This document shows, in pieces, positions 1 to 64,000 of a stretch of DNA of 64,000 nucleotides. Position numbers and translations under genes: made by a program. The notes under the pieces are model-generated. The model was not told the origin of the DNA. It ran no database searches and saw nothing but the letters and a program-made list of their open reading frames with translations. Within the stretch, counting starts at the first letter, position 1, and every line of letters starts with the position of its first letter. The stretch spans positions 4,368,816-4,432,815 of the forward strand of contig OZ024783.1 in the NCBI GenBank assembly GCA_964017065.1. The letters run 5' to 3'. The DNA is from Haliclona indistincta. Taxonomy: Eukaryota > Porifera > Demospongiae > Haplosclerida > Chalinidae.

Positions 1-1005
1 TTGACCATTATGACCAAAATTAGAGATTTTTATGGCGTAGAAACATCTAACATCTAAGATTTATTTCTCCGCGAAAACCGATGTTTAGACATCTCAAGCG
101 CTTAGTGAGGGCATCTATTTTGGTTTCCAAGGTGCTCTAAATATTGTAGACACTAAAGTCTAGATATTGTCCATAGCAACCATGGCTTCAAATTTTGTCG
201 TCTGCATTCAAATCATGACTGCATGAGACGAGCAAGCTAGCGAGCTGGGAAAGGTGTCTTCTCTAGCATCGCATCAGCTCTCATGCGGACTCGCTTGCTT
301 TAATAAACATCATAATACAACTGGCATCGACAAGTGAAGAGCTACACACCGAATGTTTACAGTATGTGAGCTTGTCACCTTTAGCCACTTTTCAGTGCTT
401 CAAGCCATTTTGTGAAAGTTCCAAATTAATTTGAAACGCGTTCACATGGACTATGCAAAGTGGATTGAATGCGTGTTCAATCCGGTTCACATGAATCCGT
501 TTGTAATCAATGCGAATCGAATGCACATTGCGTTTAATCCATCTCCGGTGGTAGATTGAAAGTGGAATGGAAGCGAATTGCGACTTTAGCGCATGGGTGC
601 ACACTATTGCGAGTAGACAAAAGGTGCTTGGCAGACTAGTAAACCTTCGTAATGGACATTTGAAGCATCGTTGCGAATGGATTACTGAAGTGGATGGATT
701 ACTGAAGTGGATGGATTACTGAAGTGGATGGATTACTGAAGTGACCAGGACACTGAAGCGAATTCGCATCCAATTCTCTATAATTATGTGAACGCTTGCA
801 ATGCGCATTGAATTCGCTTGCAATTCTAATTGGCGGTTTTAGGGATACGATGTACATCAAAAGGGGATTCCATGTGAACCTTAAAATTAACCTTTGTTTG
901 AGTGTGAGTTGTACCAATGCGCTCTGCCTTAAAAGAAAGACTTCATGTTTATTGTCACTAGTTATTAGGTATTCTAAGTGATTATTAAATGTATCTAATT
1001 GATTT
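1..1005. other. Intergenic, repeat-derived, no gene seen
   Basis: I see no credible gene. The stretch from about 400 to 1005 is rich in degenerate inverted words such as GAATTCGC and AATGCGCATTG that reappear at 5260-5300 and 5800-5880, so it looks like the left half of an old repeat. The right half lies beyond the transposon at 1006-4576. Short open frames here are conserved only as repeat sequence. Confidence 0.5.
677..743. repeat. 17-bp minisatellite, four units
   Basis: The unit GATTACTGAAGTGGATG is repeated about four times head to tail with almost no divergence. A single related unit (GGATGGATTACTGACGTGACCAGGACACTG in two parts) occurs at 5393-5422, so the array grew locally from a dispersed repeat. 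Confidence 0.85.
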
Positions 1006-1267
1006 GTGACCGCGCATGACAAAAGGGACCTCCTGCCGCACAATGCATTATTGTATAAACAACCAAAAATAACTGGAAAGTGATCGCATGGGCGAAAGTG
1101 CGGTTTTCACTTTAAACTGTACTACAATGCATAATCTTACTTTAGGCAAAGTTAGAAGCATGAATGATGTACCGTTGTTTAGATCCTAGCTCGAATTGTC
1201 CGGTCGCCATGATAGTTTCTTCGTGTACGGAATTCGTTGTCATGACAACAATACAGACGCGCGCGTA

Positions 1268-4092
1268 ATGGCTGGCGAGAGAGAACGGGCTGTCGCCCGT
1301 GCCTTGAATTTCCTTGGTAGTGCGCAAGAACTAGGTTCCCTGACGTCTCGCGATCAAGATCGAATGAGTGTTCTAATTGCAGACTACTTTTCTGATGTCA
1401 GGGAATACCCCGAGAACGGTAAGCAGATTCATAAAAGGCGGTCTAAAGCTTTACCACAGTTCATGAATAATACTACACAGATTCCTGCTCTGATCTTGAT
1501 GAGGACAGCTGTGAAGGTAAGTACACAAACAAATCAAACACATTAATGGAAGACAATGGTGTGATTATAGATAGTACAGAGACAGCTGCAAGTAGTTCCC
1601 AGGTGGGAGTAGAGTTTCCCTTGATGCCCTACAGTGAAAATGATAGTGATAGTGAGAGTGAATTGGAAGATGGTAAGCTGTCAACATTAGCCCCATTCTG
1701 TAAATTTATCACACTGTTATAGATTTAGTCACTTCTGTACTAGCCACACATCCCACCAATCCTCCAGTCGCTGCAACAACAACTTGCCTCACTGTCTCAC
1801 CAGACACTGCACCTGCTACATGCTCCACCATCCCACCAGTCAGTATACCAACCACTCCCTCCACCCTCCCACCAGTCAGTGTACCAACCACTCCCTCCAC
1901 CATCCCACCAGTCAGTATACCAACCACTCCCTCCACCCTCCCACCAGTCAGTGTACCAACCACTCTGTCCACCCTCCCACCAGTCAGTGTACAAACCACT
2001 CAACCTACATCCTCAGCAGGCATCACTCACCTTGTAAACTCAGCACACAGCTTGCTTCCAGCATCGACAACCAGCTGTAGCAGTACTACATTTGCCTTAG
2101 AGGTAGGTATAAACTGAGAAATACTACAACTTTCCAATTCCCTGTACCTTTGTGCAGCAAGCAGAATCAAGAGCTATAGACACTTTTGTCCGTCAGACTT
2201 GTGGCTGCAAGTTAAACAAAGGAGACTCATGCTCACACATGTTCTCAACAGAGCATTATTCAAATTACAGAGCTGATTGCCAGTCTTTGTCACGAACGGA
2301 GCTAGATATGCTACTGAAAGGAGAGCTGATCAGTCATTTCAACGACAGCTACGTGACAGAAAACTCCACACACCATCGCCACTTCCCACAGCTGCGACAA
2401 CATACATCAACAGCCTTCTACCATCATGGCATACACATCTGTCGGAAGACATACCTCTTCCTGCACTCCATTGGCTTGAAAAGGTATAAAAATCTCCGAG
2501 CCAACCTCGCGGTCAATGGCATACTTCCACGTGTACATGGCAACTACCGAAGAGTTCCAGTGCATGCTTTTCGTCTAGAGGAAACACAGGTTGTTTTGCA
2601 GTTTATCACAAACTACACAGAAGACAATGGCATCCACCTACCTGGACGAATCCCTGGATTCAAAAAAACTGACATTCAACTCCTTCCTTGCCACACCACC
2701 AAGAAAGCTGTATGGACACAGTATTGCTTGGCAACTCAAGCTTGCAATCCACCATCAAGACAAGCAGCATACAGGACCTTTCTCCTCATCTGGCAGAAGA
2801 TTTTGCCCCACATAATCATCGGCAAACCAATGACTGACTTGTGTTGGTACTGCCAGAAACACACTAGTCTGATCCTGAGAGCTGCAAACCAACCTGAGGC
2901 GGAGAAAACACAGGTAATTCAACTGAGATGAGAGCAGTGTGTTTACCTACTTTGTTTCCTTACAGATACTGAAGGAGACTGAGGAACACCTGCTGCATGC
3001 TACAACTGAGCGATCGCTGTATAGAAGTGTATGCAAGACCTCGAAGGACCAAGTAAAGCAGTATTTCCAAACCAACGGCGTGTTCACTCCTCCGGCACCT
3101 AACTCCAATTGCCCACCCTGCTCTGCTGACATCTGCGTCCATTATAGCTTTGACATGGCACAGCAAGTACACTATCCGGCCAATCCTCTTCAACCAGGAC
3201 CAGTTTACTTTTTAACTCCCCGAAAGTGTGGTGTATTCGGCATTGTGACTGAATCTATCCCAAGGCAGACCAACTACCTCATCGATGAGGCCATGTCGAC
3301 AGGTAAAGGAGCCAACACCATCATCAGTCTCCTCCACCATTTCTTTTCCGTCCATGGATTTGGAGAGACAACAACCCACCTGCATGCCGACAATTGCACA
3401 GGTCAGAACAAGAACAACTTTATGCTCAGGTACCTTATGTGGAGGACTCTTGTCGGCCTGCACAAGTCCATCACGCTCTCCTTCCTTATGGTCGGGCACA
3501 CCAAATTCGCCCCAGATTGGTGTTTTGGACTCTTCAAGCAGCTGTTCCGCCGCAGCAAGGTCGACTGCATTGATGACATAGCTTCCGTAGTCGATCAATC
3601 CGCAGACGTCAATGTGTCACAGCTGGTTGGTACACAAGAGGGGCAGTACTGGTTACAGCATACCAATGGGCTTCGTTCTTTGAGCCACACTTCGCAAAGC
3701 TTGTTGGAATAAAGAAGTTACAACACTTCCGATTCGACTCATCTTCACCAGGGATAGTTTTTGTGAGAGAGTATTCGGATAGTCAGGAAAGAGCAGTTAC
3801 ACTTCTCACTGACACAACTTGGTTACCGTCAGCGTCAGACTTGCCAGCAGTTATTGAAAGACAAGGACTATCGTTTGAGCGCCAACAATACCTGCATGAC
3901 AAGATCAGAGACTTTTGCGCCCCGGAGCAGCAAGACCGAGTGTGCCCGTTGCCAGTTCGTCCTGCAGAGAGAGAGAGAGAACACGATGACGGCGAAGACC
4001 AAGACGCAGCGCCATCAAAGCGGCAGCGACTGTGTGGGAACTGCCGTCAACCTGGACATACACGACGTACATGCCCACATGATTCTGACTAG
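1268..4092 (+). pseudogene. Transposon protein, DUF7869-like core plus CCHC zinc knuckle, frameshifted
   Basis: Putative transposase of the surrounding element. Likely exons are 1268-1418 (start MAGERERAV), about 1571-1671 (acidic, DSDSESELED), about 1723-2101 (Pro/Thr/Ser-rich 12-residue repeats), 2158-2912, 2966 to about 3645, then a shifted frame to the stop at 4092. The core contains FDMAQQ, HADNCTGQNKNN and GHTKFAPDWCFG, with Asp residues spaced as in an RNase-H-like nuclease. From memory this resembles the invertebrate family called DUF7869. The C-terminus has a CX2CX4HX4C zinc knuckle (CGNCRQPGHTRRTC, about 4033-4074). A CWYCQKH motif lies near 2848. The reading frame moves by one base at about 3640-3647, best explained by a one-base deletion. 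A 29-nt GT-AG segment there is too short to be a convincing intron. DNA-cutting activity is inferred. Confidence 0.65.
1823..1995 (+). repeat. 36-bp coding minisatellite inside the transposon gene
   Basis: About five units of a 36-bp repeat (CCACCAGTCAGTGTACCAAC plus CACTCCCTCCACCCTC) sit in one open frame. They encode alternating copies of PPVSVPTTPSTL and PPVSIPTTPSTI. The array makes a low-complexity, mucin-like linker upstream of the nuclease core. Confidence 0.8.
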
Positions 4093-4665
4093 AACTTAGA
4101 TTACTAAAGCCTCTTACCGTTTCATTTGTGTCATCGTGTGTGTTGTATCACGTATTGTGTGTGCTAACCTTCAGATAGTCCTTTACTCAGTACTTGAACA
4201 GGAAAGGAGAAGGAACAGAGAGGTTACGGTAAGCTTTTCTTGAGGGCAAAACACGAAGAGCCTTATGCAACAGAGCTCTAGCTGGGAGCGCCATTCTTCT
4301 CTAAGCAATAAGCCTCGTGGTGATTACGTAATGCATTACGTAATCATACGTGTACACGGGAGTATACGGAAACATTGCAATGAACTTTACTTGACGTTTT
4401 CTTACAATAAACACTCGCGAATCGTCACCATAGAAGCAGCTATAGCGTTGCGCAGGTAACGAATTTTGAAAAATGCGCAGAGATATCAACGCGCAGTACA
4501 TTCACCATTACCAAGGTGTGAAAATCTGAAATTTCAATTTTAGCGGCAGGAGGTCCCTTTTCTCATGCGCGGTCACATTTAGTAAGCCTCTAATGGACCA
4601 ATCAGATTACAAGTGTATAATCTAAGGCAAATAGCGAATTAGTTGCACATTGAAGTCGATTCACA

Positions 4666-5252
4666 TAGCCTCGTCCCCAGGCCCCGCCTCCCAAAGCTGA
4701 GGAGAGGGCCTGGCACAGACTGTGTGTGCATGCGTCTATTATTCATCGAACTTTAATTGCGATGATGTCGTTAGTACCTTGATGGTAATTTATGACGTAT
4801 TTGCCTACGGGCGATATTATTGCAGCTTTCACTCTCTTTTGCTGTAAGCCATCCACCTGGTCAACCATAAGAGACAACTATACTACTAAGCTGTCAGTAC
4901 GACTGTACTTATGGTCGAAAACGAATGGTAAAACTTGATAGTACATAGACTTTCCGTATCCAGTAGGTAGCTACACGAAAACAACATAGCCTTCATATAT
5001 GTGACGCACGCTGGCTAACTGTTCTGGCTTTGGTGTCAAATGTGAACATCCGATGCACTGGAGTGCATACAACATAGTAGCCTCGAAGTCTGCTCCACTA
5101 ACTTCAGCCATGATTTGTGACGTAAAGTATAGCAATCATGAACGGAAAATATCCGGTGATTTATGGAATTCCGTGAATTCTGGCGCATGCGCACACTGTC
5201 TGTACCAGGCCCTCTCCTCAGCTTTGGGAGGTGGGGCCTGGGGACTAGGCTA
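4666..5252. mobile_element. Mutator-type MITE, about 68-bp inverted ends, 10-bp target duplication
   Basis: The ends TAGCCTCGTCCCCAGGCC and (reverse) TAGCCTAGTCCCCAGGCC extend as inverted repeats for about 68 bp at roughly 90% identity. The 10-bp direct repeat TCGATTCACA flanks the element exactly (4656-4665 and 5253-5262). A 9-11 bp duplication is typical of Mutator-like elements. A second member lies at 40694-40914. No coding sequence was recognised. Confidence 0.85.
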
Positions 5253-5442
5253 TCGATTCACAATGAATTCACATTCGATGTGCTTTCAACCAAAGCACAT
5301 AATATTTGAAGTGAATTCATCGATAATAAAGCAACATGCTTGTGTATGCCATGAAAGCCATACGGAGTCACCAGAGGGCTGCCATGACTGCTGGATGGAT
5401 TACTGACGTGACCAGGACACTGATTGCTTGTTAAAAGAGTGT

Positions 5443-5743
5443 ACCGTATTTCTTCTAAAAATTCGACACAAAATAACAGATATGCTTGCCCAATATTTTG
5501 GGAGTAATTGTGGCAGAAGTTCAAGAAGCACCGAAAAATTGGAGGTGTGGCGACAAGCACATGTTTTGAACGAGAACGCGTCTATAGCTCTTTCCATGAA
5601 GTACAGCACTTTTCCCATCGGGCTGTTAATGGCTTACTGTGACGAAGAACCAAAGCGCTTCCCGAAATTTGGAGGTTTAGTACGCATTTCAGCGACAACG
5701 TGCCGAAAAATAAGGGGTGCCTTATATTTAGAAGAAATACAGT
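5443..5743. mobile_element. Small MITE with ends ACCGTATTTCTTCTAAA
   Basis: ACCGTATTTCTTCTAAA at 5443 faces an inverted TTTAGAAGAAATACAGT ending near 5743. The roughly 300-bp interior has an open frame (5428-5796), but this frame runs through both ends and so is probably chance. A clear target duplication was not found. Confidence 0.6.
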
Positions 5744-6969
5744 TTGTCATAGAATTAAGTCTCGTGACAGCGGTAATGCTAATTCATTTCTCATGACTTG
5801 TATTGTGAACGCGCGCAATGTGCATTGATTGAATCCACCTTGGATGAACAATTCTCTGAAGCGAATTCAATGCACTTTGAAAAGGCCTTGAATTCTTATT
5901 CATTTCCTAACCGTTTCAAACTGGATTCAGTTAAAACGATCAGGAGCTTATTATTCCAAGGAGCGTACAACTGTAAAAAAGCAGAAGAAGATTGCCCTGC
6001 GAGATTTATACAGCCCTAGTACAGCGTACGTGCACACGTGACCATATAGCTTGTATAAAAACTGCCTAATACGAAGTTTTTCAATGCGCCAAGCGCCGGA
6101 TATAAATATCTTTTTGTGCTATTACCACTATGTTATTTGAAGTTGTACACTCTTAAGCTCCTGGTAAAAACTAACCACCTTAACCCTTTAAGGCCTATAG
6201 CGGCTTCAGCCGCCATAATTGACTCCACCTACTCTAGACGTCATAAAAAGTGCAAAAATTGCTCTAGAAAGGTCAAATCAAGTTTAATTGCAGAAAAAAC
6301 CCACTGTTTTTCGGCGCGCCCTCCCCACTAAAATGTACAGCATGGGGGGAATTTTAAAGGGGGTGTCCCCCATTAGCCCTGGGTTTGAAGGGGTGGAATC
6401 CCTCGCCACTTTTGGCATTTTTAAGGCTTCAGGATGCCTGGAAATGCATACTTGGGCATAGAATATGGTCTAAACTATGCTGTTTGCTCACCTGGACACC
6501 ACCAGGTTTTTGCATCAGTCACAAGGGCTGAACGAAGACCAACATTGGCTGAAAAATGACGAGGCCACAGTACTTAAGCGGCTTCAGTTCCAAAGTTGGA
6601 GTGGCCAACTCAGAGTTTAGTACACAGTCGTAAACTTTGACGTACCAGGAAAAAAGTGCTAGTTTGGAACAGCTAACACACTGCATGTTGTAGAAAATGC
6701 AAGACAAACTGTCAGTTTAGAGCAAGTCAAATTTTCGTCAAAATAATTCAGTCACTAAAGAGTTAATACTTAAATGCTATAGCAGTTTTAAGTGTAAACT
6801 GTAGAGCGTGGACAGTAAGGTGTGGAGCATTAATGCATTGATATAATATTCCATTAAGTCTTTGATTATACTCCATTGTGTGAAATGAAAAGATTTCTAT
6901 CGAAATCAAAAGGATGTAGGGTTGTGAAATCTACCACTGGTCCACAATTTACACTAACAAGGAACAAGC

Positions 6970-9900
6970 TAGGGCTGGGCAATATTTCAATATTATCGTA
7001 GTATCATGATATTTGTTATAATATCGTTTGCAATATTCGAAGATTACTTAAGGTGACGGGTAACAGTTCACCTAATTAATATTCACAAAAATGTTTTTAT
7101 GCACTGTGCAAAATATGAACACGCTAGAGCGCTGTGAAGGCCATCAATGAAGACGCTAAACACTGTTCTTTCTCTCTTGAGCTATATTCAACGCTGGGTA
7201 CTACGCAACTCGGCGACAGCAGGCACAATTGGAGAGATAGTAAACTGCAAAATGGCGTGCCACTTTTCGCGCGCGCTGTAACAGTGTCACTACAGAGTCC
7301 ATCGTCTACTGATGGGTTAGCATCCTCCGAAGGGCACTAGACTATCAACTTGGACGTCTGGGCGACTGGCTCTGAGTAAAACGCAAAATAATCTTGAAAC
7401 GCTCACCATTTTACAGCCTTTTCACGACATTTCGACCCATAACTTACAAACAAACAAACTCTCAGCCAAGTTTATAGTCCGCTGCCCTCCGCCTACGATT
7501 GTACAACTGCATTAACCTAGTTAAAGCGATTACTTGCTTACATTCTGGCTAAAATTTGGCACTCCGTTTTACAACTGGTTCTTAGCCTCCATTACCACCA
7601 CAAGTAGGCCTACGCATTATGCAAGCCACACCCTATTCCCACGCATATAATGCGATGCCATGCTTCACGAATTTTTCGCGGGAAATAGTACAACTCATTG
7701 CTATCTTGGCACGATCTCTGTATTATCTATGATTTAACACCAAAGGTAAACATTTATGTTTAAACATTCTATAATGAGACAGTATGTATACATAGAGCAA
7801 TGAATGGTCACAAGCAAAAGAGTCTATAGCAGCTGTCTGTCAGAGCAATTCAGCCAATACCGCTGTCCACAATAATGGCCAACAAGAAGAACAAAAAGTA
7901 CCATGGTGAACATCAGCGTCACGTTTTCCATAACACAAAACACGCCAAACCAGCTGCCCCCAAATTGCCACAAAAAGAAGGGACAAGTAGCATGAATGAA
8001 TCATTTGATGGTTCGAGGATAGTAAACTTGGACAAGTTGCAGGGATATGTCAATGATTTGACATTGCGTGCAGCGAGGTGTGATGGCAATGTTTCACTTA
8101 TTGCTGAAAAACGAAATGGTCTATCGTCCATCATATCTACTAAATGCAACTCATGTGATCACATTATCAAGCTAGAGACATCCCGCAAGGTGAAGGGGCC
8201 AAGAAACTATTATCGATGGGAGTGTAATATCGCAGCTGTTTGGGGTCAAATGTCGACTGGTGGAGGAGACGCTAAGTTGCAAGAAACAATGGGAGTCTTA
8301 GGAGTGCCAGTAATGTCTCCAAATCAGTTTGTTAGTACCGAACGAGACATTGGTGAGTGGTGGAGGAGAGAGATGGAGCAAGTAATGGTCAAGGCAGGAA
8401 AAGAGGGGAAAAGATTGGCTGAGGAGAGAGGAGATTTCCATGATAGAGTACCTGCAATCAGTGTTATTCTCGATGGAGGGTGGAGCAAACGTTCTCACCG
8501 TCACTCTTACAACGCCAAATCAGGTGTTGGGGTCATCATCGGCCAAGAAACCGGTAAAATCCTCTTCATTGGCGTTCGTAACAAGTGTTGTACTGCCTGT
8601 AAACAAGGAGTAGCACCAGAAAACCACACCTGCTATAAGAACTGGACTAAGTCATCATCAAAGATAGAAGCTGACATAATACTGGATGGGTTCAAGCAAG
8701 CAGAGTCAGTGCATGGAGTGAGGTATACCAGATTTATTGGTGATGGAGACAGTTCGGTAGAGGCAACTTTGGTGCAAGGTGTACCAGTGTGGGGTCAATA
8801 CATTCGCAAACTGGAATGCGCCAACCATGCATGCAAGTGCTACAGGTCATCTCTAGAAAAGCTGGTTCAGGAAAAAACATCTTACAAGGGGAAAGGAGGA
8901 TTGACGAAGAGGATGAGGTGCCGACTCACTAGTGCCGCTCGCTGTGCCATCAAAATGTGAAGCAAAGAGCCGGACAAGAAGAAGGCAGTCAAACTTCTTC
9001 AGCACGACTTACAGAATGGCCCTTACCACTGTTTTGGACAACATCAACGATGCAGCTCTGATTTTTGTCTGTCAGCAGCCATGACGTCCCCTAGTTCTCA
9101 ACCTCACGGTGATCTTGACAGTGACTCAGAAGATAATGATGATGGTATTCACCTGGATGACATTGAATGTAAGAAAAAAGAGTAAACATGCCATTAATTT
9201 ATTAAATGCATCATAGTGCAGTAGGCCAGTAGACATGCAATCAGGTCTTATCAACTGCTTCAATCTATAGCAAACTGGCAGCAAAACACAGGCAAAATAA
9301 CTACATGTGCTTGACATGGTTTCGATGCATGTTTTCATACTATGTAAACAAGCAGTGCATGCGTTAACCAATTTACGCGTAATTAATTCTGCAGTGACTG
9401 AAGATGCTATGTTGACCCAGGAAATGTTGTGGGAGGAAACAATATCAGATGATTTGGCTACAGAGAGTGATTCATGACAGGGAGGGATGATTTGTACAGA
9501 GATAGATCCCATTATGATGCACGACATACAAGCTATCGTTGGTAGGCTAGTAGCAAAGGCTGGGCAACTGATTGGTAACTTTACCACCAATTTAGCAGAA
9601 GGCTGGATGCAGGTACGATCGAAGTTTGATGGTGGTAAGGTTATCAACCGTTCGCCGAGTGGGTCATGGGAGCACCGATGCCATGGGGCTGCTCTCCAAC
9701 AAAATCTTGGAAGGAGCTGGGGGCCACCTACATGGGCTAAAATGACAAGTTCTCCAGCAACCAGGTTTTTATTGACACGGCAAACTCTATTGCAAAGCAG
9801 GTTGAAAATACACGAAAACGAAAAGCTACAGAAACAGCTAAAGACTGACGACGACAGAGTAAGTACTCAAAAACAGATGACACAGTTGCAGCTCGCAAAG

Positions 9901-11221
9901 CATATAGTCGACATGACAATGGCATTCTACCTGATGAGTATACCGATGACATCTCTGCTGAATCTTTAGAAGAGCTAAAAAGTGCATTCTATTCTACACT
10001 GGTCGAATTGACCAAGAGAAAGCTGACATCATAGAGCAGGAAACAAGAGAGCAAAGTGCTAGTGATTTGTGGATCAAGGAGAGGTCAAAACGCATAACAG
10101 CTTCACGCGTTGGAAGTATTGCAAAAATGAGAAAGACTACACGAAGAAGTAAGAAGGTCGAAGAGCTGCTTTATAGCAGATTCAAGGGAAATCGGGCAAC
10201 ACTTTATGGGCCAAGTAAAGAAGACATTACTAGACAACAGTACATCACTTACCAACAACAGAATGGTCATTTTGGCTTAGAGACACAACAATCTGGTCTA
10301 GTCATCAGTTGTGATAATCACTGGCTGGCAGCAAGTCCAGATGACAGGGTCAATGATCCCAGTTCAGTACAGTCACAAAGTGTAGCAGAATACAAAAATC
10401 CATTCGCTGCAAAAGATCTTACTCTTGAGGAAGCCTGTGACAAAATTAATGCAAAATATTCTGCTTGGAGAGGCGTAGACAAAATGGCAAACAAACATTC
10501 AAACTCAAGAAGCGGCACAATTATTACTTCCAGGTGCAGTGTCAAATGTATTGTTGTGACGTCAATTGGTGTGACTTTGTACAACATACCAACAAAGAGC
10601 TACATGTCGAGCGTATCAATAGAGATCAAGCTTGGTGGAACGAACAGCTATCAAAGCTTAAAGTCTTCTATTTTGAATCACTTTTGCCTGAGTTGTCTTC
10701 CCCCAGATATGGCAAAGGTGGTATCAGAGAGCCAGCCACAACTTCAGAAAAATAGCTTATCACTCAGTATCACTTATCTATTTCAAATTTTGTACTACAT
10801 TACATATGCACACATTCATGTATAAAGTTACTCTCTAAAATCTTTGACAGTCATACTTGAAACGGGAGCTTAAAAGCTCCTTGTTGAAGGTATCCATGTT
10901 TTCTGGGAGGCCAGGGCTGTGTTACATCCTGTTTACACAGCGCATGACGTGTTAAACCTCGATAATTATATTCATTACATACAGCATTTGCGTGGGCACA
11001 ACTGTTACCCGTCACCTTAACACAATAATATCGTGAACACAATGTATCGTGTGATGTCGTGAATATTGATGTGAATTCTTGATCGTTCTGACATTATAAA
11101 CATGCTTATGTACAGAAAATACTAAAGGTAAGGACGGCAATCATAGTGTGGCAATATATCGTCATATCGTGATGACTTGGTGCAATATCATATTGTCACT
11201 AAAAATATCAATATCGCCCTA
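6970..11221 (+). mobile_element. 4.25-kb transposon with Mutator-like transposase and YqaJ nuclease, nested
   Basis: The ends are TAGGGCTGGGCAATATT at 6970 and, inverted, TAGGGCGATATTGATATTT at 11221. The 8-bp target duplication GAACAAGC lies exactly outside (6962-6969 and 11222-11229). The intact foldback copy at 42338-42735 contains the unduplicated site (GGAACAAGCATAGAATGG, 42431-42440 region), which confirms the borders. Only the first six to seven bases of the ends match strictly; the rest is ATAT-rich. The plus-strand coding remnants are at 7875-10755. Confidence 0.87.
7875..10755 (+). pseudogene. Mutator-like transposase joined to YqaJ-type exonuclease, degenerate
   Basis: The first part (7875-8957, start MANKKNKKYH) has a Cys pair (CNSC), then DGGWSKRSHRHSYN, VRNKCCTACKQG, YTRFIGDGDSS and ECANHACKCY. 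This is the pattern of the Mutator-like transposase domain found in many invertebrate proteins. TGA at 8958-8960 interrupts a frame that continues open to a donor at about 9168. A second part at about 9490-9750 encodes TTNLAEGWM and KFDGGKVINRSPSGSWEHR. From about 9985 a YqaJ-like nuclease follows: SKRITASRVG, SPDD and the acidic/lysine AEYKNPF. Its end (FVQHTNKELHVERINRDQAWW) lies in another frame after about 10480. At least one nonsense codon and two frame changes make it non-autonomous today. YqaJ domains are known in phage recombination. Here the nuclease presumably helps element processing, which is inference. Confidence 0.75.
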
Positions 11222-11514
11222 GAACAAGCATGGAATGGTAACACGATTGACTTGCTAACAGACCATAGATCCCTACATCAGTGGCTGCCTTGGTTGACTA
11301 TAGCTAGTTCAGCTAATTGCTGTTGACTGACACCTGACGTGCATTTCAGCTTGTGACAATATATTGATCCTATGAACAGCCACTGATGTAGGGATCTATG
11401 GTCTGTTAGCAAGTCAATCGTGTTACCATTCATGCTTGTTCCTTGTTAGTTTACATTGTGGACCAGTGGTAGATTTCACAACCCTACATCCTTTTGATTT
11501 CGATAGAAATCTTT

Positions 11515-13200
11515 TTCTTTTCTTGTTTATGTGTTTTTTTCTTTTTCAGTTCAATATCATGCTCGTACTAAGCCGTCTTTGTTCACCATTGGTTTAGTTT
11601 TCCTGTTGTTGATGGCTTTTCATTATTATTAAGGGTGCTCGGTCATTATTAATATTCATCAGGCGGTCAGTACTTGTGAATATCATGCGGTTGTGAATAT
11701 CGGCACGTGGTTGTGAATATCATTTCGCGCTTTGTAGTATGCTGTACTTTGTGTACGTGCTGGGAAAGCACAAAACAGTATAAAACTCGGGCATGAAGCG
11801 TTGGACTACGCTTATACAGTGCAAAGATGGTAAGCTACACGTGGCCAACACTGTAACGGAGAGTTTTTTCGAATTGCGCCTTCAACAGTCAAGATAAGTT
11901 ACGTAAGTACTGTTTGTCGCTGCTTTACTGCCAAAAGCTCTCCGTTACTGGATTCCTTGTGTCAAGATAGCCACAGAAACGTGGTTTCAGCAACCTGGCA
12001 TGCTCCGCTAAAAAGTCTTTTAGACAAATAGGCATGGTTTTTGTCGCGCCTCTGGCGGTCCTTCCCGGTAAGCTGTCTTGCTAAAACTTGGTATACAAGC
12101 AGTACTTCCAGTCGTGTTGTTATGCAGCTAGCGATGCGTTTGTAGCTGCTTTACATCTGGAAATCTGGCCCATAGCAACAGCGCCGCCTCATGAATATTA
12201 ATAATGACCGAGCACCCTTAACAATTTTAAACTTGTAGCTAAAAACAATTAATTGTTATGCTGTACTTATCAGCTCGCCTACGCATCCATGCATGCATGC
12301 AGTGCATATGAGCCCCGCCCGCACTTGTTTGTAGACCTATACGGCGGTTATGATTATCTGGTAAGCGCAAAATGGTGATCTTATACAAGCTTACCGTTCT
12401 TCGAATACTCCAGACAAATTATGTTTTCTCCATGATCTATACAGCACGGCGATACTCAAGCTAGGTTACATGCGTATTGCGCAATCACAATAATGGCATC
12501 TATCACTTAGCTGACAATGGATCACGATCGAGAAATCGCGGAATTTATATTGCCGTTTCGCTAAAAACAAAGTTCAAAAGGCACCTGTCAGGAGAATTTC
12601 ACGACTGTTCGTGAGTGTTTTGGTCTCGGCATTGCTCGCGTAAAGGCGCTAGGCGCACTGAAGAAAAGAAAGAAGAAGAAAGCGAAGATGACGAAACTTG
12701 ACTTTCACCGTTTCCAGGTTCGTCACCTTAGTGACAATTTCAAGCGATCTCCTTGCTACTGTAAGATGGGGCAACGCCAGAGAGCAGATCTAAGTGTCTT
12801 TGGACGTATAAAATTCATCACCACGCGAAATATTAGTGTTTGAATGCAAATACATTGTATGTAGCCGCCATCTTGTTTTTCCGTTCAACCCTACATAGGG
12901 AGGCACTACCGTGCCACCCGGCCTATTACAATAATTTGACACATTGGTGACTGCAAGATGACTCAAAATCTTCTTCCTTGCTATAAAAACCTCTGCAGAA
13001 TGTTGGTTGCGTATAAAGTGTTCAATGAACATGCATAACATGGCGACCATAGCTCTGGCTGAACTCTCTCTTGTTTTAGCTTGAGATGGTGAGGACAAAC
13101 TGTATAAGTAGAAAATATAGCGAGCCACAATGCACAAAGAAAGGCCAAGTTTCAAGTAGTAACAGCGCACGGCGGCGGACTTTAGACTTCGATATTTAGA
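11515..13200. repeat. Tail of a composite repeat, also present at 42736-44889
   Basis: After the foldback element, sequence from about 11520 to 12910 matches 42725-44889 (for example GCAGTGCATA-GAGCCCCGCCC, and TGTAGCCGCCATCTTGTTTT near 12860 and 44832). The two copies differ by clean insertions: the TTAA element here, and two cassettes there. Beyond 12,920 the next 380 bases lead to gene 1. I see no gene here; the reverse-strand open frame at 12790-13170 has no recognisable domain. Confidence 0.7.
11633..12217. mobile_element. TTAA-target MITE (piggyBac- or Kolobok-type), 585 bp
   Basis: Perfect 27-bp inverted ends start GGGTGCTCGGTCATTATTAA and extend to about 34 bp with mismatches. TTAA lies immediately outside both ends (11629-11632 and 12218-12221). 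The matching place in the duplicate repeat near 42840 lacks the element. There is no coding capacity. Confidence 0.85.
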
Positions 13201-13204
13201 TGTT

Positions 13205-13303
13205 ACTAATTGCTATGCTCGTACAACAAAATGCAAAACATGAACACATCTACATGTAATTGAGTTGACCATTATTCGTTTATCTTTCCAGCCTAAATGA
13301 ATT
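13205..13303 (+). promoter_or_regulatory. Conserved 5' flank of gene 1 (shared with gene 2)
   Basis: About 95 bases upstream of the start codon (from TATGCTCGTACAACAAAATG) are highly similar to 30355-30447 upstream of gene 2. Both contain a pyrimidine stretch and CCAG just before CCTAAATGA. This suggests a splice acceptor of a 5' UTR intron, with the true promoter further upstream. Gene 3 shares only TCTTCAG at the equivalent place. Confidence 0.4.
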
Positions 13304-16300
13304 ATGGAAGCCACTGATCTTGAAGAGCCCAAGTTCACATGTGTAGAAGCCTTTAAACAAAGAGACCATGATAAAGCATTGCAATTGCTTCCTAACCTAC
13401 AGCAACCAGCTGCTGTACGTACATCTTACAATGTAACACCTCCTTTCAAATCTGATTCCATGTCCACTGATGCTTCTTTGCTTCACTTGGCTGCACTTAA
13501 TGGCTGGATGGACATTGTAGCTATCCTGATAGACAAGTATGGCTGCAGTAGTCAATGCTGTGATAGTGAGGGGCAGACTCCTTTACACTATGCTGCTTAT
13601 GGTGGTAGCCTGGTAGTTGCAAAGTACTTGATCACTGAGCAAAATTGTGATCCACTGGATTCATGTGATGATGGTCTCAATTCTTTACTCTATGCTTGTC
13701 TGGGAGGTTGTCTAGAGTTAGTCAAATATCTCATAACTGAACATCATTGTGATGCAAATTTTTTAACTGAAGAGAAAGTATCACTACTTTCTGTGCTCTT
13801 GACAAAACAAATTGATATAGTCAAATACCTTATAACTGAGAGACGTTATAATCCAAACAGTATGGACCAAAAAGGCATGACTCTGTTGCATAATGCAATA
13901 GATGAAGGTATAGAAATCGATCACCTTAGAATCCACTATCTCATCGAAGAGCTAGGTTGTGATCCAGCATTACCCAACGAAGATAATGATATGCCAATTC
14001 ACATTGCTTGCCTTGGTGGTCAATTGATCGTTGTAAAGTATCTTATCAATGAACAACACTGCGATTCAAACGGTAGAGGACAATATGGTTGGACACCTTT
14101 GCATAGTGCTTGTGAGAATGGTCACATGGATATAATCCAGTATCTGATTACAGAGCATGGTTGTGACCCTGCAATACCAGATGATAATGGTGATACGCCA
14201 ATGCACATTGCTTGTGTTTATGGGCAACTAGTAGTTGTCAAGTACCTTATCACTGAACAACTTTGTGATCCAAACGGTAGAGGAAAATATGGTAGTACAC
14301 CATTGCATAGTGCTTGTGAGAATGGTCATATGAACATAGTTCAGTATCTTATCAGTGAACATGGCTGTGACCCTGCTTTCACTGACAATGATGGCAAGTC
14401 AACTTTGCATTATGCCAGTGGTGCTGGCCATATTCAAATTGTAAAGTGGCTGATACAAGATAGACATTTAGACGTATTTAGTAAAGACAAAAATGGTCGT
14501 ACTGCAGTTGATTATGCTGAATCCAGTCACAACAGCTATGAACTGTTAAAACTATTCAAACCGTTTCTGCAATCAATAAAGTCTTATCCAATTCACTCAT
14601 TCACTAAGACAATTATCACAGGGAACAGTGGTGCTGGGAAATCTTCTCTTTCCCAATGCATTATACAGCAAGCCACCCGTGGCTGGTTTCAGCGGTTCAG
14701 GAAAGTGCCTCCTGTAGAACTGCTGACGGCTGGTATAAACACTCATTTCGTTTACAGTCCTAGTGTGGGAAACATGATTTTGTTTGATTTAGCTGGACAA
14801 GCTGAGTACAACTTCAGCCATTCTGCCATAATGGAAGTTGTCATACAAAAGTCTACAGCCATATTCGTTAATCTAGTTGATCTTAGCAAGAGTGAAGAAG
14901 AGATAACTCATGCTCTTTGCTACTGGCTCAATTTTATTCAAGAATCTTCATGTAAAAGTGAAGAGAAATCATTCCTTGTGATAGTTGGCAGCCATGTCGA
15001 CATGGTCACTGAGAATCAAAAGGAATCCAAGAAGTTGCTTGTAACTGAACTTGTAAAGGCGAGAACTAAAAGATTGGAGTATATTGGATTTGTTGGTATG
15101 GATTGCCGCAAGATGAACAATAAGAAATTGCCTTCTTTAGTTCTACAATGTCATCGCTCTATATTGGATCAAGCACCTTCACTCAGTATATACTGTCATT
15201 TGTTGTATGCATTTCTTAGAACAAAGGTGGAAAGAATAGCTATTCGTTTGAAAGACCTCATATTACATCTGATTTCTGTTGGAGATTCTCCCATTCCACT
15301 AGATGTGCTTTACCTCAATGAACTGTTAGAGTCTCTGAATGAAATAGGTGTAATTATTTACATGAGGAACAAGCAGTGTGTGGAAAAAAGCTGGGTAGTA
15401 ATAAAGATGGAAATTTTGTTGAAAGAAGTCAATGGTGTGCTGTTTGCACCAAAGCATTTCAAAGAGTATTTTCCAATAGCCAGCAATACTGGTATAATAC
15501 ATTTCTCTTCATTTCGAGAGATCTTTTCCAAGTACGATCCTGAGATGCTGGTTGAACTATTGGTCAGTCTTGAGTTTTGTCTTCCTGTCAACTTGTCCGG
15601 TATTAATACTAATCTTCAAGCTACTGTTGCCACTGATGATAAATTAGATCAATTTCTTTTCTTTCCTTCACTGTTGAATACTGAGCAACCACAAGATTTA
15701 GTCATAGAACAATCTGATCTGGTTGCATTTGGATGGTGTCTTGGTTCCAAGGATTATCAGTACCGATATTTTTCAGTTCGCTTTCTACATGTTTTGATTC
15801 TCCGCCTTGCGTATACTTTTCTTTTTCCTCGTGAAAACATTTCTAAAAACTATCCTTTGCATGGACTTGAGCAGAAGTGTACTGTGTGGAAAAATGTCAT
15901 TTCCTGGATCAATCAGGATGGTATCAGGACAGTAGTGGAGGTTATCCAGCAAAATCGTTGGGTTGTGGTGACCATGTACCACAACGAGGACATTACCAGT
16001 CCAGTGGAGTACAGCAAGCATTGCAGTGCTGTGATCAGACTGGTTCTAGATCTCCAGAACGAACTGGCTCCAGACCTAGACACATTAGAGTGTCTCATCT
16101 CTCCCTCTCTACTCCAACAGTGTCCATTGGAAAGTATTCCTGAAACTGCAAACCTATATTCTATCAAAGCTATTGCTAGGGCTGTACTCCTCCACAATCC
16201 AGTGATTCTTAGTTGCACTAATGACAGTCATCAGCTCTCGACTGAAAAAGCTCTATTCTTTGAACCATATCATCTCTTGAGTCCCTCCTCTGTGTGTGAC

Positions 16301-17291
16301 CTAATGGACAGCAGCAAGAGTGACCAGCCAGTCTCCTCTGCCCTCCTCAATGAGGTGAGGGAGTGCTGTCAGCAGCCTCTGCTGGAGTCACAGAGCCACT
16401 TGAGCTTGAAGAAGCATTTAGACAGTATGAGCATATTCACAGGAAGAAATCCATTGGTGAGTATGTAGTCGTACTATGGTTTTACAAATAATGTTTGTTA
16501 CATTCTTTTCTACATGCAGGTATTGGCAGACCTTGATCCTGATGAAATTTTCAAGCGATCACCAACAGTTGATGTAGAAGGTAAAATTATTTTAGATAAA
16601 TTTTATGCTAGCTCTTGTGCCAATTTGACATGTGTGCTTACATGTATAGCAACACCAGATCAGTCTTGTACTCAACATGTTCCTACTACTCAACCAGTAT
16701 CTACTCCTCCTAATGAGGAAGAACCACAAGTCATGGTAGACTTATCCAAAGTTCCTGATGGCACACTAGGTAAGAGTACATCAACTCTTTGAGTATCATT
16801 TCATTCTCTCACTATAGATGACTCTCATCTATCAGTGTTAGTGACAGCACTGAGTACAGTGTATCAATGGTTCCCACTTGGTATCCGTCTTGGTTTGAGT
16901 TTTCCCACTTTGAAAACAATTGAGCAAACCCAGTTGAAAGAGGTAGAGATGTGCAGAATAAATATGCTGGGTACATGGCTGAAAGGACCGGTTGAAACTC
17001 GCAACAAACAGATTCTTCAAAGTGCTTTGCAGCAACTCTCTATTTCTGTCATTCCTACGAGAACTATAGAAGGTAAACATTGATAATTCTATCGTGCCAA
17101 TTTTACATATGCATTTGCATGTAGCAACACCAACTCAATGTAGTGCTACTACATTTCAGCCTCATTACCTTTGCGCAGTATGCGCCAGGGTTATGTGTTT
17201 GTGTCCGTGTATTTATGTACGAATGTACATGTATATGTGTGTCATCAAACAACACACCTGTTTGCGTCTTATTGCTTTAAAATCTCCATGA
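13304..17291 (+). CDS. Gene 1: ankyrin - Roc GTPase - COR - Death domain protein
   Basis: Predicted exons: 13304-16456, 16520-16580, 16650-16769, 16818-17072 and 17125-17291; about 1251 aa. Ankyrin repeats fill residues about 55-410, with two of the 68-residue double repeats. Next is a Roc domain: P-loop GNSGAGKSS from residue 440, DLAGQ at about 495 and GSHVD near 563 where NKxD is usual. A COR-like region (about 620-880; EILLKEVNGVLFAPKHFKEY) and a conserved tail (about 900-1051) follow. The fourth exon is a Death domain (LGIRLGL, MLGTWLKG). Ankyrin-Roc-COR-Death is the layout of DAPK1 without its kinase, so an intracellular signalling scaffold is likely. The last exon is doubtful: it runs into the duplicated block beginning near 17,219 and ends in cysteine-rich, low-complexity sequence. 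The original 3' end may therefore have been lost. Introns after the second exon are phase 1. Confidence 0.8.
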
Positions 17292-17598
17292 AAACACTCT
17301 CTGCAGCTTCGTCACCGAATTTATAGTCCTATGAAGACGTTTTCTCTGCTGGCAAGACTTGCTCGAGCGGCTAATCCATGGCTTTCTAAAGCTACATGTC
17401 CTTTTAAAATCAATTTACGGCATTGTGGGTGTGTCACCCACCTTCTATCCATATTGACGTCCTGGCCTGCACTCAGTCTCACACTCAAATCCATGGTTAA
17501 ACTTCTTGATGCCTTTGATCATAGGGTATCAGTCCTTCTGACGTGCCAATCAACTGTTAGTCTGTTTGTGCATGTATGGTAGCTATGCTATCTTCATT

Positions 17599-18346
17599 AT
17601 GCCTCGGTGGGCGGAGCCACGAGGCATACAGTAGTCGTGTTGTGTGTGTGTGTTTCATTCTGTCCGTTGCCGGCATAGCGCATCGCACGCTAAAAGCTAA
17701 GCGCTGATATCAGCAACACAGGTAGAAATCGCTATTTGCTCGGAACTGTATTGATAAATTGTTGGTTCTAAAGCTCCGTTCGTGAGTTATGGCGTGAGAT
17801 GCTTACCTCGATGGCTGTTCCCGGCTATCTGGACTCCTCTAAAGACAAAACAGTTTACAGCTGACTGCCTTACAGCTAGTGAGTTCGTTTGTACTACAAA
17901 ACAGCTTGGTAGGTCCAGCGAAATTCTCTCGAAGGCCTCGAGCTTGAGCTCGCTTGCTGATGATCTAGAGTTCTCCGTAGACAAAACTATCCACAGTTGA
18001 CAGCCTAGAAGCTGATAAGTCACAGGATAGCAGCGTATTTCTAAAGAAATTGTGTAAGCAAGCTATGGATGCTATCTCGCTCGTGTATGTGCTGGGCCTA
18101 TAGACACGCCCAGTTGAATTAGTGGTCAGCACTGATTGGCTTCTGATTGCTGTACAGAAAGGTATAACAGCTGCAGTTTGTTGCTGTGTATGTTTTTATG
18201 ACTGCACCGAAGTATCAGCACCGCTTTGGTGCTTTTTACTGTACAGGAATTGTGCTATAGCTTGTATAATAGGTGGAGTTTACTGTAGCTAGTCCTGCTG
18301 TGTACTATGGGAATTCCACCGAGGCATCAGCACCTTTGGTGCCTAG
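17599..18346. mobile_element. MITE with ATGCCTCGGTGG ends, absent from duplicate copy
   Basis: Copy B of the block reads straight through (ATCTTCATTTTATCTGGAGC near 42310), while this copy is interrupted between TCTTCATT and TTTATCTGG. The insert starts ATGCCTCGGTGGGCGGAGCC and ends with the partial inverse CCACCGAGGCAT plus hairpins CAGCACC-TTTGGTGC. The short hairpins GGCGGAGCC-ACGAGGCAT resemble a family I associate with Amphimedon. There is no gene inside. Confidence 0.75.
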
Positions 18347-18479
18347 TTTTATCTGGAGCTGTCTATGAAATAGCTGTTTCAGTAATGCTGGAGTAGTCGT
18401 GTACTTGCTATGTAGATCTTAGCTCAGCGCACGGGTATGTGTTCATTAGAACTATAGTTCCACTACTCAAACAATATCT

Positions 18480-18545
18480 ATTGCTTCTACTGAGGAAGAG
18501 CCATCAAGTCATTGTAGACTTGTCTAAAGTTCCTCATGGCACTTA
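18480..18545 (+). pseudogene. Degenerate linker exon (PDGTLG type)
   Basis: The sequence resembles the 120-nt exon that precedes Death domains in genes 1 and 2 (EEPQVMVDLSKVPDGTL). It carries a one-base insertion at CCATCAAGTCATTG and a changed end (GTTCCTCATGGCAC). The copy at 44996-45071 carries a two-base change at the same place. Both were probably once upstream exons of the following Roc-COR genes. Confidence 0.6.
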
Positions 18546-18751
18546 GGTAAACATGCATCCACTCTTTCAATTGCATGCTTTAGCTCATCATTCAACACTT
18601 CGCTGTCTTCTAGTTAGCTAGCATGCAGGTAGGCACTGCACTAATACTAGCTGCTCCAAGCCTAATGGACTACTGCTGCAAGTGCAAACCAACATTAGGG
18701 AGCTAACATTACAGTGTGCATGAAACGCCAAGGGTTTTATGAAATCTGTTA

Positions 18752-19285
18752 TTAACCCTCGGCGCATGCGCGAGGGTTACGGTACTTGGTTTGTCATTCG
18801 TTCATTCATTCTGTCCAATGAGCTGCAGAGACCATCGCTCACTTCTGAAACTCGGTCAAGGTATGAACAGGCTTAGCATGACAATGGCTTGCAATGTGAC
18901 TCGTGGATTTTGCTAAAGTGCTTTCGTTCTCGAGTTATAGCTGGCTCACCTTGACGGCCGTCTTTGACCTCTCTGACGACAAAAGCGCCCATAGTTGACT
19001 ACCTAGGTACTTGTAGATTCCATCTAAACTGCAGGACAGCTCTGGGGGTGCGTAGACATCTCAAGAAAAAGCCAAGAGCAATGGCTAGAAAGTGTTCACG
19101 GTCACGCCCACTTGACACACCTCAGTTGTCCTTATGGTCAGCATTTTGCTGTCTTCTGTTTAGCAGTGCAGTTTCAATAGCAAACAGGTTGGCTCTAGCT
19201 GCAAAGCTCCTTCTGCAAACTATAACTAAGGAGCTAACTCTATAATGTACAACACGCCGAGGGTTTTGTGAAATCTGTTCATTAT
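18752..19285. repeat. Insertion or local duplication with AACCCTCG hairpin
   Basis: Copy B lacks this stretch (GAAATCTGTTATTATTGTGTG at 45270). It begins with the hairpin AACCCTCGGCGCATGCGCGAGGGTT and ends with a diverged repeat of its own left flank (CGCCAAGGGTTTTATGAAATC versus CGCCGAGGGTTTTGTGAAATC). It is therefore a tandem duplication plus insertion. The open frame at 18964-19245 has no recognisable features. Confidence 0.6.
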
Positions 19286-19304
19286 TGTGTGTAACTGTTC
19301 TCAG

Positions 19305-22157
19305 GTGCTACTGGATTGCAGAACAAAAGCCTTATGGAGAGGCATATACAACAGCATGGAAGTGTACAATTACTCTCGCTCAAATCTTTCTTTATTGGTC
19401 CTTCATGTGTGGGTAAAACCACAGCTCGTCGTCGTCTCACTTTTGAGATTACTCACATTTCACCAGACGACAATTTTCCTAGTACTAGAATAGATGCTCC
19501 ATTAACAGTCCAGTTGCACCAGACAGATCAATCATCAGTGCTCTTATCTGAAGAAGGATGGAGGAGTTTGGGACTTAGGGAGCAATGCAGGACAGTGTGT
19601 AGCCATGGTATCAGCAATCCATTGTCACCACCTTCAAGCAGCTCTACCTTACCAATGATACCATCTTCGCCATCTACCATTCCTCCTACACGTACTGCCA
19701 CCACCCAGAGCATCTCCGCTGCATTCTCTCATAAAGCGGAAACCGTTACTGCTACTACTACTACAGGATCCATTGATGAGCTGACTACTACACACCATAT
19801 TGATGATCCTATTGATGAGTCTACTGATGAGCCTGTTATTGATAATGATAAGCCTACTGATAAACCTACGATAAACTGACTGATCTAATTGCCGGAATCT
19901 CCACAATTATTAAAGATGAAGATTGGGAGTCTATCCGAGATAGACTTAGAGAGAGGGGTACGCTTAAATTTCTTCACATATTTGATATTGGAGGACAACC
20001 AGAGTGTCATGAGATTTTACCCCTGCTATTGCACGGCTTGGCTCTTAATTTGATTTTTCTAAATGTGACACAAGACCTGAACTCTCCCTACACTGTTGTA
20101 TACAGGGATGATGGCGGAAACTCTCCTATCCAGTATGAGTCAGAATTTACTATCCGCCAGATCATCCAGGGTGCCCTCTGCAGCATTGCATCACTCCAGA
20201 CTAGTCAATACCACAAGCCAGCAGCCATTCTTGTTGGTACCTATCTTGATCGGAGTAGTGAAGTGGATGTCTTTACACTAGATCAAACAATTCAGGAAGC
20301 TTTCAAAGAAACAAATTTCATGAAGAGTGACATTCTGTGTCCAGTCAGTGAATCAGAAGAGAAGGCACGATACATTCACCCTCTGAACAATGTCAGTAGT
20401 GACCCCAGCGATATCGAGAAACTACGTCAGCTAATAACGAACATAGTTAATCAACGCTTCGAGCCAGAGCGAGTACCAACATCTACCTTGTTACTTCATC
20501 TCATTTTGCGCCAGAGATTTGAAATGAGAGGATGGTGCAGCTTAAAGGAATGTGTGGAGGTTGCAAATATCTGTAGAATCTCTAGAGAAGATCTTCTGGG
20601 GGAGAATGGTATCCTCCAGTTTCTCCATGACAGGTTTGGCACTATCCTCTACTATCGTGGCTTGAAGATTGGTCAGCGTGTTATCATCAATCCAAATATC
20701 ATCTTGGGCCCCACCACTGAGCTCTTTGTATATGCATTTGGTGCTAAGAAATCTGAGCCAAGAACAGCTGAGAGGATTCGAACCACGGGAGAAATACCTC
20801 AACGCTTAATGGACAAGGTGTGCTCATCCAAGAGTACCAAGAAAGCTGATGAGATCCCCACTAGTGAGATTGTAGAACTTTTAGCTTCTCGTTACATTTT
20901 GTATGAAAATGCAAGTGAGGAGACAACCTATTTCCTACCCAGCCTTCTTTATCCCGATCACAATGTGGCCAAACAATCCAATGACCCTACCGTTCTCTCC
21001 GGTCTATTCTGTTCTCCAATACTCTTCTGCCCTTCTACTAAATTTTGTCCTCTTGGTCTTTTTCCAGCCACAGTAGTCAACTTATCCAAAAGAGAATTTT
21101 GGAAACTGGACAAGCACAATAGATTTCGTAACCGAATTCGCTTTTATGTCCAGTACAACAAAGAGAAGTTGCTGCATGTGGAGTTACGTACCCTGTAAAC
21201 TCATCTGGATTTTCGTATACTTTCTGATAAGCCTGTTAAATCTTGCTTGATAATACAGCTTCGTCGAGAATTGTGGGATGCCATTACCAAAGTCTCGTTA
21301 ATTTATCCCCACACACAAAATGTAAAGTGGTTTTATGGGTTCTACTGTCCTCATGCTGTGGACTCAGGTGATCATCCTCATTTGGCTCTTTGCCAGAAAA
21401 CAGAGGAACCGCAAGATGTGGTATGTTCTTTGTCAGATTGTCATAGAGGACCAATTGCATTAGGGGATAGACACAAGTGCTGGTTCATGGTGAGTATTAT
21501 TATATACGTATGACGGCATCCACATTGAAATTTTATGCGTTTGCCACTAGTAACAGGAGATACAAATAAGCAAGCTTTTTGAAACGATTTTTTATTTCTA
21601 CAGGTACTGGCAGAGCTTGATCCTCATGAAGTTTTCAAACAATCACCAACAGTACATATAGAAGGTAAACATTGATAATTCTATCATTACATTAATTGAT
21701 AATTCATGTGTACTTGCATGTAGCAAAACCAGCTCAGTCTGGTAGACCATCTCAACATCTTCCTACTACTCAACCAATTCCTACTCCTTCTACTGTGGAA
21801 GAACCGCAAGTCATGGTAGATTTATCCAAAGTTCCTGATGGAACTCTAGGTAAACGTGCATCCACTCTTTGAGTATCATTTCATTCTCTCACTATAGATG
21901 ACTCTCATCTATCTGTGCTGGTGACAGCACTGAGTACAGTGTATCAATGGTTCCCACTTGGTATCCATCTTGGTTTGAGTTTTTCCACTTTGAAAACAAT
22001 TGAGCAAAACCAGTTGAAAGAGGTAGAGATGTGCAGAATAAATATGCTGGATACATGGCTGAAGGGACCGGTTGAAACTCGCAACAAACAGATTCTTCAA
22101 AGTGCTTTACAGCAACTCACTCCATCTATTACTTTCATTCCTATGAGATCTGACTAA
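19305..22157 (+). pseudogene. Broken chimeric Roc-COR-Death gene, copy A
   Basis: The large exon (19305-21489) is a close copy of 45304-47462. It has the P-loop GPSCVGKT, a Ser/Thr/Pro-rich insert, DIGGQPECHE, GTYLDR and the COR-like ILQFLHDRFGTILYY. It is disabled twice: a one-base deletion near 19876 (ACGATAAACTG versus ACCGTTAAACTG), and TAA at 21196-21198 where copy B has TCA. After a junction near 21575 the downstream exons are not those of copy B. They are gene 1/2-type exons 21604-21664, 21724-21849 and 21898-22157, which keep an open frame and encode the PDGTLG linker and a Death domain ending in TFIPMRSD. The tail exons fit by phase, so this looks like a recombinant that died later. 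If translation starts downstream (M at 20029), a shorter product up to 21198 is possible but lacks the P-loop. Confidence 0.78.
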
Positions 22158-22480
22158 GTGAGTTTCCAATAGTAAGTTAATACTTTCTAGAGCCTGGGTC
22201 TGGGCAAATTGACGGGTACATAATAAATTCTGCTATACTGCGAAGTATGAGAGTTTTAGTGATGAAATAGATTTTTGGTTAGTCTACATCATAGATATAG
22301 TCATTATTGCATCAGTGGGTTAGCCATGTCAATAGCTGGTAGAATAGTCGAACTAATTGATGTTATTATCATGAGTTTTATTTATTGAGTCTGAATTTGT
22401 ACTTGCAGGACAGCATACCTGTGCAATATATTCTTGTGATATATACTTCTCCAATGTTTGATTCCTCTTCTTGTGTTTTG
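22158..22480. other. 3' flank shared with gene 2
   Basis: No gene. The stretch resembles 36842-37150 downstream of gene 2 (GTACATAATAAATTCTGCTATAC, CAGGACAGCAT, CTTCTCCAATG). This shows that the Death exon and its 3' flank were duplicated together. AATAAA occurs near 22222, a possible polyadenylation signal. Confidence 0.5.
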
Positions 22481-23134
22481 TTCCTTGCTCCAGAATGCTG
22501 TGACCTTATGATTATCTTACTAGAGCTCCTGCCTCATGATGCCCTCACAACCTAATCTGACACTCACTCCTTTCACTCTCTCTCTTTCTTTGATCCTCCT
22601 GTCTAATATGGGATCAAAAAAATGATTTAATAATTTTATTATAACAATTGATGGCTAGCAAGGTCGTGCACCATCAATCCTGTCTCCTGATTGATCCAAG
22701 CTCTTTAAACTGGATCCACTCCATCTCTCAGTCTTTCCTTACGTCTTATTTGATCCATGTGTGATCATTGTTTAATTCTTCATAATTCTCGACTCTATTT
22801 GCAGTTGATGGTCTCCATCGATCTCACTGTTCTTTTCGATCCAATCTCCTCATACTGGATCATGATATTAATTCTTTATCATTGTCCTCGGCTAACACAG
22901 TTAACCCCTTGATCACTAGCTCATCTTCAACCAGTCTCAATCAATGTGTTCTCTCTTTGTCTAGTGAACCATACAGACTCCTTTTAGATTCTCTTTTTGA
23001 TACAATCAAGACTGGTTCCAGCCGCCTTCAACTCTCTAATCTTAAACTCTTTCCTTATTGTCTACCAGATCTTGTCTCCAGTGAGAAGATCTACTTGTTA
23101 ATTCTTTATCATCGACTCTCAGTTGTAGTATGAG
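22480..23134. repeat. 650-bp conserved non-coding repeat, copy 1
   Basis: This is one of five copies (others 24055-24712, 26150-26800, 37150-37830, 49744-50402). Shared blocks include CTCCAGAATGCTGTGACC, CTAGAGCTCCTGCCTCATGA and GGTCGTGCACCATCAATCC. It is full of short self-complementary words: ATTGATGG...CCATCAAT, TGATGGTCTCCATCA, and GGATC/GATCC pairs. The open frame at 22882-23133 is not kept in the other copies, so I treat the repeat as non-coding. Confidence 0.85.
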
Positions 23135-23136
23135 TA

Positions 23137-24054
23137 TCTGATGTTCCTGATGGCACTTTAGGTGAGCTAGAGATTAGTCAGCCAAATTTGTGTGAGAACT
23201 GTTTACAAGACTATTTTTGAAACACTTGATGGCTATAACAGCTGTGCAGTCAATTATTATCTGTATTCACACTGCTTGCCATAATGTTATGTGTATTGCA
23301 GTCCTGTTTATAGTAAATAACAACTATTATAAACTCTTCTAACACTCTCATTCTCTCACTATAGATGACTCTCATCTATCAGTGTTAGTGACAGCACTGA
23401 ATACAGTGTATCAGTGGTTCCCACTTGATATCCATCTTGGTTTGAGTCATTGAAAACTATTGAAGAGAATCAGAGAGGACAAGTGGAGAGGTGTAAGATA
23501 GACATGCTAGACCTGTGGCTGAAGGGCCCAAAAGACAAGCGTACTAAACAGTTCCTTCAAAATGCTTTACGACAACTCTCTTCTACTAGTGAGTATAAGA
23601 GAAAATAGCTCAATGCACCAACTACCATGAATACTAATGAGTCATAAATATCATTTTGAGACCGTTTCTGTAAGAAATAGAGGGTGAAGGATTTCAAGGT
23701 GCTTAATGTAATGTGATTTCGAACAATAGTACAATATGCATACACTCCAATATCATGTGTGTTGTACTAAAACGTCTCAATTTATTACAGATAATGTGTT
23801 GTGATGTGTCATATCATCCTCCCATTTCTCTCATTGTTTTTTCGTTATAATTATTTCTCAATACTGCCGACTGTACTGCAAGTCATCATTGCTGATTATC
23901 ACAGTAAGTATTACAGCATTGTCAATGCCTTTATTATGACAATTGACTTTATTATGAGTGTGTGATTATAATGTCTTAATTTCTTTCTACAGGATTTCTT
24001 CTTTCCTTCTGCCTACTCTCTCAGTACCGCTTGAATCTCTCCTTTTTCTGCCGC
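23137..24054. pseudogene. Death-domain exon remnant and flanks
   Basis: The linker-exon end (TGTTCCTGATGGCACTTTAG, 23144-23161) is fused directly to repeat copy 1. A Death-domain exon remnant follows at 23365-23585 (DDSHLSVLVTALNTVYQWF). It has a deletion at GAGTCATTGAAAAC that breaks the frame. The stretch 23590-24054 matches 25725-26150 and has no gene. Confidence 0.7.
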
Positions 24055-24712
24055 TTGTATGATCCTTGCTCCAGAATGCTGTGACCTTATGATTATCTTA
24101 CTAGAGCTCCTACCTCATGATGCCCTCACAACCTAATCTGACACTCATTCCTTTCGCTCTCTCTCTTTCTTTGATCCTCCTGTCTATTATGGGATCAAAA
24201 ATTATTTAATATTTATATAAAACTCGATGGCTAGCAAGGTCGTGCACCATCAATCCTGTCTCCTGTTTGATCCAAGCTCTTTAAACTGGATGCACTCCAT
24301 CTCTCAGTCTTTCCTTACGTCTTATTTGATCCAAGTGTGATCATTGTTTAATTCTTCATAATTCTCGACTCTATTTGCAATTGATGGTCTCCATCAACCT
24401 CAATTTGTTCTTTCTGATTCAATCTCCTCATACGTGTACTGGAACATGATATTAATTCTTTATTACCTAACACAGTTAACCCCTTGATCACTAGCTCATC
24501 TTCAACCAGTCTCAATCAATGTGTTCTCTCTTTGTCTACTAGAGCACTCTGAGCTATAAGGACTCCTTTTCAATTCTCTTTTTCATACAATCAAGACTGG
24601 ACTCTCTAATCTCTCTCATAAACTCTTTCCTCATTCTTTACCAGATCTTGTCTCCAGTGAGAAGATCTACTTGTTAATTCTTTATCGCCGACTCTCGATT
24701 ATAACTGTGTGA
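24055..24712. repeat. 650-bp conserved non-coding repeat, copy 2
   Basis: Same blocks in the same order as copy 1, with small deletions (for example around TATTTATATAAAACTC). It lies directly before a tail fragment of the Ank-Roc-COR gene. Confidence 0.85.
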
Positions 24713-24739
24713 TATTGAAGCAATGCTCCTTCATTGAGA

Positions 24740-25727
24740 GCTGATTCTTAGTTGCACTGATGACAACCATCAGCTCTCAACTGAAAAGGCTGTATTCTTT
24801 GAGCCATATCATCTCTTGAGCCCCTGTTCTGTGTGTGAGCTGATAGACAGCAGCAAGATTGACCAGCCAGTCTCCTCTGCTCTCCTTAATGAGGTAAAAG
24901 AGTGTTGTCAGCAGCCTCAGCTTGTGTCACAGAGCCACTTGAGCTTAAGAAAGCATTTTGATAGTTTGAGCATAATTATATTCACAGGAAGAAATCCTCT
25001 GGTGAGTGCAGCAATCATTCTTACATGTATCTTACATCATTGTATAACTACAATAATAAATAGTGGCAGAGCTTGATCCAGAGGTTGTCAAGCAATCACC
25101 GACGACAGTTGTTGAAGGTACACATTTGAATACAAACTCTTGTGCATAATTTAAATTATTTGTACTTGCAGTAACTAAGGTACCAGCACAGTCTGTTGAC
25201 ACATCTCAACCTCTTCCAGCTGTATTTCCTCCTGTGGAAGAACCAACACTTGTTGTAAATTTATCTGATGTTCCTGATGGCACTTTAGCGGGTAAGCTAG
25301 AGTCAGCCAAATTTGTGTGAGAACTGTTTACAAGACTATTTTGAAACACTTGATGGCTGTAACAGCTATGCAGTCAATTATTATCTGTAGTCACACTGCC
25401 TGCCATAATGTTATGTGTATTGCAGCCCCGTTCATAGTAAAATTACAACTATTATAAACTCTTCTAACACTCTCATTCTCTTACTATAGATGACTCTCAT
25501 CTATCAGTGTTAGTGACAGCACTGAGTACAGTGTATGGTTCCCACTTGGAATTCGTCTTGGTTTGAGCCATCCTGTCTTGAAAACTATTGAAGAGAATCA
25601 GAGAGGACAAGTGGAGAGGTGTAGGATAGACATGCTAGACCTGTGGCTGAAGGGCCTAGAAGGCAAGCGTACTAAACAGGTCCTTCAAAATGCTTTGTGA
25701 CAACTCTCTTCTACTAGTGAGTATAAG
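24740..25727 (+). pseudogene. Tail fragment of an Ank-Roc-COR-Death gene
   Basis: Only the last part of the large exon survives (about 24745-25001; FFEPYHLLSPCSVCELIDSS, then GRNPL and a GTGAGT donor). It is followed by a shortened 61-nt-type exon (about 25064-25117), a linker exon (25172-25290, SDVPDGTL) and a Death exon (25490-25714). The Death exon has a 4-bp deletion (GTGTATGGTTCC versus GTGTATCAATGGTTCC) and TGA replacing an Arg codon near 25699. No P-loop or ankyrin region is left. A similar fragment lies at 48895-49735. Confidence 0.8.
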
Positions 25728-26149
25728 AGAAAATAGCTCAATGCACCAACTACCATGAATGCTAATAAATGCACCGTTAAGGCTTTTTATTAATCTAATG
25801 TGATTTGGAACAATAGTACAATGTGCATACACTCCATATCATGTGTGTTGTACTAAAACGTCTCAATTTATTACAGAAAATGTGTTGTGATGTGTCATAT
25901 CATCCTCCCATTTCTCTCATTGTTTTTTCGTTATAATTATTTCTCAATACTGCCGACTGTACTGCAAGTCATCATTGCTGATTATCACAGTAAGTATTAC
26001 AGCATTGTCAATGCCTTTATTATGACAATTGGCTTTATTATACGTGTGTGATTATTATGTCTTAATTTCTTTCTGTAGGACTTCTTGTACAATTTCTTTC
26101 TTTCTGCCTACTCTCTCAGTACCAGTTGAATCTATCATTCTTCTGCCGC

Positions 26150-26800
26150 TTGTACGATCCTTGCTCCAGAATGCTGTAACCTTATGATTACCTTACTAGA
26201 GCTCCTGCCTCATGATGCCCTCACAACCTAATCTGACACTCACTCCTTTCACTCTCTCTCTTTCTTTGATCCTCCTGTCTAATATGGGATCAAAAAATTA
26301 ATATTTATATAATAATTGATGGCTAGCATGGTCGTGCACCATCAATCCTGTCTCCTGTTTGATCCAAGCTCTTTAAACTGGGTCCACTCCATCTCTCAGT
26401 CTTTCCTTACGTCTTATTTGATCCAAGTGTGATCATTGTTTAATTCTTCATAATTCTCGACTCTATTTGCAGTTGATGGTCTCCATCAATCTCACTCTGT
26501 TCTTTTCGATCCAACCTCCTCATACTGCATCATGATATTAATTCTTTATTGCTAACACAGTTAACCCCTTGATCACTAGCTCATCTTCAACCAGTCTCAA
26601 TCTATGTGTTCTCTCCTTGTCTACTAGAGCACTCTGAGCTATAAAGACTCCTTTTTGATTCTCTTCTTCATGACTGATCAAGACTGGTTCCAGCCACCTT
26701 CAACTCTCTAATCTCTCTCTTAAACTCTTTCCTCATTCTTTACCAGATCTTGTCTCCAGTGAGAAGATCATTTTGTTATATTCTTTATCGCCGACTCTCA
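26150..26800. repeat. 650-bp conserved non-coding repeat, copy 3
   Basis: Full-length copy. It continues into the ATGCAATCAGTTAAAGCAAAT segment that copies 4 and 5 also have, and leads to a reductase pseudogene. Confidence 0.85.
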
Positions 26801-27185
26801 TGCAATCAGTTAAAGCAAATCAAGGAATTCTTTATGAATGATCTGTTTGTGCATGATCATCGCCTTCTGTTGGATGATCAATAATTCTAAACCTTGTAAC
26901 ATGTCAAATTAATTTTCATGATTTATAATTTTCTTTTCCATCACATTCAATATTTTTCGGCACTCTTCACTTATCAATCATTCACAGGTTTCAATTTCAC
27001 AGGTTCATTTCGTTTTTATATCATAAAAAATTGTACAAAACTCAAAAATACACCGTGGTTTCCATGGTCAAAAAAACTACTGTTAGAACATTGTGACGTG
27101 TATTGACCTAATTTAAAATTTCGCGCCTTTTGTAATAACGAGCCACGCCTTCTTTTGAGGTGCTTGTTGGTAGAGAAAGTTCAAT

Positions 27186-27420
27186 ATGATGCGCTATCGC
27201 TCGTTCGGTGAGGGTGGAAGAGTACTGTTGTCTGTGATTGGACTGGGAGGCTCTGGATACGGGAGAATAATATATGGAGAGTTTGATGAATTAAGAGGCA
27301 GCGAGAACAGGCCTCAGGTAAACCAGAAATAAACTGCAGGCACTGGGAGGAGGTGGAACCTGCCAGCTGCTAGCTACTGGAGAATGATGAGAGAGCAAGG
27401 ACTATCACAACCAACTGATA
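27186..27420 (+). pseudogene. Aldo-keto reductase remnant, copy 0, internal exons deleted
   Basis: It starts with the first-exon sequence of the copies at 38148 and 50777 (SFGEGGRVLLSVIGLGGSGY). It then goes from the beginning of intron 1 (GTAAACCAGAAATAAACTGCA) straight into the middle of the last exon (GGCACTGGGAGGAGGTGGA... to GGACTATCACAACCA). All internal exons, including the catalytic Tyr and His regions, are missing. Small insertions (ATAATATATGG, GAATTAAGAG) also break the first exon. Confidence 0.85.
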
Positions 27421-30354
27421 GACACTAAACGTACCTGTTAATGGGAAGCCTGCTAATCCTAAAATCAATGCGAAATAACTAGCCTGATGATAATGTGAGG
27501 TCAGAAACATGGACCAGCCTTGGGTAAAATATTCTCTAACACTGGTGTTTGGATTATACTGTAGTAGGTGTCCGCTGCAAAATTATCCATAAGGAGTTAG
27601 AGTTTCTGCTTTCAACACACTGACAATAACTCACAATAGAACAATTGTTATAGCACTGTATTACTGTACAGTATCAGTACTGCATGGTGTGCATAAAATA
27701 ATTAGAAATTTTAATGTTGTAGGCTATAGACTAGCCAGCAGGAAATAAGAAACATTCATTGTATCATGTGCTTAGCTTTGGTCAAAAGATTACGTTTCCA
27801 TTCAAATCGAAGTCTGTACTTAATTATTTGCAAAAAACATGCACAGGCGTGCTAGCATCTTCATCTAAAGATCAAACATCTTTCTGTAGCTCGGCTAGGC
27901 TAAAGCTTACATGTAATCTAGTGACTGACGTAGATCTAAATTGTGTACTTGTTAACACTGACCTCGTGTAATCAGTAACAAATGATCTATTATCAGATTC
28001 ATCTCTTACCTCTATATGAATGATCGTTGTGTTCATGGTCATCTTCGGCCAACATGAATTCTCTTGACATTGTGTATTTCAGCCTCTAGCTTATCAGATC
28101 CAATGTCTTCTTTTCAATTTTCGGCAACATACGTAATTTATTATAATTCTCTTATCCTCATGTCACAGGTTCAAAAATTAATTATAATTTTAATGAAAAT
28201 ATTATCATACACATACAATATACAATGTATTCGTTTATTGAAATTCGGAGTGTTATGGTTAAAAAATTGCCTTGTATTTGGTTGGTATATGAGTCACATA
28301 TGTCTTTTTGCTTTTGATAGCACTCTAGATCTCACTTTTCTGTGAGAGTACAACAAGTTGTCAAATGTGATGTAGATGTTTGACTGTAGTGAGTACTGTG
28401 TAACTAGTGTAGATTCACTGCATGTCTGTATTATGTATTACCATGATATTCAGCTGTTATAATGTAGTTGTATAGAGACCTTTCAATGATTACTACTTAG
28501 GCAACATGGCTGGATGGTGGTGAAGCTGAAGAATGACAGAATGTACTAAGGCTATACCTTTGATGAAGAGAGATCAGTAGCACTCACCTATTCAGTGCTG
28601 TCTGATAATCATTGTGCTGCACTGCTTAGCTGGCTGCTATGAATTTTGGAAAGATGGGTGGGGCACGTTTGCGTGGGCGCGGCGTGGGCGTATGTCGAAT
28701 GACTGCGTATCATCGTGTGTGGTCTCAAAAATATATTTCTCGTCATCAGTCTTTGTCGAGAGTGTCTCGCTTACCGTGTCTGTACTCACTGGTAGTACTC
28801 CATCTAAAGGTTCGTTGGGATATAATGCCGTTTGATCATTATCGGATTTGCGACAAGTAGTCGGTGTCGAGGTCTGTGTTCTTTTAGGAGCCACGCCCAA
28901 ACTACTGCCAGGTAAGCAAAACAGATTTTTGTATTTGTAACATGACTAGCAGAATTGCGCGTGTACGCAGTAGCTTTGCTTGAGTCATGCAGAAGGAGCT
29001 CAAGCTATTTTGCTTTATAAATTATTTAGTCTCAGCATTGAAGATGTGTGATGCCGTCATCACAAGGCTTTTACTATTATTATTTTTAGCATACATTTGA
29101 TATCTATAATCTAACTATTAAAATGTTAGTTGGGAATTATGTATTAATGAATTGCTCCATATCAGGTAATTATAATATATCTCTCCTCATTTGGGCTCCT
29201 GCGCTAAATGTATTATTAGCTGCATACCTACCAGTATGCATTTGCTGTCCTCATACCTAAGGTGTGCATGCTATCAGATACACGAACGATGTAAAAAGGA
29301 AGACAGACATGCCAAGTCTCACACATAGTGTAGGAGACACATGCACTTGCAGGCCTTCTCACACTCACATGCGGCTAGTGCAAATCTCACATATTTTTGG
29401 CAGCAAGCCAGCAGTGTGAAGGAATCCAGCTGCAGAGAAGCATGCTAACATTGATGAAGAGTGTGACCTTCAACTAGATAAGCATGGCTACTAGTGGTTA
29501 TGACGTAATAATACAAACAAAATAATGGTTTGTGACAATGACCCCTATTGAGGTATGAAGTTTGGCAGGCCTGTGATGAATTTGAAACCCTTGAAAGCAT
29601 ATTTCACTCATTTTATCCATGAGCACATGCATGTCACTACTTTTTGAAAAGGTTGTTATATCTTAGTTGACAGGATCCATCTGACGTACATGTGTAAGGT
29701 GACATGTCCTCAATATTGTTCACATTTATTTACATGGGCGAAAGAAAAAAATTTTTATAAAAGAACAGTGTTTCTCCTTTTAACAGTATTATTGTGAATT
29801 TGACACAGACTCAGCTAATCGTCTCGTCTGTACATACTTTAAAATAATTTTTTATGTAAAAGATTCAAACACCATTTTAAGTTTTGAGCAGCTATACGCA
29901 GCCTACAAACATTGAGAGGGCAAAATTGTGTGTGTAGGCGTATAACTTCTCAGGGTTCAGATCCAAAACGTTAGCAATTATAGCTAGGTTATCGGTTGCA
30001 GGCATGATTCTTACCAGGCTGCAAGCAAGCTAAGCTCACAATTATATGGCTCTGGTGTTATTGTATCAAGGATAGCTTACCAACCAGCTGAGTGGGCATA
30101 ACTCAGCTAACACCACTGCCCATCTGAATTTATGTACTAGTCTATTAACTACTTCTAATTTTAAATCTGAAATGTTGAGTCCAAAAATTTAATGTTAAAA
30201 TTCATGTTAAAATTTTGGATGCATCCAGATTTACATAAAACTCTGTTATTATGAAACTTGCAGTGTATAGAATCTCATGAGTGAATGTACAAGGCAAAAG
30301 AAACAGCTTACATACAAGTGTAGGTAATTATATTAGTGTTGGATTTTCCTTATC
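27421..30354. other. Intergenic, downstream part of duplicated unit, no gene seen
   Basis: Between about 28480 and 28930 it matches the stretches after the other two reductase pseudogenes (GTGCTGCACTG, AAGATGGGTGGGGCACG, GGAGCCACGCCCA; compare 40250-40550 and 52870-53185). The rest is AT-rich and has no domain-bearing frame. Short frames such as 28614-28860 overlap the repeated GC-rich segment and are not conserved as protein. Confidence 0.55.
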
Positions 30355-30447
30355 GCTATGCTCGTACAACAAAATGTAAAACACAAACACATTTTACATT
30401 TAATTGAGTTGACCATTATTCGCAAATCTCTCCAGCCTAAATGAGTT

Positions 30448-33400
30448 ATGGAAGCCACTGATCTTGAAGAGCCCAAGTTCACATGTGTAGAAGCCTTTAA
30501 ACAAAGAGACCATGATAAAGCATTGCAATTGCTTCCTAACCTACAGCAACCAGCTGCTGTACGAACATCTTTCAATGTAACACCTCATTTCAAATCTGAT
30601 TCCATGTCCACTGGTGTTTCTTTGCTACACTTGGCTGCACTTAATGGCTGGATGGACATTGTAGCTATCCTGATAGACAAGTATGGCTGCAGTAGTCAAT
30701 GCTGTGATAGCCAGGGACAGACTCCATTACACTATGCTACTTATGGTGGTAGCTTGATAGTGGCGAAGTACTTAGTCACTGAGCAGCATTGTGATCCACT
30801 GGATTCATGTTATGGTGCTAATTCTTTGCATTATGCTTGTCTAGGAGGTTGTCTAGAGTTAGTCGAATATCTCATAACTGAACATCATTGTGATGCAATT
30901 TTTTCAAATGAAGAAAAATTATCACTACTTTCTCTACTCGTGAGTAAACAAATTGATGTAGTCAAATACCTTATAACTGAGAAACATTATAATCCAAACG
31001 GTGTGGACCAACAAGGCATGACTCTGTTGCATAATGCAATAGATGAAGATATAGAAATCGATCACCTTAGAATCCATTATCTCATCGAAGAGCTAGGTTG
31101 TGATCCAGCATTACCAAATGATGATAATCATATGCCAATTCACATTGCATGCCTTGGCGGTCAATTGATAGTAGTAAAGTATCTTATCACTGAAGAACAC
31201 TGTGATCCAAACAGTAGAGGAGAAAATTGTAGAACACCTTTGCATTGTGCTTGTGAGAATGGTCACATGGATATAATCAAGTATCTGATTACAGAGCATG
31301 GTTGTGACCCAGCAACACCAGATTATGATGGTGATATGCCAATACACATTGCTTGTCTTTTAGGGCAACTAGTAATTGTCGAGTACCTTATCACTGAAGA
31401 ACACTGTGATCCAGACAGTAGAGGAAATTATGGCAGGACACCTTTGCATTGTGCTTGTGAGAATGGTCATATGGATATAATCAAATATCTGATTACAGAG
31501 CATGGTTGTGACCCAGCAATACCAGATGATGATGGTGATATGCCAATACACATTGCTTGTCTTTTAGGGCAACTAGTAATTGTCGAGTACCTTATCACTG
31601 AAGAACACTGTGATCCACACAGTAAAGGAAATCATGGCAGGACACCTTTGCATTGTGCTTGTAAGAATGGTTACATGGATATAATCAATTATCTGATTAC
31701 AGAGAATGGTTGTGACCCAGTATTACCAAATGATGAGCCGATACACATTGCTTGTCTTTTAGGGCAACTAGTAGTTGTCGAGTACCTTATCACTGAAGAA
31801 CACTGTGATCCAGACAGTAGAGGAAATTATGGCAGGACACCTTTGCATTGTGCTTGTGAGAATGGTCATATGGATATAATCAATTATCTGATTACAGAGC
31901 ATGGTTGTGACCCAGCATTACCAGACAACAATGGTAATATGTCAATACACATTGCTTGTCTTTTAGGTCAACTAATAGTTGTCGAGTACCTTATCACTGA
32001 AGAACACTGTGATCCAAACAGTAGAGGAAATTATGGTAGGACACCTTTGCATTTTGCTTGTGAGAATGGTCACATGGATATAATCAAGTATCTGATTGCA
32101 CAGCATGGTTGTAACCCAGCATTACCTGACGATGATGGTGATATGTCGATACACATTGCTTGTCTTTTTGGTCAACTTATAGATGTCCAGTACCTTATCA
32201 CTGAACAACTCTGCGATCCAAACAGTAGAGGAAAATATGGTAGGACACCTTTGCATTGTGCTTGTGAGAATAGTCACATGGATATAATAAAGTATCTGAT
32301 TACAGAGCATGGTTGTGACCCAGCATTACCAGACAACAATGGTAATATGTCAATACACATTGCTTGTCTTTTAGGTCAACTAATAGTTGTCGAGTACCTT
32401 ATCACTGAAGAACACTGTGATCCAAACAGTAGAGGGAATTATGGTAGGACACCTTTGCATTGTGCTTGTGAGAATGGTCACATGGATATAATCAAGTATC
32501 TGATTGCACAGCATGGTTGTGACCCAGCATTACCTGACGATGATGGTGATATGTCAATACACATTGCTTGTCATTTTGGTCTACTTGTAGTTGTCGAGTA
32601 CCTTATCACTGAACAACTCTGTGATCCAAACAGTAGAGGAGAATATGATAGGACACCTTTGCATTGTGCTTGTGAGAATGGTCACATGGATATAATAAAG
32701 TATCTGATTACAGAGCAAGGTTGTGACCCAGCATTACCAGACAACAATGGTAATATGCCAATACACATTGCTTGTCTTTTTGGTCAACTTGTAGTTGTCA
32801 AGTACCTTATCTCTGAACAACTCTGTGATCCAAACAGTAGAGGAGAATATGGTACGACACCTTTGCATTGTGCTTGTAAGAATGGTCACATGGATATAAT
32901 CAATTGTCTGATTACAGAGCATGGTTGTGACCCAGCATTACCAGATGATGATGGTGATATGCCAATACACATTGCTTGTCTGTTGGGGAAGTTAGTAGTT
33001 GTCGAGTACCTTGTCACTGAACAACTCTGTGATCCAAACAGTAGAGGAGAATATGGTACGACACCTTTGCATTGTGCTTGTAAGAATGGTCACATGGATG
33101 TAATCAATTGTCTGATTACAGAGCATGGTTGTGACCCAGCATTACCAGATGATGATGGTGATATGCCAATACACATTGCTTGTCTTTTAGGGAAACTAGT
33201 AGTTGTCGAGTACCTTATCACTGAACAACACTGTGATCCAAATAGCAGAGGAGAATATGATAGGACACCATTGCATTGTGCTTGTGAGAATGGTCACATG
33301 GATGTAATCCGGTATCTGATTGCAGAGCATGGTTGTGACCCAGCATTACCAGATGACAATGGTAATATGTCAATACACATTGCTTGCATTTTGGGGCAAA

Positions 33401-36400
33401 TAGTAGTTGTCGAATACCTTATCACTGAACATCAATGTGATCCGAACAGTAGAGGAAAATATGGTGGGACACCTTTGCATATTGCTTGTGAGAATGGTCA
33501 CATGGATATAGTCAATTATCTTATTACACAGCTTGGTTGTGACCCAGCATTTCCAGACGATGATGGTAATATGTCAATACACATTGCTTGTCTTTTAGAT
33601 CAACTAGTAGTTGTCGAGTACCTTATCACTGAACAACACTGTGATCTAAACAGTAGAGGAGAATGTGGTAGGACACCTTTGCATTGTGCTTGTAAGAATG
33701 GTCACATGGATATAATCAAGTATCTGATTACAGAGCATGGTTGTGACCCATCATTACCAGATGATGATGGTGATATGCCAATACACATTGCTTGTCTTTC
33801 TGGGCAACTAGTAGTTGTCAAGTACCTTATTGTTGAACAATATTGTGTTCCAAACAGTAGAGGAAAATATGGTGGGACACCTTTGCATTGTGCTTGTAAG
33901 AATGGTCACATGGATATAATCAAGTATCTGATTACAGAGCATGGTTGTGACCCATCATTACCAGATGATGATGGTGATATGCCAATACACATTGCTTGTC
34001 TTTTTGGGCAACTAGTAGTTGTCGAGTACCTTACCACTGAACAACACTGTGCTGCAAATAGGAGAGGAAAATGTGGTAGGACACCTTTGCATTGTGCTTG
34101 TGATAAAAGTCATATGAAAATAATTCAATATCTTGTCAGTGAACAAGGTTGTGACCCTGCTGTTGCTGACAATGATGGCAAGACATCTCTGCATTATGCC
34201 AGTGGTGCTGGCCATATTGAAGTTGTAAAGTGGCTTCTACAAGATAGACGATTAGACGTATTTAATAAAGACAAAAATGGTCGTACTGCAGTTGATTATG
34301 CGGAAACAAGTCACAACAGCTATGAACTGTTAAAACTATTCAAACCTTTCCTGGAATCAATAAATTCTTATTCAATTCACTCATTCACTAAGACAATTAT
34401 CACAGGGAACAGTGGTGCAGGAAAATCTTCTCTTGCTCAATGCATCATACAACAAGCCACTCGTGGCTGGTTTCAGCGGTTCAAGAAAATACCTCCTATA
34501 GAACAGCTGACAGCTGGTATAAACACTCATTTTGTTTACAGTCCTAGTGTGGGAAACATGATTCTGTTTGATTTAGCTGGACAAGCTGAGTACAATTTCA
34601 GCCATTCTGCTATAATGGAAGTCGTCATGCACAAATCTACAGCCATATTCGTTAATCTAGTTGATCTTAGCAAGAGTGAAGAAGAGATAACTCATGCTCT
34701 TTGCTACTGGCTCAACTTTATTGAAGAATCTTCATGTAAATGTGAAGAGAAATCATTCCTTGTGATGGTTGGCAGCCATGTCGACATGATCGCTAAGAAT
34801 CAAAAGGAATCCAAATTGTTGCTTGTAACTAAACTTGTAGAGGCGAGAACAAAAAGATTAGAATATGTTGGATTTGTTGATATGGATTGCCGCAAGATGA
34901 ACAATAAGAAGTTCCCTTCTTTAGTTCTACAATGTCATCGCTCTATATTGGATCAAGCACCTTCACTCAGTATATACTGTCATTTGTTGTATGCATTTCT
35001 TAGAACAAAGGTGGAAAGAATAGCTATTCCTTTGAAAGACCTCATATCAAATCTTATTTCGGTTGGAGATTCTCCCATTCCACTAGATGTGCTTTACCTC
35101 AATATATTTTTAGAGTCTCTGAATGAAATAGGTGTAATTATTTACATGAAGAACAAGCAGTGTGTGGAAAAAAGCTGGGTAGTAATAAAGATAGAAATTT
35201 TGTTGAAAGAAGTCAATGGTGTTCTGTTTGCACCAAAGCATTTCAAAGAGTATCTTCCAATAGCCAGCAATACTGGCATAATACATTTCTCTTCATTTCG
35301 AGAGCTCTTTTCCAAGTACGATCCTGAGATGCTGGTTGAACTATTAGTCAGTCTTGAGTTTTGTCTTCCTGTCAACTTGTCTGGTATTAATACTAATCTT
35401 CAAGCTACTGTTGTTACTGATAATGAAATAGACCAATTTCTATTTTTTCCTTCACTGTTGAATACTGAGCGACCACAGGATTTAGTCATAGAACATTCTG
35501 ATCCGGTTCCATTTGGATGGTGTCTGGGTTTCAAGGATTATGAGTACCGATATTTCTCAGTTCGATTTTTACATGTTTTGATTCTCCGCCTTGCATATAC
35601 TTTTACTTTCCCTTGTGAAAACATTTCTAGAAACCATCCTTTGCATGGACTTGAGCAGAAGTGTACTGTGTGGAAAAATGGTATCTCATGGAACAATGAA
35701 GATGGTATCAGGACAGTAGTGGAGGTTATCCAGCAAAATCGTTGGGTGGTAGTGGCAATGTACCACAACAAGGACATCACCAGACCAGTGAAGTACAGCA
35801 AGCGTCGCAGTGCTGTGATAAGACTGGTTCTAGATCTTCAGAAGGAACTGGCTCCAGACCTGGAGACATTAGAGTGTCTCATCTCACCCTCTCTACTCCA
35901 ACAGTGTCCATTTGAAAGTATTCCTGAGACTGCAAACCTATATTCTATTAAAGCTATTGCTAGGGCTGTACTCCTCCGCGAATTAGTGATTCATAATTGC
36001 ACTAATGACAGTCATCCGCTCTTGACTGAAAAGGCTCTATTCTTTGAGCCATATTATCTCTTGAGTCCCTCCTCTGTGTGTGATCTGATGGACAGCAGCA
36101 AGAGTGACCAGCCAGTCTCCTCTGCCCTCCTCAATGAGGTGAGGGAGTGCTGTCAGCAGCCTCAGCTGGAGTCACAGAGCCACTTGAGCTTGAGGAAGCA
36201 TTTGGACAGTATGAGCATATTCACAGGAAGAAATCCACTGGTGAGTATGTAGCTGTACTATGGTTTTACGAATAATTTTGTTATATTCTTTTCTATAGGT
36301 AGTGGCAGAGCTTGCTACTGATGATATTGTCAAGCAGTCACCTCCAGTTGATTTAGAAGGTAAATTTTGATAAATGATCTTGTGTCAATTTGACATGTGC

Positions 36401-36841
36401 GCTTACATGTAGCAACACCAGATCAGTCTTGTACTCAACATGTTTCTACTACTCAACCAGTATCTACTCCTCCTAGTGAGGAAGAACCGCAAGTCACGGT
36501 AGACTTATCCAAAGTTCCTGATGGCACACTAGGTAAGGAGTGCATCAACTTTTTGAGTATCATTTCATTCTCTCACTATAGATGACTCTCATCTATCAGT
36601 GTTAGTGACAGCACTGAGTACAGTGTATCAATGGTTCCCACTTGGTATCCGTCTTGGTTTGAGTTTTTCCACTTTGAAAACAATTGAGCAAAACCAGTTG
36701 AAAGAGGTAGAAATGTGCAGAATAAATATGCTGGATACTTGGCTGAAGGGACCGGTTGAAACTCGCAACAAACAGGTCCTTCAAAGAGCTTTAAAGCAAC
36801 TCACTCCAACTATTACTGTCATTACTACTAAAACTGACTAG
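30448..36841 (+). CDS. Gene 2: giant ankyrin - Roc GTPase - COR - Death domain protein
   Basis: Exons 30448-36240, 36299-36359, 36413-36532 and 36582-36841 join in frame to about 2077 aa. After an N-terminus almost identical to gene 1 come about six ankyrin repeats, then fifteen 68-residue double repeats (31.1-34.15 kb, 30 ankyrin repeats), then one more up to about residue 1285. The Roc P-loop GNSGAGKSS starts at residue 1320, DLAGQ at about 1375, and GSHVD replaces NKxD. COR-like sequence and the family tail follow. The final exon is a Death domain (LSVLVTALSTVYQWF, LGIRLGL, MLDTWLKG). The protein lacks a signal peptide and membrane segments, so it should be cytoplasmic. The role is inferred: repeat-mediated partner binding, switch or dimerisation by Roc-COR, and Death-domain recruitment. 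Introns are 49-58 nt. The frame stays fully open despite the long array, which indicates selection or recent expansion. Confidence 0.88.
31110..34150 (+). repeat. Fifteen-unit 204-bp ankyrin array in gene 2
   Basis: Units recur every 204 bases (for example MPIHIAC codons at 31131, 31335 and 31539), each encoding two ankyrin repeats. The fourth unit is shortened by a few codons (NDEPIHIAC). Units alternate between NNGNM and DDGDM versions in the middle, so blocks of 408 bp were also duplicated. Confidence 0.9.
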
Positions 36842-37150
36842 CTATAGTAAGTTTCCAATAAAAGTTAATATTTTATAGAGCCTTGGTCTAGATAAATTGG
36901 TACATAATAAATTCTGCTATACGATCAAGTATGATATTTTTGGTGATGAAATAGATTTTTCGTTAGGTTAAATCATAGATATAGTCATTATTACATCAGT
37001 GAGTTAGTATTAATGCCATGTCATTAGTTGGTAGAATAGTCAAACAAATATTATCATGAGGTTATTGAGTTTGAATTTTTACTTGCAGGACAGCATGCTC
37101 TTGTGCAGTATATTCTTGTGATACTTCTCCAATGCTTGATTCCTCTGCTT
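36842..37150. other. 3' flank of gene 2
   Basis: No gene. It matches 22158-22480. AATAAA occurs near 36907, a possible polyadenylation signal. Confidence 0.45.
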
Positions 37151-37830
37151 GTGTTTTGATCCATGCTCCAGAATGCAGTGACCTTATGATTATCTTACTA
37201 GAGCTCCTGCCTCATGATGCCCTCACAACCTAATCTGACACTCACTCCTTTCACTCTCTCTCTTTCTTTGATCCTCCTGTCTAATATAGGATCAAAAATG
37301 ATTTAATATTTATATAATAATTGATGGCTAGCATGGTCGTGCACCATCAATCCTGTCTCCCGTTTGATCCAAGCTCTTTAAACTGGATCCACTCCATCTC
37401 TCAGTCTTTCCTTACGTCTTATTTGATCCAAGTGTGATCATTGTTTAATTCTTCATAATTCTCGACTCTATTTGCAGTTGATCAATCTCACTCTGTTCTT
37501 TTCGATCCAATCTTCTCATACTGGATCATGATATTAATTCTTTATCACTGTCCTCGGCTAACACAGTTAACCCCTTGATCACTAGCTCATCTTCAACCAG
37601 TCTCAATCAATGTGCCCTCTCTTTGTCTACAGGAGCACTCTGAACTATAAAGACTCCTTTTCGATTATCTTCTTCATGACTGATCAAGACAGCTGGTTCC
37701 AGCCGCCTTCAACTCTCTAATCTCTCTCTTAAACTCTTTCCTCATTCTTTACCAGATCTTGTCTCCAGTGAGAAGATCTACTTGTCATATTCTTTATCGC
37801 CGACTCTCATGCAATCAGTTAAAGCAAATC
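37150..37830. repeat. 650-bp conserved non-coding repeat, copy 4
   Basis: Full copy downstream of gene 2, with a short deletion in the TTGATGGTCTCCATC palindrome (here GTTGATCAATCTC). It leads to the reductase pseudogene through the same ATGCAATCAGTTAAAGC segment as copies 3 and 5. Confidence 0.85.
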
Positions 37831-38147
37831 ATGGAATTCTTTATGAATGATCTGTGTGTGCATGATCATCACATTCTCTTGGATGTTCAAAAATTATAAA
37901 CTATTTTTCCGCTTATTCTTTTCCAATATTTTTCGGCACTCTTCACTTATAAATCATTCACAGGTTTCAATTTCACAAATTCATATCGTTTTTATATCAT
38001 TAAAAATTGTGCAAAATTCAAACCATGGTCAAAAAACTACTGTTAGAACATTGTGACGTGAATAGACCCAATTTAAAATTTCCCGCCTTTTTGTAATAAC
38101 GACCCACACCTTCTTTTGAGGTGCTTCGTTGGTAGAGAAAGTTCAGT

Positions 38148-39706
38148 ATGATGCGCTGTCGCTCGTTCGGTGAGGGTGGAAGAGTACTGTTGTCTGTGAT
38201 TGGACTGGGAGGCTCTGGATACGGGAGAATATACGGAGAGTTTGACGAAGAGGCAGCGAGAGCAGGCCTCAGGTAAACCAGAAATAAACTGCATGTGCCA
38301 CATCCTGGCCACATTTTATAAGCTTGCAAACACAGTTTGAACTGAGGCTTCTACATATGACTAGGTGGTGTGCTTTAGCTGTTCTGTATTTCATGGCTGC
38401 TTTTTCTAGGTATGCTGTTTTAGAGAAAGGAGTCAATCTGATAGACACCTCACCGTTCTATGGTGAGGGTCTCTCTGAACTCTTCCTTGGTCAAGCTAGC
38501 TCTGAAAGGTATCTCTCGCGACAAGTTCTTTCTCTCAACTAAAGTGGGTCGCTACACGTGGGATGTAGCTACGAGATTTGACTTCACAGCCGACAGAGTG
38601 ACAAAGAGCATCGAAGAGAGCTTATCCCGTCTACAGCTCAGTCATGTTGATCTCCTGCAGGTCCATGATGTTGAGTTTGCATCATCAGTTGATATGATAG
38701 TGAATGAGACTCTTCCTGCTGTCCAGAGACTGAAGGAGAGAGGATTGTGTCGATACATTGGTATCACAGGATACCCACTGCAACCCTGAGAGAGATCATC
38801 ACTAGAAGCAATGTGAAGATTGACTCTGTACTCACATATGCTCGACTCTCTCTCAATGACTTTTCTCTCATCGACCATTTTGAGTTCTTCAAGTCACGTG
38901 GAGTAGCGCTCATCAATGCTGCTCCTGTCTCACTCGGTTTGTTGACCGTCTTCTCAAGGACCACGTGAGTGGAATCCAGCGATGGAGGATGTGAAGAAGG
39001 CGTGTGCTGGAGCAGTCCAGTACTGCACTGAGCAGGGAGTGGATATCACTAGACTAGCAGTGCACTACTCAGTCAACCATGATGAGGTGAGAACACGTGC
39101 AGATTACAGAACACATGGTTGCTCTCTGCTACAGTTCTTTATACATGTAATGAAACACACCTCATGAGTAAAATTATCTGGCTCACTTTGCTCACTTTTT
39201 TCCCTGACAATGCAAAATATCTGGCTGCACCATGACAGCACTCTGAAAAAGAGGATTTCCCTCTAGCCCCTGTTTCTCCCTTGAGTCATGGTCAGTTAAA
39301 TTTATACTGCATTAGTGTTTAAAATAGCCTTGATAGCCTCAAAATCGCTCTCAAAGACTTAAAATAGCAAAAAAATGTCTTGGGGCATATCCAGACTCCA
39401 TATAAAGCTGATCGACCTTTAAATCATAAGAAATTCCCCCATAGAAAAAAAATTGTGTGAAAGCCAGAAACTGCTATGTCTCAATTCCTCTAGGTTGTTT
39501 CCACACTGATCACCATTACTGATAAGGAGATGCTGGACAAGAATATAGCGTCCACTCTCACTCCTCTCACAGAGAAGGAACGAGAGGTGCAGGAGGAGAT
39601 TGAGAGAAGGTTCTTCCAGCCCCTCCCCCAGAGGCACTGGGAGGGGGTGGAGCCTGCCGGCTACTGCAGAATGTTGAGAGAGCAAGGGCTATCACAACCA
39701 AAATGA
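38148..39706 (+). pseudogene. Aldo-keto reductase, L-galactose dehydrogenase-like, copy 1
   Basis: This copy has the most complete reductase structure. Exon 1 is 38148-38273 (SFGEGGRVLLSVIGLGGSGY). A central part from about 38411 has GVNLIDTSPFYGEG (catalytic Tyr region), FLSTKVGRY, LLQVHDVEF (His region) and GITGYPL. A further part covers 38973-39085. The last exon is about 39497-39706. These motifs fit the aldo-keto reductase branch that includes plant L-galactose and fungal D-arabinose dehydrogenases. It is broken by a 4-bp AGCT insertion near 38503 and by a one-base loss near 38787 (CTGCAACCCTGAG versus CTACAACCACTGAG in copy 2), giving premature stops. It lies 3' of gene 2 on the same strand. 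Confidence 0.82.
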
Positions 39707-40693
39707 TTAATATGCTTGTTAGACACTATATAAACTTCAGCTTTTGTGGTTAAACTAGTATTCAAAGCGCGTTTCGAATTAAAGTATAATTATTAGCAAC
39801 ATGGACCAGGTTAGGGCGAAATTTTCTGCCCATATTATTAGTGCCCAGTTCAGTTTAGCAAGACAGCAATGTGTTTTGGTGTTTGCTCAGTGGTTGCAAT
39901 ACATCAAATGTAAAAATCACATAATTATGAGGAGTCCGAATTTGTTTTTTCTTTTATAGCACACAGCTACTATAATTATGGACTATTAATTTACTTTACC
40001 TGTACAGTATCTTAATATATCTAGTAACTAGTGCAGTTTCACTCTTACTGCAGGACTGTACTTTTATACCAAGTCGAAATGTACTCACAAGAGTTCAGGT
40101 AATGAACTCTTGGTACTCACTACTGACGGGTTAGCTGGACGTTGGTGAAGCTGAAGAACTACCAGCTAGCTTAATAGTCAGGTAGAGATCGGTAGAGTAA
40201 CTGTTTATTACTGCATCGGTACATTCATTGTGTTTTATAATTGTGCTGCACTGGCTGCTATGAATACATGAAGATGGGTGGGGCACGTATGCGTGGGCGC
40301 TGAGGACGCGGATGCCGTTTGCTGCATGCAAGAGCGCATGCGCTATTTTGCGTCTGATCCATTTTGTGTGTCAGCAACCTTTGACGAGGTGTGTCACGTA
40401 CAGTCTTGATTTACTAATACTTCATCTTGCGTTACTGTAAGTTGATTGCAATAATAATATTTAATTTTGTCTCTAACGATCATCAGATCAGAGCAACGTG
40501 CGAATGATGGTGATCTTTCCGTAGGAGCCACGCCCAGAATTTTGCCAGGTAAGGATTTTCTGAATTAACTTTATAGCTGGACTAGCAGAATTGGGTCACA
40601 GCTTGGTTTGAATCATGCATGCCGATCATTTCTTATAATCTCACCATTCAGGATATGGGCTATCGTCTTAGACATAATTTGTTGCATTTTAGC

Positions 40694-40914
40694 TAGCCTC
40701 GTCCCCAGGCTCTCGATATAGAGCCTGGTACACATTGCATGCGCATGCATTAATTATGTCCAAATATGGCATGATCAATTGAATGGCATGATTCGGCAAA
40801 TTCAACAGATTCGGTGAAAATCATGCCTTATTTGGACATAATTAACGCATGCGCATACAATGTGTACCAGGCCCTCTCCTCAGCTTTGGGAGGCGGGGCC
40901 TGGGGACGAGGCTA
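40694..40914. mobile_element. Mutator-type MITE, 221 bp, 10-bp target duplication
   Basis: Ends are TAGCCTCGTCCCCAGGC and the inverse of TGGGGACGAGGCTA. The 10-bp repeat GCATTTTAGC flanks both sides exactly (40684-40693 and 40915-40924). It belongs to the same family as 4666-5252. The inner arms ATTATGTCCAAATA and TATTTGGACATAAT add a second stem. Confidence 0.9.
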
Positions 40915-41285
40915 GCATTTTAGCATAAATTTATTAAAAAAATTAATCAAACCAGTGCAGTGTTCTTTGACAATTTGTTTCATCAATGCTAAAGATTGCT
41001 AGCGTCATGTGAGCATTGTATCAGTTAGACCTACTATCAGGTACATGTACCAGTAACCTCAATGGTATTAGAAGAATTTTGCATTCCCATTCATTAATTT
41101 TATTTACTCAATAACCAATGATAATATTACTTTGCTACATCTAGTTGCTGAATTCTGATTTTTTGTTGAAAAATTCAATTATTCATATTCATTTGTCAAA
41201 GGTCACTTCATTAGTTAGATTATACTATTATTAATGAATACTGCTATGTCGTGAATAGTGAGTGAGTGGAATAATAACATGTTAA

Positions 41286-41472
41286 ACCATAGTATGAATA
41301 ATTCTCTTTGATGTAACGAGCGTTAATGAGGGCTATATATCGTGTACTGCCCGCACGCGTTTCAAGATGGCCGACACGTTCGAGAATCCACAAAAAATGG
41401 CACTAGCTGATGTGCGGTTTTCCTGCGACGTAAGATAGCCAGCTAGACATCAGGCAAGCAGCGCACTATGGT
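41286..41472. mobile_element. TTAA-target MITE with ends ACCATAGT
   Basis: ACCATAGT and the inverse ACTATGGT are bounded by TTAA on both sides (41282-41285 and 41473-41476). The equivalent stretch of the third unit (near 53735) lacks it. It contains a CAAGATGGCCGACACG segment but no gene. Confidence 0.65.
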
Positions 41473-42337
41473 TTAAAGTAGTTATATTCCTCACAGTCGG
41501 TATAATTATATCTACTATGTAATAACTGTGTAATGAATATGCTTATACTCATAAAAACAACACCTAGTGTTTTGGTGAGCCAAGGTACAGTACATGAATA
41601 GACCTTTTCGTTTAAGGCGATGGAATGTTGGCGCGTCATAGATGCGTCATAATTAATTGAAATTTTACATCCGTAGTAAGGCTGGGCCTTCGTTTACAGT
41701 GATTTTACATTACGTCGATAGAGAAATGAACTATACTTTCAAACTGCACGGGTTTTGCAAAGCCGCCGAATATTCCTAAATAAGAGCAATAGAATAAAAC
41801 TTTCATCTTTCCTGTATACGCTTGCATTTGTTCCGTCGTTCTACTTACAGTGTGGGCCGAGTTCTGAGGTAAGGCAACATATGACCTAGGCTCGAGGCTA
41901 CATATTACCTAGCTACTAGCTAGCACCGACGAAGCGAATGTATGTGTGTGTCATCAAACAACACACCTGTTTGCGTCTTATTGCTTTAAAATATCCATGA
42001 AAACACTCTCTGCAGCTTCGTCACTGAATTTATAGTCCTATGAAGACGTTTTCTCTGCTGGCAAGACTTGCTCGAGCGGCTAATCCATGGCTTTCTAAAG
42101 CTACATGTCCTTTTAAAATCAATTTACGGCATTGTGGGTGTGTCACCCACCTTCTATCCATATTGACGTCCTGGCCTGCACTCAGTCTCACAGTCAAATC
42201 CATGGTTAAACTTCTTGATTCCTTTGATCATAGGGTATCAGTCCTTCTTGAGGCCTTCTGACATGCCAATCTACTGTTAGTCTGTTTGTGCATGTATGGT
42301 AGCTATGCTATCTTCATTTTATCTGGAGCTGTCTATG

Positions 42338-42735
42338 AAACAAGAAATTAAAAAGATTTCTATCGAAATCAAAAGGATGTAGTGATGAAGAAATCTACCA
42401 CTGGTTCACAATGTAAACCAACAAGGAACAAGCATAGAATGGTAACACGATTGACTTGCTAACAGACCATAGATCCCTACATCAGTGGCTGCTGTGGCCA
42501 GACTATAGCTAGTTAAGCTATTTACTGTTGACTGACACTTTGAATAGAATTCAGCTTGTGACAAAATATTGATCTTATGTACAGCCACTGATGTAGGGAT
42601 CTATGGTCTGTTAGCAAGTCAATCGTGTTACCATTCTATGCTTGTTCCTTGTTGGTTTACATTGTGAACCAGTGGTAGATTTCTTCATCACTACATCCTT
42701 TTGATTTCGATAGAAATCTTTTTAATTTCTTGTTT
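42338..42735. mobile_element. Foldback element, intact copy 2
   Basis: Two arms of about 154 bp (42338-42491 and 42582-42735) are nearly perfect inverse copies around a 90-bp centre. Arms run from AAACAAGAAATTA through GATTTCTATCGAAATC to ACATCAGTGGCTG. No coding capacity. Confidence 0.9.
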
Positions 42736-43049
42736 GTGTCCTTTTTTCTTTTTAGTGAAGTGCAGTTCAATATCATGCATGTACGGAGAAGTCTTTGTTT
42801 CCACCATTAGTTTAGTATTCCTGTTGTTGATGGATTTTCTTAAACTTGTAGCTAAAATGGTATGCCTAGTCGCCAACGCATGCATGCAGTGCATACGAGC
42901 CCCGCCCACACTTGTTTGTAGGATTTGGTACCTGTTCGCCTACTCCCACTTCGCCTACTCCCATTTTGCCTACTTACAGCCCCAAAGGGACGTTTTGCCT
43001 ACTAGAAGTAAGCAAAACTAAACCCTAAACCCTGAACCCTAAAAACCTT

Positions 43050-43245
43050 CTCCTAACTGTGCAAAGTCGGGAGGGTGTCCTAAACCGGGCCTTCGGCCCT
43101 TGGTAAGCCTAAGGATCGTCGGGAGAGTGTCCTAAACCGGGCCTTCGGCCCTTGGTAAGCCTAAGGATCGTCGGGAGGGTCGTCCTAAACCGGGCCTTCG
43201 GCCCTGGCTAAAGATCGTCGTGAGGGTCGTCCTAAACAGGGCCTT
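43050..43245. repeat. Tandem hairpin repeats CGGGCCTTCGGCCC
   Basis: Three to four units of about 52-55 bp, each with the hairpin GGGCCTTCGGCCC and the words CCTAAGGATCGTCGGGAG, form the SINE body. A shorter set occurs at 44275-44460. Confidence 0.85.
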
Positions 43246-43339
43246 CGTCCTTCACTGGATCTGCAAGCTGTCCCGACGATCGACTTAGTTAAAAAAAACT
43301 TAAGTTTTGTGGGGAAAAAAATTAAAAATAATAAGTACT

Positions 43340-43408
43340 GAGCGGGAATCGAACCCTGAACATTTGCACTACAAGCCACCGCACTAAACCGCTGCGCCAC
43401 CGGAACGA
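43340..43408 (-). ncRNA. tRNA-like pol III promoter head of SINE copy 1
   Basis: On the minus strand an A box TGGCGCAGCGG (43389-43399) and a perfect B box GGTTCGATTCC (43345-43355) are correctly spaced. The D stem can pair, but the anticodon stem pairs poorly and there is no sound acceptor stem, so this is a tRNA-derived SINE head. Downstream on the same strand come a T-rich stretch and the tandem GGGCCGAAGGCCC hairpins. Confidence 0.75.
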
Positions 43409-44527
43409 GCTGACCGACCAGTGCTATAAACAAGCCATTATAGTGATTCTGTACGCGCGCGCGTAGATAATATAAGCCGCCGAAGGCGGCTTGAGTAGGC
43501 AAAACGTCCCTTTGGGGCTGTAAGTAGGCAAAATGGGAGTAGGCGAAGTGGGAGTAGGCAAACCGGTACTATCCCGTTTGTAGACCTATACGGCAGTTAT
43601 AATTATCTGACAAGTGCAGAATGGCGATCCTACACGAGCTTACCGTTCTTCGAAGACTCCAGACAAATGCCGGGTGTGTGTTCTCCGTGATAGTGATCCA
43701 CACGGCGCAGCGATACTTTAGCTGCTTGGTCACGTGCGCTACCCATTGCTTGGTCACGTGCGTATTGCGCAATCTCAATAATGGCGTCTATCACTAAGCT
43801 GACAATGGATCACGATCGAGAAATCGTGGAACTTAGATCGCCGTTACGATAAAAACAAAGCTCAAAAGGCACATGCCAGGAGAATTTCACGACTGTTCGT
43901 GGATGTTTTGGTCTCGGCACTGCTCGCGTAAAGGCGCTAGGCGAGTGGAAGAAAGAAAGAAGAAGAAGAAGAAGAAAGAAAACGAAGATGACAAAACTCG
44001 ATTTTCACCGTTTCCAGGTTCGTCACTTTAGTAACAATTTCGAGCAATCTCCTTGCTACTGTTAGATGGGGCAACGCCAGAGAGCAGATCTAAGTGTCTA
44101 AAGACGTATAAAATTCAACGCCAGGCGAAATATCAGCGTTTGAACGCTAATACATTGTAGGCAGTGGCTATTTTTACGGTACCGTAAAAATAGCCGAGCG
44201 GCTATTTTTACGGCATTACTAAACCCTCAACCCTAAACCCTAAAAAAACCTTCTCCTAACTGTGCAAAGTTGGAAGGGTGTCCTAACCCGGGCCTTCGGC
44301 CCTTGTCAAGCCTAAGGATCGTCGGGAGGGGTGTCCTAACAGGGCCTTCGGCCCTAGCTATGGATCGTCGGGAGGGGTGTCCTAACAGGGCCTTCGGCCC
44401 TAGCTATGGATCGTCGGGAGGGGCGTTCTGAACAGGGCCTCTGGCCCTCACAAGGATCGTCGAGAGTGTCGTAACTAGCCAAAAAAAAACTTAAGTTCTT
44501 ATAAAAAAAAAGAAAAAAAACATGACT

Positions 44528-44598
44528 GCAGAGAGAATCGAACCCGAACGTCTGCATTACAAGCCATCATTCCTAACCACTGAACCACCGGAAACTGC
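44528..44598 (-). ncRNA. tRNA-like pol III promoter head of SINE copy 2
   Basis: On the minus strand there is an A box TGGTTCAGTGG (44577-44587) and a B box GGTTCGATTCT (44534-44544). It is diverged from copy 1 in the body, and I do not regard it as a working tRNA. Confidence 0.72.
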
Positions 44599-44626
44599 TG
44601 ACCGGTCAATGCTACAAACAAGCCTT

Positions 44627-44821
44627 TATAGTAATTCTGTACACGCGCGCACGTATAATAAGAATGCCGTAAGAATAGCAGGCGAATTATTTTTACGGTA
44701 CCGTAAAAATAGTCACTACGTACATGTTATAGTAATTCTGTACACGCGCGCACGTATAATAAGAATGCCGTAAGAATAGCAGGCGAATTATTTTTACGGT
44801 ACCGTAAAAATAGTCACTACG
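44627..44821. repeat. 98-bp tandem duplication at the cassette end
   Basis: The stretch from TAGTAATTCTGTACACGCGC to CACTACGTACAT is present twice in tandem with no visible difference. The cassette therefore has two copies of its right end. Confidence 0.88.
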
Positions 44822-44995
44822 TACATTGTATGTAGCCGCCATCTTGTTTTCTCGTTCATCCCTACATAGGGAGTCACTACCGTGCCTCCCTAATAGCTGT
44901 TTCAGTAATGCTGGAGTAGTCGTGTACTAGCTATGTAGATCTTAGCTCAGCGCACGGGTATGTGTTCATTAGAACTATAGTTCCACTACTCAACC

Positions 44996-45071
44996 AATAT
45001 CTATTGCTTCTACTGAGGAAGAGCCATCAAGTCATTTGTAGACTTGTCTAAAGTTCATCATGGCACTTTAG
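44996..45071 (+). pseudogene. Degenerate linker exon upstream of the intact Roc-COR gene
   Basis: It matches the PDGTLG linker exon but has extra bases (CCATCAAGTCATTTGTAG) that create a TAG in frame. The following gene therefore probably starts inside its own large exon. Confidence 0.55.
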
Positions 45072-45303
45072 GTATAAACATGCATCCACTCTTTCAATTG
45101 CATGCTTTAGCTCATCATTCAACACTTCGCTGTCTTCTAGTTAGCTAGCATGCAGGTAGGCACTGCACTAATACTAGCTGCTCCAAGCCTAATGGGCTAT
45201 ACTGCTGCAAGTGCAAACCAACATTAGGGAGCTAACATTACAGTGTGCATGAAACGCCAAGGGTTTTATGAAATCTGTTATTATTGTGTGTAACTGTTCT
45301 CAG

Positions 45304-48300
45304 GTGCTACTGGATTGCAGAACAAAAGCCTTATGGAGAGGCATATACAACAGCATGGAAGTGTACAATTACTCTCGCTCAAATCTTTCTTTATTGGTCC
45401 TTCATGTGTGGGTAAAACCACAGCTCGTCGTCGTCTCACTTTTGAGATTACTCACATTTCACCAGACGACAATGTTCCTAGTACTAGAATAGATGCTCCA
45501 TTAACAGTCCAGTTGCATCAGTCATCAGTGTTCTTATCTGAAGAAGGATGGAGGTGTTTGGGACTTAGGGAGCAATGCCGGACAGTGTGTAGCCATGGTA
45601 TCAGCAATCCATGGTCACCACCTTCGAGCAGCTCTACCTTACCAATGAGACCATCTTCACCATCTACCATTCCTCCTACACGTACTGCCACCACCCAGAG
45701 CATCTCCACTGCATTCTCTCATAAAGCGGAAACCGTTACTGCTACTACTACTACAGGATCCATTGATGAGCTGACTACTACATATGACCCTATTGATGAT
45801 CCTATTGATGAGTCTACTGATGAGCCTGTTATTGATAATGATAAACCTACTGTTAAACCTACCGTTAAACTGACTGATCTAATTGCCGGAATCTCCACAA
45901 TTATTAAAGATGAAGATTGGGAGTCTATCCGAGATATACTTAAAGAGAGGGGTATGCTTAAATTTCTTCACATATTTGATATTGGAGGACAACCAGAGTG
46001 TCATGAGATTTTACCCCTGCTATTTCACGGCTTGGCCCTTAATTTGATTTTTCTAAACATGACACAAGACCTGAACGCTCCCTACACTGTTGTATACAGG
46101 GATGAAGGCGGAAACTCTCCTATCCAGTATGAGTCAGAATTTACTATCCTACAGATCATCCAGGGTGCCCTCTGCAGCATTGCATCACTCCAGACTGATG
46201 AAGACCAAAGGCCAGCAGCCATTCTTGTTGGTACTTATCTTGATCGGAGTAGTGAAGAGGATGTCTTTACACTAGATCAAACAATTCAGAAAGCTTTTAA
46301 AGAAACAGATTTCATGAAGAGTGACATTCTGTGTCGAGTCAGTGAATCAAAAGAGAAGGCACGATACATTCACCCGTTGAATAATGTTAGTAGTGACCCC
46401 AGTGATATAGAGAAGCTACGTCAGCTAATAACGAACATAGTTGATGAACGCTTCAAGCCAATGGAAGTATCAACATCTACCTTGTTACTTCATCTCATTT
46501 TGCGCCAGAGATTTGAAAAGAGAGGATGGTGCACCTTAGAGGAATGTGTGGAGGTTGCCAATATCTGTAGAATCTCCAGAAAACATCTTCTGAGAAAGAA
46601 TGGTATCCTCCAGTTTCTCCATGACAGGTTTGGCACTATCCTCTACTATCGTGACTTGGAGATTGGACGTAAGCGTGTTATCATCAATCCAAATATCATC
46701 TTGGGCCCTACCACTGAGCTCTTTCTATATGCATTTGGTGTTAAGAAATATTATGAGCCAAATACGGCTAACACGATTCGAACCACGGGAGAAATACCTC
46801 AACGCTTAATGGACAAGGTGTTCACACCCAAGGGTATCAATGAAGTTGATAAAATCCCCACTATTGAGATTGTAGAACTCTTAGCTTCTCGTTACATTTT
46901 GTACGAAAATGCAAGTAAGGAAGCCACCTATTTCATACCCAGCCTTCTTTTACCATGCCCCAAAAAAGAATCCAATGGTCCTGGTCTATTCTATTCTCCA
47001 ATACTCTTCTGCCCTTGTACTAAATTTTGTCCTCTTGGTCTTTTTCCAGCCACAGTAGTCAACTTATCCAAAATTTGGACACTGTCCGATCACAGATATC
47101 GCGACCGAATTCGCTTTTATGTCCAGTACGACAAAGAGGATCTGCTGTATGTGGAGTTACGTACCCTGTCAACTCATCTGGAGTTTCGTATTCTTTCTCC
47201 TAAGCTTGTCAACCCTCACTTGATAATAAAACTTCGTCGAGAATTGTGGGGTTCCGTTACCAAAGTCTCGTCATTTTATCCCCACTCAAAAAATGTCGAC
47301 TGGTCTTATGGGTTCTATTGTCCTCATGCTGTGGACTCAGTTGATGATCCTCATTTGGCTCTTTGCCTGGAAACGGAGGAACCGCATCAAGTGTTGTGTT
47401 CTCTTCCAGATAGTGATGGAATACCAATTGAATTAGAGGAAAGACACAAGTGCTGGTTCATGGTGAGTATTATAGGTATGAGGGCATTCATATGGAAATG
47501 TAATGTTGTTACATCTCACAGGAGATACAAATGAGCAATAATCCTCACAAAGAGCTGAATGAATCAACTGAAAAGCCCGTTCGTCCTCTCACAGTAAAGG
47601 AGCTTGTTGCAGCAGTCAGCAATGTCCATGACTGGTATATGCTCGGAATACACCTGGATCTTAAAATGAGCCAGTTAAAGGATATTGATGTTACCTACCT
47701 TAAAGAGGGATTAGACAGAAAAAAAGCTGAGATGTTCGATGCATGGCTGAAGATTTCTCCCAGTGCATCATGGAATGACCTAATCAAAGCATTGAAGGCT
47801 ATTGGTGAAGATAAAGTTGCCAGCCAAATTGAAGCGAGCTGCTCAGGAAAATCAATTGACACAACAGGTGAATGTTTAATATTACTGAGTTGATGCATGT
47901 CTGCTCACTGTGTAGGATTAACAGTGGTCAGCAGCTCTAATGAAGCTATTGTTGGTTGTAGCACTCATTCATTGGTTGGAAAAGGTATGATCACACTGCA
48001 ATGTACATGCAACAATCATTATTTTTGCTAGAAACGAAGAGCTCAGCTGCAAGTACTAGTAAAACAGTGAATGAGAAAACTGCAACAATAGCTGTTGAAG
48101 GTACTTCTGCAGAGACTTCACACCAGCATAAGCTCTGTAAGTCACACATAATTTCTATGCTATTTTTAATTATTTATAATAATTTTACTGTTAACAATTT
48201 TACTGTTTTATATACAGCTCGCTCCGATCTCCGACGTGTTGTAATGGCACTATTGCCGTACTCAGATTGGAGGGGTCTAGGATTTGTGCTGGGACTAGAC

Positions 48301-48507
48301 TGCCAGACACTTGATACTATCCAACAAAACAACCCAGGAGAGAAGGAGGCGGCCTGCAGGATGTATATGCTGAAGAGTTGGTTGGATGGGGAAGATGAGG
48401 TCACTCGATATGGTGGACCATCCTGGCAACAATTAGTTGACAGTCTCAGAAAGCTTGGACAAGACGCTCTTGCTCAGAACATCGAGCAAGAAATTTACAG
48501 AGAATGA
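45304..48507 (+). CDS. Roc-COR protein with two Death domains (intact copy B)
   Basis: Exons 45304-47462, 47522-47867, 47916-47984, 48032-48136 and 48218-48507 join without stops. Starting at the Met at 45315 they give about 985 aa. Residues 25-40 hold the P-loop GPSCVGKTTARRR. A roughly 150-residue Ser/Thr/Pro and Asp-rich stretch (DDPIDESTDEPVIDND) separates it from DIGGQPECHE (about 225). GTYLDR stands in the G4 position. The COR-like part has ILQFLHDRFGTILYY and VIINPNIIL. Death domain 1 is in exon 2 (DWYMLGIHLDL, EMFDAWLK, SWNDLIKALKAIGE). Death domain 2 is in the last exon (DWRGLGFVLGLD, CRMYMLKSWLDG, SWQQLVDSLRKLGQ). It has no ankyrin repeats. All downstream introns are phase 1 except the first, which is phase 0. 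The upstream acceptor at 45302-45303 suggests a further 5' exon that I cannot place, so the start is uncertain. A cytosolic adaptor or switch role is inferred. Confidence 0.82.
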
Positions 48508-48894
48508 CAATACCAAGCCAGTCCAGTATACCACAGAGCCCTCTGTCAAATAGTGCAGCCACCAACACCTACTACCCACACTGGCAAAGTAAGACACTGT
48601 CACACAATGAAACGAGTTAGTAATTAATGACTGAAAGGTATTCGACTGTATACCATTGAAGCGTAAAACTATGCAATCCCATTGATTGTGCAACACCAGA
48701 GAATGATTATTGTAAATTTTTAATTCATTTGTAAAATTTGTTGGGGATTTTAGTGTGTAAAATGTCATGGTCTAATAATAATTACATGTACATGCAGAAC
48801 AGGGTTGATTGTGTGCTATCCTCTCGTGTAGTGAGGATCTAAGAAGAATGGAAGAGCTGGATGCTGTACTCCCCCACAAACCAGCCATATTATC
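48508..48894. other. 3' flank of the Roc-COR-Death gene
   Basis: No gene recognised. The junction to a tail fragment of the Ank-Roc-COR family lies at about 48,880-48,895. Confidence 0.45.
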
Positions 48895-49735
48895 CCTTGA
48901 GTCCCTTCTCTGTGTGTGATCTAATCGACTGCAACAAGAGTGACTAGTCAGTCTCCTCTGCCCTCCTCAATGAGGTGAGGTAGTGCTGTCAGCAGCCTCA
49001 GCTGGAGTCACAGAGCCACTTGAGCTTGAGGATTAAGCATTGGGACAGTTTGAGCATATTCACAGGAAGAAACCCTCTGCATGGTGAGTGTAACAATCAT
49101 TCTTACATGTATCTTACATCATTGTATAACTACAATAATAGATAGTGGCAGAGCTAGATCCAGAGGTTGTCAAGCAATCACTGACGACAGTTGTTGGAGG
49201 TACACATGTGAATACAAACTCTTGCGCAAAATTTAAATTATTTGTACTTGCAGTAACACAGGTACCAGCACAGTCTGTTGACACACCTCAACCTCTTCCA
49301 GCTGTATTTCCTCCTGTGGAAGAACCAACACTTGTTGTAAACTTGTCTGATGTTCCTGATGGCACTTTAGGTGAGCTAGAGATTAGTCAGCCGTATTTGT
49401 GTGAGAACTGTTTACGAGACTATTTTTGAACAACTTGATGGCTATAACAGCTATGCAGTCAATTATTATCTGTAGTCACACTGCCTGCCATAATGTTATG
49501 TATATTGCAGCCTCGTTTATAGTAAATAACAACTATTATAAACTCTTCTAACACTCTCATTCTCTCACTATAGATGACTATCATCTATCAGTGTTAGTGA
49601 CAGCACTGAGTACAGTGTATCAATGGTTCCCACTTGAATTCGTCTTTGTTTGAGTCATCATACCTTGAAAACTATTGAAGAGAATCAGAGAGGACAAGTG
49701 GAGACGTGTAGGATAGACATGCTAATGAACGTACC
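48895..49735 (+). pseudogene. Tail fragment of an Ank-Roc-COR-Death gene, second
   Basis: It begins in the middle of the family tail (SLESLLCV-type frame; TGTGTGTGATCTAATCGAC). It carries in-frame TAG where others have CAG or GAG (GTGACTAGTCAG, GAGGTAGTGCTG) and a small insertion (GAGGATTAAGCATTGG). A short exon near 49144-49198, a linker exon 49254-49370 (SDVPDGTL) and a truncated Death exon (49574-49730, one-base deletion at CACTTGAATTCG) follow. The Death exon is cut off and fused to repeat copy 5. Confidence 0.8.
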
Positions 49736-49743
49736 ATGCTGCT

Positions 49744-50402
49744 TGTATGATCCTTACCATAGAATGCAGTGACCTTATGATTAGCTTACTAGAGCTCCTG
49801 CCTCATAATGCCCTCACAACCTAATCTGACACCCACTCCTTTCACTCTCTCTCTTTCTTTGATCCTCCTGTCTATTATGGGATCAACAATAAACATTGAT
49901 GGCTAGCATGGTCGTGCACCATCAATCCTGTCTCCTGTTTGATCCAAGCTCTTTAACTGGATCCACTCCATCTCTCAGTCTTTCCTTACGTCTTATTTGA
50001 TCCAAGTGTGATCATTGTTTAATTCTTCATAATTCTAGACTCTATTTGCAGTTGATGGTCTCCATCAATCTCACTCTGTTCTTTTCGATCCAATCTCCTC
50101 ATACTGGATCATGATATTAATTCTTTATCACTCTCCTCGGCTAACACAGTTAACCCCTTGATCACTAGCTCATCTTCAATCAGTCTCAATCAATGTGTTC
50201 TCTCTTTGTCTACTAGAGCACTCTGAGCTATAAGGACTACTTTTCGATTCCCTTCTTCATAGCTGATCAAGACTTGTTCCAGCTGCCTTCAACTCTCTAA
50301 TCTCTCTTAAACTCTTTCCTCATTCTTTACCAGATCTTGTCTCTAGTGAGAAGATCTACTTGTTATATTCTTTATCGCCGACTCTCATGCAATCAGTTAA
50401 AG
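49744..50402. repeat. 650-bp conserved non-coding repeat, copy 5
   Basis: Full copy joined directly to the truncated Death exon, followed by the same linker and reductase pseudogene order as copies 3 and 4. Confidence 0.85.
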
Positions 50403-50776
50403 CAAATCATGGAATTCTTTATGAATGATCTGTGTGTGCATGATCATCACATTCTCTTGGATGTTCAATAATTCTAAACTATGTTTCCACTTATTTTTTA
50501 TGTCTAATTTTATGATTTAAATTTATTCTTTTCTCAATATTTTTCGGCACTCTTCACTAATCAATCATTCACAGGTTTCAATTTCACAGGTTCCTTTCGT
50601 TTTTATATCATAAAAATTGTGTGCAAAACTCAAAAAAATACACCATGGTTTCCATGGTCAAAAAACTACTGTTAGAACATTGTGACGTGTATAGACCTGA
50701 TTTAAAATTTCGCGCCTTTTTGCAATAAGGAGCCACACCTTCTTTTGAGGTGCTTTGTTTGTAGAGAAAGTTTAGT

Positions 50777-52310
50777 ATGACGCGCTATCGATCGTTCGGT
50801 GAGGGTGGAAGAGTACTGTTGTCTGTGATTGGGCTGGGAGGCTCTGGACACGGGAGAATATACGGAGAGTTTGACGAAGAGGGCAGGCCTCAGGTAAACC
50901 AGAAATAAACTGCATGTGCCACATTTAATATAGCCATTTTCTAAGCTTGCACACACAGTTTGAACTGAGAATATGCTTCTACATGTGACTAGGTGGTGTG
51001 CTTTAGCTGCCCTGTATTTCATGGCTGCATTTTCTAGGTATGCTGTTTTAGAGAAAGGAGTCAATCTGATAGACACCTCACTGTTCTATGGTGAGGGTCT
51101 CCCAATGGTCAAGCTCTGAAAGGTATCTCTCGCAACAAGTTCTTTCTCTCAACTAAAGTGGGTCGCTACACATGGGCTGTAGCTACGAGATTTGACTTCA
51201 CAGCCGACAGAGTGACAAATTAAAGAGCATCAAAGAGAGCTTATCCCGTCTACAGCTCAGTCACGTTGATCTCCTGCAGGTCTATGATGTTGAGTTTGCA
51301 TCATCAGTTGATATGATAGTGAATGAGATGAGACTCTTCCTGCTGTCCAGAGATTGAAGGAGAGAGGATTGTGTCGATACATTGGTATCACAGGATACCC
51401 ACTACAACCACTGAGAGAGATCATCACTAGAAGCAACGTGAAGATTGACTCTGTACTCTCATATGCTAGACTCTCTCTCAATGACTCTTCTCTCATCGAC
51501 CATTTTGAGTTCTTCAAGTCACGTGGAGTAGCTCTCATCAATGCTGCTCCTGTCTCACTCGGTTCCTCAAGGACCACGTGAGTGGAATCCAGCGATGGAG
51601 GATGTGAAGAAGGCGTGTGCTGGAGCAGTCCAGTACTGCACTGAGCAGGGAGTGGATATCACTAGACTAGCAGTGCACTACTCAGTCAACCATGATGAGG
51701 TGAGAACACGTGCAGATTACAGAACACATGGTTGCTCTCTACTACAGTTTTTATACATGTAATGTAGCACACCTCATGAGTATAATTATCTGAGTCACTT
51801 CACTCACTAATTTTGTGTCCTAAAAATAATGCTAAATGTCTGGCTGCACCATGACAGTACCATGAAAAAGAGGATTTCCCTTTAGCCCCAGTTTCTCCCT
51901 AGAATCATGGTCAGTTGAATTTGTACTGCAAACAGCCTTGAAAGCCTAAAAATCGCTCTCAAGGACTTAAGATAGAAAATTTTCTTGGGCCGTACCCAGA
52001 CCCCATATAAATCTGATCGACCTTTAACACATAAAAATTCCACCTTAGAAAGAAAATTGTGTAAAAACCAGAAACTGCTATGTCTCAATTCCTCTAGGTT
52101 GTTTCCACACTGATCACCATTACTGATAAGGAGATGCTGGACAAGAATATAGCTTCCTCTCTCACTCCTCTCACAGAGAAGGAACGAGAGGTGCAGGAGG
52201 AGATTGAGAGGAGGTTCTTCCAGCCCCTCCCCCAGAGGCACTGGGAGGGGGTGGAGCCTGCCAGCTACTGGAGAATGATGAGAGAGCAAGGGCTATCGCA
52301 ACCAACATGA
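50777..52310 (+). pseudogene. Aldo-keto reductase, L-galactose dehydrogenase-like, copy 2
   Basis: Same gene as at 38148, with different lesions. About 14 bp are missing at GAGGGTCTCCCAATGGTC, where copy 1 encodes GEGLSELFLG. About 5 bp are inserted at GTGACAAATTAAAGAGC and at GTGAATGAGATGAGAC. A stretch is lost at CTCACTCGGTTCCTCAAGG. The first exon (start at 50777) and last exon (about 52100-52310, ending LSQPT) are otherwise recognisable. Because the copies are broken at different sites, the gene was duplicated first and decayed afterwards. Confidence 0.82.
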
Positions 52311-54511
52311 TTGAGATGCTTGATATAGACACAACATGTATAAATAATTATAATACTTCTTCGGTTTTTTGGTAAAACAAACAATCAAAGTGTGTTTCAA
52401 ATCAAAGTATGTTGCATATTTCAGCAATTAACATATGGAAAAGCTAGGTTAGGGCGAAATTTTCTGCCCATATTAATATTACTAGTGCCAAGCTCAGTTT
52501 AGTGAGACACCAATGGGTTTTGGTGTCTGCACAGCGTTGCAGTACATCAGTTGTAAACATCATTTGGAGTCTGAGTTGTGTTCTGCTTTTATCTAGCACA
52601 CAGCTGCTATTTACTTTACCTGTACAGTATCTGAATATATCTAGTAACGAACTAGTGCAGTTTCACTGTTACTGCTGCAGGTCTGTACTTTACCAACTCA
52701 AATTCGGCTGCTGTATAAATATGTACTCACTACTGACGGGTTAGCTCATACATGTAGATGGTTGGCTGGACGTTGGTGAAGCTGAAGAACTACATGTACT
52801 AGCTAGCTTAATAATCGGGTAGAGATCAGTAGAATAACTGTTTATAAAGGCATCGGTATACATTTAATTGTGCTGCACTGGCTGCTATGAATACAAGAAG
52901 ATGGGTGGGGCACGTATGCGTGGGCGGGGGCGGACGCCGTTTGCTACATTCAAGAGCGCATGCGCTATTTTGCGTCTGATTCGTTTGTGTGTCAGCAACC
53001 TTTGACGAGGTGTGTCTCGTACAGTTTGATGTCCTACTAGTGCTTCATCTTGTGTTACAGTAAGTTTGGATGCATTGATTAGTAATAATCATTAATTTTT
53101 TATCTCTAACGATCATCAGATCAGAGCAACGTGCGAATGATGGTGATCTTTCCGTAGGAGCCACGCCCAGATTTTTGCCAGGTAACGATTTTCTGAATTA
53201 ACTCTGTAGCTTGACTAGCAGAATTGGATAATAGCTTTGTTTGAATCATGCCCATTCATTTTCTTATAATCTCACAACATGCAAGATGTGGACTCGTAAT
53301 AATTATTTTACCAAAAATTTAAAATCAAACCAGTGCAGTGTTCTTTGACAATTTTTGCTAAAGATTTTTAGCTTCATGCGATTTTTGCATCTGTTAGACC
53401 AGTTATCATGCAGTTAAATTATCTACCTGAATGGTATTAAAAGAATTTGCATCCATACATAAATTTTATCTAGTCGGTTGGCTCTCAACTAACTAAACAA
53501 AGTCGGTTGTCCTTGTACAGTGTCGGGCTGCGCCCTTGACCATTGCTCGGGCAACCCACTTTCCTGCAGTCGTTAATGTCGGTTAATGCCCTCACGTGAG
53601 GGCAATAACTAATACTTACTCTGTTACTGAATTCTGTTTTGTTGAAAAATTCAATAATAAATTCATAATTTATTCATTATTTTGTCAAAGGTCACTTTAT
53701 TAATGAATACTGCTATGTCATGAATAGTGAATAATAAAATGGTTATGCTGTTCAATGAATATGCTCATACTCGTATGAACCACCCCTAGTGTTTTGGTGA
53801 GCCAAGGTACATGAAATGTGTGAGAAATCATCTTCAACCAATGATTTTGTTGCCTCTGTCAAGACTCAAACAAGATTAAAAATAAAATTGGTATCTTGTT
53901 GTTAAATGATTCTTACTAGGCTGCATGTCAGCTAATGCACAGCAACTCGTGATCATGGCTTTGGCACTATAAATTATCATGAAGTTTGAAAGGCGCCTAG
54001 TTAATCTGTCAGTGAGTAAAGTGTTACACTGAGAGATTAATTTCACAACTAATAGAAAATCACAGTGTTATAGTTGTCTAACTATTTCCAATGGTCCTGC
54101 CTTAACTTAAGAAAGTAATGTCGGAGTTAGCTTTAAGTATTTCCTTGCGACCAAAAAAAATTATTAAACACATGAAAATTCAACTTATTCTTTAATTATG
54201 TATTATATGTGCATCAATGGTATGTGCTTTCAGCAAAACAGCCGGATTGAAGTGAAAAAGGCAAAATTTTAGGCACAATACTGGCAGTTTTAATACCCAA
54301 AGTCCCATACACATAATTGTAGCTAGCCAAGCATAACTTTACAATGAACGAGTAATTAAGCTGCAATGCATCAACATGCGTCAGTTCCAGTGTGGTCACA
54401 ATTTCACTAGTGCAACTTAACAATAAATGTAACACAACAATATTATTTATTTAATTTAATAAAAATAATTATAATACCCTGGCAAGATCATCGATTTATT
54501 AGCAGCATGTA

Positions 54512-54578
54512 TAGTCTCATCCCCAGACCACACCCCTCTATTAAGCAAGCGGAAGAGGTGTGGTCTGGAGATGAAACT
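54512..54578. mobile_element. Very short foldback MITE
   Basis: TAGTCTCATCCCCAGACCAC and the inverse of GTGGTCTGGAGATGAAACT face each other over a loop of about 15-20 bases. The ends recall TAGCCTCGTCCCCAGGCC of the Mutator-type MITEs, but no clean 9-10 bp duplication was found. Confidence 0.6.
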
Positions 54579-55587
54579 GCACATGTGCTGAGTGAGGAAG
54601 GTTATTTGTTAAACCTAAATTATTTTTAATGTCACTGTGTTTGTACTTTGAAGAAATGTGACTGCCGTTTGTGCTCAAAATTGTCACAAAAAAATTAATA
54701 GCCAGCTGCAGCTCTTTATATCATTCTTAGATTTTTTAATCTTGAAGAATGTCTAAATCAGAATTTATTATAACCATAGCTAGTACCATAGCTACTCACT
54801 GTCATGAAAGATTATTCTCTTGTGAGTATCTCACAAGAGGTTTAGTATAATATCCTTCTATAAGTTTTGTTGTTTTCCCAGTCAGTGCATGGGTATAGTT
54901 GCACTTGGCCATGCCCAAGTCAAAAGGATATCTGAAACCAAATCCAACAAAGGGTAGCAATCAGTAGTTCAGATTTTTCTGAATTTAAATTTTGTTGTTC
55001 TGGACTTTTATTAGCTACAATGTTATAGAAATATGCTTCAGGGCACCTTGAAGCCACAAATTGAAGTCAGAAATATATTGAGCATGATTACTTACTAAAT
55101 CATGTATACCGTAGACTAACGTTAATAATACAAGCACGTGCCTCATTGCATTTTTAGCCAGTGGTCAGTGTAACCCATCAGGTCCAGTGTAATACTATAG
55201 TCATAGATCCAGCAATCCAGCAAACTATCTCTGTGTCACCACAACTTTCATTAGTTCACATGTTTGTGTTCTTTATTGATAGTATGCCGCCTTTTGCTAT
55301 AATACATCTGAAAACAATAATCAGCTAAAATGGAAATAATTCAAACCATATTAATTTTTATCCTGAGCATGATCATGATAATTTTTACCTAAAAGTAATG
55401 ATGAACATCATTTGTATTGATATTTGTAGCACACGGCATGGCTTGTCTTTAGTTTCTGAGATCTACACCAGCAGCAGTATGCAGCGTTTTGTGTGACTGG
55501 AATAATCATATTCATTGTGTTCGTTTCGGCTTCTAATTCATAAATGACAAGAATTAATGATCAACTCTGCTAAACTGACCTAATTTA

Positions 55588-56067
55588 GGCCCCGTTTACA
55601 CGAAGACGATTTCAGGCAAAAACGTAGACATTTTGTCTCCGTTTAAGCCTCTCGATCTCGTTTACACGCATACGATGAAAACTCGCCTGAAAACGGAGAC
55701 TTTTGAAAACGGAGAGTTAAGTGGAGACTTGGAAAACGGAGGCATGAAAAACGCTCGTGTAAACACCAAAAACGAATACACACTTTTGATATGAGTACAT
55801 CTCAGCCTTCATACTCGCAGAGAATACTAGCACGAGCCCTGAAACGACATCTATCAAGGAAAAATAGCGTTTCCTTCGCTGGTTCTTGCGTATGAGCGAG
55901 TGTCAGCATGCATGCTCGCACGAAAACGGCACGCCCACATTTCATTTGCTTCCGCTTGCAAAACAGTCAAAACGGAGCCGTGTAAACAGCAAAAACGATG
56001 GAGTTGAAGTTTAATTCGAATACATTTCCCCGTTTAATGGACTGATCGTCTACGTGTAAACGTAGCC
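55588..56067. mobile_element. MITE with ends GGCCCCGTTTACACG
   Basis: GGCCCCGTTTACACGAAGACG at the left faces the inverse GGCTACGTTTACACGTAGACG at the right; TTA flanks both sides. Internal AAAACGGAG words are repeated. No gene inside. Confidence 0.75.
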
Positions 56068-56551
56068 TTATAGTTATGTATAATAATTGTATATGAGCGT
56101 TACATGCACTTTTAGCACTCATGTGGGTGTATCAAAGGTGCCACCCATTCTATAATTTCCATAATGCGAACGGTACCGTTGGGAAATATAGCACAGGCAG
56201 GGAAGTTATAGCACGTTGAGCGAAGACTGACCTTGGCTTGACCTAAAGAAAGGGTCATTCGGGCACAAAGATCCAGCGGCAGGCTGTCGTGCTACAACAA
56301 TTAAAAGCACCATCTGCGAGTACAATATGAGAATTATTGCGCTCGGAGTATTGCTCTCGACGCTGATACAGCATTCAGCTTCTCCTCGTCCTGTATGTAT
56401 CACCATCTTGATCAATCCCCTCATCCAATAATTCCCGTATTTCACTCGCAACAGTGCTTTATACTAGTTACTAATAAACAGTTTTTATAACTCCATTATT
56501 GCACAAAAACTTCACAGCCCACCTTATCTCTTCAGTTCTTGAGGAAAACTC

Positions 56552-59500
56552 ATGGAAGTCACTGATTGTGATGAGCTCGAGCTCGTGTTTGTAGAGGCCT
56601 TCAAGCAACGAGACCATGATGTAGCATTGCAATTACTACCTAGCCTGCAGGAACCTGCTGTTGTACGAACATCTTATACTATAGTACCTCATATACCAGA
56701 CTCCACATCCACTGATGTTTCTTTGCTGCACTTGGCTGCACTCAATGGCTGGATGGACATTGTAGTTATCCTGATAGACAAGTATGGCTGCAGTAGTCAA
56801 TGCTGTGATAGCCAAGGACAGACTCCATTACACTATGCTGCGTATGGTGGTAGCTTGATAGTGGTAAAGTACTTGATCACTAACCAGCACTGTGATCCAC
56901 TACATGGTAACAACACTGGTGGAAATTCTTTACACTATGCTTGTCAAGGTGATCACTTGGAAATAGTGAGCTACTTTATTAATGAACTTGGTTGTGATGC
57001 AACCACTCAAGATCATTATGGTCATATGGCAATACACTTTGCTTGTTGCACTGGTCATAAAGTAATCCATTATCTGATCACAGAGCAAGGTTGTGACCCA
57101 ACATTACCAGACAATGATGGTAACATGCCGATTCACATTGCTTGTCATAAAGGGCAATTAAGTGTAGTCAAGTACCTTATCACTGAACAACACTGCGATC
57201 TAAACAGTAGAGGACAATTGGGTAGGACGCCAATGCACTTTGCTTGTCAATGTGGTAACATGGATATAATCCATTATCTGATCACAGAGCAAGGTTGTGA
57301 CTCAGCATCACCAGACAATGATGGTAACATGCCGATTCACATTGCTTGTCTTAATGGGCAATTAAGTGTAGTCAAGTACCTTATCACTGAACAACACTGC
57401 GATCCAAATAGTAGAGGACAATCGGGTTGTACGCCAATGCATTGTGCTTGTCAATGTGGTAACTTGGAAATAATCCGGTATCTGATCACAGAGCAAGGTT
57501 GTGACTTAGCATTAACACTCAATGATGATAACATGCCAATTCACATTGCTTGTCGTAATGGACAATTAAGTGTATTCAAGTACCTTATCACTGAACAACA
57601 CTGCGATCCAAACAGTAGAGGACAATCGGGTTGGACGCCAATGCATAGTGCTTGTCAATGTGGTAACTTGGAAATAATCCGGTATCTGATCACAGAGCAA
57701 GGTTGTGACTCAGCATTAACAAACGATGATGGTGACATGCCAATTCACATTGCTTGTCTTAATGGGCAATTAAGTGTAGTCAAGTACCTTATCACTGAAC
57801 AACACTGCGATCCAAACAGTAGAGGACAATCGGGTTGGACGCCAATGCATAGTGCTTGTCAATGTGGTAACTTGGAAATAATCCGGTATCTGATCACAGA
57901 GCAAGGTTGTGACTCAGCATTAACAAACGATGATGGTGACATGCCAATTCACATTGCTTGTCTTAATGGGCAATTAAGTGTAGTCAAGTACCTTATCACT
58001 GAACAACACTGCGATCCAAACAGTAGAGGACAATCGGGTTGGACGCCAATGCACTTTGCTTGTCAATGTGGTAACATGGATATAATCCATTATCTGATCA
58101 CAGAGCAAGGTTGTGACTCAGCATTACCAGACAACGATGGTAACATGCCGATTCACATTGCTTGTCTTAATGGGCAATTAAGTGTAGTCAAGTACCTTAT
58201 CACTGAACAACACTGCGATCCAAATAGTAGAGGACAATCGGGTTGTACGCCAATGCATAGTGCTTGTCAATGTGGTAACTTGGAAATAATCCGGTATCTG
58301 ATCACAGAGCAAGGTTGTGACTCAGCATTAACAAACGATGATGGTGACATGCCAATTCACATTGCTTGTCTTAATGGGCAATTAAGTGTAGTCAAGTACC
58401 TTATCACTGAACAACACTGCGATCCAAACAGTAGAGGACAATCGGGTTGGACGCCAATGCACTTTGCTTGTCAATGTGGTAACATGGATATAATCCATTA
58501 TCTGATCACAGAGCAAGGTTGTGACTCAGCATTACCAGACAACGATGGTAACATGCCGATTCACATTGCTTGTCTTAATGGGCAATTAAGTGTAGTCAAG
58601 TACCTTATCACTGAACAACACTGCGATCCAAATAGTAGAGGACAATCGGGTTGTACGCCAATGCATTGTGCTTGTCAATGTGGTAACTTGGAAATAATCC
58701 GGTATCTGATCACAGAGCAAGGTTGTGACTCAGCATTACCAAACGATGATGGTGACAAGCCAGTTCACATTGCTTGTCATAATGGGCAATTAAGTGTAGT
58801 CAAGTACCTTATCAATGAACAACGCTGTGATCCAAACAGTAGAGGACAATCGGGTTGGACGCCAATGCATTGTGCTTGTCAATGTGATAACCTAGACATA
58901 ATCCAGTATCTGATCACAGAGCAAGGTTGTGACTCAGAATTATCAGACAATAATGGTAACATGCCAATTCACATTGCTTGTCTTAATGGGCAATTAAGTG
59001 TAGTCAAGTACCTTATCACTGAACAACACTGTGATCCAAACAGTAGAGGACAATCGGGTTGTACGCCAATGCATTGTGCGTGTCAATGTGGTAACCTTGA
59101 CATAATCCAGTATCTGATCACAGAGCAAGGTTGTGACTCAGCATTACCAAACGATGATGGTGACAAGCCAGTTCACATTGCTTGTCATAATGGGCAATTA
59201 AGTGTAGTCAAGTACCTTATCAATGAACAACGCTGTGATCCAAACAGTAGAGGACAATCGGGTTGGACGCCAATGCATTGTGCTTGTCAATGTGGTAACT
59301 TGGAAATAATCCGGTATCTGATCACAGAGCAAGGTTGTTACTCAGCATTATCAAACGATGATGGTGACATGCCAATTCACATTACCTGTCTTAGTGGACA
59401 ATTAAGTGTAGTAAAGTACCTTTTCACTAAACAACACTGTGATCCAAACAGTAGAGGACAATTTGATAAGACGCCATTACATTGTGCTTGCATATATGGT

Positions 59501-62355
59501 CACATGGAAATTATCCAATATCTGATCACAGAACTAAGATGTGACCCTGCTGTTGTTAACGAAAGTAACATTTCACCATTGCATGTAGCTTGTCGTTATG
59601 GTTATACACTTGCAGTAAAGTATCTTTTACAAGATGGACGAGTGAATGTATCAAGTGAGGATGATTTCGGTCGTACTCCAGTTGACTGTGCTGAGTTTAG
59701 TAATAAAAGCTATGAGCTATTGAAACTATTTCAACCACTTCTTCAATCTAGAGCTGACTTTCCCATCCACTCATTCACTAAAGCTGTTCTTACAGGAAAT
59801 AGTGGAGCAGGTAAAAGCTCTCTTGCTAAAGTTATCATTAAGCAAGCACCTATGAAAATAATAGTGAAACAAGACAAGGATACAGGAGAAGGGAAAAAAT
59901 CTACTGTCAACCACGGTTCTCCATTAGTGCAAAGCGAAAATGAATTTGAAGTAGAGGCTCTCACTGCTGGTATAGATTCATATGTCATTAGGAGTGAGAA
60001 GATCGGAAACATAGTGCTGTATGACTTGGCAGGTCAATCAGAGTATTACTTCAGTCAAAGTGTTATTATGGAGACAGTGATGCAGAGAACACCAGCCATC
60101 TTTATCAACCTGGTTGACCTAAGCAAGAGTGAGGAAGAGATAGCACAAGCTGTCCATTACTGGCTTACATTCATAGAGAATATTACATCGAAAGCTAGCA
60201 ATCAGTCATGTATATTAATGGTTGGTAGTCATATTGATCTTCTTAATGAGAATGAATTGCTGATAAAGAGTACTCTAGTGCAAGACTTGATAGACAGAAG
60301 AGTGAAACATTTTAATTATGAAGGTTTTGTTGGAATGGATTGCCGCAAACTCAGTGACAGCAATACTGAGAGATTCCTTCCTCTTCTTTCCCAATGCCAA
60401 ACTACTATATCTGCTTATTCACCTCCTGTGAGTGTGTACTGCCACATGCTTTATTCATTTCTTCAAACAAAGTTAGACAAAATATCTTGTCAATTTTATG
60501 AACTTATTCTACAGTTTTCTACGGAAGAGGAATCACTTATACCTCCAGACAAATCTCTTCTTTGTGACATGTTGGAGTACTTGGGTGACAAAGGTTTAAT
60601 TATCTACCTTAAGAATGATGAGAGTGTAGTAAAGAGCTGGGTGGTAGTGAAGAGAGAAGTCATATTGAAGGATATTAATGGAGAGTTGTTTAAACCAAAG
60701 TATCACAGAGGGTATCGCCCAATTGCCAGCAGTACTGGTATAATTCGTGTATCATCTCTGTCAGAGCTGTTTCCTCAGTATGATCTACATATGTTAGTAC
60801 AACTCATGATCAGACTAGAGTTCTGCTGTCCTGTGAACTTGTCAGATGTCAAAACAAATCTTAAACCAATCGATGGTTATGATAAAACTGACAATCTTCT
60901 CTTTTTTCCGTGTTTATTGTCTGCTGAGCGGCAGCAAGATCTTACCAGTGAAATTCAGCAATTATCTTCTCACCAAGCTTGCTTTGGATGGTGTCTAGGC
61001 TGCATGGACTATGAGTATCAATTTCTCACTAGTCGATTTCTTCATGTTCTCCTTCTTCGTCTGGCTTACACCTTTCCTCTACCTAGTAAAGGATACTCTA
61101 AAAGTAATATTCTTTATGGACTTCAGAAGAGGTGTACTGTGTGGACAAATGGTATTTCCTGGAATAATAAAGAAGGTATCAGGACAGTAGTGGAGGTTAT
61201 CCAGCAAAATCGTTGGGTGGTAGTGACCATGTACCACAACAAGGACAGCACCAGACCAGTGGAGTACAGCAAGCATCGCAGTGCTGTGATAAGACTGGTT
61301 CTAGATCTTCAGAAGGAACTGGCTCCAGACCTGGACACATTAGAGTGTCTCATATCACCCTCTCTACTCCAACAGTGTCCATTAGACCGTCTTCATGAGT
61401 CAGACCTTTTCACCATAGCTGATGTAGCCAGCTCTATACTCTGCCGTAATTTAAGTGTTCTTAGTTACAATGATGGCAGCAATCAGCTTTCAACTGAAAA
61501 AGCTGTATACTTTGAACCATATCATCTCTTGAGCCCCTCCTCTGTGTGTGACCTGATGGACAGCAGCAAGAGTGACCAGCCAGTCTCCTCTGCCCTCCTC
61601 AATGAGGTGAGGGAGTGCTGTCAGCAGCCTCAGCTGGAGTCACAGAGTCACTTGAGCTTAAGGAAGCATTTGGACAGTATGAGCATATTCATAGGAAGAA
61701 ATCCTCTGGTGAGTACTCATGTAGCTGTACTATGGTTTTACGAATAATTTTTGTTGTATTCTTTTCTACAGGTAGTGGCAGAGCTTGATCCTGATGAAAT
61801 TGTCAAGCAATCACCACCAGCTGATGTAGAAGGTAAACATTGTAATGTTCTAGCATAGAAGAATGCAATATCACCCGATTTGGTCTTAGTCAGTGGATTC
61901 ACTTGTGTCTTCGATAACAGATATTGTACAATGAAATTTTATCATGAAATTTTATTGTCTAATAGATACGAGTGCAGGTATTGATGCTATCGCTCAAAAT
62001 GCTACTAGACAGCACAGTAAGTACACAATTATTATAGAGATTCCAAATTGATTGATTCCAATACTATGCAGATTCGAATGCTCTTGATGTAAGGAATCTT
62101 CTCACAGCATGCAAGAATGTTACTGAATGGCGACAGCTTGGTATACAACTAAATGTCACCACGCCGGAACTGGATAACATTTACCAGACCTATCATACTG
62201 AAGGGATTGTCATACTCAAGAGTCAGATGTTTGATGTTTGGTTAAAGAACTCACCTGGCTCATCATGGACTGAACTAGTCAAAGCATTGAGGGCAATAGA
62301 TAACAACACTGTTGCCAGTGACATTGAAAGAGTCTACATACAACCAGGTATTTGA
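56552..62355 (+). CDS. Gene 3: ankyrin - Roc GTPase - COR - Death protein with a different tail
   Basis: Exons 56552-61708, 61772-61832, 61966-62016 and 62072-62355 join in frame to about 1850 aa. The N-terminus (MEVTDCDELELVFVEAF) is a diverged relative of genes 1 and 2. Ankyrin repeats run to about residue 1045, with twelve 68-residue double repeats at 57.1-59.5 kb. The P-loop GNSGAGKSS starts at residue 1082. The Roc domain has a charged insert (KQDKDTGEGKKS) before DLAGQ at about 1158. GSHID stands where NKxD is usual. The tail of the large exon is nearly identical to genes 1 and 2, but the last exons are not: a 51-nt exon replaces the 120-nt linker, and the Death domain (WRQLGIQLNV, MFDVWLKN, SWTELVKALRAID) is closer to the first Death domain of the 45-48 kb gene. 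Phase-1 borders permit this swap. A GT follows CCAG at 62347, so a further exon cannot be excluded. Confidence 0.87.
57100..59500 (+). repeat. Twelve-unit 204-bp ankyrin array in gene 3
   Basis: Units repeat every 204 bases and some neighbours look identical over their whole length (about 57673-57876 versus 57877-58080). Others repeat as 408-bp pairs (58129 and 58533 onward). The frame is never broken. Confidence 0.9.
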
Positions 62356-62841
62356 GTTATGCAAATGTGCATGAAAGAATGAATGCACCGAAGGTGCAGA
62401 CACTGCATACTTTAGTAATACATTCAATGAATGAAGGGATGACCCTGAGCTGATTTATGAACACCAGTGTCAGCAGCAAGCAACTTGCTATCTACACTGA
62501 CAGCAATAGCAAGCTTCTTATTTACCGAGAGCCCTCTAGTTTTACAACTTTAATCTCCTGCGAATGAGTGGCTTCTTTAAAGAGCCAAGCTGAAATGTCT
62601 CTGTCCAAGTCTGTCATGCAATAAGTCAGCTCTAACTCAAGTACCAAAGCTCTTGAGATATCGTTGATTGCATTCATGTTCGTTCCACGGGATCCGCATT
62701 ACTTTGAGCAACTTTGAGCTACACGCACTGTTTTTAGAATAAATATGTATAGGAACTAATAAGCTACATTGTATGCTTACAGCTTAGTCATTGCATGCTA
62801 CCTTAAAGCTACAGTGGACAAATATCTTGTAGTTTGCTGTT

Positions 62842-63426
62842 AGCAAGGGCTCATCGAACCTTAGCGGCTAGAGGGCATGCAACTCTGAATACCATAGTGT
62901 AGACGGCATAGTGCTGACTGTTACTATAAATAGTTATCCGTATAATCACGTAAACTTAACATAAACGGCCGTTCGCAAAAGTGTGCAGGCGTGTCCTGAC
63001 TTACTTCCGGCTACCACAGGGCGGCAGCGCGTAGCAAGAGCGGCAGCTAGTGACTCAGTGCCGATGGATAAGCATACTAGCAGTTTACCTGGATCTATTG
63101 TATCTAAAGCACCTATGAGTACAACCGTGGCTGCCACAGCTTTGCGCAAGATGTACAGACGCCTGAGACAGCAGAGCCATTCTCCAGAACCGCTCTCTAG
63201 GTCCATCTTCGCCTTTGCTTCATGCGCGCTATGCAGTATCGATGGTGACATCGACTGTAAAGTGTGTATTCGCGCGCTCTCAGCAGATCATGCTAGTACA
63301 CGTGACTAACCGGAAACATTAACGTATTAATAGTTATAAATTCTATTTATAGTAACACTCTGCACTATGCCGTCTACATTAGTTGCATGCCCTCTCGCCG
63401 CTTCGCGGCTCGATATTGCCCTTGCT
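62842..63426. mobile_element. MITE with AGCAAGGGC ends and about 100-bp imperfect arms
   Basis: AGCAAGGGC at 62842 faces GCCCTTGCT ending at 63426. The arms share AGAGGGCATGCAACT, GTAGACGGCATAGTGC and TGTTACTATAAATAG in inverted order. GTT flanks both ends. The internal open frames on both strands (around 62950-63309) overlap each other and are probably chance. Confidence 0.75.
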
Positions 63427-63835
63427 GTTAGTATAGGCATTTTTAACGATTTTGCATGTTTTACACAGTCTTACCTTGTGTTGACCACAAAATTAACTGA
63501 GCGTGACTGCAAAGCTGCACGTGCCTGCACGTACGTATGAGCCTGCAAGAGACCTGCCGGCACGGTGCTAACAAACTCACTAGTTGTAGTTGTAGAACAG
63601 CTATTATAGAAGCCATCAAGGTTAGTACTTGTGAACTTAGCTTAGTTCTTTTGCAAGTATCAATGTCTATCGATCTGCTTGTGACGAATGCTGCTAAAAG
63701 CAACTTAGATGCTTAGTGGCTACAACACAAGTTGCTATAGTCACACTGACAGAAATACATGACTATTCTTGTGTATTATTATTTATCAATTATTATTCCT
63801 TAAACAATTATTTTCTACGGAATCAAAAGGTACAA

Positions 63836-64000
63836 GAAAATTAAAAAGATTTCTATCGAAATCAAAAGGATGTAGTGATGAAGAAATCTACTACTGGTCC
63901 ACAATGTAAACCAACAAGGAACAACCATGGAATGGTAACACGATTGACTTGCTAACAGACCATAGATCCCTACATCAGTGGCTGCTGTAGCTGACTATAG
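63836..64000. mobile_element. Foldback element, copy 3, cut by window end
   Basis: From AAGAAAATTAAAAAGATTTC onward it matches the left arm of the copy at 42338 to the GACTATAG at its centre. The right half lies outside the window. Confidence 0.85.

Follow-up and report, generated by a model that had tools for sequence, protein, structure and literature searches.

Kinase-free ankyrin-Roc-COR-Death genes of a sponge as candidate intracellular immune receptors

Introduction

The domain order treated here is best known from DAPK1, a Roco protein of group 3 in which ankyrin repeats, a Roc GTPase, COR and a C-terminal Death domain (DD) follow one another without leucine-rich repeats (LRR); DAPK1 has also been described as acting in autophagy and binding the cytoskeleton. 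Related combinations occur elsewhere. Trichoplax, an early animal, joins Roc-COR to the Death fold in ROCO proteins that carry Death or CARD domains (at least 17 genes), but the partners named are LRR, TPR-type and AAA, and the main text does not mention ankyrin (PMC4104024). Brown algae carry an expanded ROCO family, 9–47 genes per species and called in 2024 the largest sets reported, with LRR-ROCO candidate immune receptors that likewise shuffle repeat units; their repeats, however, are LRR and not ankyrin, encoded one per exon and moved by exon shuffling (PMC11378527). In sponges, the NLRD proteins combine a DD, an NTP switch and a repeat array, whereas the switch is NACHT and not Roc-COR, the repeats are LRR and the DD sits at the opposite, N-terminal end; a figure legend of the same study of sponge NLRs includes COR among the domains seen (PMC12909245). 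Finally, the TRADD-N/Death-fold expansion of Amphimedon (357 proteins) unites Death-fold and ankyrin domains in a massive sponge expansion with fast change of architecture, although its Death fold is N-terminal and section 10 of the report makes no mention of Roc-COR (PMC8195603).

We analysed 64,000 nucleotides of the Haliclona indistincta genome (hereafter the window), in which a sequence-only reading had proposed a local family of kinase-free, DAPK1-like genes.

Results

Genes 1 (13304–17083), 2 (30448–36841) and 3 (56552–62355), on the + strand like the other features of the window listed below, each encode an ankyrin array, a Roc GTPase, COR and a DD. The open frames that start at 13304, 30448 and 56552 run for 1055, 1935 and 1734 codons, respectively, and in all three genes the predicted introns have GT-AG splice sites and the phases 0, 1 and 1. 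Exon 1 of gene 1 (13304–16456; open frame, Pfam and fold model) carries the ankyrin repeats, Roc and COR; across a phase-0 intron (join 16456/16520) it is followed by two linker exons delimited by splice sites (exon 2, 16520–16580; exon 3, 16650–16769) and by exon 4, which encodes the DD up to the stop (16818–17083; homology and model). Gene 2 has a long ankyrin array, Roc and COR in exon 1 (30448–36240; open frame and Pfam), exons 2 and 3 at 36299–36359 and 36413–36532 (splice sites), and a DD with the stop in exon 4 (36582–36841; weak Pfam and homology). In gene 3, exon 1 (56552–61708; open frame and Pfam) again holds the ankyrin array, Roc and COR, and exon 2 (61772–61832; splice sites and homology) is of the type common to genes 1 and 2; exon 3 (61966–62016; splice sites) is unlike theirs, and the DD of exon 4 (62072–62355) is of another ROCO family's type, as judged from a Pfam Death match and its nearest relatives. 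Genes 1 and 3 have a GT after the DD frame, at 17073 and 62348 respectively, and might continue into further 3' exons.

An in-frame TGA lies 3–9 nt 5' of each ATG, and there is therefore no space for a kinase in genes 1–3. The N-terminal calmodulin-regulated kinase characteristic of the DAPK family is absent from all three, while ankyrin repeats before Roc and a C-terminal DD, also characteristic of that family, are present. The kinase-free Ank-Roc-COR-Death order read earlier in three genes is confirmed by open frames, Pfam, fold and upstream stops.

Pfam recovers the ankyrin repeats of genes 1–3 strongly (E 2e-67 to 3e-289) and Roc weakly (E 7e-5 to 2e-4, under the curated cut-off), with no match to COR. 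Pfam alone proved too weak a test for COR and for the DD of genes 1 and 2, and fold and homology were used instead. A predicted model of the gene 1 Roc-COR region (pLDDT 71.7, pTM 0.68) has the COR fold: its best PDB matches by Foldseek are LRRK2, LRRK1 and the RocCOR of C. tepidum (Chlorobium), with E from 2e-20 to 1.5e-15 and alignments to LRRK2, LRRK1 and CtRoco that span about 600 columns. DAPK1 is absent among the 50 PDB matches listed for this model; the earlier term "DAPK1-like" holds for the domain order, and only the order is meant by it. In a 42-row alignment (A1), the GTP-binding motifs are conserved: the P-loop GK[ST] is found in 32 of the 33 rows that cover it, DxAG[QH] in 36/36 and SHxD in 39/41. 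When A1 was used for a profile search of the PDB, ankyrin repeats dominated the outcome and nothing was learnt on Roc-COR. Motifs and fold together reveal what characterises ROCO proteins, a Roc with G1, G3 and G4 motifs and COR directly after it; the genes belong to this known kind and are not members of the DAPK family. The Pfam search of genes 1–3 showed neither NACHT, which would mark an NLR, nor a catalytic output domain. We discounted the Pfam matches to DUF2170, DUF4681, ABC_tran and PspAA, which in our judgement probably stem from repeats, the P-loop or helices.

The Death domain passes the Pfam cut-off in gene 3 (E 5e-6) and falls under it in gene 2 (E 0.06), and gene 1 has no Pfam Death match. 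A model of the gene 1 DD, built from 7 rows (pLDDT 70.8), contains five helices of at least 4 residues, and death domains make up 28 of its 32 PDB matches (TM 0.56–0.77, with no E-value better than 0.1). The Death domains claimed from sequence are borne out by profile in gene 3 and in the sister gene described below, and the predicted DD of genes 1 and 2 draws on homology and a middling model. A Death-domain tree of 14 rows had one well-supported branch only, and nothing beyond identities was taken from it.

Ank-Roc-COR occurs in at least 74 places genome-wide, nearly all of them open, and 16 such places lie within a 1.5-Mb stretch around the window; the "local family" of the sequence-only reading is a tandem cluster, as it stated, but is not merely local. 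The matched stretch is stop-free in all 70 main matches and in 72 of 74 rows. In 50 of the 74 places, a DD of the gene 1 or the gene 3 type follows no more than 3 kb downstream (42 of the first 47 at 264–374 nt); none of 70 has one upstream, and a death-like exon was found in 8/8 sampled paralogues. ROCO of any kind occurs in at least 282 places, which are places and not annotated genes, compared with the 9–47 genes of brown algal species. First-look candidates numbered 509, 500, 397 and 401, of which 60–74 were scored each time, and were not used as gene counts.

The window also contains a sister family with the order Roc-COR-DD-DD. In one copy (45294–48507), the Roc-COR open frame (45294–47531; frame and Pfam, with COR-A at E 3e-4, under the cut-off) has a splice donor somewhere within its end and is followed by two DDs that both pass the Pfam cut-off (47504–47890 by frame limits, E 5e-8; 48217–48507, E 4.5e-6). 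The other Roc-COR copy (19295–21489; open frames and homology) is frameshifted near 19864–19879 and bears a DD of gene 1 type: a DD cassette of the gene 1/2 type lies behind it (21604–22157; homology), the homology switching between 21573 and 21595. Broken COR-tail and DD fragments lie at 23343–25697 and 48843–49769. A sister family, broken copies and fragments between the genes, and tandem copies with rapid change had all been anticipated, and all were found.

The genes appear to exchange parts at several levels. Units of 204 nt, each coding for two ankyrin repeats, occur in gene 1 (13929–14432) and form arrays in genes 2 (31070–34216) and 3 (57063–59606); they are homogenised, many being near-identical, and their dN/dS of about 0.6 is elevated and does not amount to positive selection. 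Near-identical units suit homogenisation as well as ligand-driven diversity. Two putative gene-conversion patches in gene 3 (61142–61381 and 61502–61708, limits set after viewing the profile) match gene 1 at 15887–16126 and 16250–16456; in a longest-run shuffle for conversion, the signal is strong for genes 2 and 3 (0/10000) and marginal for genes 1 and 3 (476/10000). Judging from sequence comparison, DD exons are exchanged between ROCO families within introns. Clustered, exchanging genes would also suit allorecognition by polymorphic cytosolic self/non-self proteins at sponge contact or fusion, and a sessile lifestyle has been noted for such expansions (PMC8195603); we hold this use to be very improbable.

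The DD links these genes to NLRs. A DD of gene 1 type lies 427–488 nt upstream of NACHT, that is, in N-terminal position, in 8 of 102 scored NACHT matches, and downstream in 0/102. Three NLR/Ank-ROCO gene pairs are arranged tail-to-tail, one of them read in sequence, and of the 14 ROCO frames scanned, 2 contain NACHT and COR-A together in a single open frame. In 2-kb probes beside the other three C5 Ank-ROCO genes no NLR was found, and a universal pairing of Ank-ROCO genes with NLRs was rejected on this ground. An immune or cell-death role, proposed earlier, is still conjectural but is now better supported by the DD exons that NACHT genes have in common with these genes and by the three tail-to-tail NLR/Ank-ROCO pairs. 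The same DD type on both, the three pairs and the lack of a visible catalytic output domain would also be expected of regulators or decoys that occupy and dampen the DDs of NLRs or adaptors without sensing a ligand. A decoy would, however, hardly need long ankyrin arrays that duplicate their units, or a GTPase switch that has been retained, and we consider such a role improbable.

Selection bears on a further alternative, a lineage-specific expansion, by tandem duplication, of scaffold or signalling proteins for housekeeping (cytoskeleton, autophagy, development) with no link to recognition. DAPK1 is described in such roles, Roc-COR is under purifying selection (dN/dS between genes 1 and 2 of 0.05/0.159, about 0.31) and the ankyrin units give no sign of positive selection. 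The genome is also multi-copy in other families, with 150 of 150 scored matches for Death (150 of 1372 candidates) and 102/102 for NACHT (102 of 631 candidates). Recognition families are nevertheless the better fit for arrays that vary in length, exchanged DD exons and a DD shared with NLRs, and housekeeping is in our view unlikely, if less so than a decoy role.

Discussion

We conclude that the Ank-ROCO proteins are probably cytosolic, kinase-free, GTP-switched sensors that signal through DD–DD contacts, alongside or through NLRs, with recognition as their likeliest use; this large family, which is still diversifying, offers promising candidates for intracellular immune receptors that have so far escaped notice. 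The ankyrin array would bind a ligand or a guarded host protein. Roc-COR, whose fold and motifs are observed, would provide a GTP-driven conformational and dimer switch, and the C-terminal DD would make homotypic contacts with DD partners, including NLRs of the same DD type. As the proteins lack a kinase, their output must therefore be assembly and not phosphorylation. As far as the sequence shows, diversification proceeds by duplication of ankyrin units, gene conversion in COR and swaps of DD exons between ROCO families via introns. These sensors would most likely serve to recognise microbes, symbionts or non-self and thereby trigger an immune response or cell death. Several points count against this: the ankyrin units do not reach positive selection and their near-identity suits homogenisation equally, the DD of genes 1 and 2 draws on homology and a middling model, the 2-kb probes beside three further C5 genes found no NLR, only 8/102 scored NACHT genes bear a gene 1-type DD, and animal ROCO-Death proteins are not necessarily immune, DAPK1 being described in autophagy and at the cytoskeleton.

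Beside the NLRs, Ank-ROCO-Death proteins might constitute another class of recombining receptors for intracellular recognition, with Roc-COR in the place of NACHT, both classes using one set of exchangeable DD exons and some members forming genetic pairs with NLRs as tail-to-tail couples, much like the pairs in which plant NLRs work; we advance this broader view tentatively and regard it as rather doubtful. If it is true, swapping of DD exons would rewire the connections between sensors and partners. The shared DD exons show a route to new signalling connections by recombination. If the proteins are receptors, animals own a GTPase-switch system of intracellular recognition beside the NACHT-type NLRs. 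In contrast to the brown algal LRR-ROCO genes, the units of the Ank-ROCO genes duplicate within a single exon. Compared with DAPK1, the genes described here lack the N-terminal kinase and the calmodulin-binding part and exist in many copies, the likeness being one of domain order alone; as receptors, they would suggest that the DAPK1 domain order can function without its kinase.

Gene structure and predicted folds

Each of genes 1, 2 and 3 (13304-17083, 30448-36841 and 56552-62355, plus strand) encodes an ankyrin array and then a Roc domain, in open frames that start at 13304, 30448 and 56552 and run for 1055, 1935 and 1734 codons, respectively. The first exon closes with a phase-0 donor after the residues NPL, and downstream of it lie two small exons and a Death domain (DD) exon, with GT-AG introns in phases 0, 1 and 1. 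The gene 2 product measures 2077 residues from ATG to stop; in genes 1 and 3 a stop soon follows the DD, a GT also follows the DD frame, and an additional 3' exon could exist. An in-frame TGA sits 3-9 nt upstream of all three ATGs, so that no kinase can be encoded in the same frame and the kinase-less character claimed by the sequence-only reading stands.

The Roc domains match Pfam below the cut-off (E 7e-5 to 2e-4), and no Pfam match to COR was obtained in the three genes. The COR fold claimed for them was borne out by structure prediction in gene 1, whose Roc-COR model (42-row alignment; pLDDT 71.7, pTM 0.68) matches LRRK2 (8fo9_A, E 2.4e-20), the C. tepidum RocCOR (3dpu_A, E 1.5e-15) and LRRK1 in the PDB, each over ~600 columns. 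Relatives of this Roc-COR retain the GTP-binding motifs. The accompanying Death fold claim holds unevenly: Pfam Death is above cut-off in gene 3 (E 5e-6) and in both DDs of copy 2 of the sister family (Roc-COR-DD-DD; copy 1 from 19295, frameshifted; copy 2 at 45294-48507), weak in gene 2 and not matched in gene 1. Death domains, including those of TNFR1, ankyrin, Fas/FADD, RIPK1 and RAIDD, make up 28 of the 32 PDB matches of the gene 1 DD model (TM 0.56-0.77), with no E-value better than 0.1. The DD exons of paralogues score better than that of gene 1. All eight paralogues sampled, on five contigs, have a death-like exon, preceded in seven by a conserved GRNP(L/I)V end (L042 is the exception by the pattern used). 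Pfam Death is above cut-off in L041 and L042 and weaker in L038, L040, L043 and L044; L037, whose DD is of gene 1 type, and L039, whose DD is split by ~0.5 kb, have no Pfam match.

A genome-wide family

When the genome was queried with the gene 1 Roc-COR, all 70 scored places matched; the matched stretches are free of stops and lie in frames 563-4337 codons long. The gene 3 query gave 74 rows, of which 72 are stop-free, and shares nearly all its places with the gene 1 list; together they give at least 74 Ank-Roc-COR places, 60 of them on C1, the contig containing the window. Since the two lists are near-identical, the family size is suggested to lie close to this number, and at least one Ank-Roc-COR frame is found beyond the 74 (L026, C4:13.53 Mb). 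Sixteen of the 74 fall in C1:3.4-4.9 Mb, around the window; the family described earlier as local is thus indeed present there in copies, but is not merely local.

At no fewer than 50 of the 74 places, the 3 kb that follow on that strand contain a DD of the type of gene 1 or of gene 3; the distance is 264-374 nt in 42 of the first 47 places with a downstream DD, and none of 70 places has such a DD upstream. Because these counts rest on the best 150 of 838 and the best 150 of 963 candidates, a miss need not mean that the DD is lacking: death-like exons are present in L040-L043, which come from four places scored as DD misses. The same test gave 41 downstream and 7 upstream DDs at 60 sister places, and 15 and 3 at 139 places matching COR-A, the Pfam COR profile; since upstream DDs also occur there, the test is clean for Ank-ROCO genes only.

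The COR-A search gave 139 matches among the best 150 (some of them short, and part scoring under the curated threshold), the sister query at least 60 places and the C7 family query at least 63 rows. With these included, ROCO places of any kind number at least 282 distinct ones, broken copies counted in. On C7 itself, 27 full-length or near-full-length Roc-COR rows besides the query lie at 1.96-7.41 Mb with 84-97% identity, and are a recent expansion. Public proteins related to the family number 842 at E up to 1e-3; no Pkinase was found in the 120 listed, selected by a length window that would leave out a DAPK1-sized protein.

Sequence change and exchange

The ankyrin arrays are built of 204-nt units of two repeats each. 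Identity among units is mostly 84-95% inside one gene and, when gene 2 is compared with gene 3, mostly 77-82%, although units near the ends of the arrays can fall outside these ranges; some units are protein-identical, and dN/dS among them is ~0.6. Between genes 2 and 3, dS is at least 0.7 (twice saturated) across Roc and most of COR, and 0.03-0.19 in two COR patches, where 53 of 55 fourfold sites are identical versus 41 of 90 outside. None of 10000 shuffles produced a run as long as their longest identical fourfold stretch, 31 sites. The corresponding values for genes 1 and 3 are 46/53 inside and 40/91 outside, and 476 of 10000 shuffles matched the longest run.

As far as 21573, sister copy 1 resembles its counterpart, copy 2; from 21595 onwards it resembles gene 2. 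This switch falls in the intron before exon 2, so that in copy 1 an Ank-ROCO tail has been joined onto a sister Roc-COR. Exon 2 of gene 3 is common to genes 1 and 2, and the nearest relatives of its DD among the matches listed are four (70-76%) behind COR-A-type genes on C1. At C1:4.297 Mb lies a close gene 3 relative (88% in Roc-COR), yet with a gene 1-type DD (95%); at C1:4.33 Mb a broken gene 3 relative has a gene 3-type DD (69%).

A Mutator-like transposase and a YqaJ-type nuclease frame (7830-8960 and 9962-10825; Pfam E 9e-67 and E 1e-8) are mobile elements at the cluster edge, and a DUF7869 frame (2927-3712; E 7e-16) is perhaps another. Short direct and inverted repeats, up to 97% identical (11222-11625, 42338-42842, 63832-64000), look like small transposons. 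A ~2.8-kb stretch (37913-40644 and 50523-53275) is duplicated at 85% identity, 3' of gene 2 and of COR-tail/DD fragments.

Death domains and ROCO modules in NLR genes

Among the best 102 of 631 NACHT candidates, eight have a gene 1-type DD 427-488 nt upstream; none has one downstream, and none has a gene 3-type DD beside it. Six of the eight map to C5:2.93-3.07 Mb, where the Ank-ROCO genes run on the other strand, and coordinates place three tail-to-tail Ank-ROCO/NACHT couples on C5, with 3.1-3.3 kb from Roc-COR end to NACHT. In the couple read in sequence (L045, C5:3023000-3030500), an Ank-ROCO with its DD is on the plus strand and a DD, then a NACHT frame, on the minus strand. The DD of this NLR (NACHT-bearing receptor) has 61-67% identity with the gene 1-type DDs of the window, but 36% with that of the neighbouring Ank-ROCO. 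Probes of 2 kb found no NLR next to the other three C5 Ank-ROCO genes.

We scanned 14 ROCO frames from 20 loci (two being the window's flanks; four loci left out). Two, L024 (C6:9.373-9.383 Mb) and L025 (C6:8.975-8.985 Mb), carry NACHT and COR-A in a single open frame and are predicted NLR-ROCO fusions. In the Roc-COR part, both share 59-61% identity with the stand-alone C7 family. Two on C2 (L019, L023) are LRRK-like, each joining LRR, COR-A, a kinase and WD40-type repeats in a single frame, with Pfam Roc in L019 only; L021 and L029 are LRR-Roc-COR, L026 is Ank-Roc-COR, and seven have Roc and/or COR-A with no other large recognised domain.

Possible function and known systems

The sequence shows the order of the modules, their fold, frames that have been kept open, the exchange of parts and the sharing of DDs. 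The ankyrin arrays would bind ligand, the GTP state of Roc-COR would govern assembly and the DD would draw in partners, with immunity or cell death as the result; we somewhat favour this mechanism as a whole. Alternatively, the genes could provide a housekeeping scaffold, act as DD regulators or serve allorecognition.

Titles and abstracts, mostly outside subscription journals, yielded no description of a sponge Ank-Roc-COR-Death family. According to a Roco review, the DAPK1 group belongs to metazoans, has a Death domain as its hallmark and is alone among the groups in placing its kinase ahead of Roc-COR (PMC6337361). Excerpts of other papers report ROCO with Death and CARD in Trichoplax (PMC4104024), ROCO fused to TIR in Aplysia, where the figure legend also names Death (PMC9334734), COR named in a figure legend of a 2026 sponge NLR study (PMC12909245) and 9-47 ROCO genes in brown algae (PMC11378527). 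The 357 TRADD-N proteins of Amphimedon, as given in an excerpt (PMC8195603), represent an expansion parallel to that of the Ank-ROCO-Death family.
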